This document shows positions 1-38,424 of a stretch of DNA of 38,424 nt, piece by piece. Position 1 is the stretch's first letter. Every line of letters begins with the position of its first letter. Below the pieces are notes generated by a model, which worked only from the letters and a program-made list of their open reading frames with translations, made no database searches and had not been told where the DNA came from. Position numbers and translations under genes: made by a program. This stretch comes from an uncultured Clostridia bacterium (lineage in GTDB: Bacteria > Bacillota > Clostridia > Saccharofermentanales > Saccharofermentanaceae), in contig CAJOLL010000008.1 in assembly GCA_905235455.1 (NCBI GenBank), positions 1 through 38,424 of the forward strand, in the 5' to 3' direction.

Positions 1-638
1 CCCATGGAAGAGTGGGAAAGCAGAGCGACTACCGGCTCTTTGCCGACGAGCTGCTTGAAGGATGCGGCAGAAGAACCTGCGATAGCAGCGAGTTCTTCAG
101 GATTCGGATTCTGAACGAGACCGCAGTCACCGAATACAAATACGCCGTCTTCACCGTACTCACAGTCCGGAACGACCATTACGAAGAAAGCGGAAACGAG
201 CTTGGTGCCCGGCGCAGTCTTGATGATCTGAAGGGACGGACGGAGTGTGTTTGCCGTGGAGTGGCAGGCACCGGAAACGATACCGTCACCATCACCCATC
301 TTTACCATCATGCAGGCATAGTACATATAGTCACCGAGAAGTGTCTTCTCAGCTTCTTCCGGTGTCATACCTTTTGCTTTACGAAGCTCATAGAAGCCGT
401 TGATGTACTCCTTCGTCTTCTCGTAAGTGTGCGGGTTGATGATTGTTGCCTTGGAAATATCAAGTCCTTCGCTGTTCGCCTTGACCTCATCATCTGTACC
501 GATGATGATCAGATCTGCGATATCCTCTGCGAGGATCTCTGCTGCCGCCTCAAATGTTCTTCTGTCCATGGACTCAGGAAGAATGACGGTCTTTTTGTTG
601 CTCTTCGCTTTTGCTTTAATCTCGTCGATAAATGCCAT
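1..638 (-). CDS. pta: Phosphate acetyltransferase, N-terminal part (runs off window)
   Basis: Translating the minus strand from ATG at 638 gives 212 codons without a stop. They begin MAFIDEIKAKAKSNKKTVILPES, the typical start of phosphotransacetylase. Family-like segments follow, such as GDGDGIVSGACHSTANTLRP and a VFGDCGLVQNPNPEELA stretch. The enzyme interconverts acetyl-CoA and acetyl phosphate in the cytosol. With acetate kinase (not in the window) it makes ATP during acetate fermentation. The C-terminal third lies beyond base 1. The ribosome binding site is weak (AAGGCAGG, about 10 bases before ATG). A good promoter lies at 731-759. The gene is downstream of GH9 on the same strand but has its own promoter. 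Identity is secure from protein similarity recalled, not from a search. Confidence 0.93.
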   Translation of the reverse strand, partial: MAFIDEIKAKAKSNKKTVILPESMDRRTFEAAAEILAEDIADLIIIGTDDEVKANSEGLDISKATIINPHTYEKTKEYINGFYELRKAKGMTPEEAEKTLLGDYMYYACMMVKMGDGDGIVSGACHSTANTLRPSLQIIKTAPGTKLVSAFFVMVVPDCEYGEDGVFVFGDCGLVQNPNPEELAAIAGSSAASFKQLVGKEPVVALLSHSSM

Positions 639-730
639 AAATCAATCGCCTGCCTTAGTAAAATATTTTTCATCCGCATGTTCTCCTTCACATATGAGAA
701 GGTCGTGCGGCATTGAAATCATGTCAAGAT

Positions 731-759
731 ATTATACTCTTATAAGGGGTGCTTTTCAA
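731..759 (-). promoter_or_regulatory. pta promoter (sigma-A type)
   Basis: On the minus strand TTGAAA (759-754) is followed by a 17-base spacer and a perfect TATAAT (736-731). Transcription should start near 724, giving a leader of about 85 bases before pta. The -35 box overlaps one AAAAGCAC repeat (749-756). Confidence 0.75.
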
Positions 760-818
760 TCAGGAATCCAGTCGGGGCAGAAGATACCGGAGCATCGGTC
801 TTCCCGTTCATTATATCC

Positions 819-3452
819 TCAGGAAGGGGCCGTCCCGTAAAGGTCCTTGTCCGCGCTCAGAATGACGATCTTATCTGCCGACTGTCGGGAATAATCGTCT
901 GACAGATCAAAGTCGGACCAGTCATTGTGGTGGATCGAGAACTGGACGATGAGTTTATCCCCGGATGCCAGTGTCCCCGATCCGAAAGAACTGATCGTGC
1001 AGACAATATCCGCTCCCGCCTTCTTGGGATCCACCTTGGAAAAAGCACCGGTAACGCCGTCGATCGCTTTGTAGTTTCCGTCTTTTGCGCTTACCGCCGA
1101 ATGGTAGCAGTCAAAGGAAAGTGCTCCCGCTCCCTCATTGCTGAAGTAATAAAGGATCGAAAGCCGGCCCAGATCGATCGAAGCGGATCCCGTGTTTTCA
1201 ATCGTCATATTGCCCGAGACCGCATTCCCCTTGCCGCTCATGTTGTATTCCATCAAGACTGACACGGTGCCGTTTCCGGAAGGAGCCGAAGGTACTGTCG
1301 GAGCGGTCGTTGTCTGTGAAGGATCCGTATCCGAAGGTGTCGGAGTCGTCGGAGTGACCGCGCCCGATCCGTCCGGGACCTGTCCGTAAACAAGGACCCC
1401 GTCTTCAAACAGCGCTACGGACGCAGAAGAAGCTGCATCGGAAGCAAGTCCCGTGATCCGGAACTGCACTTCCTTTTTGTATTCTTCCTGTCCGCCCGGA
1501 TAGCACGAATACTCCGCGAAAAGCACCTGAACACAGGCAGTGTTTCCGGTTCCGCCCAGGATCGAAAGCGAAGCCACATCCTGCCCGTACGAAGAAGAGA
1601 CCGAAAGGCTGTCCGCGGTACTTCCCGAAGGAAGCAGGAAGTAATAGCGGAGCTCGAGATTTTTCGGTGCTCTCGCCGGCCAGCCCGTCATGTTATAGGT
1701 AAGCGCTTTGATCTCCAGAAAATCTGCGCCTCCTGCATTCACGGAAGCATCTACCCGATATTCTTCGCCGACTGCTTCTCCTGCACCGAATCCGGTCAGG
1801 GTCTGTCCGTGATAACGGGTATACAGTTTGGCCATAAGGCCCGTAAATCCGGCATTGTAGTCACATGCCACTTCGTTTGTATTGTAGTTACTGACTTCAT
1901 CGGTATAACCGTCCGAAGCATCCGGACCGCCGACGAGAGCGCCGCAGAGAACATGCCTCGAAGTCCCCGGTTCATTCATGTTATCGCAGTAAGAACCCTG
2001 GGCCGTTCTGTGATGAGGATGCTGCGGATAGTTATCGCCGAATCCGATCACATAGGAAAATCCCGTATCTCCCAGTGCATAATTTGCCTGTGAAACAGAA
2101 AAGTTCCAGTAAGTATCTTTTTTCCCTGCCGGGCACAGATCCGTCTCGCTGTATACTGCTGCAACAAATGCCGTGGTCGTCGCATAACGCAGCGAGCCCC
2201 AGCTGTCGAGCCAGGCAAGTCCTTGCGGCGTATACGTGATCCGTTCGCCCGAAACGGTTCCGGTCGTCCAGAAATCCAGATGCTGTTCAATCGCCTTCGC
2301 ATAGACCGGATCTCCTGTTTCCTCGGCAAGCAGCAGCGCTGCGCCGATATGCACATCGTCCCAGCACAAAGACCAGTTATAATCCTGATTCGCTTTCGGA
2401 TAATATTCTTTTGCCTTATTCAGATAAGCACTGTCCCCGCTCGCGCGATAAAGCCACACGCCGGCCCAGCAAAGTTCATCGTAATATCCGCTCCAGGAGT
2501 TGTAAAAACCGTTCGCCGCGGTATATCCGTCATCGCTTTTATACTTATCGGCAAAAGCATATAGAGACTTCGCGTGCTCGAGGCAAGTCGAACTGAAAGC
2601 AGGATCGATCTCTTTAAAGAGGATACTGCAGACTGCAAGAGAGGCGGCTGATTCCGCGGTTACCGCAGAACCCGGATGAGCGGCGTCGACATAGTACGAC
2701 GGACGATTCATCTGATATTCGACACATTCGCCGCTGCCCCACCAGCCGTGATCCGCATTCCCGTCCCCGACCTGATAATAGTAAAGTTCATCCGACGGAT
2801 GGCACTTAATGAAATATTCATTTGCCCAGCGGATATCCGCAAGTGCGTATTCGAGCTGTTTGCTATCGACATATGCATCCGGATCTTCGTATACTGACCA
2901 GCCCAGGATCGAGGCCGTATAGGCCATCGGCAGATTAAACTTCACATTGTCGCCGGCGTCAAACCAGCCTCCGGAAAGATCCAGACCCGCGTCCGATCCG
3001 TCCTTGAGACAAGAATCCCCGCGCCAGTTCGAGCGCGTCTGCCCCGGAAGATCTCCGCTTCTTTGCAGTTCATAGAAAAGAAGCGACTTCTGAAGCGCCT
3101 CACCGTAGTTATATTTCCCGGTTCCGGCAGTTCCTTCGTACCCGTCACCCGTGATCGTCCCGATCGGCCCGATCGAAGAGGTCTCGACGTTTGAAGGTAG
3201 TGTCGGAAGCGAAATATCCGACGGCTCAGAAACTTCGGTATCTGTGACCTCGGAAGTTACTTCTTTGCTTTCCGAAGATCCGTTCGAAACTTCTTCGATC
3301 GAGGTTCCTTCCGTGAGGTCTTTCACATCGGTCTTCTTCGCAAAAGTCTTTTTCCATGCGTAAACAACGCCGCCGATAACCAGTATCACGGCAAGAAAAA
3401 TGCCGCATAGCACGGCAATCTTAGTCTTCTCTTTCATCTTTCCCGACTTCAT
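819..3452 (-). CDS. Membrane-anchored GH9 endoglucanase with CBM3c and C-terminal CBM3
   Basis: This is an 877-residue cellulase. Residues 11-32 form one hydrophobic segment without an obvious signal-peptidase site, so the enzyme is probably a membrane-tethered exoprotein. A Ser/Thr/Glu-rich stalk (40-100) leads to the GH9 (alpha/alpha)6 domain (about 113-550). DAGD at 165-168 holds the catalytic base. H480 in HPHHRT and D518/E527 (acid) in the second GH9 signature are present. Residues 566-690 look like CBM3c, the module fused to processive 'theme B' GH9 enzymes. A Pro/Thr linker (695-727) then joins a second CBM3-like domain (728-877). The start has AGGAG ten bases upstream and overlaps the helicase 3' end by 32 bases. 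An alternative start is M6. Expected role: hydrolysis of cellulose or beta-glucan at the cell surface. Confidence 0.93.
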   Translation of the reverse strand: MKSGKMKEKTKIAVLCGIFLAVILVIGGVVYAWKKTFAKKTDVKDLTEGTSIEEVSNGSSESKEVTSEVTDTEVSEPSDISLPTLPSNVETSSIGPIGTITGDGYEGTAGTGKYNYGEALQKSLLFYELQRSGDLPGQTRSNWRGDSCLKDGSDAGLDLSGGWFDAGDNVKFNLPMAYTASILGWSVYEDPDAYVDSKQLEYALADIRWANEYFIKCHPSDELYYYQVGDGNADHGWWGSGECVEYQMNRPSYYVDAAHPGSAVTAESAASLAVCSILFKEIDPAFSSTCLEHAKSLYAFADKYKSDDGYTAANGFYNSWSGYYDELCWAGVWLYRASGDSAYLNKAKEYYPKANQDYNWSLCWDDVHIGAALLLAEETGDPVYAKAIEQHLDFWTTGTVSGERITYTPQGLAWLDSWGSLRYATTTAFVAAVYSETDLCPAGKKDTYWNFSVSQANYALGDTGFSYVIGFGDNYPQHPHHRTAQGSYCDNMNEPGTSRHVLCGALVGGPDASDGYTDEVSNYNTNEVACDYNAGFTGLMAKLYTRYHGQTLTGFGAGEAVGEEYRVDASVNAGGADFLEIKALTYNMTGWPARAPKNLELRYYFLLPSGSTADSLSVSSSYGQDVASLSILGGTGNTACVQVLFAEYSCYPGGQEEYKKEVQFRITGLASDAASSASVALFEDGVLVYGQVPDGSGAVTPTTPTPSDTDPSQTTTAPTVPSAPSGNGTVSVLMEYNMSGKGNAVSGNMTIENTGSASIDLGRLSILYYFSNEGAGALSFDCYHSAVSAKDGNYKAIDGVTGAFSKVDPKKAGADIVCTISSFGSGTLASGDKLIVQFSIHHNDWSDFDLSDDYSRQSADKIVILSADKDLYGTAPS

Positions 3453-4566
3453 TGATGTCCAACTCCTGTGTCGAAACTTTGGTGTAATGAAGGATGTCGT
3501 CCATCCTCAGACTCTGCGCATAATTGACGAAAGTAAAGGCCTGTCCGGCACGTCCGGCACGCCCCGTTCTTCCGATACGGTGCAGATAGTATTCGTTTTC
3601 ATTCGGCACTTCGAAATTAAATACCGTGTCGATATCGGAAACATCGATACCTCTGGCGGCGACGTCGGTCGCCACGAGGATGTTGAACCTTCCTTTTCTG
3701 AAATCGTCCATGATGCGGTTTCTTGCACCCTGACCGATATCCCCGTGGAGACACTCCGCCCTGTAGCCGAGTCTCTTAATTCCTTCGGTCACGACACGCA
3801 CACGTGTCTTTGTGTTGCAGAAAGCCATGACACGGTTACAATTATACGATTCCATGATCTTGCCGAATGCGTCCATCTTTTCTCTCTCTTCGAGGTGCAA
3901 TACGTACTGGCTGATCTTCGGCATATCCTCTTCCTTCGGAGCCACTTCGATCTCGTCCGCGCCGTCCATATATTCCCAGGTGATGTTCATGACTTCACGG
4001 GACATCGTCGCGGAGAACATGGCGATCTGCTTGTCCTGCGGCGTGAGCTTCATGATCTTTCTTATATCCTTGATGAAACCCATGTCCAGCATCTTATCCG
4101 CCTCATCGAGAACGAGGGTATAGATGTCGGAGATGTTGATGTTTCTGTGCTGCACGTGATCAAGAAGCCTGCCCGGCGTTGCGACCACGATATGCGGTTT
4201 TTTCTTGAGCATCTGGATCTGCTTATCCATCTTCTGTCCGCCGATAATTCCGCAGATCTTTAATCCCTTGATAAAAGCGCCGAGCGCACGAAGCTCCGTG
4301 CAAATCTGAAGCGCAAGCTCTCTTGTGGGACAAAGGATCAGTGCCTGAACGAAATCGGCATCCATGTTAAGATATTCCAAAATCGGGATGCCGAAAGCAA
4401 AAGTCTTACCTGTGCCGGTAGGTGCTTTTGCGATCACACAGTGATTATCCATAAGAAGCGGGATCGCCTGTTTTTGTACCGAGGTCGGTGTCGTCATGCC
4501 CATTTTCGCAAGGGCGCGCATGATCTCGGGAGAAAGATCCATCTGATTAAAAGATGTGTATTCCAA
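3421..4566 (-). CDS. DEAD-box ATP-dependent RNA helicase, minimal core
   Basis: The 381-residue protein is essentially only the two RecA-like domains of a DEAD-box helicase. Visible motifs are the Q-motif (F6 and Q31), motif I APTGTGKT (48-55), PTRELALQ (80-87), TPGR, DEAD (154-157), SAT (185-187) and HRIGRTGR (329-336). There is no basic or RNA-binding C-terminal extension, so it is nearer the short RhlE/CshB type than CshA. It should remodel RNA in the cytosol. The start codon is TTG, not ATG: the next ATG (codon 9) would remove the conserved upstream Phe, and GAGGA sits about 10 bases before the TTG. It starts 5 bases after the ltaS-like stop, so translation is probably coupled. Its pairing with a cell-wall enzyme and a cellulase is unexplained. 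Confidence 0.93.
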   Translation of the reverse strand: MEYTSFNQMDLSPEIMRALAKMGMTTPTSVQKQAIPLLMDNHCVIAKAPTGTGKTFAFGIPILEYLNMDADFVQALILCPTRELALQICTELRALGAFIKGLKICGIIGGQKMDKQIQMLKKKPHIVVATPGRLLDHVQHRNINISDIYTLVLDEADKMLDMGFIKDIRKIMKLTPQDKQIAMFSATMSREVMNITWEYMDGADEIEVAPKEEDMPKISQYVLHLEEREKMDAFGKIMESYNCNRVMAFCNTKTRVRVVTEGIKRLGYRAECLHGDIGQGARNRIMDDFRKGRFNILVATDVAARGIDVSDIDTVFNFEVPNENEYYLHRIGRTGRAGRAGQAFTFVNYAQSLRMDDILHYTKVSTQELDINEVGKDERED

Positions 4567-4571
4567 AATAA

Positions 4572-7163
4572 TTATTCCTCGATTTCCGTTTCCTTTTTCT
4601 GCGGAACAAAATAAACCATATCGTAAAGTTCCGAACGCCGCTTGGTAGATTCAAAAACATTATTGTATGCAAGAATCTGATAATCGTTGATGATGCCGGA
4701 CCTGTCCGGGACATCCTCCAAAGTATCGTATCTGTTTCCGAGACTGTCGCAGATCCCGAAAGGTGTCAAGATCGGATACTGGTCGTAGCAGTCCGCAAGC
4801 AGGAGATTATATGCAGGAAGATCGATGTCCGCCATCTGAAGAAGCAGCGTGGACAGATAGTTCAGGCTGATCTCCTTGACCTCATATTCCGGGATATCGT
4901 AGTTCGCCCAGATAAAGAAATCCGTTTTATAAAGTCTCATCAGTTCTTCACTCGAAAGATCCGTCAGTTCTTTCCCGAGAAGGGTCTCATAGAAACCATT
5001 GAGCATACTCGGCAGATGATCACCAAAGAAGCAGATGAGGACCGGCTCATCTACGGAACTGAAGTAATCGATCAGACCTTTTATGGCGATATCAGTTTGT
5101 CTGGCCAAAGTAAGGTACTGCTCTGTCTCCGGGAACTTTTCCGGATACTCAATAAGACGTACATCCTGATCAAAATCCGGATCCGTGCTGTTATAGGCAC
5201 CATGGTTCTGCATCGTGACATTAAACAGGAACAGCGGATGTTTCGGATCCTTATTCTCATAAAGCTCGATCAGTTTTTCGTAGGATGTCTCATCGGAGAT
5301 ATACGAACGGAAATACTTCGCGTTTTCTTCGTCGAAATCATCGATCGAAAGGAACCTGTCGAAGGCCATACTTCCATAGACCGCAGGACGATTCCAGCTG
5401 CTTGCCAGATACGGGTGGATTGCCGCAGTCTGATATCCCTGACTCTTCAAAAAGCGCGGGAGAGAGCCCGTGATCGACCCGATATACTGTTGGTACGGGA
5501 TACTTCCGTCCGGATAGAAAAGCATCGAGTTACCGGTCAGAAACTCAAATTCGGAATTCGCCGTTCCGCCGCCGTATACAGAAACATTGAGATCCCCGTA
5601 TACGATATTGTCGCCCTGCTTCAGTGCATCCATGTTCGGATGCAACGGCAGGTTCGTCTCAAAATCACCGACCGCCGACATATCGGAATATGATTCGTTC
5701 ATGATGCAGATGATCGTCGGTTTTTCGCCTTCCTGAAGGATCCTCTGACCTTCCAGCCGATGGAGCTCCTTTTCGTTTTCATATTCCATCATGACATCGT
5801 TCGGCAGGATATAATGCTCGACCTGGTTCTCGATCTTTTCTCCGATCATCTGTACCTGATCGATACTGTAATCATCCGGCACTTCCACGGCCAGGTGCTG
5901 AGCGTCCATGGTAAGGGAAACCAGAAGTCCGTTCTTCCTGTAATTCAGACGCTGGTTGCCGGAATCGTTCACGACACCCATTTTCTGCATCATACTAAAT
6001 GAAGCTTCCTGATACCTTCTGGAATCGATCAGCGTGATCGTCAGGAAAACGACCAGAACGACACTCACCGCGCCCAAGAACGCGCGGTGCTTTTTACCCG
6101 CGATCTCGTATCTGCATTTCGTAATGAGCAGGATCGTGAAGATAAAAAGCAGCGAGGCAATGATCAATATCGGCGTCAGCTCCACATGATAACTGCCGGA
6201 GACATTCATCGCGGTCTTCAGCGTAACGACATCCCAAACCTGCATCGGAGTACCTCTCCATATAAGTTTGAAATAGTTGAAGAGCGCGATCGCAAAGATC
6301 AGGGTATTCGCGATGATCGTCGTCAGGCGGAAGCGGTTAAAGATAACGAACAGCACGACGTAGATCACGAGGTAGTAGATATAGTTAAGGAAATATGCCG
6401 CCGGAGATTTCTCGAGTACGGAATTACCGTTGAGAAGCTCAGTGACGATAAACATCAGGACCGGCATGATAAACAGTACCGCAAAGGTCATACGTTCTCT
6501 GCCCTTTTCGGAAAGATCCACGTGAACGATCGCGATCAGGGCGCAAAGAAATACCAGGACGATACTGAAAAACATGGCCGGATAGTCCATACGGGAATAG
6601 CGGATCTGCGTATTGCACTGCAAATGCAGGCCCGGCGCCATTCCGGGATAGGATACTTCGCCAAGCTCATCCTGAACATCGGAAGATACCCATACGGACG
6701 GGACTTCTTCGCCATATGTATCGACCGCTTCCAGCGAGATGATATATGTTGTCGTGATATCCAGGTCTTTTTTGATCTTAAAGCGCAGATACTCGTTATC
6801 TTTGATCTTGCTGATCGGAACAGTTTCTTCATATATGACCTTGCCGTCTACTTTAGACAGACGAAAACGGAGATTGCCCTGAGGTGCCATAACGTTACCG
6901 GATTCCAGGTTCGTGGCCATGCGGATCTCGATAAAATCAACATGAGGCTGCTCGGGAGTGAACGGCTGCTCCAGCGGTCTTCCGGCATTGATTCTTCCGA
7001 TCGGGCGGGGATTTGTACCCAGACAGGAGACTGTCTTTCTAAAAGCAAAAACACCCGACGCGAATACGACCGTAAGCAGAAGCGCGACCATGACTATGAG
7101 CACCATCGTCCAGCGCAGTCTGTTCTTCGTCAAACTGAAATGTTTTTTCGTAAACTTAATCAA
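4572..7163 (-). CDS. LTA synthase-family sulfatase-fold membrane protein
   Basis: This 863-residue protein belongs to the LtaS family, which transfers glycerol-phosphate (or a related group) from phosphatidylglycerol onto a polymer outside the membrane. TM1 spans about 18-41. An unusual stretch of about 140 residues, probably Ig-like, follows (50-190). Then come six hydrophobic segments (about 195-215, 226-244, 257-276, 281-300, 331-347, 361-379) and an extracellular sulfatase-like domain (about 481-760). Predicted metal and catalytic residues are E490 (MNESYSD), nucleophile T534 (GGGTANSEFEFLTG) and D715/H716 (FFGDHLP). The start is TTG with GAGAGG five bases upstream; no better ATG is nearby. 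It heads the operon with the helicase and GH9 genes. Whether the product is lipoteichoic acid or a modified glycan cannot be told. Confidence 0.88.
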   Translation of the reverse strand: MIKFTKKHFSLTKNRLRWTMVLIVMVALLLTVVFASGVFAFRKTVSCLGTNPRPIGRINAGRPLEQPFTPEQPHVDFIEIRMATNLESGNVMAPQGNLRFRLSKVDGKVIYEETVPISKIKDNEYLRFKIKKDLDITTTYIISLEAVDTYGEEVPSVWVSSDVQDELGEVSYPGMAPGLHLQCNTQIRYSRMDYPAMFFSIVLVFLCALIAIVHVDLSEKGRERMTFAVLFIMPVLMFIVTELLNGNSVLEKSPAAYFLNYIYYLVIYVVLFVIFNRFRLTTIIANTLIFAIALFNYFKLIWRGTPMQVWDVVTLKTAMNVSGSYHVELTPILIIASLLFIFTILLITKCRYEIAGKKHRAFLGAVSVVLVVFLTITLIDSRRYQEASFSMMQKMGVVNDSGNQRLNYRKNGLLVSLTMDAQHLAVEVPDDYSIDQVQMIGEKIENQVEHYILPNDVMMEYENEKELHRLEGQRILQEGEKPTIICIMNESYSDMSAVGDFETNLPLHPNMDALKQGDNIVYGDLNVSVYGGGTANSEFEFLTGNSMLFYPDGSIPYQQYIGSITGSLPRFLKSQGYQTAAIHPYLASSWNRPAVYGSMAFDRFLSIDDFDEENAKYFRSYISDETSYEKLIELYENKDPKHPLFLFNVTMQNHGAYNSTDPDFDQDVRLIEYPEKFPETEQYLTLARQTDIAIKGLIDYFSSVDEPVLICFFGDHLPSMLNGFYETLLGKELTDLSSEELMRLYKTDFFIWANYDIPEYEVKEISLNYLSTLLLQMADIDLPAYNLLLADCYDQYPILTPFGICDSLGNRYDTLEDVPDRSGIINDYQILAYNNVFESTKRRSELYDMVYFVPQKKETEIEE

Positions 7164-7216
7164 GTTATCCTCTCATCATGCGAATATGCATACATATCCT
7201 ATGTTTAATTGCTCGT

Positions 7217-7249
7217 TTCCTATTATAGGAAGTTTTTCTTTACTTGCAA
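7217..7249 (-). promoter_or_regulatory. Promoter of ltaS-like operon with palindrome at -10
   Basis: On the minus strand TTGCAA (7249-7244), 16 bases, then TATAAT (7227-7222). The -10 box lies inside a perfect palindrome TTCCTAT-N-ATAGGAA (7217-7231), a possible operator. The leader to the TTG start is about 50 bases. The palindrome could be coincidental because the -10 box itself supplies its centre. Confidence 0.6.
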
Positions 7250-7334
7250 TCTCATTCACTTGTATAATTGCACAGATTTCACAGTATATATGTTTTATCC
7301 CGACGATCGTTTATCTTCGAAACTTTCCTGCGAG

Positions 7335-7751
7335 TTATTTTTCGAAGATGAATGCGTTAGGAAGGAGATCCGCGAGTGTACAGATCGAAGGGTTTACGTT
7401 TTCTTCAACGATGATCCGGAATGTATTTAAATCGACATGTTCGGAAAGGACCTGGCGGCAGACACCGCAGGGATAACATGGTTCGGTTGCATCCTCGCCT
7501 GACGGAGCTCCGGAGATGGCGATCGCGAGGAACTCTTTTTCACCTTCACTGATTGCTTTGGAAAGTGCGACACGCTCGGCGCAAAGGCTCGGGGACATCA
7601 CGGAGGATTCGATATTACAGCCCCGGAAGACTTTCCCGTCTTTGGTCAGGAGCGCCGCTCCGACGGTAAAACCCGAGAACGGAACATATGCATTTTTACG
7701 CGCTTCTTTTGCCTCATTAAGAAGTTTTTTCTCATCGATCTTCTTTTCCAT
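7335..7751 (-). CDS. cdd: Cytidine deaminase
   Basis: From ATG at 7751 the product is 138 residues, normal for the small tetrameric zinc cytidine deaminases. The zinc and catalytic motif CAERVA and the second cysteine pair PCGVCRQ are present, as is the N-terminal AYVPFSGFTVGAAL substrate loop. It deaminates cytidine and deoxycytidine to uridine and deoxyuridine in pyrimidine salvage. A longer reading frame begins at 7784, but the ATG at 7751 has AAAGGCGGGA just upstream and matches the usual family N-terminus better. It is the last gene of the deoB-deoC-cdd set, about 70 bases after deoC. Together these pass nucleoside-derived deoxyribose into glycolysis. No nucleoside phosphorylase or transporter gene is in the window. 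Confidence 0.93.
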   Translation of the reverse strand: MEKKIDEKKLLNEAKEARKNAYVPFSGFTVGAALLTKDGKVFRGCNIESSVMSPSLCAERVALSKAISEGEKEFLAIAISGAPSGEDATEPCYPCGVCRQVLSEHVDLNTFRIIVEENVNPSICTLADLLPNAFIFEK

Positions 7752-7822
7752 TTCTGTCCCGCCTTTCCGCTGCGCCATCTCCATTATCCGGACGCTGTTT
7801 TCTTCGCACTTTTCCCCGGGGC

Positions 7823-8473
7823 TTACTTCACCAGACGGCTGGTGCCGAGTCTGTCTGCGCCTGCTTCGATCATGGCCTTCGCATCCGCAAAATCTTTTAT
7901 GCCGCCGGCCGCTTTTACCTTCACTTCCGGCGCGGAATATTTACGCAGAAGCGCGACATCTTCTACCGTCGCACCGCCTGTCGAAAAACCGGTTGATGTC
8001 TTGATGAAATCTGCTTTTGCTTTGCTTACAAGTTCGCACATCTTGATTTTCTCTTCTTCTGTCAGCTGGCAGGTCTCGATGATGACCTTGAGGATCACAC
8101 CCTCGCAGGCTTCTCTCATCGCCAGAAGCTCGAGATACACACGATCGAATTTGCCGTTTTTCACGTCGCAGAGATTGACGACCATGTCGATCTCCGAAGC
8201 TCCTTGACGGATCGCTTCCTTTGCCTCAAAAACTTTTGTCGCCGCCGTGGAATAACCATTCGGAAAACCGATAACCGTACACACCGGAAGCTGTCCTTTC
8301 AGAAACTGCGCCGCATCGTTCACGTAGCAGGGCGGGATGCATACACTTGCCGTTCCTGCGGCAAGTGCCGCCTCGCAGAGCGATCGGATCTCCTCCAGAG
8401 TCGATGTCGTGCGCAGCAGTGTATGGTCGACTTTCGCTATGATCCTTTTTTCTTCTTCCGTGTATTCTTTCAT
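7823..8473 (-). CDS. deoC: Deoxyribose-phosphate aldolase
   Basis: A 216-residue class I aldolase that splits 2-deoxyribose-5-phosphate into acetaldehyde and glyceraldehyde-3-phosphate. The Schiff-base lysine is K158 in FIKTSTGFS. The proton-relay lysine is K187 (VKVKAAGGI), and D96 lies in EIDMVVN. The length is typical. AAAGAGGA stands about 5 bases before ATG. It lies between deoB, which makes its substrate by moving phosphate from C1 to C5, and cdd. All are on the minus strand with short gaps, so one operon is likely. Confidence 0.95.
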   Translation of the reverse strand: MKEYTEEEKRIIAKVDHTLLRTTSTLEEIRSLCEAALAAGTASVCIPPCYVNDAAQFLKGQLPVCTVIGFPNGYSTAATKVFEAKEAIRQGASEIDMVVNLCDVKNGKFDRVYLELLAMREACEGVILKVIIETCQLTEEEKIKMCELVSKAKADFIKTSTGFSTGGATVEDVALLRKYSAPEVKVKAAGGIKDFADAKAMIEAGADRLGTSRLVK

Positions 8474-8524
8474 ACGTTTTCCTCTTTCATTTTGCGTTGT
8501 TCTTCGTCAAAAGCACCTGTCTTC

Positions 8525-9703
8525 TTACTTCATTCGCATCTCTTTCCAAAAGGATTCTCCGTCCAGATTCGCCGTGTTGATGCCGAAGTAATCCCCGATC
8601 GTTTTCGCGATATCCGCAAAGCTCGATCTCGTTCCCAGATCCGTACCCGGACGGACTCTGTCACCATATGCCAAAAACGGCACATTTTCTCTGGAATGAT
8701 CCGTCGACGGCGTTGACGGATCGCAACCGTGATCTGCGGTGATCATGAGGATATCGTCCTTCTGCAGACGCGACAGGATCTCCGGAAGGCGGTCATCGAA
8801 ATACGTCAAAGCCTCGGCATAGCCGTGCACGTCATTCCGATGCCCGTAAAGCATGTCGAAATCCACGAGGTTGACGAAGATCAGCCCTTCTCTCTGTGTG
8901 TCCATCGCACCGAGCGTCTGCTCGATCCCGTCGATATTTCCGGAAGTACGCACCGATATGCCCACGCCTTTTCCTGCGAAGATATCGTAGATCTTTCCGA
9001 CGCCGTAGACAGGGATCCTTGCCTCGGTCAGATCGTCGAGAAGAGTCGGTCTCGGCGGTTCGATCGAAAAATCGTGGCGGTTCGAGGTTCTCGTGTAATT
9101 CGGGTATTCACCGGTGAACGGTCTTGCAATCACCCTTCCTACTCCGTGTTTTCCCACGAGCATTTTCCTTGCGATCTCACAGTAGCGATAAAGCTCTTCT
9201 ACCGGCACGACGTCCTCGTGCGCCGCGATCTGAAAAACACTGTCCGCCGATGTATAGACGATCAGGTCACCTGTTTTTACATGCTCCCGACCGTAGTCCC
9301 TGATCACTTCCGTACCCGAATAAGGCTTGTTGCAAAGTGCTTTTCGACCGGTCTTCTCTTCAAATTCGACGATGACTTCCTCCGGAAATCCCTCCGGATA
9401 TGTCGGCATCGGTTCCGGCGAAATAATTCCCGCGATCTCCCAATGTCCGATCGTCGTGTCTTTCCCCATGGACGCTTCCTGAAGTCTTGCCCACGCGCCG
9501 ACGCCACTGATGTCCGGCTCGTCATACGGGAGCGCGCCCTTGATTGAGCCCATGCCGATCCGCCTCATATTTGCTATGGAAAAAGCACTGTCCTTCGAGC
9601 ATGCCGCCAGTGTATGCGACCCCTCGTCACCAAAGGCCGCCGCGTCTTTTGCGCCGCCGATGCCACAGCTGTCCAGTACAATGAGTATGACTCGTTTGCC
9701 CAT
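8525..9703 (-). CDS. deoB: Phosphopentomutase
   Basis: A 392-residue member of the alkaline phosphatase superfamily, the standard length for DeoB. Visible signatures are the metal site MGKRVILIVLDSCGIG (D11), the DTTIGHWEIAG segment, and the C-terminal ADHGCDPSTPSTDHSRENVP metal-binding segment. It converts (deoxy)ribose-1-phosphate to (deoxy)ribose-5-phosphate using Mn2+. It is first in the deoB-deoC-cdd operon. Its 5' region (9704-9791) is shared with the divergent gene at 9792. Confidence 0.96.
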   Translation of the reverse strand: MGKRVILIVLDSCGIGGAKDAAAFGDEGSHTLAACSKDSAFSIANMRRIGMGSIKGALPYDEPDISGVGAWARLQEASMGKDTTIGHWEIAGIISPEPMPTYPEGFPEEVIVEFEEKTGRKALCNKPYSGTEVIRDYGREHVKTGDLIVYTSADSVFQIAAHEDVVPVEELYRYCEIARKMLVGKHGVGRVIARPFTGEYPNYTRTSNRHDFSIEPPRPTLLDDLTEARIPVYGVGKIYDIFAGKGVGISVRTSGNIDGIEQTLGAMDTQREGLIFVNLVDFDMLYGHRNDVHGYAEALTYFDDRLPEILSRLQKDDILMITADHGCDPSTPSTDHSRENVPFLAYGDRVRPGTDLGTRSSFADIAKTIGDYFGINTANLDGESFWKEMRMK

Positions 9704-9743
9704 ATCGGTCCCTCGTTTTCTTTATTTACTAAAATCACTTCTT

Positions 9744-9749
9744 ATTATA
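9744..9749 (-). promoter_or_regulatory. Candidate -10 box of deoB operon in divergent promoter region
   Basis: TATAAT reads on the minus strand at 9749-9744, about 40 bases before deoB. No good -35 hexamer lies 17 bases upstream, so the promoter may need an activator. On the plus strand the same AT-rich patch offers TTTATT-N16-TATTAT for the gene at 9792, so the two promoters would overlap. Confidence 0.4.
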
Positions 9750-9791
9750 TCGTATAGTTGAAAGAAATCGACCTGGACGGGAGGATCTTTA

Positions 9792-11021
9792 ATGCGCAAA
9801 AACCTTACGGGACGTCCGATCATCATGATCTCTCTGGACGCCATTTCAGATAACGACATCAACTATCTGCTCACACTTCCGAACTTTAAAAAACTCGCAT
9901 CCTGGGGACTTTTGCACCGCGGTGTCGACTCGCTTTTCATCTCGAATACTTACCCCGTGCACACCAGTATCTCGACCGGTGTCCTTCCTTCGGAACACGG
10001 GCTTTTCGATAATGTCATATACGACCCTTTCAAGGATTCGGAGAAGTGGCGCGCGCATAAAAGCTTCATAAAGGCGAAGACTCTTCCGGAAAGAGCGAGA
10101 GAAAAAGGCCTCGTTTCCTGCGCAATGATGTATCCCTGCACTCCCGGCGAAAAGATCCGTTACCATCTGGCCGAGATTCCGGGCAACGAGAGCATGTTTT
10201 TCCGCGGCATTAAATTCGTGCACTACAGTTCGGCCTTCCTTCTCTGCCCGAAATTCTTCCGCTATATGAAAAAGTGCAAGTCTTTCAACTACTTTGGCAT
10301 CGATACATTTATCGCTTATACCGCTCGCGACCTGATCGCGAAAGAAAAGGCCGATTTTTATATGCTGCACCTGCAGGACACCGACCATCAGAAGCATCAC
10401 ACCGGCATCGATTCCGACATCACGAAAAAGTCGATCGAGTACGATGACAAACTTCTCGGAAAGATCATCGAAGGTATCGAAGAAGCCGAAAAAAGAGCCG
10501 GCGGCGACCCGGAAAAGGGGATTTTGCATTTCGATATCCTCGTCTTCAGCGACCACGCCTGCTTCAACGTAAAGAACAATATCAAGCCGAACGACCTTTT
10601 AAAAGACGCCGGCATCTCCTTCGAGACAGCCTGGTTCCAGACCGTTAACGGTGCATGTTTCCTGCATGTGGCACCGGATCTTTCTTCCGACGCGAAAAAA
10701 GCACTGGACAAGTTTCTTGACGATTTTAAGAAAATGCCCGGCGTTAAACGCGAGCTTACGAAAGAGGAAATGCACGACAGCGGCGCGATCTGCGCCGGCT
10801 TTACGACCGGCTTTACGCCGGTTCCGGGAACCACGTTCGGCGCGATGAAAAAAGGCCAGCACGGCTATACTCTTGATAACGATGATTACAAGATCTTTTA
10901 CCTCGAGATCGGTCCCGGTCTGATCACCGACAAGCAAAAAGGTACCGAAACTTCCGGCGGCAGCATCCTCGAAGTCGGCAAAAAAGCGATACGTCTTGTT
11001 GAGAAAACGGAGATTTTATAA
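9792..11021 (+). CDS. Type I phosphodiesterase / nucleotide pyrophosphatase-family protein
   Basis: The 409-residue protein carries the NPP-type alkaline phosphatase fold. D16 (MISLDA) and T53 in NTYPVHTSISTG (the probable nucleophile, followed by a PSEHGL turn) form one metal half-site. D198/H202 (DTDHQKH), D254/H255 (FSDHA) and a late GQHGY histidine complete the two-metal centre. There is no signal peptide or membrane segment, so it is predicted to be cytosolic. The substrate is unknown: nucleotide sugars, nucleotides or phosphodiesters are all possible. GGAGG lies seven bases before ATG. It diverges from deoB and converges on kdgK with 4 bases between the stops, so it is probably monocistronic. 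Confidence 0.85.
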   Translation: MRKNLTGRPIIMISLDAISDNDINYLLTLPNFKKLASWGLLHRGVDSLFISNTYPVHTSISTGVLPSEHGLFDNVIYDPFKDSEKWRAHKSFIKAKTLPERAREKGLVSCAMMYPCTPGEKIRYHLAEIPGNESMFFRGIKFVHYSSAFLLCPKFFRYMKKCKSFNYFGIDTFIAYTARDLIAKEKADFYMLHLQDTDHQKHHTGIDSDITKKSIEYDDKLLGKIIEGIEEAEKRAGGDPEKGILHFDILVFSDHACFNVKNNIKPNDLLKDAGISFETAWFQTVNGACFLHVAPDLSSDAKKALDKFLDDFKKMPGVKRELTKEEMHDSGAICAGFTTGFTPVPGTTFGAMKKGQHGYTLDNDDYKIFYLEIGPGLITDKQKGTETSGGSILEVGKKAIRLVEKTEIL

Positions 11022-11025
11022 CCGT

Positions 11026-12054
11026 TTATCTTTGGACTCTGCCGGAACCGTCACCGTTCATCAGAGTCTCGACTTCCTTGACACTGACGCGGTTAAAATC
11101 ACCCGGGATCGAATGCTTCAGGCAGCTTGCCGCCACGGCGAATTCAAGTGCTTCCGAATCGTGTTCATAAGTGCGAAGACCATAGATCAAACCTGCCGCA
11201 AAAGAGTCTCCGCCGCCGACACGATCGACGATATCGAAGATCTCATACTTTTTGCTGACATAGAAAACAGAACCGTTATTGATGCAAGCCGACCAGCCGT
11301 TATGGTCTGCGCTGTGGCTCTCGCGGAGTGTGACCGCGACCTTTTTCACATTCGGATAATCCGCAAGTACACGGCTCGTCAGCTTCTCATATTTTTTCAC
11401 ATCGAGGCTGCCTTCTTCCACATCCACATCGAGCTCGATGCCCAGCGATTTCTGGCAATCTTCTTCGTTGCCGATGACTACATCCGTGAACTTTGTGATC
11501 TCCTGCATGATCTCTTTTGCATCCACACCGTACTTCCAGAGATTTTTACGGTAATTCAGATCCACGGAAACAGTGATGCCTCGCGCTTTTGCTTCTTTTA
11601 CCGCCGCGACGGAAAGGTCTGCCGCAGACTTACTGATCGCAGGAGTAATGCCCGTAATATGCAGCCAGTCCACCTCGGCAAAAGCACTTTCCCAGTCGAT
11701 ATCGGAAGGTCCTGCTTCTGCCATCGTCGACCCCGCTCTGTCATAGATCACTTTGCTGGGGCGCTGGTTGGCACCTGTTTCGAGAAAATAGATCCCCATT
11801 CTTCCATCTTTACGGATGATCTTTTCCGTTCCCACTCCGAAACGGCGAAGTTCGGCGATGCATTCATCTCCGATCGTATTCTTCGGAAGCACCGTCAGAA
11901 ACTCACAGGGCATATCGAAATTAGAAAGCGACACCGCAACATTTGCCTCGCCGCCTCCGAATGTCGCCTCGAATTCCGGACTTTGGAAAAAGCGCTCGTT
12001 TCCCTTTGTCTTTAATCTCAGCATGATCTCGCCGAGCGTCAGTATTTTCTTCAT
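11026..12054 (-). CDS. kdgK: 2-dehydro-3-deoxygluconokinase (KDG kinase)
   Basis: A 342-residue PfkB-family sugar kinase. The N-terminal glycine-rich segment [13 protein letters not shown] binds sugar, and the C-terminal [16 protein letters not shown] holds the anion hole and the catalytic Asp. It phosphorylates 2-keto-3-deoxygluconate to KDPG. The specificity assignment rests on its position directly after KDPG aldolase and next to uxaC. AAGGAGG lies seven bases before ATG, in the 12-base gap after eda. It works one step before Eda and one step after UxuA (22135-23208). Confidence 0.93.
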
Positions 12055-12066
12055 AGATATGCCTCC

Positions 12067-12711
12067 TTACTGCTTTGCGGAAAGGATCTTTTCCTTTGCG
12101 CTTTTACAGAGCTCCGTGATCTTTTCAAAGTTATGCTCACGGATATCTTTTGCCGTTGCGATGAAACTTCCGCCCACGGCAACAATGCTTTTCTGCGAAG
12201 CAAAATCCGTAATGTTTTCGAGATTTACGCCGCCTGTCGGAAGGAAGCGCATGTCACGGAAAACTCCCGATAATGCCTTGATCGCTTTGATCCCGCCGAA
12301 AAGATCCGCGGGGAAAAATTTAATAACCGATAATCCCAGATTTCTTGCCGCCATGATCTCCGTCGGCGTCACGCAACCGGGAACGACCGCGATATTCTTT
12401 TCGTTACACTTATTCACTACATCTTCGGAAAATCCGGGAGATACGATAAACTCTGCTCCCGCATCCACAGCTCTTTTCAGCTGCTCACCGTCGAGCACGG
12501 TTCCCGCGCCGACGATCATCTCCGGAACTTCTTCTTTTACTTTGGCGATTGCCTCCGCCGCACATGCCGTACGGAAGGTAATCTCCATCATATCAATACC
12601 ACCCGCAAGAAGTGCTTTTGCAGTCGGAACGGCGTCATCGATATTATCAATGACGATGACCGGAACAATCCCGACTCCTTCGATTCTTTTCATAATGCTG
12701 CTCTGATCCAT
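12067..12711 (-). CDS. eda: KDPG / KHG aldolase
   Basis: From ATG at 12711 the protein is 214 residues, the normal length for bifunctional 4-hydroxy-2-oxoglutarate / KDPG aldolases. Family signatures include VIVIDNIDDAVPTAKALLAGG, the substrate-loop EVTFRT-like segment MMEITFRT, GAGTVLD, and the Schiff-base region VIKFFPADLFGG. It cleaves KDPG to pyruvate and glyceraldehyde-3-phosphate. The frame is open to 12750, but ATG 12711 has GGAGG eight bases upstream and is the better start. It is the first gene of eda-kdgK; the upstream region 12712-12870 is shared with the divergent uxaC. Confidence 0.94.
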   Translation of the reverse strand: MDQSSIMKRIEGVGIVPVIVIDNIDDAVPTAKALLAGGIDMMEITFRTACAAEAIAKVKEEVPEMIVGAGTVLDGEQLKRAVDAGAEFIVSPGFSEDVVNKCNEKNIAVVPGCVTPTEIMAARNLGLSVIKFFPADLFGGIKAIKALSGVFRDMRFLPTGGVNLENITDFASQKSIVAVGGSFIATAKDIREHNFEKITELCKSAKEKILSAKQ

Positions 12712-12748
12712 ATGAGCGCCTCCGAATATGTGTTTTTTACCATCTGAC

Positions 12749-12782
12749 ATTCTAGCATATTTTAAAAAAGAATACTATTCTT
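12749..12782 (-). promoter_or_regulatory. eda promoter with degenerate GntR-type site and palindrome
   Basis: On the minus strand TAGTAT (12777-12772), 17 bases, then TAGAAT (12754-12749). The -10 overlaps TATGCTAGAAT, which resembles the GntR operator core at 18767 and 24880. The -35 is poor and overlaps a perfect palindrome AAGAATA-N-TATTCTT (12768-12782), which may be a second regulator site between eda and uxaC. Confidence 0.5.
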
Positions 12783-12870
12783 ACTATGTATTTTCTGTTC
12801 TCTTTTGCTTCTTTCTGATATGATGTTATGTATGAAATTTTCAAGCAGGGGATGAATATAGGAGGCGGAT

Positions 12871-14283
12871 ATGGCTAATTTGATCAACAACCAGTTTATG
12901 CTCAATTCTTCTACGGCGGAGCGTCTGTATTTTGACTATGCGAAGAACTGTCCGATCATTGACTATCACTGTCATCTTGACGCAAAGGACATCGCTGATG
13001 ATATCTCTTTCGAGAACATCACACAGCTCTGGCTTTCGGGAGACCACTACAAGTGGAGGCTGATGCGCTCGGCCGGTATCGATGAAGAATACATCACAGG
13101 CGATGCCGATGATTATGAGAAATTTCTTGCCTGGGCAAGCGTGATCGAGCGTGCCATCGGCAACCCGATGTATCACTGGTCCAGTCTCGAGCTTTACCGC
13201 TATTTTGATATAAAAGAACCTCTCGGCCTGGCCAATGCAGATCAGGTTTGGGAAACTGCCAACGCAAAGATCCGGAGCGGACTTTTCACCGCCCGCCAGA
13301 TGATCAACAGTTCCAATGTCGAACTGCTCTGCACGACGGACGACCCGATCGATGACCTTTCCGCACACAGAAAAATCGCGGAAGACCTTTCCGTACAGAC
13401 TGTCGTACTTCCGACCTTCCGTCCGGACCGTGTCATGGACATTGAAAAGAACGGATTCTATGACTATCTTTCCGCCCTTGCGCATCCGGGCAGGACACCG
13501 GAAAGCTGGATCGACCTGAAGATCCTTCTCAGCCAGCGTATGGATTACTTTGCCGATGCCGGCTGCCGTCTCGCGGACCATGCAATGGAAAAATTCGTAT
13601 TCATTCCGGCAACAGACAGCGAGGCTGAACAAGTCTTCCATAAGAAGATGGCGGATCCCGAGATTCCGCTCTCCGAGCATGAGATCATCGTCTACAAGAG
13701 CGCACTTCTTCTTTTCTTTGCAACCGAATATCACGCCCGCGGATGGACGATGCAGCTTCACTTCGGATGCAGAAGAGATAACAATGCGTCCAAGTTATTC
13801 TCTCTCGGACCGAACACCGGCTTTGACACGATTTCCGGCGACTCCAATTTCGTAGCTCCATTGGCTGATTATATGAGCCTGCTCGATTCGCATGATTCAC
13901 TTCCGAGAATGATCCTTTACAGTCTGAATCCGAACGATGACACGATCATCGATACCTTGATCGGGTGCTTCCAGAACGGCGGTCGATCGATGTGGATCCA
14001 GCACGGTGCCGCCTGGTGGTTCAACGATAACGAACGCGGTATCAGAAATCATCTGCGTTCTCTCGCTTCGCAGAGTTATCTGCCGGGCTTCATCGGAATG
14101 CTCACCGACTCCAGAAGTTTTCTATCCTACACCCGTCACGAATATTTCAGAAGGATCCTCTGCGATTACTTAGGCGAACTCGTAGAGCGCGGGGAGTTCA
14201 TCAAGAACATGGACCTCGTCGGATCCATCGTTCAGGACATCTGCTATAACAACGCCAGAAACATCTTCATACCCGAAGAGTGA
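12871..14283 (+). CDS. uxaC: Uronate isomerase
   Basis: The 470-residue protein is a full-length UxaC of the amidohydrolase superfamily. It opens with the HxH metal motif DYHCHLD (H33, H35). Later are the SSLELYRYFDI segment, DDP (CTTDDPIDDL), the MQLHFGCRRDNN segment and the end segment SFLSYTRHEYFRRILCDYLG, all seen in known uronate isomerases. It isomerises D-glucuronate to D-fructuronate (and galacturonate to tagaturonate), the entry step of the pathway finished by UxuB, UxuA, KdgK and Eda. AGGAGG lies six bases before ATG. A weak TTGCTT-N16-TATGTA promoter is possible near 12808-12835. A hairpin that may terminate it starts 53 bases after the stop. Confidence 0.96.
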   Translation: MANLINNQFMLNSSTAERLYFDYAKNCPIIDYHCHLDAKDIADDISFENITQLWLSGDHYKWRLMRSAGIDEEYITGDADDYEKFLAWASVIERAIGNPMYHWSSLELYRYFDIKEPLGLANADQVWETANAKIRSGLFTARQMINSSNVELLCTTDDPIDDLSAHRKIAEDLSVQTVVLPTFRPDRVMDIEKNGFYDYLSALAHPGRTPESWIDLKILLSQRMDYFADAGCRLADHAMEKFVFIPATDSEAEQVFHKKMADPEIPLSEHEIIVYKSALLLFFATEYHARGWTMQLHFGCRRDNNASKLFSLGPNTGFDTISGDSNFVAPLADYMSLLDSHDSLPRMILYSLNPNDDTIIDTLIGCFQNGGRSMWIQHGAAWWFNDNERGIRNHLRSLASQSYLPGFIGMLTDSRSFLSYTRHEYFRRILCDYLGELVERGEFIKNMDLVGSIVQDICYNNARNIFIPEE

Positions 14284-14335
14284 CCTTAACGCCCGATAGA
14301 AGGATGACCTGAGCGTCCGGTATTATGTAAGACAA

Positions 14336-14388
14336 AGAAAAAGAACTGTCCGCGTGGAATATCTTTCCAAGCCGGCAGTTCTTTTTCT
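14336..14388 (+). terminator. Probable terminator after uxaC
   Basis: AGAAAAAGAACTG (14336-14348) pairs perfectly with CAGTTCTTTTTCT (14376-14388). An inner TGGAA/TTCCA stem shortens the 27-base loop. The 3' arm carries a T5 run, so it could end transcription in both directions. Confidence 0.6.
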
Positions 14389-14413
14389 GAAAAAAATGAA
14401 AAAGACGATCCAG

Positions 14414-14435
14414 GATAATGTGGGAGAACATTATC
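14414..14435. repeat. Hairpin between uxaC and pilin gene
   Basis: Perfect 8-bp inverted repeat GATAATGT / ACATTATC with a 6-base loop, about 40 bases beyond the pilin stop. On the minus strand a TCTTTTTC run lies nine bases further, so it may be a weak pilin terminator. Confidence 0.4.
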
Positions 14436-14473
14436 TAACGGATTTCAAAAATGAATGAATCGTTCTTTGACGA

Positions 14474-14674
14474 TTAAATGTTGGCATCGATCTCATCAAC
14501 AACTTCCGTGATGGCACTGTTGTGATCTTCGATGCTCTTGGTCACAGACTTAGCTCTGCCAAGATACTCTGCCGCACTGAAGTAAATGACCATGGCGAGA
14601 ATAACGATGATCGCGATGACCAGTACCATTTCAATTAATGTAAAACCCTTTTTCGACTTTTGTAATTTAACCAT
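14474..14674 (-). CDS. Short type IV pilin-like (prepilin) protein
   Basis: From ATG at 14674 the product is 66 residues. It has a basic leader, the prepilin peptidase site KKG|FTLIE (cleavage after G10, Glu at +5 of the mature chain), a hydrophobic helix (about 11-34) and a short polar tail rich in Ser, Glu and Asp. It is far shorter than most major pilins (120-170 residues), so it could be a minor pilin or pseudopilin, or a relic. The start is supported by GGAGG nine bases upstream; a longer frame to 14689 lacks such a site. No pilus ATPase, platform protein or prepilin peptidase is in the window. It stands alone between uxaC and the importer operon, followed upstream by about 150 bases of AT-rich DNA. 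Confidence 0.78.
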   Translation of the reverse strand: MVKLQKSKKGFTLIEMVLVIAIIVILAMVIYFSAAEYLGRAKSVTKSIEDHNSAITEVVDEIDANI

Positions 14675-14689
14675 TCCCCTACCCTCCAA

Positions 14690-14955
14690 AACGATATGCG
14701 GTTATTCACAGTTCGTTCATATTTATGCCACAATTATACTCTGCATTTTGTAGGAATGCAATGGTTTTTTTCTCAAAATTATCCCTTTTTTAGGACTTTT
14801 TGCACTTATTTGACCAAATTGCCAAAGAATTTTCTTGTTTTTCCATTCTGAAGGACGATTTTCAGTCATAATTCCGACCGCCGGAAAAGAAAAAAGGGCC
14901 GCCGGATTACCGGCGGTCCTCTTCGGTGGTAGGCTGATCGCAATGAGATCAAGTC
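14690..14955. other. AT-rich intergenic region
   Basis: The stretch holds the pilin ribosome site and probably its promoter, plus the importer-operon terminator at 14896-14919. Otherwise it is poly-T/poly-A rich with no convincing reading frame. Confidence 0.6.
14890..14919 (-). terminator. Terminator of the sugar importer operon
   Basis: On the minus strand a GC-rich stem (GGACCGCCGG / CCGGCGGCCC, loop TAAT, one mismatch) is followed directly by TTTTTTC. It lies 37 bases after the solute-binding protein stop codon. Confidence 0.85.
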
Positions 14956-16719
14956 TTATTTGGAAGCTTTGTAGATTTCGTTATAACGATCAACAAGTTC
15001 CTGACATCTCTTCTCTTCGCAGACTTTAACGAATTCGTCCCAGTCTTTCTCGACATCCTTCTGTCCTGTGACGAAGGAGAGAGTCCATGTGTTGACTTCG
15101 TCGATAAGAGGAGTAATGATCAGCGTGAGCTCTTCATTCTCATCTTCAGTCGGAGCGACCGGCGGAGCCGGATTCTGTACATCACGGTTTGCAATGTTAG
15201 AATCTACAAAGTGCTTTACTGCAGGGATGTAGTTATCTGTCATTTCCGCAACGGAGTGACCATACCAGAAGTTACCGCCTGCATAGCCCCACTGCTTACG
15301 GATATCGATATCATCATCGCTCTTGGCACCGATTCCCAGACCACCGCAGCAGTAACCCGGAAGCAGTTCCTTGGAACCATCTGCATTTACTTTGAATGTC
15401 TCGCCTTCTACGCCCCACTTATAAAGTGTATAAGCTTCCGGAGAATAGAACAGCCAGTCAACGAATCGGAGCATCTTGATAAAACCTTCTTCGCCAAGAT
15501 CATTGAGAGCTTTCTGGGAGATCATGACACCATTCTCGAGACGGACATCACCGGCTGTGGAATAGTTGTAAAGCTTACTTCTCGGAGGAATCGTAGCATA
15601 CAGTTTATAGTTACCTTCACCGAGGACCTCTTTGCACTTGGACTCGTAGGTTGCGTACTGGGACTGGTTAACACTCATAATGACAGTCTTGCCGTTATAG
15701 AACTGGTTAGTTGCTGTATCATCATCCTGAGTAAATGTACCCGGATCCAGAATTCCTTCGTTTACAAAGCGTGCGGCCATTGTAAGGAACTCTTTATATT
15801 CGTCTGTTGTCGGGCTGAAGTACCATTCATCCTTCACGTCGTCATATCTCAGACCGTTTCCGATAGCCCAACCGGCGTTGACGTCATAGGTAATACCCAT
15901 AACTTTCAAGAGATTACCGCCGCTGCTCTGACCGGTCTGGTTGCCGCACCACAGATCGGACCAGATGTAGTCACTCTCTTTGCACATTCCGTTTTCAACC
16001 ATGTAAGCCTTAACGGTCTTCAGAGCTTCAAGAAGATCTTCCCATGTCCATGTAGCTTCCATTGACTCTACATCAACACCGGCAGCCTCGAAAATATCCT
16101 GACGGATAACGAAGGTGTAGTTCAGGAGACACTGCTCAAGCATACCCGGAAGACGATAGTACTTACCGTTGCTCTTTGTAATTGTACGTACATCCGGAGC
16201 CATGTTGTATGTGTTATAGAAATCGCAGTAGTTCGGCATGTTCTCAACACTTACATAGTCAGAAATCGGTACGATAGCTCCGCCATCTACAAAAGCACTC
16301 TCGTCGTATATCTTCGGAATGATGTACGCAGACTCGCCGGCACTGATGTTCAGTGTGATATTCTGCATGTAGTCGTTTGAGTCATACGAGATCAGATCAA
16401 GGTGTACATTGGTCAGATCCTCGATCTTTTTGAAGATACCTTCACTCTCCCATTCCGGCTGCATAGCATACCAGTTAGCATCACTGAAGAACATAGTGTA
16501 GGTAACCGGCTCATCTGAATGGAAAGTCGTTCCCAATCCATACTGATAGTCCAGCTTTTCCTCTTCCTGAGACTCGCTCTCGGATGTAGTTGTAGTCTCA
16601 ATCTTGTCCGGTGCAAGCGTCATTTCCGAGGACTCAGTAGTTTCTTTTTTCTCGGAACAACCCGTCGCTGCCAGCAACATTGAAGCTGCGAGCGAAAGAC
16701 TTAAAATTCTTCTTTTCAT
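14956..16719 (-). CDS. Sugar ABC transporter solute-binding lipoprotein (LplA/YtcQ-like)
   Basis: From ATG at 16719 the protein is 587 residues. Residues 1-22 form a lipoprotein signal with lipobox LLAATGC, so the mature chain is anchored through Cys on the outer membrane face. A low-complexity Ser/Thr/Glu linker of about 35 residues follows, then a large family-1-type binding domain. Its length matches the long LplA/YtcQ group, whose Bacillus relatives import uronate-containing pectin or xylan oligosaccharides. That substrate is inferred from relatives and from the uronate genes nearby. GAGGAGG lies six bases before this ATG, so it is preferred to the one five codons upstream. It is the third gene of the importer operon, 87 bases after the second permease. 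Confidence 0.9.
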   Translation of the reverse strand: MKRRILSLSLAASMLLAATGCSEKKETTESSEMTLAPDKIETTTTSESESQEEEKLDYQYGLGTTFHSDEPVTYTMFFSDANWYAMQPEWESEGIFKKIEDLTNVHLDLISYDSNDYMQNITLNISAGESAYIIPKIYDESAFVDGGAIVPISDYVSVENMPNYCDFYNTYNMAPDVRTITKSNGKYYRLPGMLEQCLLNYTFVIRQDIFEAAGVDVESMEATWTWEDLLEALKTVKAYMVENGMCKESDYIWSDLWCGNQTGQSSGGNLLKVMGITYDVNAGWAIGNGLRYDDVKDEWYFSPTTDEYKEFLTMAARFVNEGILDPGTFTQDDDTATNQFYNGKTVIMSVNQSQYATYESKCKEVLGEGNYKLYATIPPRSKLYNYSTAGDVRLENGVMISQKALNDLGEEGFIKMLRFVDWLFYSPEAYTLYKWGVEGETFKVNADGSKELLPGYCCGGLGIGAKSDDDIDIRKQWGYAGGNFWYGHSVAEMTDNYIPAVKHFVDSNIANRDVQNPAPPVAPTEDENEELTLIITPLIDEVNTWTLSFVTGQKDVEKDWDEFVKVCEEKRCQELVDRYNEIYKASK

Positions 16720-16806
16720 TGTTTTCCTCCTCAAATCTTATTTCAGATTATTTCTGCTCCGCGCCCGCCGCTCCGACCCGGCACACACGGGAACAAACAA
16801 AACGGT

Positions 16807-17661
16807 TTACTCCTTTACGCCGCCGAGCATCATGCCCTGCACGTAATACTTCTGGATGAAAGGATACACACATATGATCGGCAGTGCCGTAAGCACCATG
16901 GAACAGGAGCGGATATTCGTTGCCACCTGTTGAGCATCCTGATCGGTCTGTGTTGCTCCTCGGATGATATTCTGCAGATAATAGGCCACCGGCCATTTTT
17001 CTTTTCGAAGATACAGGAAAGCCTGAAACCAGTTATTCCAGTACATGACCGCATAGAACAGCGTCATCGTCGCAATGATCGGCTTTGATAACGGGAGAAC
17101 GACTCGAAGGAAAACACCGAACTTATTCAATCCGTCAAGTTCTCCGGCTTCTTCAAGGTCTTTCGGCGTACCTGAAAAGAAAGACTTCATCAAAAGAACA
17201 TAGTAGGTGCTGATCATCATCGGAAGGATGAATGCAGCCATGGTATTGTTCAGTCCGAGTTTAACGACAAGGATATAATTCGGGATCATGCCGCCGCCGA
17301 AATACATAGTGAAGATGACAAACGGTGTCAGGAACTTTGCGGGCTTGAATTCTTTCTTCGAAAGCGGATATGCCAGCATCGAAGAAAAGGCAAGCGAAAG
17401 AGTCGTTCCTACCGCTGTATAGATGAGCGTGTTCTTATAATACTTAAGGAAATCTCCCTGGGTAATTACTACCTTATATGTATTAATATTAAATCCTCTG
17501 GGGATCAGTCCGACCTTACCCGCCATAATCGCGCTTTCGGATGAAAGCGACTGCGCTACCAGATAGAGAAACGGAAACAATGTCGCCGCCGAGACCAATA
17601 TCATAATGATCGTATTCACGATCAAAAAGATCTTATAACCTGTTTTTTCTTTGACCTTCAT
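16807..17661 (-). CDS. Sugar ABC transporter permease, LplC/YtcP type
   Basis: A 284-residue inner-membrane permease of the carbohydrate uptake (CUT1) family with about six transmembrane helices. The EAA loop that docks the ATPase reads EAGELDGLNKFGVFLRVVLPLSKP-like and sits near residues 181-204. It follows the LplB-type gene by 14 bases, with GGAGG nine bases before ATG. No ATPase gene is present, as usual for this type, which shares an MsiK-like ATPase encoded elsewhere. Confidence 0.92.
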   Translation of the reverse strand: MKVKEKTGYKIFLIVNTIIMILVSAATLFPFLYLVAQSLSSESAIMAGKVGLIPRGFNINTYKVVITQGDFLKYYKNTLIYTAVGTTLSLAFSSMLAYPLSKKEFKPAKFLTPFVIFTMYFGGGMIPNYILVVKLGLNNTMAAFILPMMISTYYVLLMKSFFSGTPKDLEEAGELDGLNKFGVFLRVVLPLSKPIIATMTLFYAVMYWNNWFQAFLYLRKEKWPVAYYLQNIIRGATQTDQDAQQVATNIRSCSMVLTALPIICVYPFIQKYYVQGMMLGGVKE

Positions 17662-17675
17662 GAGTTTCGTCCTCC

Positions 17676-18623
17676 TTAGAACAGACTGCTATCTGTCAAT
17701 TTTCTCGAAGCAAAGTTAGCTGTTGTAAGAAGTATCAGATTGATCAATCCTTCGAAAAGACCGACGGCCGTCGCGTAGCTATAGTTACCGGATCCTAAAC
17801 CCATTCGGTATACATATGTGGAAATAATGTCCGCTGTTGAATATGTCATCGGATTATAAAGCAGGAATACTTTTTCAAAAGCTCCGCCCGATCCGACAAG
17901 TCCGCCGATATCCAGAATCAGAAGCGTCGTGATCGTCGGCATGATCGACGGCAGCGTGATATGCCAAACGCGCTGGAAATGTCCTGCACCGTCGACCGCA
18001 GCGGCCTCGTACAAAGACGGGTTAATATTCGACATCGCAGCAAGATAGAGAATCGTTCCCCAGCCGAGACTCTGCCAGATACCGGAAATCGTAAAAATCG
18101 GAACGAAGTATTTGGCGATTGAAAGGAACTGAATCGGTTTTCCGCCTGTAGCAACGATCAGATTATTGATCGGACCGGTCGTTCCAAGTATCTCTTTTAC
18201 GACACCGCAAACGATAACCATCGAAATAAAGTGTGGCAGATAAGAAACTGTCTGGACGAATTTTTTCCAGTGGATATTTCTGATCTCATTGATCAAGAGC
18301 GCAAAGATAAGCGTCAGAGGGAAACGGAACAACAGATATGTAAAATTCAGCGTCAAAGTATTTCTGAAAGCTCTCCAGAAAGATTTATCTTTGATAAACT
18401 GCTTAAAGTATCTCCATCCGCTGAACTCCGAACCGAAAATACTTCCGCCGGCCTTATATTTTCTAAACGCGATGATATTTCCAAACATCGGAAGATATCT
18501 GAAAACGACATAATACACGATCGGGATGAATAGCATCACATAGAACTGCCAGTACCTGGATATATGACGCAATGCTGCTTTTTTCTTTTTTGGCGGAACC
18601 CATTTTGAAGTATTTGTGCTCAT
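17676..18623 (-). CDS. Sugar ABC transporter permease, LplB/YteP type
   Basis: From ATG at 18623 the protein is 315 residues. A short basic cytoplasmic N-terminus (WVPPKKKKAALRH) precedes about six helices, and an EAA loop (YEAAAVDGAGHFQRVWHITLP) lies near the middle. It is the partner of the LplC-type permease downstream and forms the membrane channel. The frame is open to an ATG at 18650, but ATG 18623 has AAGGAG seven bases upstream and is preferred. It is the first gene of the importer operon. A leader of about 160 bases with strong RNA structure lies between its promoter and this start. Confidence 0.92.
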   Translation of the reverse strand: MSTNTSKWVPPKKKKAALRHISRYWQFYVMLFIPIVYYVVFRYLPMFGNIIAFRKYKAGGSIFGSEFSGWRYFKQFIKDKSFWRAFRNTLTLNFTYLLFRFPLTLIFALLINEIRNIHWKKFVQTVSYLPHFISMVIVCGVVKEILGTTGPINNLIVATGGKPIQFLSIAKYFVPIFTISGIWQSLGWGTILYLAAMSNINPSLYEAAAVDGAGHFQRVWHITLPSIMPTITTLLILDIGGLVGSGGAFEKVFLLYNPMTYSTADIISTYVYRMGLGSGNYSYATAVGLFEGLINLILLTTANFASRKLTDSSLF

Positions 18624-18654
18624 AAACCCACTCCTTTGATCATCCAGCATTAGC

Positions 18655-18766
18655 GTGGAAGCGGGACAGAGGGGAGACAGGTATCAGGAGGTTATTGCAT
18701 TACCCTGTCGGTCATATTATCGAGACTTGGGGACCGATCGGACTACCTGGGTCTGTCTGCTTCCAC
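18655..18766 (-). ncRNA. Structured leader RNA of the importer operon (candidate cis-regulatory element)
   Basis: The minus-strand leader begins and ends with GTGGAAGC / GCTTCCAC (18759-18766 with 18655-18662), extended past a small bulge by GACAG / CTGTC (18753-18757 with 18665-18669). Inside, CAGGTA / TACCTG (18744-18749 with 18678-18683) closes a junction. It holds one hairpin TCGGTC / GACCGA (18732-18737 with 18708-18713, 18-base loop) and a second weak hairpin at 18690-18704. It has no poly-U terminator, and I do not recognise a known riboswitch class. A 7-codon frame (ATG at 18715 to TAA at 18692) lies inside. All structure is by eye. Confidence 0.55.
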
Positions 18767-18822
18767 ACTTGTATGCTAGTTGTCTACGACGACAGAATAC
18801 CACCATGCTAGTAACATGTCAA
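18767..18822 (-). promoter_or_regulatory. Importer operon promoter with two GntR-type operators
   Basis: On the minus strand TTGACA (18822-18817), 17 bases, TATTCT (18799-18794). Start should be near 18787. One operator-like site lies in the spacer (18799-18812, CATGCTAGT core) and a full site ACTTGTATGCTAGT (plus-strand reading, 18767-18780) lies just after the start. This layout fits repression. Confidence 0.75.
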
Positions 18823-18902
18823 CGATGAATTTGATATTTTCAATTCGGATTTTGGGGATAATGCATAAAACATCCACAGAAATGCTTCTTTAACAATATG
18901 CG

Positions 18903-18939
18903 AAAAGCACCTTCGTTTCAGCATTACAAAGGTGCTTTT
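18903..18939 (-). terminator. Terminator after esterase gene, built from two AAAAGCAC repeats
   Basis: AAAAGCACCTT (18903-18913) and AAGGTGCTTTT (18929-18939) form a perfect 11-bp stem with a 15-base loop, 40 bases after the esterase stop. Both arms contain the window-wide AAAAGCAC repeat in opposite orientation. The region between it and the promoter (18823-18902) holds no gene. Confidence 0.7.
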
Positions 18940-18978
18940 GTTTCTTGCGCGAATCGTTATACGTGAATTTTCCGAAAA

Positions 18979-20508
18979 TCAGTAAAAGAGTTTCTTTCCC
19001 GCCTCATAAAGATGTGCGCCCAGTTCGCTCTTTCTCTGCGGGTGAAGCTCCAACGGCGTCGACAGATCCTTGGCTGAAACGACAAGACATTCCGAAACAT
19101 CTTCTTCCGCCTGCTTCTGCTGCTCCTGGATCTGCGCCCAGCCGATAGGTGTTTCCCCCGTGATCGGATCGGTATAGTCCGCCATTTCCACACAGATGAC
19201 CGGAAGTTCCTGATCGAAAAGTTCCCGCCAGCTTTGAATCATCTTATAGAACTTCTCCGCATATCTTTCCGGAGCTTCGGCGTTTGCTTCACCCTGATAC
19301 CACAGAGCTCCGCGGAAAGTATAATTTTTCAGCGGGCGGACAGAGGTCTTGTATAAAGCGGTCGGGATCTCCTGACCCATGTAAAAATGCGGGACCTCGG
19401 CGTCTGCTTTCTTCCCGGCGGCCATTTTCCAGGTCCCGGAGAGCTCTACGACTTCGTCACCCGAGCGCACATAGTATGGATGTTCTGCGACAAATCCGCC
19501 GTCGCCGGTCTCGATGATGAGTCTTACGGTGATCCTGTTCTTGCCCTTACGGAGAATCGATCCGTCGAAGGGGTATTTTCTCGGCGGATACCGATACTCG
19601 GTCTTGCCGATGAGGTGTCCATTGATAAATGTCTGATCGGCATCGATCAGATCACCAAGATAAAGGAAAGAGTCTTCAACAGGTTCTTTTTCCAATGTGA
19701 AATCTTTATAAAACCAGACGATCCCCGTGACTCCCTCGCCGTTCTTTTTCAGGAGCATGCCGGGTACTGTGAAATCCTGCGAATCCTCAAAGATCTCATC
19801 GATCCTCTTTTCATCCTCGTCAGATGAGAGGGCCCCGCGCCATTCGGCAATGGTTCTGTCTCGGTCCTTAATATAATCCTTCAGCTTATCCTTTCCCATA
19901 AAAGGCGCCATCTTCTCTTCGTAATCACCGAAATCCGAAAGCAGTTCTCTCGGCATCCAAGCTTCGATCGTAGATCCGCCCTGCGCCGCAAGGATAAGAC
20001 CGATCGGGATCTTGATGTCATCAAAAAGCCTTCTTGCAAAGTAAAAACCCGCTGCGCTCATCTCGCCGATCTTTCCGGGAGTGGCATCCGTCCATTCGTT
20101 TTCAGGAAGGTCAGCCGTCTCGTTTTCTTCCATATTGAACTGCGGAGTGACGCGGTACTGGCGAATCAGCGGATAGTCTGATCTTTCCACTTCTTCTTCA
20201 GACACATCCAGAGTTCTTGCGACCGGAAGTTCCATGTTCGACTGGCCGGCCAGGTAAAAGACATCTCCGAAGCAGACATCCCGAAGTTCAACTTCTGAGC
20301 TTCCCTTGACCGTGAGCGTCAGTCCTGTCGCCACATCGTGCGGCGCAAGTCCGATCAGGAATTTACCGTCCTTGACCTCTGTCGTGTATTTCTTATCTTC
20401 CAAATATACTTCTACGATCTTCGCCTTATCGTCTTTGCCCCAGACAAAGACTTCTCTTTCTCTTTGCAGGATCATCCCGTTTCCGAAAACAGCCGCTAAT
20501 TTCAGCAT
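18979..20508 (-). CDS. Sialate O-acetylesterase-family (SASA) carbohydrate esterase
   Basis: A 509-residue SGNH-type esterase. Block I is LAGQSNME (S90 nucleophile) and the mid-block is LWYQGEAN (403-409). The C-terminal block reads TPLELHPQRK, with H489 as catalytic His. An inserted jelly-roll-like region (about 255-350) is typical of this family. There is no signal peptide, so it would act inside the cell on imported acetylated oligosaccharides. Given the neighbours, acetylated xylan or pectin uronides are more likely than sialic acid. Oddity: family members usually have D-I-H-P, here E487-L-H-P; D481 is also nearby. AGAGG lies before ATG. A GntR-type operator (20630-20643) and two 30-bp repeats sit upstream. 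Confidence 0.87.
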   Translation of the reverse strand: MLKLAAVFGNGMILQREREVFVWGKDDKAKIVEVYLEDKKYTTEVKDGKFLIGLAPHDVATGLTLTVKGSSEVELRDVCFGDVFYLAGQSNMELPVARTLDVSEEEVERSDYPLIRQYRVTPQFNMEENETADLPENEWTDATPGKIGEMSAAGFYFARRLFDDIKIPIGLILAAQGGSTIEAWMPRELLSDFGDYEEKMAPFMGKDKLKDYIKDRDRTIAEWRGALSSDEDEKRIDEIFEDSQDFTVPGMLLKKNGEGVTGIVWFYKDFTLEKEPVEDSFLYLGDLIDADQTFINGHLIGKTEYRYPPRKYPFDGSILRKGKNRITVRLIIETGDGGFVAEHPYYVRSGDEVVELSGTWKMAAGKKADAEVPHFYMGQEIPTALYKTSVRPLKNYTFRGALWYQGEANAEAPERYAEKFYKMIQSWRELFDQELPVICVEMADYTDPITGETPIGWAQIQEQQKQAEEDVSECLVVSAKDLSTPLELHPQRKSELGAHLYEAGKKLFY

Positions 20509-20524
20509 TTTTTATCCTCTTTTC

Positions 20525-20584
20525 CTTCCCGAAGAAATGATTTCTTCCGGTTATCTTCCCGAAGAAAAGATTTCTTCCAGTTAT
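20525..20584. repeat. Two tandem 30-bp repeats, each with an inner palindrome
   Basis: Units 20525-20554 and 20555-20584 are 27/30 identical. Each carries GAAGAAA-N3-TTTCTTC (7-bp arms). They lie 17 bases before the esterase start, so in its leader or promoter. Two dyads 30 bp apart (about three helical turns) look like paired operators for an unknown regulator, or RNA hairpins. Confidence 0.7.
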
Positions 20585-20629
20585 GTTTATAAGATATCAC
20601 ACCGCTTTGTTCTTTTCCATCTCTTTAAC

Positions 20630-20643
20630 ACTAGCATGCAAGT
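20630..20643 (-). promoter_or_regulatory. GntR-type operator between esterase and yesL-like genes
   Basis: ACTAGCATGCAAGT matches the sites at 18767 and 24880 (reverse orientation) and is palindromic at 12 of 14 positions. It lies 120 bases before the esterase and 70 before the yesL-like gene, so it could serve either. I could not assign a clear esterase promoter. Confidence 0.6.
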
Positions 20644-20657
20644 TACTTGTTTTCCTC

Positions 20658-20686
20658 TTGTTTTTTCTGTTTTGAGCATCTAATAT
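20658..20686 (+). promoter_or_regulatory. Promoter of yesL-like gene
   Basis: TTGTTT (20658-20663), 17 bases, TAATAT (20681-20686). The start would be near 20693, leaving a very short leader that still contains AAAAGGAG (20694-20700). Confidence 0.6.
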
Positions 20687-20712
20687 ATTGGGAAAAGGAG
20701 ATTCTCGGATTT

Positions 20713-21564
20713 ATGGAACAGTCATCTTTCGAACGCATAACGAACAGTAAGTTTTATGCTCTCGGTGAAAAACTGGGGGATATTATAATCTTAAGCCTTT
20801 GCTGGTTTATCTGTTGCCTTCCTGTCATTACGATCGGACCTTCTTCGGCTGCACTTTACTTTGCTGTCCACAAACGCTTTGAAGACAAGTCGGGCACTCC
20901 GGCCAAAGACTTCTTCCGTTCCTTCCGTACGAATCTTGTTCAGGGCATCATCCTGACTGTTATTTATCTTATCTATCTCGGCATTACCGGTTTTAACCTC
21001 TATGTTGCTATCTTCGGATTTAACGGTACGTTTCTTCCGTCCTGGTATACACCGTTCGCCGTAGTTCTTCTTTTACCTTTTCTTTTCAGCGCACTGTATG
21101 TCTTCCCTTATCTGTCGAGATTTAAAAACACGGTTAAGACGACACTCTTTCACGGTTTTACTTTCTCCACGATGTATCCCGGACATACCATGATCATGTG
21201 GCTTTATGTCATCATAACCATTGCGCTGATGATCTTTTTCTTCCCTTCAATCCTGTTCGCACCATTCGCCTGCTGTTATCTTTGCCGCAGGTACTGCGAG
21301 CGAGATTTTAACTATGCGCTCCTTCTGCGCGACAAACGTGAGCATCCGGAAAAGTACCAGGATGAAACGGCGGAGTCAGAAGATCTCGAGGAAGATTTCG
21401 ATGAGGATCTTTATGAAGAGTATGAGATCGATGAAGATGAAGATGACGAAGATGATGATGACGAAGATGATCCTGATGGTAATGTCGATGAGGATGAATA
21501 CCTCGAAGAATACGTGAAAGATGATGAAGTTTGTCGGGTTGACGAGGATTCTCCTTCGGAATAA
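20713..21564 (+). CDS. YesL-like (DUF624) membrane protein with long acidic tail
   Basis: From ATG at 20713 the protein is 283 residues. The first 210 residues look like YesL/DUF624: an N-terminal FYALGEKLGDIIILSLCWFICCLPVITIGPS-type segment and about five hydrophobic helices, ending with CCYLCRRYCERDFNYALLL. Such proteins usually lie beside lplB/lplC/SBP importers of plant oligosaccharides, as here; their function is unknown. The last 67 residues are about 60% Asp/Glu, with a run of ten acidic residues near the middle, unlike ordinary YesL proteins. The upstream frame begins at TTG 20647, but AAAGGAG twelve bases before ATG 20713 supports the shorter form. Confidence 0.85.
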   Translation: MEQSSFERITNSKFYALGEKLGDIIILSLCWFICCLPVITIGPSSAALYFAVHKRFEDKSGTPAKDFFRSFRTNLVQGIILTVIYLIYLGITGFNLYVAIFGFNGTFLPSWYTPFAVVLLLPFLFSALYVFPYLSRFKNTVKTTLFHGFTFSTMYPGHTMIMWLYVIITIALMIFFFPSILFAPFACCYLCRRYCERDFNYALLLRDKREHPEKYQDETAESEDLEEDFDEDLYEEYEIDEDEDDEDDDDEDDPDGNVDEDEYLEEYVKDDEVCRVDEDSPSE

Positions 21565-21585
21565 ATTAACTGAGGAATGTTATGT

Positions 21586-22032
21586 ATGAGGTATAAAATG
21601 CTGTTTAGACTCGTGGCCGAGACCACTGCCGCTACTGAAGAAGGCGTACAACTGGATACCACCACTTCTGCCGTTTGTCTTGCTATCCTCGTGATCGCTT
21701 TGATCGCTGCAATTGTGCTTGTATTTATGGGTTTTAAAGGCGTCAACCGTGAACTGAAACGAGATGATGCGTCTTGTGCCGTTCCCAAAAACGTATTGAT
21801 CCGCTCTACTCTTTTTCTCGTTGCAGCCGTATTGTGCATCGTGATCGTTTACTGCGTGTTAAATTACAAATCCGTCTACGAAGGTTCAAATTCGCTTACC
21901 GAGCTTTTTCTCGCTTGCCTGCTCTCCTGTGCGAAAACCTACGGATGGCTTGCGGCTATTCCCTGGCTTATGGCTCTTTTCCGCAGGCAGACACTCAGAG
22001 GCGGTCAGAGAAACGATACGGATAAAATGTGA
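21586..22032 (+). CDS. Small membrane protein, not recognised
   Basis: From ATG at 21586 (GAGGA nine bases upstream) the product is 148 residues. It has three probable transmembrane segments: an Ala/Ile/Val helix about residues 31-50, a second about 74-93, and a third in the C-terminal third (SLTELFLACLL to AAIPWLMALF). The tail is polar and basic. I recognise no family. It begins 21 bases after the yesL-like gene and is likely co-transcribed. The position suggests a link to the sugar importer or cell surface, but no function can be given. Confidence 0.7.
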   Translation: MRYKMLFRLVAETTAATEEGVQLDTTTSAVCLAILVIALIAAIVLVFMGFKGVNRELKRDDASCAVPKNVLIRSTLFLVAAVLCIVIVYCVLNYKSVYEGSNSLTELFLACLLSCAKTYGWLAAIPWLMALFRRQTLRGGQRNDTDKM

Positions 22033-22063
22033 TCGGACCATCTGAAAAAAGGCATTTTCATCC

Positions 22064-22096
22064 TTGACATTATTCTAGTTCGCTAGTATTCTAGTT
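22064..22096 (+). promoter_or_regulatory. uxuA promoter with two identical operator-like sites
   Basis: TTGACA (22064-22069), 17 bases, TATTCT (22087-22092), start near 22099. The 10-mer TATTCTAGTT occurs twice (22071-22080 and 22087-22096), covering spacer and -10. It is a variant of the CTAG-centred sites at 18767, 20630 and 24880. The hexamers are the same as those of the importer promoter. Confidence 0.78.
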
Positions 22097-22134
22097 GCAG
22101 ATGTGAGTAATTGAGAAGAAAAGAGGCTTTCACT

Positions 22135-23208
22135 ATGAAGATGGTCTTTCGTTGGTGGCCGAACGGTGACGATACGGTGACACTGGCTCAAATTCGACAG
22201 ATTCCGGGAGTCAGCGGTGTTGCTACGATGTTCTCGGATATTCCGGCGGGCGATGTATGGCCGTTGGAAACGATCATGGCGCTTCGCGATCAGGTTCAAA
22301 AGGCCGGTCTCGAGATGGAAGTCATCGAAAGTGTAAATGTCCACGAGGATATCAAAAAAGGCCTTTCTACCCGTGACGAATATATCCAGAACTATATCAC
22401 CACCATGAAGAATCTTCATGAGGCCGGTGTAAAATGCATTTGCTATAATTTCATGCCGGTCATGGACTGGTTTCGAAGCAAACTCGAAGCTCCTCTCTCG
22501 GACGGTTCTTCTGCGATGGCGTATGAGCATTCTTACGCAAGTTCCCTGACTCTCGACCGCATTATCTCCGGCATGATGAACGGATCCAACGATATGACCC
22601 TGCCCGGATGGGAACCGGAAAGATTCCCGGCTATGGCGAAGGATATTGAATTCTATCAGAATGTTTCCGCGGAAGACTATTTTAAGAACATTACTTACTT
22701 CCTTGATGCAATCATGCCTTATGCAGAGGAGTATGACATCGATTTCGGCGTGCATCCGGACGATCCGCCGTGGCCGCTTTTCGGACTTCCGAAGGTTGTA
22801 TGCTCCGCTGAGTCGATCCGCAAATATCTGGCGCTGAACAGCAGCAAGAGAAACGGACTGACACTGTGCACGGGAAGTCTGGGTGCCAACCCGGAAAACG
22901 ATGTCCCCTCTATGGCCGAAGAATTCGCCGCCATGGGACGGGTGCCTTTCGTGCATCTTCGCAATGTAAAACACACTTCCGAAAAGGATTTCCATGAAAG
23001 TGCGCACCTTTCTTCCGAGGGCGATCTGGATATGTATGCGATCGTCGCCGCACTTCAGAAGAACGGATTTGACGGATATATCCGTCCGGATCACGGACGG
23101 AAAATCTGGGGAGAAGAATCCAGACCGGGATACGGTCTTTATGACCGAGCACTCGGATCCCAGTACATCCTGGGACTTTGGGAAGCCGTAAAAAGAGGAG
23201 AAAAGTAA
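22135..23208 (+). CDS. uxuA: Mannonate dehydratase
   Basis: From ATG at 22135 the protein is 357 residues, normal for UxuA. It opens with the family start MKMVFRWWPNGDDTVTLAQI-like. It contains the CYNFMPVMDW segment, the DFGVHPDDPPWPLFGLPKV metal-site segment and the C-terminal DGYIRPDHGRKIWGE. It dehydrates D-mannonate to 2-keto-3-deoxygluconate, using Fe2+ or Mn2+ in the family. AAGAGG lies eight bases before ATG; a TTG in-frame start at 22111 is less likely. The next gene is UxuB, which makes its substrate. Confidence 0.96.
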   Translation: MKMVFRWWPNGDDTVTLAQIRQIPGVSGVATMFSDIPAGDVWPLETIMALRDQVQKAGLEMEVIESVNVHEDIKKGLSTRDEYIQNYITTMKNLHEAGVKCICYNFMPVMDWFRSKLEAPLSDGSSAMAYEHSYASSLTLDRIISGMMNGSNDMTLPGWEPERFPAMAKDIEFYQNVSAEDYFKNITYFLDAIMPYAEEYDIDFGVHPDDPPWPLFGLPKVVCSAESIRKYLALNSSKRNGLTLCTGSLGANPENDVPSMAEEFAAMGRVPFVHLRNVKHTSEKDFHESAHLSSEGDLDMYAIVAALQKNGFDGYIRPDHGRKIWGEESRPGYGLYDRALGSQYILGLWEAVKRGEK

Positions 23209-23246
23209 ACTCTCTTTTTGAATTTCATAAACAGGAGGCGCTTATC

Positions 23247-24869
23247 ATGCTCTCTATTTCCATGAACAGGAACAGTCTCAAAAGAACATCGGACTGGGCC
23301 GAAATCAACGTAACTCTTCCGCGGTTCGATCTTGAAAAGGTCTCTGAGAAAACCATTTCCGCACCGACCTGGCTGCACTTCGGTGCAGGAAATATTTTTC
23401 GCGGATTCATCGCACGTCTTTCACAGGATCTTCTGAATCAGGGTCTTTCGGACACGGGCATTATCGCGGCGGATACTTTTGACTATGAGATCATCGACCG
23501 TATCTATCGCCCGTTTGATGACCTGACTCTGATGGTCGATCTTCGTCCCGACGGAAGTACCGGATATGAGATCATCGGAAGTATCGCGGAGTCCAGAAAA
23601 GCCGATCCATCCGACGCTGAAGAGATGTCTCGTCTTCGCAAGATCGCATCTGCTCCTTCTCTTCAGATGATCAGTTTCACGATCACCGAAAAGGGATATG
23701 CGCTTTCTGATATGAGCGGGAATCTTCTTCCCGTTGTAAAAAAAGACATGGACGAAGGTCCGGCCTTTGCAAGACACGCGATGAGTATCGTCTGCGCGCT
23801 TTTATGGGAGCGTTTTTCAAACGGTGCCTATCCGTTAGCTCTGGCATCGATGGATAACTGCAGCCAGAACGGCAAGAAGCTCAAAGACAGCGTGCTTGAG
23901 ATCGCCACGGCATGGCAGACCAAAGGTTTCGTGACTTCTGAATTCATCAGTTACCTCAACGACAGTTCCCGCGTTTCGTTCCCGTGGAGTATGATCGACA
24001 AGATCACCCCGCGCCCGGACGCCTCCGTGGAAAAGATGATCCGTGACATGGGGATCACCGGGATGAGCCCTTTTACCACGGCAAAGGGAACCTTCATCGC
24101 GCCGTTCGTAAATGCGGAAGTACCGCAGTACCTGGTCATGGAGGATGCTTTTCCGAACGGCCGACCGATGCTGGAAAAAGCCGGCGTATACATGACCGAC
24201 AGAGATACCGTAAACAAAGCAGAGAGAATGAAGGTCACGACTTGCCTCAATCCGCTGCACACGGCACTCGCCGTATATGGATGTCTCCTCGGGTACACAC
24301 GTATTTCTGATGAGATGAAAGATCCGGAACTCGTTTCCCTGATCCGAAAAATCGGTTATAACGAGGGACTTCCGGTAGTCACGGATCCAAAGATCTTAAA
24401 TCCCGAAAAGTTTCTCGCCGAAGTCATCGAAGAGCGCCTGCCGAATCCGTTTATCCCGGATGCGCCGCAGCGTATCGCGACCGACACGAGTCTGAAAGTG
24501 CCGATCCGTTTCGGCGAAACGATCAAATCATACATTTCCGACCCGTCTCTTTCGGTGGATTCTCTTACTTACATTCCATTGGCGCTGGCCGGATGGTTGC
24601 GATATCTTTTTGGCATTGACGATAATGGGGAAGAAATGGATCTGAGTTCCGATCCGCTTCTTTCCTCGCTTCAAGAGCAGCTGAAAGACGTCCGTTTCGG
24701 TGAACCTTCGAGCGCAGAAGGACATTTGAACGGCCTTTTGAGCAATGCTTCCGTCTTTGGCGCGGATCTCGTGGCCTGTGGACTTTCCCCAAAGATCGAA
24801 AAGTATCTTTCCGAGCTGATCGAAGGTACCGGAGCCGTAAGAAGAACACTGAAAAAGTACCTCGATTAA
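23247..24869 (+). CDS. uxuB: D-mannonate oxidoreductase (fructuronate reductase)
   Basis: From ATG at 23247 (AGGAGG eight bases upstream) the product is 540 residues, a long-chain mannitol/mannonate dehydrogenase. The N-terminal NAD-binding motif is LHFGAGNIFRGF. Then come MISFTITEKGY, LASMDNCSQNG, the PFTTAKGTFIAPFVNAEVPQ-like active-site region with YLVMEDAFPNGRP, and KVTTCLNPLHTALAVYG. It reduces fructuronate to mannonate. It lies 38 bases after uxuA, forming a uxuA-uxuB operon. The pair indicates the glucuronate rather than the galacturonate branch. Confidence 0.95.
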   Translation: MLSISMNRNSLKRTSDWAEINVTLPRFDLEKVSEKTISAPTWLHFGAGNIFRGFIARLSQDLLNQGLSDTGIIAADTFDYEIIDRIYRPFDDLTLMVDLRPDGSTGYEIIGSIAESRKADPSDAEEMSRLRKIASAPSLQMISFTITEKGYALSDMSGNLLPVVKKDMDEGPAFARHAMSIVCALLWERFSNGAYPLALASMDNCSQNGKKLKDSVLEIATAWQTKGFVTSEFISYLNDSSRVSFPWSMIDKITPRPDASVEKMIRDMGITGMSPFTTAKGTFIAPFVNAEVPQYLVMEDAFPNGRPMLEKAGVYMTDRDTVNKAERMKVTTCLNPLHTALAVYGCLLGYTRISDEMKDPELVSLIRKIGYNEGLPVVTDPKILNPEKFLAEVIEERLPNPFIPDAPQRIATDTSLKVPIRFGETIKSYISDPSLSVDSLTYIPLALAGWLRYLFGIDDNGEEMDLSSDPLLSSLQEQLKDVRFGEPSSAEGHLNGLLSNASVFGADLVACGLSPKIEKYLSELIEGTGAVRRTLKKYLD

Positions 24870-24879
24870 GTAATTCAAA

Positions 24880-24910
24880 ACTTGTATGCTAGTCAAAAAT
24901 ATTGTATATT
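24880..24910 (+). promoter_or_regulatory. gntR promoter overlapped by its probable own operator
   Basis: ACTTGTATGCTAGT (24880-24893) overlaps the -35 box TTGTAT (24882-24887), which is 17 bases from TATATT (24905-24910). This points to autoregulation. The site begins 10 bases after the uxuB stop. Confidence 0.72.
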
Positions 24911-24944
24911 TACTTGTGTATTAATTTTCAAGGAGCTCTTCCGT

Positions 24945-25628
24945 ATGAATGTTCCACCTAAGAATGTCAATGAGACCAACCGCGAATACGCATTCCGCGT
25001 GATCAGTGCAAACATTATCAGCCTGGATATCGAACCGGGCAGTATGATCGGTGAGCAGGAGATCGCGACGATGCTTGGTCTCTCTCGTACCCCTGTGCAC
25101 GAGGCATTCCTTGAACTTTCCAAGTCGAAGATCGTGGACATCCTCCCGCAGAAGGGTTGCAGAGTTTCCATGATCGACTCTGATCTTATCCGTGAAGCCA
25201 GATTCCTTCGTATTACCGTCGAGACGGCTCTTGTTGAAGATGCCTGCGAGCTCGCCAAGGAAGAAGACCTCCGCGAACTGGAAGATAATCTGGAACTTCA
25301 GGAGTTCTATCTTTCCAAAGACGCCGACAAGCTTCTGGCTCTGGATAATGAGTTCCATAAACTGATCTACAGCATCTGCAATAAAATGCAGTGCTATTAT
25401 ATGGTCAGCCTGATGAGCATGCACTTCGACCGGGTCAGAAACCTGAGTCTGCACTCCGTGAAAGATCTTAAGATCGTTTCCGATCACAGAGCAATCTTAA
25501 ATGCCATTAAGAAAAAGGATCCGACTGCGGCAAGAGCCGCTTTCCAGAAGCATATGGCCCGCTTCGAACTCGACTGGAGCATCATCTGCAACGAGTATAA
25601 GCAGTATATTTCCGACGGAAGCACATGA
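24945..25628 (+). CDS. GntR-family regulator with FCD domain (UxuR/ExuR-like candidate)
   Basis: From ATG at 24945 (AAGGAG nine bases upstream) the product is 227 residues. The N-terminal winged helix (about 10-75) has the GntR signature IGEQEIATMLGLSRTPVHEAFLEL. The C-terminal all-helical FCD domain (about 90-215) carries the usual ligands LDNEFHKLIY, SDHRAILNAI and FQKHM, suggesting a metal-assisted carboxylate effector such as a uronate or its product. It follows uxuAB and has a matching operator in its own promoter. The same site type occurs at the importer and esterase genes and, degraded, at uxuA and eda. A repressor of uronate catabolism is the best guess. Confidence 0.88.
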   Translation: MNVPPKNVNETNREYAFRVISANIISLDIEPGSMIGEQEIATMLGLSRTPVHEAFLELSKSKIVDILPQKGCRVSMIDSDLIREARFLRITVETALVEDACELAKEEDLRELEDNLELQEFYLSKDADKLLALDNEFHKLIYSICNKMQCYYMVSLMSMHFDRVRNLSLHSVKDLKIVSDHRAILNAIKKKDPTAARAAFQKHMARFELDWSIICNEYKQYISDGST

Positions 25629-26731
25629 AAGGCTTCGGGGAAAAAAACGATATTTGGCAATACCTGACGACCGCCCGAAAACCGGTCGTTCTTTATGGAA
25701 CGGGAAACGGCGCCGATAAGATCCTCGATCAGCTGATCGTAAGGAATATCCCCGTTTTCGGCATCTTTGCGAGCAGCACCTTCGTACGTGACCGCGCTTT
25801 CCGCGGATTCAAAGTAGAGACCTATGAAGCGCTCAAAACGCGCTTTTCGGACATGATCGTCCTTGTGTGTTTCGGCACTTCGCTTCCTGACGTTCTTTCG
25901 AATATCGACCGCATCCGTAATGAATGCGAAGTTTACGCGCCGGACGTTCCCGTCTATGGAAAAGAAATCTTCAACAGCGCTTTTTATGCTGCACACAAAG
26001 AGGAGCTTTTGACGGTTCGCGGGTTCTTACAAGATGATCTTTCCAGAAAAACTTTTGACCTTGTGACCGAGTATAAATTGACGGGCGACTATATGTTGTT
26101 AAGGTCCTGTGAATCGGCATTAGAGGAAATTACCTCCATACTTTTCCTTCCCGATCCTGCACATTATATCGACCTCGGCGCATATAACGGAGACACGGTC
26201 TCTTTATACACGAAACTGTACCCGCAGATAAGCAGGATCCTGGCCGTCGAACCGGACAAACGGAACTTTCGGAAGCTGAATGAAACGGTACAGGCGCTTT
26301 TCGGGAAGGATCAGGAGGGAGATCCCTGCGGCGGAAACGACAAAGTATCCGTTTCCTGCATCCGGTCTCTGATCTCAGATCACGACGGGACCGCTTTTGT
26401 GCCGAGAAACAGAGGCCGCGGCGTGCATGAAACGGAAGAAGACGGGAAGGGCGAGGAGCTTACGGCCGTATCTCTTGTAACACTGTTACGCGACCTTCGG
26501 GCAGATTTCATCAAGATGGATGTCGAGGGAAATGAGCTCCTTGCATTAGAGGGCGGAGAAAATATCATTCTTCGGGACAAGCCTTCTCTGATCGTTTCCT
26601 GTTATCACCGGAGCGAGGACCTGTTCACTCTCCCTCTTCTTCTCAAAAAACTTGTTCCCGAGTATCGAGTGTATATGCGTCATCATCCGCATCTCCTCTG
26701 TTGGGATACCGAGTATATCTTTACTCTGTAA
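25625..26731 (+). CDS. FkbM-family methyltransferase with N-terminal Rossmann-like domain
   Basis: A 368-residue protein. Residues 20-100 look like a small Rossmann-like domain (VVLYGTGNGADKILDQL start). The rest is an FkbM-type SAM methyltransferase: motif I YIDLGAYNGDTVSLY, acidic VEPDKRN, and the FkbM hallmark DFIKMDVEGNELLALEGG. Such enzymes O-methylate sugars in glycans or natural products; the substrate here is unknown. Its ATG overlaps the GntR stop (ATGA, 25625-25628), so translation is coupled to the regulator and it should be controlled with it. That pairing is unusual. A sugar- or uronate-methylation role (as in 4-O-methylglucuronate) is tempting but is only inference. It converges with galK, 50 bases away. 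Confidence 0.85.
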   Translation: MKGFGEKNDIWQYLTTARKPVVLYGTGNGADKILDQLIVRNIPVFGIFASSTFVRDRAFRGFKVETYEALKTRFSDMIVLVCFGTSLPDVLSNIDRIRNECEVYAPDVPVYGKEIFNSAFYAAHKEELLTVRGFLQDDLSRKTFDLVTEYKLTGDYMLLRSCESALEEITSILFLPDPAHYIDLGAYNGDTVSLYTKLYPQISRILAVEPDKRNFRKLNETVQALFGKDQEGDPCGGNDKVSVSCIRSLISDHDGTAFVPRNRGRGVHETEEDGKGEELTAVSLVTLLRDLRADFIKMDVEGNELLALEGGENIILRDKPSLIVSCYHRSEDLFTLPLLLKKLVPEYRVYMRHHPHLLCWDTEYIFTL

Positions 26732-26781
26732 AGAACAAATGTCTTCGCTCTTTTCGGAATTACCGAGAAAGAATACCCTGA

Positions 26782-28050
26782 TCAAACGAGCTGAACTGCA
26801 CCCGTCGAACGGATCTGAAGGATATGGCATGATCCTTTTCCAAAAGCACCTTCGAGGGTCTCTATATATTCGCGCACTTTGTCTTTCGGGACGAATGCCT
26901 GGATCGTCCCGGCAAAACCGCCGCCGTGCACACGGCAGGCACCCTCTTTGCCCAGTACTTTTCTGCTCAGAAGGAGCGCCAGCGGAATATCCTGTGTTTT
27001 CGGACTTGACGGGTTGAAAAGATTCTGAAGGAGCGTCTCGGAAGATCTTCCCGACTCATTGACCAGATTCAGGAACGTCTTTATATCTTCTTTGTCCAAA
27101 GCCTCTGCTTCTTTTCCGACGCGGGCATCATCGTCAAAAAAATGAGCACTTCGAAGGATCGCGCGATCGGTAATCCCGGGGTCCCTTTTCAGACTGTTGA
27201 TACGGGCGTAAAACTCCTTTTCATCGACATCCCGAAGATTGTTCTTGCCAAAGAAACGGGCCACACTTCTCATCTCCTTCGGGATCGCCGAATACTCTTC
27301 CGAAAGGTCGGCATGACTTCCCTTTGTATCGGTAATGACAAGTGAAAAACCGAACCGATCCAGGTTGCATTGATGAACATCTATCTTTGGTGATGACGGA
27401 TACTGAAAGTCGATCTCAACGAGACCTCCGACCGCCGATACCATCTGATCCATAAGCCCGCAGGCTTTTCCGAAATACGTATTCTCCGCAATCTGTCCGA
27501 ACTTTGCGATCTCTTCGTTTCCGGCCTTTCCGCCGTTAAACAGACAATCAGTCACTTTCCCGATCATAACTTCAAATGCAGCCGAGGAAGAAAGACCGCT
27601 TCCGGAAAGAACGGAGGATGTCACATAGGCATCAAAGCCCCCGACGGAGGTCCCGAGCCATTTAAACTGCGCTGCCGTACCACGGATCAGGGCAGCTGTG
27701 GTCCCCTTTTCTTCTTCTCTCGGAGAAATGTCGCCAAGATCCACTTCGATGCGAGGGTAGCCTTCGGATTGAAGACAGATCGCGTTTTTGCCATTCAGAG
27801 CTACGATCGCGACCGCATCCAGATCCACGGCCGCGGCGAGTACTCTTCCGTGCTGGTGATCCGTGTGATTGCCGCAGATCTCCGTTCTGCCGGGCGCAGA
27901 GAAGATCGAGATATCTTTTTCTTCTGCCTCCGGAAAAGCATCACGAAAGGTTTCTGCCGCCTTCTTGAAGCGCTCCTTCTGAACCGATACGGAAGACTCT
28001 CCGTAAAGGTCTGCCAAAACGGTGTCAAAATCGGATGTATTCAATTTCAT
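26782..28050 (-). CDS. galK: Galactokinase
   Basis: From ATG at 28050 the protein is 422 residues. The GHMP motifs are the galactokinase signature in the clostridial form GRTEICGNHTDHQHG (Glu of the usual GEH replaced by Asn), the ATP loop VLSGSGLSSSAAFEV and the C-terminal RVHGGGFAGTIQAFV. It makes galactose-1-phosphate from galactose. AAGGAAG lies five bases before this ATG. In-frame ATGs at 28077 and 28071 are possible starts too. No galT or galE is adjacent. It follows the metallophosphoesterase gene on the same strand with a short gap and is probably co-transcribed. Confidence 0.93.
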   Translation of the reverse strand: MKLNTSDFDTVLADLYGESSVSVQKERFKKAAETFRDAFPEAEEKDISIFSAPGRTEICGNHTDHQHGRVLAAAVDLDAVAIVALNGKNAICLQSEGYPRIEVDLGDISPREEEKGTTAALIRGTAAQFKWLGTSVGGFDAYVTSSVLSGSGLSSSAAFEVMIGKVTDCLFNGGKAGNEEIAKFGQIAENTYFGKACGLMDQMVSAVGGLVEIDFQYPSSPKIDVHQCNLDRFGFSLVITDTKGSHADLSEEYSAIPKEMRSVARFFGKNNLRDVDEKEFYARINSLKRDPGITDRAILRSAHFFDDDARVGKEAEALDKEDIKTFLNLVNESGRSSETLLQNLFNPSSPKTQDIPLALLLSRKVLGKEGACRVHGGGFAGTIQAFVPKDKVREYIETLEGAFGKGSCHILQIRSTGAVQLV

Positions 28051-28084
28051 CAATACTTCCTTGATCGTCATATACATGTCCTTA

Positions 28085-28822
28085 TTATCTTGAATAGATA
28101 CCTGTCCTTACTTCCCTGGCAAAGGCATCCGCATGCGGAAGTCCTTCGGTCGAAAGAGCGACATCTGCCGCTTTTTGATTATCGTAGGGAACAGAAAGAA
28201 TCGAAAAAAAGATCGGGGACAGTTTTTTTTGTCCCATGTCGCCTTCGACCAGAAGCGCATGGGCACGCGGCATCCCGATGCTGTTTCCGACACTTCCGGT
28301 ATTTACGGCGTACCCGTCATGCAGTGATCTCACATACGGACGGTGGCTGTCGGCGCAGATATAACTGTCAAATTTGATTTGTTTCGCTTGAGAATAAAAC
28401 CCCTGCTTCAGCCATTCATCGGAATCGAACCCTTGATAAAGGTTGTCAACAGGGCGTCCGTGAAAGAGCCGGAATCGGATCCCGCTGATCAGGATCTCAT
28501 CTTCGTAGGGAAGGGATTTCAGCCACATCAGACGTTCCTCACCCAGTTGCTCGTAAAAGAAGCGGTTTTCTTCAGCGTAGCGGCTGTGTTTATTCTCTCG
28601 TTTGAGATAACTGTCGATGATCCACTCATCCCAATTGCCCTTAAGAAAGTGGTCGCAGTTCTCTTTTACCCAGTCACAGGTCTCACGGTTGGAAGGTCCT
28701 TTCCCGACGGCATCGCCCAGAAACCAGACCTCGTCCGGCGCGATCTTTTCCAGCGTCTCCGCCATCGCCTCTGTCGCCGCCATGTTCCCGTGTAGGTCTC
28801 CCAAGAAAACGATCCTGCTCAT
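28085..28822 (-). CDS. Calcineurin-like metallophosphoesterase (YfcE/Ap4A-hydrolase-like)
   Basis: A 245-residue cytosolic phosphoesterase with the family metal motifs: GDLHGN near the N-terminus (residues 8-13), GDAVGKGP, GNWDE, a LFHGRP histidine, a late SH (ADSHRP) and the NTGSVG segment. It matches the PF12850-type single-domain phosphatases. The substrate is unknown (phosphodiester, dinucleoside polyphosphate or sugar phosphate). AAGGAG lies six bases before ATG. It is upstream of galK. Confidence 0.85.
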   Translation of the reverse strand: MSRIVFLGDLHGNMAATEAMAETLEKIAPDEVWFLGDAVGKGPSNRETCDWVKENCDHFLKGNWDEWIIDSYLKRENKHSRYAEENRFFYEQLGEERLMWLKSLPYEDEILISGIRFRLFHGRPVDNLYQGFDSDEWLKQGFYSQAKQIKFDSYICADSHRPYVRSLHDGYAVNTGSVGNSIGMPRAHALLVEGDMGQKKLSPIFFSILSVPYDNQKAADVALSTEGLPHADAFAREVRTGIYSR

Positions 28823-28913
28823 GTATTTCTCCTTGCTGCTGCGTCAATACGGATAGTGCCTCCACCCGAAGGCAGAGACACCCGTCCTTACCTGATTATG
28901 ATAATACAAAGGA

Positions 28914-30812
28914 TCACTTCGTGCCCGGTCTGTAGGTCGGAACGATCTCCTGCACGTACTTCTTGATATCCTCGTCGTCTTCCTGACTGTCCTGATCGAG
29001 TTCTTCGATCTTCGTTTTGAGCCATTCGTCATCCATTTCGATCGGCTTTCCGATGAAAATGAGCTTGTTATCGGTCGTCTGCATGCCCTCTTCGTCCATG
29101 AGTTTCTCTTCGTAGAGTTTCTCACCCGGACGCAGGCCGGTGTAAACGATCGGAATATCAACATCCGGCGTAAGACCGGAAAGTTTGATGAGATTTCTGG
29201 CCATATCGTCGATCTTGACCGGATCACCCATATCAAGAACGAAGATCTCTCCGCCCTTTGCGTAATGAGAAGCCTGAAGCACCAGAGATACTGCCTCAGG
29301 GATCGTCATGAAGTAACGGATGATGTCCTTATGTGTAACCGTGACAGGACCGCCCTCTTCGATCTGTTTTCTGAAAAGCGGAACGACCGACCCGTTGGAG
29401 CCGAGAACGTTGCCGAAACGTACGGCTACGAAGTTCGTATCCGGTGTCCTTCTGTTCATCATCTGGATGACCATCTCACAGATACGTTTGGAAGCACCCA
29501 TGAGGTTTGTCGGGTTAACGGCTTTGTCCGTGGAGATCAGGACAAAGGTCTCAACTCCTGCATTAGCTGCGGCAACGGCTGTCTTATATGTGCCCATAAC
29601 GTTATTCTTGATCGCTTCGTTCGGGCTGTCTTCCATGAGCGGTACATGCTTGTGGGCAGCTGCATGGAACACGATATTCGGCTTATATTTCTGCATGACG
29701 CTCTCAATACGGTGCGTATTTCTTACAGAACCGATCAGAGTAACAAGATTCAGCTTTTCGTGGTACTTACGGATAAGTTCCTGCTGGATGTCATAAGCAC
29801 CGTTTTCATAGATATCAAAAATGATCAGCTGCTTCGGCTGATGTGCCGCAATCTGACGGCAAAGCTCGGAACCGATGGATCCGCCGCCGCCGGTGACCAG
29901 GATGGTCTTGCCTTTGAGCATGGCAAATACTTCGTCATTGTTGATCTGGATCGGATCCCTGCCGAGAAGGTCGATCAGTTCTACGTCTTTGAGGCGGTTA
30001 ACACTGACTTCGCCGTTGGCCAGCTGGTACACACCCGGGAGCACACGTACTTTTGCACCGGTCTCCTTACAGATATCCAGGATCTCTTTTCGGTCTTTCG
30101 GGGAAGCCGTCGGCATCGCGAAAATAATGGAGCCGACATTATACTCGGCAGCTTTCTCGATGATCAAATCACGGCCGCCGACGATCGGTACACCGTAAAG
30201 TTCACGACCGACCTTACCCGGATTGTCGTCGATGATGCATACGGGTCTTTGGTTCTGGTGGGAATCGTTTTTCAGCTCACGAAGCAGAACTCCGCCGGCT
30301 GAACCGCCGCCGATGATCATGACATTCTCCGCATTACCTGCACGGTATTCCACGCTCTTATTGAACTGATTCCTGATGTAACGCAGGAGTCTGTAGGAAA
30401 AACGGACGAACACATGAAGCACGAATGCAATGAAAATACCAAAGAAATAGAAGGATCTCGGCATATCGATCTTCAAGATGTACTTGGCAAGGATATTGCA
30501 GATGGCAATAACGCAGTACGCCTGTACCATAGTAAAGGTCTCATCGATACTTACATATGACCAAATACTGTGATACAGCTTAAAGATCAGGAAAACGGCG
30601 ATCGTAATGGCACACCAGATCGGGATAATACGCAGATATGTCTGGAAATAACCGCTCGGAATGCTCTGAAAACGCATATCGAAGCGGAGCCACAATGCAG
30701 CAAAATACGAAAAAATGACTACCAGAATATCGGCAATGATAACAACCACAGAGTGGGTGACCCACTGAAGGTCTACTGATTTCTTAACTTTGTCTGTCTT
30801 ATTCTTTTCCAT
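28914..30812 (-). CDS. WbpM/CapD/FlaA1-type membrane-bound UDP-sugar 4,6-dehydratase
   Basis: A 632-residue polysaccharide-biosynthesis enzyme. Four transmembrane helices (about 20-42, 60-78, 96-112, 120-138) precede a CoA-binding-like Rossmann domain (IIGGGSAGG at 166-174). The C-terminal SDR domain starts with TGGGGSIGSEL (307-317). The active site has STDKAVNPTNLMGASK with Met438 where other SDRs have Tyr and Lys442, the normal form in this family. It probably converts UDP-GlcNAc (or similar) to the 4-keto-6-deoxy sugar at the membrane for capsule or cell-wall glycan. GAGG lies five bases before ATG. A strong promoter is at 30889-30917. Confidence 0.93.
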   Translation of the reverse strand: MEKNKTDKVKKSVDLQWVTHSVVVIIADILVVIFSYFAALWLRFDMRFQSIPSGYFQTYLRIIPIWCAITIAVFLIFKLYHSIWSYVSIDETFTMVQAYCVIAICNILAKYILKIDMPRSFYFFGIFIAFVLHVFVRFSYRLLRYIRNQFNKSVEYRAGNAENVMIIGGGSAGGVLLRELKNDSHQNQRPVCIIDDNPGKVGRELYGVPIVGGRDLIIEKAAEYNVGSIIFAMPTASPKDRKEILDICKETGAKVRVLPGVYQLANGEVSVNRLKDVELIDLLGRDPIQINNDEVFAMLKGKTILVTGGGGSIGSELCRQIAAHQPKQLIIFDIYENGAYDIQQELIRKYHEKLNLVTLIGSVRNTHRIESVMQKYKPNIVFHAAAHKHVPLMEDSPNEAIKNNVMGTYKTAVAAANAGVETFVLISTDKAVNPTNLMGASKRICEMVIQMMNRRTPDTNFVAVRFGNVLGSNGSVVPLFRKQIEEGGPVTVTHKDIIRYFMTIPEAVSLVLQASHYAKGGEIFVLDMGDPVKIDDMARNLIKLSGLTPDVDIPIVYTGLRPGEKLYEEKLMDEEGMQTTDNKLIFIGKPIEMDDEWLKTKIEELDQDSQEDDEDIKKYVQEIVPTYRPGTK

Positions 30813-30888
30813 TTGTACCTCGAATAGTCCAAACTCGCCTTTATATCATATTAAGGAGATAATACCATAAAATAGGCGCGCTTTCGAG

Positions 30889-30917
30889 ATATTAATACAC
30901 AATCTGCCTTGTGTCAA
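30889..30917 (-). promoter_or_regulatory. Promoter of WbpM-type gene
   Basis: On the minus strand a perfect TTGACA (30917-30912), 17 bases, TAATAT (30894-30889), start near 30882 and a leader of about 70 bases. Confidence 0.78.
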
Positions 30918-30939
30918 CTCTTACGCAAAAAGTCAAATA

Positions 30940-31085
30940 GTAAAAGAGGAGGGGGAGTGGAAGCGGATCTTTCCGATCCGCTTCCACGATATGAAATTAG
31001 AAGATAGTATGGGGTGGTGTCCCCTGCAGGAAGGCCGGCAGTGCGGGTGGTTAGCTTGGGTTAAGGGTCCGTGCCTCCCTGACAA
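30940..31085. other. Gene-free structured region (candidate RNA gene or regulatory RNA)
   Basis: The gap between the two SDR genes (30813-31161) holds no plausible reading frame. At 30958-30988 is a perfect 13-bp hairpin (GTGGAAGCGGATC, loop of five bases). Next, at 31010-31080, is a GC-rich stretch with short stems GGGG/CCCC and CTGC/GCAG, unlike the local intergenic composition. A TTGAGA-N17-GAATAA promoter is possible on the minus strand near 31090-31125, and the hairpin is followed there by a loose pyrimidine tract ending in TTTT. I do not recognise 6S, SRP, tmRNA or RNase P. Confidence 0.4.
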
Positions 31086-31161
31086 TTCTTATTCTCGCAT
31101 GCCACTATGACTCTCAAATGACAGGAAAGTGAGAGATATGTAATTTGCGGAAAATCCCGAA

Positions 31162-32172
31162 TCAGAATCCCTTCTTTGCATTTTCGAGGGTGCTGATAAC
31201 GCGGTCGCACCACTCGTCGAATTCCTTGTCCTCGTTTTGCAATTCCGGATGAGCAAGCACATTTTTCACGGTCATCTTGATACCCTCTCTGGCGGAGATC
31301 TCAGCACAAAAGTCCGGGACAAGTGCTTTTACCTTGGAATTATCGAAGACGACGGAATTGGATTTGTCACCGATGAGGCTTCCGAGGAAGTCATAGGAAC
31401 TCATGTCGACGAGCGTCCGTGAGGAAACATAATAGGGCTTCAGTTCGACACCCAGAGCCTCTGCAATGGCGCCGTAGATCTCATTCCAGCTCACACTCTC
31501 GTCGGCCGTGATCTGGAAAGCCTCACCGATCGCCTTCGGATTGCCGATAAGGCCGACGTATGCCTTGGCAAAATCACTGTTATGTGTAATGGTCCAAAGA
31601 GACGTGCCGTCACCATGGATAATGACAGGTTTTCCTTCTTTGATGCGTTTTACGACCTGCCAGCTTCCGCCGTTACCTTGCACGCCCAGCGGAACGCTTC
31701 TCTCGTCATAGGTGTGGCTCGGCCGCACGATCGTGACCGGGAAGCCTTCGCTTCTATAGAGGTCCATAAGAAGTTTCTCACAGGCGATTTTGTTTCTGGA
31801 ATACTCCCAATACGGATTCTCCAGCGGTGTCTCTTCCGTGATCATATAGCCCTTCGGCGGCTTCTGATAAGCCGAGGCCGAGCTGATATAGATAAACTGT
31901 CTGGTCTTGTCTTTGAAAAGGCGGAAATCGCGCATAAGCTGCTCGGGAACGAATCCGATAAACTCGCCGACGCAGTCGAAGGTCATGCCTTCCAGTTTCT
32001 TTGCCGTCTCTTCTTCATTGCTGATGTCTGTGATGATAGTCTTCACGCCGGAAGGAATCTCATCATTTCTGTTTCCTCTGTTGAGCAGGTAAAGATCATG
32101 GCCCTGCTTTGCGAGAAGTCTTGTGATCGCCATGCTGATCGTGCCGGTTCCGCCGATAAATAAAATCTTCAT
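31162..32172 (-). CDS. NAD-dependent epimerase/dehydratase-family protein (extended SDR)
   Basis: A 336-residue extended SDR. The N-terminal dinucleotide-binding motif is FIGGTGTIS (residues 5-13), not the canonical GxxGxxG with a third Gly. The active-site pair is YSRNK with an upstream ISSASAY. HTYDERSV and THNSDFAKAYV segments recall the atypical CSP41-like branch. The reaction is unknown. It has GAGGGA before ATG. It lies 349 bases upstream of the WbpM-type gene, which has its own promoter, so the two need not be an operon. The upstream 254 bases (32173-32426) hold only a weak TTGAAA-N17-TAAGTG promoter candidate near 32260-32300. Confidence 0.83.
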   Translation of the reverse strand: MKILFIGGTGTISMAITRLLAKQGHDLYLLNRGNRNDEIPSGVKTIITDISNEEETAKKLEGMTFDCVGEFIGFVPEQLMRDFRLFKDKTRQFIYISSASAYQKPPKGYMITEETPLENPYWEYSRNKIACEKLLMDLYRSEGFPVTIVRPSHTYDERSVPLGVQGNGGSWQVVKRIKEGKPVIIHGDGTSLWTITHNSDFAKAYVGLIGNPKAIGEAFQITADESVSWNEIYGAIAEALGVELKPYYVSSRTLVDMSSYDFLGSLIGDKSNSVVFDNSKVKALVPDFCAEISAREGIKMTVKNVLAHPELQNEDKEFDEWCDRVISTLENAKKGF

Positions 32173-32426
32173 AGTAAGTCCCTCGTATGCGTCTTTTCAT
32201 GATTCCAAATCTGAAATACGACTTCAAAGTAGCATGCCGGGGAAGTGAAATCAATTGTTTGACGGCACTTAGAGCGATTTACAATACTTTTCAATTAAAT
32301 CGTTATATTTTTGAAGGATCAGATCAACAACATGCATTTCTGAAGAGATCTTGCAGCCGGATTCGGCGGACACAACGCATCTCTGCTCTTTAAAAAGCTA
32401 CTTGATCTTTTGTCTTTGCGTTCCGG

Positions 32427-33740
32427 TCAGTTTGTTTTCTTTCTGAAGATAAGCGTGATCTTCGTTCCCAGACCGGGTTCACTTTCCAGTTTTACTTTGG
32501 CACCGTGATGCTGGGCACCGTGCTTTACGATCGAAAGGCCGAGTCCCGTTCCGCCGATCTCTTTCGAATGGCTCTTGTCGACGCGGTAGAATCTTTCAAA
32601 TACCCTCTTCTGGTGCTCCTGCGGAATACCGATACCTGTGTCGGCAACCGACAGGAAAACTTCATCGTCCTTCTCGGAAACATCTACGGTAACACTGCCT
32701 CCCGGAGTGTTATATTTTACCGCATTATCACAAAGATTAAAGACCATCTCGCTCAAAAGCTGATAGACACCATTTATGCAGATCGGACTTCCGGTCAGTT
32801 TCAAAGCGATCCCCTGCTTCTTCGCAACCGGCCGTAAGCTGTCGAGGACTTCTCCGGAAAGACCGTACAGATCGACATTTTCCCAATTCGGTTCCTCGGC
32901 GCCCTCATCCAGACGGGAAAGCTTGATAATATCGTCGATCAGCGCGATAAGACGCTGGGATTCTTTGTAGATGTCTTGGGAAAACTCCTGTACTTTATCG
33001 CCGGTGACGACGCCTTCGGACATCAGTTCCGCAAAGCCGGAAATGGAAGTCAGAGGAGTCTTCAGCTCGTGAGAGACATTTGCCGAGAACTCTCTTCGCA
33101 TCTGCTCGCGCGAAGAAACTTCCGCCTGGATCGTTATCTTCTGTTCAACGATCTTCTCGATCAAAGGCCGCAGCTCCGGATACTTATTCTCCTCCGGATG
33201 ATCCAGATCGAGTGCATTGATCGGATTAACGATCTGCTTAGCGATACGGAAAGCCATTATGCCGGAGATCACAAGTACCAGGACCAGGATCCATACGAAA
33301 GGTCTTACCGCCATAAAAGCATCTCTCACTGCTCTTACCGGGCGGCCGAGGCGAAGGACCGTTCCGTCCTGACATCTTCTTGCATAGTACAGTGTCGATT
33401 CACCGCTGTCTTCGGATTTCCGGATTCCCTTTCCTTCCCCCTTTTCCAGAGCGGTCTCAACCTCCGAACAGTTCTTTTCGTTTGAAATCGTACCCATATT
33501 ATCGAAAAGCACTTCTCCGTCCGCATCGATCCATGTGATACGGTTGGCATCCCCCAGTGTTTTCAGATAGGAAACGCCGTTCATCAAAAGGCCCTGTTCC
33601 GCATAGACGGCTTCCTGCCGAAGCGCCTTATATGTATCGTCTTTGGTCTGTGTATACTGCATGCCGAAGAACAAAAGTGCGCATACGATCAGCACAGAAA
33701 CACCCGCTACAAACGTATATCTGAAAATAGTCTTAGTCAT
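32427..33740 (-). CDS. phoR: PhoR-like sensor histidine kinase
   Basis: A 437-residue membrane sensor. TM1 (about 10-28), an extracytoplasmic sensor of about 115 residues, TM2 (about 147-165), then HisKA with H224 in NVSHELKTPLTS, and an ATPase domain with N-box LCDNAVKYN (N339), G1 ADTGIGIP, F-box FERFYRVDKSHS and G2 GGTGLGLSIVK. All catalytic parts are present. The start (ATG) has GGAGG eight bases upstream, inside the response regulator's last codons. The assignment to phosphate sensing rests on PhoR-like order and on the Na/Pi transporter next door. Confidence 0.88.
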   Translation of the reverse strand: MTKTIFRYTFVAGVSVLIVCALLFFGMQYTQTKDDTYKALRQEAVYAEQGLLMNGVSYLKTLGDANRITWIDADGEVLFDNMGTISNEKNCSEVETALEKGEGKGIRKSEDSGESTLYYARRCQDGTVLRLGRPVRAVRDAFMAVRPFVWILVLVLVISGIMAFRIAKQIVNPINALDLDHPEENKYPELRPLIEKIVEQKITIQAEVSSREQMRREFSANVSHELKTPLTSISGFAELMSEGVVTGDKVQEFSQDIYKESQRLIALIDDIIKLSRLDEGAEEPNWENVDLYGLSGEVLDSLRPVAKKQGIALKLTGSPICINGVYQLLSEMVFNLCDNAVKYNTPGGSVTVDVSEKDDEVFLSVADTGIGIPQEHQKRVFERFYRVDKSHSKEIGGTGLGLSIVKHGAQHHGAKVKLESEPGLGTKITLIFRKKTN

Positions 33741-33743
33741 ATG

Positions 33744-34424
33744 TTATTCCTCCACTAAACGATAGCCGATCCCTCGGACGGTATGGATCAATTGTCCTGC
33801 CGGTCCGAGTTTTGCACGAAGTGTTCTGATATGTACATCAAGAGTTCTGTTTTCTCTTTCCGAGCCCAGTCCCCATACCCTGTCCAGAAGGGTCTGTCTT
33901 GTCATGACGATACCCATGTTTTCCACCAGGATACGAAGAAGCATGAATTCTTTATAGGTAAGTGCGATGTCTTCCCCGTTGACTCGTGTCTCATGGCGAT
34001 CCGGACAGATAAAAAGCGGACCGATATTGTACTCGGCAAGCGTCGGCTCTTTCGCTTTTCGTCGAAGGACCGCACGTACGCGGGCGGCCAGTTCCATGAT
34101 GCCGAAAGGCTTGGAAATATAGTCGTCGGCGCCCGCATCCAGACCTTCGACCCTGTCATATTCGGTATTTTTCGCAGTGAGCATGATCACGGGGATGTCG
34201 GTCGTATCCACAGCAGCACGGATACGCTTGAGGATCGTGATCCCGTCTTCGCCGGGAAGCATGATGTCGAGCAGAATAAGTTCAGGGGTCTTTTTCGCCA
34301 TTGCAGCCCAGAATTGTTCCTGGTTTTCAAACCCTTCCGTATCGTAACCCTGGCTTTTCAGGGCATAAACGACCAGTTTTCTTATACTTTCATCATCTTC
34401 AAGAAGATAGATCACATCTTTCAC
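33744..34424 (-). CDS. phoB: PhoB/PhoP-like response regulator
   Basis: A 226-residue OmpR/PhoB-type regulator. The receiver has acidic pocket E9/D10/D11, phospho-acceptor D53 (LLDIMLPGEDG), T83 and K105. A winged helix fills the C-terminal 95 residues (LTYKEFMLLRILVENMGIVMTR and the DVHIRTLRAKLG recognition region). The start codon is GTG, and the Shine-Dalgarno is poor. It should bind the TTTAAC repeats in the divergent region and activate the transporter gene when phosphate is scarce. PhoR starts 3 bases after it. Confidence 0.9.
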   Translation of the reverse strand: MKDVIYLLEDDESIRKLVVYALKSQGYDTEGFENQEQFWAAMAKKTPELILLDIMLPGEDGITILKRIRAAVDTTDIPVIMLTAKNTEYDRVEGLDAGADDYISKPFGIMELAARVRAVLRRKAKEPTLAEYNIGPLFICPDRHETRVNGEDIALTYKEFMLLRILVENMGIVMTRQTLLDRVWGLGSERENRTLDVHIRTLRAKLGPAGQLIHTVRGIGYRLVEE

Positions 34425-34478
34425 CTCATTGTCATCTTATCATACACAGGCCTGCTACTGAATAGTTTTTGGTCCTGA

Positions 34479-34518
34479 TTTAACCTATATTTAACGTTTG
34501 GCTGATCGTGGATTTAAC
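34479..34518 (+). promoter_or_regulatory. Pho box-like repeats before Na/Pi transporter
   Basis: TTTAAC (34479-34484) and TTTAAC (34490-34495) are 11 bases apart, with a third TTTAAC at 34513-34518. This is the hexamer spacing known for PhoP/PhoB boxes in Gram-positives. A TTAAAT-like -10 follows about ten bases later. The same region is upstream of phoB, so autoregulation is possible. Confidence 0.72.
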
Positions 34519-34555
34519 ATAGACACATTAAATTGTAATTTGAGGAGGTAAGAGT

Positions 34556-36307
34556 ATGAGTATATCTGAGATTGCAACCCTATTTACCGGAGTTGCACTG
34601 TTTCTATTCGGCATGTCTCTGATGGGTGACGGCCTCAAGCGTGTTTCCGGCAGTAAACTTGAGCCGATCCTTTTTCGGCTTACCGGTACTCCTTTCCGAG
34701 GTATCCTTCTCGGCGCGGGAGTCACGGCCGTGATCCAATCCTCTTCCGCTACTTCCGTTATGGTCGTCGGCTTTGTTAACTCGAAAATGATGAAGGTCCG
34801 CCAGGCCATCCCCGTTATCCTCGGCGCGATCTTCGGAACCAGTATCACCGGCTGGGTCGTCTGCTTAAGTTACATGAACGGTCCTAAAGGGATCAGCAGT
34901 ATCTTCTCGACAACGACACTTACCGGCATTATCGCCGTGACCGGTATTTTCTTCAGAATGTTCTGCAAAAACCAGCAGCGCCGTCACGTCGGAGACATCT
35001 TGCTCGGTTTCAGCGTCCTTATGGTCGGTATGAGTTCCATGAGCGGTGCCGTAAGCAGTCTGGGCGAACAGCCGTGGTTCACGAAAATGCTCACGTCGAT
35101 GACTTTCCCGCTTCTTGGTATCCTCGTCGGTCTTCTTTTCTCTTCTGTCCTTCAGTCCGCTTCGGCAGCCGTAGGTATCGTCCAGGCGCTCTCCTTTACC
35201 GGAGTCATGACACTTGGTTCCTCGCTTCCGCTTCTGATGGGTATTTTGATCGGCGCTTCCGTTCCGGTCCTTCTTTCCGCTCTCGGCGCCAGCACAGACG
35301 GTAAGCGTACGGCAGTCAGTTATCTCGTTGCCTCCTTTATGGGTGTTATGGTATGTGCATCTGTTTTCTATATCGCGGACGCTATGTTCCACTTTTCTTT
35401 CCTGGACATGATCGTCAATCCGATGTCACTCGCGCTGGTCAATACAATCCTTCGTTTCACGATTCTTCTGATCCTGGCTCCTTTCACCGATGTACTTGAA
35501 GCAGTCGCTTCCTTATTCATTCCCGGAAAACCGGAAGAAAAGAAAGAAGCCGTCCGGCTTGAAGAACGTTTCCTTGCACATCCGGCTCTTGCTATCGAGC
35601 AGACCCGTCTGACGATCTGTGACATGGCCGCAAAAACCGAAGAATCTATCCTCACTTCTTTGAGCTTGTTCAATCACTACAATGAATCCATCTTCTATCA
35701 GGTATGTGAACTTGAAAACGTCGGCGACCGCTACGAAGATGCTCTTGGTTCTTATCTCGTAAGACTTACCGGACAGGAACTTACCGAATCACAGGGCCGC
35801 ACCGCATCGCTTTACCTGCATACGCTTTCCGACTTCGAAAGGATCTCCGATCACGCACAGAATATTGCGCAGAGCTTCCAGGAAGTCCACCAGAAGCAGA
35901 TCCGCTTCTCGGACGAAGCCGTCGAAGAGCTTAATGTCATGATCAAGGCACTTAAGGAGATCCTTCGCATGACCACGGAATCTTTTGTAAAGCAAAATGC
36001 CGCTCTGGCCATGCAGGTCGAACCTCTTGAAGAAGTCATCGATGACCTGTGCGATAAGATGAAACTCCGTCACGTTGAAAGACTGCAAAAAGGCCAGTGT
36101 ACCATCACACAGGGCTTTGTTTTCAACGATCTTTCCACCAACTTCGAACGTGTATCCGATCACTGCTCCAATATTGCGGTAGCGATCATCGAGATGGAGG
36201 CAGGATCCTTCGATACACATGAGTATCTCGGCAGAATCAAAGAAAAGCAGTCCCCGGATTATCAGAAATACTACGAAAACTATTCTAAGCAGTTCACTTT
36301 TGACTGA
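34556..36307 (+). CDS. Na+/phosphate cotransporter with C-terminal PhoU domain
   Basis: A 583-residue NptA/YjbB-type symporter. The membrane half (1-320) has the duplicated QSSSATS (61-67) and QSASAAVG (200-207) motifs of the sodium/phosphate family. Residues about 345-560 are a PhoU-like helical domain with two repeats, containing the LERISDHAQNIA / FERVSDHCSNIA metal-site motifs. It should take up (or balance) inorganic phosphate. GAGGAGG precedes ATG. It lies divergent to phoB-phoR with a Pho box between. Confidence 0.93.
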   Translation: MSISEIATLFTGVALFLFGMSLMGDGLKRVSGSKLEPILFRLTGTPFRGILLGAGVTAVIQSSSATSVMVVGFVNSKMMKVRQAIPVILGAIFGTSITGWVVCLSYMNGPKGISSIFSTTTLTGIIAVTGIFFRMFCKNQQRRHVGDILLGFSVLMVGMSSMSGAVSSLGEQPWFTKMLTSMTFPLLGILVGLLFSSVLQSASAAVGIVQALSFTGVMTLGSSLPLLMGILIGASVPVLLSALGASTDGKRTAVSYLVASFMGVMVCASVFYIADAMFHFSFLDMIVNPMSLALVNTILRFTILLILAPFTDVLEAVASLFIPGKPEEKKEAVRLEERFLAHPALAIEQTRLTICDMAAKTEESILTSLSLFNHYNESIFYQVCELENVGDRYEDALGSYLVRLTGQELTESQGRTASLYLHTLSDFERISDHAQNIAQSFQEVHQKQIRFSDEAVEELNVMIKALKEILRMTTESFVKQNAALAMQVEPLEEVIDDLCDKMKLRHVERLQKGQCTITQGFVFNDLSTNFERVSDHCSNIAVAIIEMEAGSFDTHEYLGRIKEKQSPDYQKYYENYSKQFTFD

Positions 36308-36348
36308 TCATTCCTCACAGGTTCGCGCAGGTCGCGGATGATCTTTTT
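36306..36348 (+). terminator. Terminator after Na/Pi transporter
   Basis: GATCATTCC pairs with GGATGATC across a 21-base loop and is followed by TTTTT. The first arm starts within the stop region of the gene. Confidence 0.65.
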
Positions 36349-36390
36349 CGCGACAAATGATGACGAATTCCTCACCGCCCCGGCGGCCGA

Positions 36391-36541
36391 CCGGTGCTTT
36401 TTCCGATGAAGGATCTATATCCGCAACCTTCGCAAAAAGGAAAAAGAATGCAACTTATCAGCCATATTTTGATATTTTATGCGCATTCTTAGTAGTAATA
36501 TTAGTATTCGTGAAATCACGTTGCTTTTCAAAAAGCACCGG
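36391..36541. repeat. Inverted pair of AAAAGCACCGG repeats upstream of MATE gene
   Basis: CCGGTGCTTTTT (36391-36402) and AAAAAGCACCGG (36530-36541) are perfect inverted copies 127 bases apart. The second ends 11 bases before the MATE start codon. The stretch between them holds the promoter region of the MATE gene and no convincing reading frame. Confidence 0.7.
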
Positions 36542-36551
36542 GGGATGTTGA

Positions 36552-37979
36552 ATGAGTAAGAATAATTCTGTTGCCATTAATGAAAACACACCACTGATGA
36601 TTCTGGCGGGACCTATGTTTCTTGAGCTGTTTCTGAACACGATGCTCAACAACGTGGATACGCTCATGCTCAGCCACTACGACGAGTTCGCAGTCGGAGC
36701 GGTCGGTAATGCCAACAACATTCTGTTCATGATGAACATTTTCTTTAACGTCATCGCTACAGCCACGACCGTAGTCGTCGCGCAGTATCTCGGCGCTAAA
36801 AAATACGACAAGATGAACATGATCTATACGCTCTCCTTCGTGGTCAACCTCGTTTTCGGTATTGTCCTCAGCGGAGCTTTCTGCCTGGCAAATCCTTTGA
36901 TCATGAATTTTCTACGCGTTTCTCCCCAGATGCGTCACTACTCTATGATGTATCTTTATATCGTCGGCGGCGGCGGATTTGTGACGGCAGTTTTTAATGT
37001 CATGCTTCAGATCGTAAGGTGTAATGGTCATACCAAGATCGGTATGCGTGTCACTTTCGCAATCAACATTATCAACATCATCGGCAATTACCTCTTTCTT
37101 TACGGACCTTTGTCCTTTCTGAATATGGGTGTTGAAGGCGTTGCGATCTCGACCGTGATTGCAAGAATCATCGCCGTCGTCGCACTTCTGTTTTTCTTCT
37201 ATGCCAGCAGAATCGGCCGGATCTCGATCCGTTATCTGAGACCTTTCCCAAAAAAGCTCCTCATGAAAATGATCAGGATCGGGCTTCCGACGGCAGGTGA
37301 AAACCTTACTTACAACCTTTATCAGACTACTCTTCTCTCCTTTGTTAACGGAATGGGCAACGATGCAGTAAATGCGAGAGCCTACTGCAATACGCTGATC
37401 TCTTTTGCTATGATTTTCTCGAATGCCTGCGCCATGTCAACGCAGATCATCACGGGACATCTTGTCGGTGCCGGCAAATCCGACGAAGCATATAAACGAG
37501 TGTTTAAGACCCTTCGCACCTCCATGCCGATCACGGTCGCACTCGCATCGATCAACGCCATTTTATGCCGATATACACTTCAGCTGTTTACAAGTAACCA
37601 AAACGTCATTGCCCTGGGGCAGACGATCATGCTCGTGGATATATTCGTCGAAATCGGACGCTGCCTGAATATGACGTTCGTCTGCAGTCTTAAAGCCGCC
37701 GGCGCATATATGTTCCCGTTGCTTATGGGTATCCTCTGTAACTGGGGCTTAGGCCTTACGACCGGATACGCCGTCGGCGTCCAGATGGGCGTGGGTGTCG
37801 CCGGGATCTTCCTCGGAACGGCCACGGACGAGTGCATCCGCGGTCTGATCGTCATGTTCTACTGGTATAAGAAGAAATGGGTCGGAAAATCCGTCGTCGA
37901 CAAAAAAGAGTTCCTTAAACTGGACGAAGAAAGTCCGGAAAGACCGAGCCGGGCAAAAAAACGCGTTTGCGGATCGTGA
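36552..37979 (+). CDS. MATE-family multidrug/toxin exporter
   Basis: A 475-residue, 12-helix membrane protein. It has the family N-terminal layout (ILAGPMFLELFLNTMLNNVDTLMLS), the VAQYLGAKKYDK loop after helix 2, and the second-half copies GLPTAGENLTYN and QIITGHLVGAGKSDEA. It exchanges Na+ or H+ for organic cations or other solutes; its substrate is unknown. A GGGGG tract seven bases upstream serves as ribosome site. The C-terminus has a basic tail of about 40 residues. It lies about 240 bases after the Na/Pi transporter terminator and has no operon partner. Confidence 0.92.
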   Translation: MSKNNSVAINENTPLMILAGPMFLELFLNTMLNNVDTLMLSHYDEFAVGAVGNANNILFMMNIFFNVIATATTVVVAQYLGAKKYDKMNMIYTLSFVVNLVFGIVLSGAFCLANPLIMNFLRVSPQMRHYSMMYLYIVGGGGFVTAVFNVMLQIVRCNGHTKIGMRVTFAINIINIIGNYLFLYGPLSFLNMGVEGVAISTVIARIIAVVALLFFFYASRIGRISIRYLRPFPKKLLMKMIRIGLPTAGENLTYNLYQTTLLSFVNGMGNDAVNARAYCNTLISFAMIFSNACAMSTQIITGHLVGAGKSDEAYKRVFKTLRTSMPITVALASINAILCRYTLQLFTSNQNVIALGQTIMLVDIFVEIGRCLNMTFVCSLKAAGAYMFPLLMGILCNWGLGLTTGYAVGVQMGVGVAGIFLGTATDECIRGLIVMFYWYKKKWVGKSVVDKKEFLKLDEESPERPSRAKKRVCGS

Positions 37980-38181
37980 CTCGTTTATCCTCTGGTTCAG
38001 TAGCAAAATCGAATTTTAGAGGTTTCTTTAAGCGTTTCAGCCACCGTAGCCGCTGTCGGATATAATGCCGTCTTGGGCATATATCTTTTCGATGGGTTTA
38101 GAAAAGCACTTTTTGGGGGCAACGCGGATAGTCATGTTTCAGACCATACTTTTCCTGAACTCTCCTCAAAGACTATGGCGT

Positions 38182-38213
38182 AAAAAAGGACGGAGCCTTC
38201 TAGACTCCGCCCG
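38182..38213 (-). terminator. Terminator for a minus-strand gene to the right
   Basis: On the minus strand GGGCGGAG / CTCCGTCC (8-bp stem, 9-base loop) is followed by TTTTTT. No gene ending just upstream is seen, so the transcript probably begins beyond the window or is a short RNA. Confidence 0.6.
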
Positions 38214-38344
38214 GCATTTTCCACAATACTTGAACGACCCGCCAAAAATGGTGTATCGTTCAACATATACTCCTGTTTTCCGGTCTCCTTGCTGACATGA
38301 TAATAGTATGGTTTATTCCCTTTTTGCGTGACAGTTCCTCATAT

Positions 38345-38389
38345 AGCATTCACGCTGTTTTTTAACTTCGGAGAAAAAACGTGAATGCT
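38345..38389. repeat. Long inverted repeat (hairpin)
   Basis: AGCATTCAC plus GTTTTTT (38345-38363, split by a 3-base bulge) pairs with AAAAAACGTGAATGCT (38374-38389) around a loop of about ten bases. The stem of 16 bp with a T6 tract resembles a terminator or a small mobile palindrome. Confidence 0.5.
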
Positions 38390-38424
38390 GAAGCATCGTA
38401 TCCACGTACAAATACGGATAAGAC

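Follow-up and report, generated by a model that had tools for sequence, protein, structure and literature searches.

What the short word AAAAGCAC is doing in the 38,424-nt stretch of DNA analysed here (the window), where it recurs from one end to the other, is the question raised by this locus; a reading of the bare sequence (hereafter the sequence-only reading) had noted its resemblance to a DNA-uptake signal. The 20 copies counted by eye in that reading were all recovered, 12 on the plus strand and 8 on the minus strand, each directly followed by C or T (20/20) and 18 of the 20 then by G or T, as had been described; the exceptions are those at 749 and 16291. With simple gene calls, seven copies (7/20), the number previously given, lie between genes: 749..756 (-), 8509..8516 (+), 18903..18910 (+) and 18932..18939 (-), which form the left and right arms of a possible terminator stem, 36394..36401 (-) and 36531..36538 (+), both before the MATE gene, and 38102..38109 (+). 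The others fall inside genes, at 1041..1048 (+) and 1519..1526 (+) in the gene 819-3452(-), 4422..4429 (-) in 3421-4566(-), 6087..6094 (-) in 4572-7163(-), 9337..9344 (-) and 9581..9588 (+) in the phosphopentomutase gene 8525-9703(-), 10697..10704 (+) in 9792-11021(+), 11680..11687 (+) in 11026-12054(-), 12612..12619 (-) in 12067-12750(-), 16291..16298 (+) in 14956-16734(-), 26842..26849 (+) in 26782-28077(-), 31323..31330 (-) in 31162-32172(-) and 33505..33512 (+) in 32427-33740(-). A second, weaker form, AAAAGAACY (z 11.9 in the genome sample), is placed at 13212..13220 (+), 14339..14347 (+), 14377..14385 (-), 19682..19690 (-) and 33470..33478 (-). The density of AAAAGCAC is 0.52 per kb in the window and 0.43 per kb genome-wide.

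The genome of the window (G000, an assembly of 2,172,243 bases in 161 contigs) contains 933 copies of AAAAGCAC (477 + 456), compared with 84 of the reversed word (42 + 42). Markov tests were carried out on samples rather than on whole genomes, in this case 432 kb made up of the window and 20 further stretches. With an order-4 model AAAAGCAC is the top 8-mer (193 observed, 44 expected, z 22.5) and AAAAGCACT the top 9-mer (103 observed, 12.2 expected, z 25.9). In the strictest test, an order-6 model trained on the same data, AAAAGCAC still ranks first among 8-mers (193 against 146.6, z 3.8); with order 7 the 9-mers are no longer at the top because the 8-mer already accounts for them. The form AAAAGCACY was observed 178 times against 15.9 expected in 466 kb (order 3). 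Among the 24 one-base neighbours of AAAAGCAC, counted in 394 kb, only AAAAGAAC rises above 35% of its count; in the form AAAAGAACY it reaches 85 copies against 25.3 expected from the order-3 model, which also gives a mild excess of AAAAGCGCY (z 4.6) and AAAAGCTCY (z 4.3). The sequence-only reading had named two results that would speak against it, a genome-wide count of AAAAGCACY near the Markov expectation and an excess confined to one codon context. Neither was obtained: the counts lie far above the low-order expectation, and the excess is seen in genes on both strands as well as between genes. Another 8-mer of G000, GGTGTCGG, likewise stands above expectation (45 against 15.7), and G009 has it in the form CGGTGTCGG (16 against 2.4).

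The alignment of 166 AAAAGCACY sites revealed an extended consensus of about 19 bp, close to T.CTKYGSSAAAAGCACYK, with the flank located upstream of the core. Its best defined positions are T at -9 (55%), C at -7 (57%) and G at -3 (54%), accompanied by less strict preferences for T/C at -6, T/G at -5, C/T at -4 and G/C at -2 and -1; downstream of AAAAGCAC, C/T is followed by T/G. The same trend is found in intergenic sites (36), coding-strand sites (65) and opposite-strand sites (65), and it extends to 80 sites of the AAAAGAACY variant, to 65 sites from G002 and G005 and to smaller collections of sites from other members of the genus. Since a flank common to the three contexts is not expected from protein coding, a single DNA-reading factor is likely to lie behind it. 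No longer shared unit surrounds most of the aligned sites. Tandem units of 63 bp, with AAAAGCAC at their boundary, account for five of the 193 sites sampled; they are located at L042 (G000:C4 ~29827-29960) and L039 (G000:C3 ~31696-31766; contig coordinates), and the loci scanned in relatives showed no such units.

Simple gene calls on the G000 sample (344 genes, 86% coding) place 154 of the 193 AAAAGCAC sites inside genes and 39 between them. For 167 control words of the same composition the means are 16.0 in genes and 2.6 intergenic; the highest control, CAAAAGCA, which overlaps the motif, reaches 85 and 14, and CCGAAAAA likewise has 14 intergenic copies. The 154 coding sites are distributed unequally over the six reading frames (62, 42, 26, 12, 7 and 5). 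The balanced orientation, put forward earlier as an argument against a Chi or KOPS role, extends to the whole assembly (477:456), to the strand relative to the gene (81 same, 73 opposite, no bias) and to each sampled contig, where the orientation of the sites is mixed. The spacing, which had been proposed for checking, proved random, the gaps fitting an exponential distribution (183 gaps, CV 1.01; KS p 0.59 for gaps >70 nt). An apparent alternation of neighbouring orientations in G000 (67 same, 109 different) was not repeated in relatives (118 and 124) and is therefore treated as chance.

Inverted pairs, which the sequence-only reading had taken as an uptake-like feature, do form a possible terminator stem at 18903/18932, and in general they are near chance. 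Pairs of AAAAGCAC within 70 nt are not enriched (7 against 6.1 expected, 183 gaps), and only the 18903/18932 pair among these seven shows the terminator (+-) order. When AAAAGAACY is added (247 sites) there are 14 close pairs against 9.7 expected, three of them in +- order (2.4 expected) and five in the opposite arrangement. A near-perfect inverted partner (at most one mismatch) lies just downstream of 5 of 187 AAAAGCAC sites and of 75 of 3041 permuted words. Nothing sets apart the pair said to flank the region before the MATE gene (36394 and 36531), whose members lie 137 nt from each other. A terminator role was thus rejected as the cause of the excess, close inverted pairs being near chance. 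The AAAAGAACY pair at 14339-14385, located between convergent genes, is terminator-like and in +- order, its members lying 38 nt from each other.

Counts of AAAAGCACY were obtained for 59 genomes, G000 among them: 23 of the genus, 12 others of the same family and 24 others of the same order. All 23 genus genomes carry 213-1221 copies, compared with 23-86 of the reversed word, an imperfect control since two of the outgroups, G058 and G046, reach ratios of 64:5 and 66:14, though from small numbers of copies. Outside the genus the counts are 28-107 in the 12 same-family and 29-99 in the 24 same-order genomes. In a wider sample of the order (148 genomes, 17 of the genus) the 131 non-genus genomes have at most 117 copies, and in a sample of the class (245 genomes, one of the genus) all others have at most 256, the four with at least 250 having genomes of 4.7-5.5 Mb. 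At about 0.09 per kb, the raw densities of G009 and G020 do not stand out from the class sample, which reaches about 0.10 per kb with genome sizes rounded; their excess is visible against the Markov expectation. A strong excess is thus restricted to one genus among the order genomes sampled. Milder excesses occur outside it in places, for example in G026 (AAAAGCACY, 8 against 1.8 in 91 kb) and in G042, an outgroup with type IV pili (AAAAGCAC, 14 against 4.6 in 80 kb). Judged by the glucuronate isomerase protein, the closest records with a title are 11 assemblies that go under the names Clostridiales, Clostridia or, in one case, Mageeibacillus sp. UBA1193, with motif densities of 0.19-0.61 per kb at these loci; seven of the 11 titles name omasum, reticulum or rumen (goat, sheep, water buffalo), and the habitat of the genus is probably the ruminant gut.

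A closer look at individual members of the genus uncovered a dialect differing by one base. When 166 kb of G009 were scanned blindly for over-represented k-mers, AAATGCAC came out as the top 8-mer (42 against 7.6). Counts of AAATGCACY in the 59 genomes reach 596 in G009, 504 in G010 and 478 in G016 (reversed control 13-16), compared with 31-118 in the remaining 20 genus genomes. AAAAGCACY is retained beside it (558 copies in G010, 612 in G016 and 213 in G009), so both forms coexist. The 39 AAATGCACY sites examined in G009 largely share the flank described above, apart from the preference for G/C at -2 and -1, which does not show in them. At aligned positions G009 AAATGCACY reads AAAAGCACY in 4 of 12 comparisons with motif-rich relatives, several of which share a site, and the corresponding count for G010 and G016 is none of four. 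Two species, G008 and G021, have a weak signal though their PilB-type and comEC genes are kept, and 100 kb of each yielded no other strong word.

Conservation at orthologous positions was assessed by counting each G000 site once, with permuted words as controls and the relatives divided into three groups drawn from the observed motif densities. In motif-rich relatives the motif is retained in a mean of 0.73 of comparisons (21 sites), compared with 0.36 for the permuted words (168; Fisher test on rounded counts, p 0.004), and in intermediate relatives in 0.31 (35 sites) compared with 0.11 (259; p 0.004). In the weak species G008 and G021 the values are 0.14 (25 sites) and 0.08 (302; p 0.26). 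When repeated sites are pooled, 66 of 148 are kept against 198 of 1122 permuted. The comparison of aligned loci suggested beforehand therefore gives retention above control in the first two groups and a difference that is not significant in G008 and G021; upkeep of the sites goes with abundance of the motif.

The pilus and competence genes whose presence was to be checked are found in the genus, among them genes for type IV pili, for ComEC and for proteins of the ComEA type. Matches to a PilB-type ATPase, with E below 1e-118, were obtained in 22 of the 23 genomes of the genus, in 11 of the 12 others of the family and in 5 of 24 order outgroups. The locus was read in G012 (L247), where a prepilin peptidase, the PilB-type ATPase, a PilC-type protein, PilM, PilN and four pilins are encoded, together with a second ATPase of the same family that adjoins the first and that, from its position, we take to be PilT. 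In G000 the pilus locus is split over contigs and six pilin matches were obtained, one of them in the window: a small class III (N_methyl) type IV pilin of 71 aa (14474..14689, minus strand), a member of the pilus gene set. Its neighbours are the glucuronate isomerase gene (12871-14283) on one side and, on the other, a gene for 592 aa (14956-16734) to which NCBIfam offers no match at 1e-10. The eight other genomes searched also contain pilin matches of about this length, the likeness being one of size and family. ComEC is present in 56 of the 59 genomes and in 21 of 23 of the genus, in G000 as a frame of 810 aa that combines Competence with metallo-beta-lactamase-fold domains, and a ComEA-type HHH_3 match in 58 of 59 and 22 of 23. 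As both are nearly universal in the 59 genomes, only the pilus adds discrimination. The pilus is not sufficient by itself, the PilB-bearing outgroups G036, G042, G051 and G056 having no strong word in 50-80 kb each. A secretin was not found in any of the four genomes tested (three of the genus, one of a sister genus), as expected for monoderms, and 6 of 14 control genomes gave a match. In another outgroup with type IV pili, G050, the word AAAAGTGTGCA was considered as a second uptake-like word and rejected, being mostly confined to 71- and 92-bp tandem arrays; those at L219 and L221 contain AGTGTGCA on both strands.

The best candidates for a receptor are two minor pilins of about 170-190 aa encoded in the pilus operon. 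One of them (168 aa in G000) is present in 22 of 23 genus genomes and missing in G010, which also lacks a PilB match. Outside the genus its longest matches are in G030 (residues 5-157), G028 (5-130) and G032 (7-131); the rest of the first-ranked matches, five in number, cover no more than the N-terminal half. The C-terminal region has three invariant cysteines in all 12 aligned sequences, and in 10 of these, judged by eye, the first cysteine is followed three residues later by Cys or His; from this pattern the cysteine-rich part of the candidate may bind metal. Co-variation of the receptor with the motif was sought: in G003, G004, G013 and G018 the candidate is only 45-54% identical to that of G000 despite abundant AAAAGCACY, so no clear co-variation is apparent.

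Copy number, occurrence in both orientations, spacing, flank, dialects, conservation and the pilus and ComEC genes all support the resemblance to an uptake signal. From these sequence comparisons, AAAAGCACY with its upstream flank probably is a self-recognition DNA-uptake signal of one Clostridia genus. We infer that the organisms would be competent, that their uptake would prefer the motif and that one of their proteins would read it. In the manner of DUS and USS, a protein at the tip of the type IV pilus would bind the site in free DNA, retraction of the pilus would hand this DNA on to ComEA and ComEC, and as the fragments taken up recombine, sites suited to the receptor would accumulate in the genome (molecular drive). 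Counted against this reading are the wide distribution of ComEC, HHH_3 and type IV pili, which have other uses, the pilus-bearing outgroups in which no strong word was seen, the species G008 and G021, with genes kept but a weak signal, the lack of enrichment of inverted-pair terminators, the few sites at which direct replacement of one dialect by the other is seen, the divergence of the candidate pilin among species rich in AAAAGCACY and the milder excess of this word in places outside the genus.

Most marks of the known signals, DUS and USS, are shared here: high copy number, unoriented dispersal of a non-palindromic word, an extended consensus, lineage-specific dialects and pilus and ComEC/ComEA genes. 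Frequent inverted terminator pairs, a common and not a defining mark, are absent. The USS of Pasteurellaceae (Hin-USS AAGTGCGGT, Apl-USS ACAAGCGGT) resembles the Clostridia signal in its core of about 9 bp with leading A residues. In the parts of the literature consulted, USS are described with an extended flank, about a thousand copies per ~2-Mb genome, both strands, genic and intergenic positions and dialects, as found here (PMC1852404, PMC3630211, PMC12616744). The core itself differs, the Clostridia flank is upstream and not A/T-rich, no secretin was found in three genomes of the genus, and inverted-pair terminators are not enriched. The DUS of Neisseriaceae also has lineage-specific dialects, some one base apart; S. 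muelleri is described as having two dialects one base apart in one genome (Frye et al. 2013, PMC3630211), a situation paralleled here by G010 and G016. It differs in sequence, and terminator-type pairs are few in the Clostridia. According to the portions of these sources consulted, the reader of the Neisseria DUS is the minor pilin ComP (PMC5031613, PMC12040237), a minor pilin is predicted as the USS reader in Pasteurellaceae (PMC12616744), and in the monoderm S. pneumoniae the minor pilins ComGD/ComGF of the competence pilus are proposed to bind DNA (PMC12040237). The same text, as far as consulted, mentions no sequence tag for that pilus, whereas the Clostridia genome carries a candidate one.

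The main rival is a binding site for a genus-specific intracellular protein that organises, replicates or repairs the chromosome, which would be dense and unoriented. It is an unlikely reading, even if it also predicts a degenerate, asymmetric site of about 19 bp in all contexts and positional conservation: the one-base dialect, the weak-signal species and the random spacing without a strand rule fit uptake-driven enrichment better, and no protein of this kind is known to us with such a site. That the word is the relict of a former uptake system, or serves DNA-binding adhesion pili without transformation, agrees with the weak signal of G008 and G021, where pilus genes are kept; the retention of sites above control at orthologous positions in motif-rich relatives implies recent upkeep and makes this improbable. 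Chi and KOPS, which are polar, and HIP1, a palindromic octamer, are likewise short motifs frequent genome-wide; AAAAGCACY is neither palindromic nor polar. A Chi- or KOPS-like motif guiding recombination or DNA translocation, which a short, frequent word at the level of one genus might suggest, is very improbable, the word showing no polarity over the assembly, on contigs or in genes (draft contigs serving as a proxy). Just as little weight can be given to a recognition motif for methylation, restriction or phage exclusion: non-palindromic cores of 6-8 bp are typical of some such systems, but their motifs are as a rule avoided or neutral, unlike a word in 4- to 11-fold excess with a conserved flank of about 10 bp. 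An artefact of composition, codon pairs, terminators or repeat elements, which the two terminator-like pairs of the window, the five of 193 sampled sites in 63-bp units and the unequal reading frames might recall, can practically be dismissed, given that the excess extends to both strands of genes and to intergenic DNA, that inverted pairs are near chance and that most sites lack a longer shared unit. Polarity of the Chi/KOPS type and a compositional artefact are contradicted as far as draft contigs allow.

Returning to the uptake signal, its best reading is that it would have arisen independently of DUS and USS, in monoderm Clostridia. Uptake signals have been named for two families, Neisseriaceae and Pasteurellaceae, in the source texts as far as consulted (PMC5031613, PMC3630211), and no report of the AAAAGCACY motif or of a monoderm uptake-signal system was found in the open-licence PubMed Central listings and abstract openings searched. 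A fuller picture can be offered tentatively, as one that we would not yet expect to hold in all its parts: sequence-specific uptake of self DNA may have evolved a third time, in monoderm gut Clostridia, with a signal of about 19 bp and its dialects read by the tip of a type IV pilus, where a minor pilin whose cysteine motif binds metal may be the reader, and the genus would thereby exchange genes preferentially with its own kind. If true, such a third, independent origin in bacteria that have no outer membrane would mean that this membrane is not needed for sequence choice. It would also provide a new system for the debate on whether uptake signals evolve through kin-biased sex or as a by-product of receptor bias, lead one to expect natural transformation in a genus represented here only by metagenome assemblies and supply a computable mark of gene flow in the genus, with one clear dialect shift.

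Two further observations concern sequences poor in the motif or outside its range. A 14-kb motif-poor stretch of contig C2 was considered as a foreign island; the 10 of its 12 called genes that were scanned encode enolase, transport and nitrogenase-like functions, and it is accessory at most. A cluster of FecCD-type transport and nitrogenase-like genes (NifH family, Oxidored_nitro) occupies L037:878-9860, within the longest motif-free stretch (13,979 bases). In the sister genera, CTCGAAAA is 1.8- to 4.8-fold more frequent than its reversed word in 12 of 12 genomes (G023-G034), compared with 0.7 to 2.1 in the genus, and in 180 kb of G034 it occurs 67 times against a Markov expectation of 10.7, with almost no flank; it is possibly a different signal or a compositional effect.
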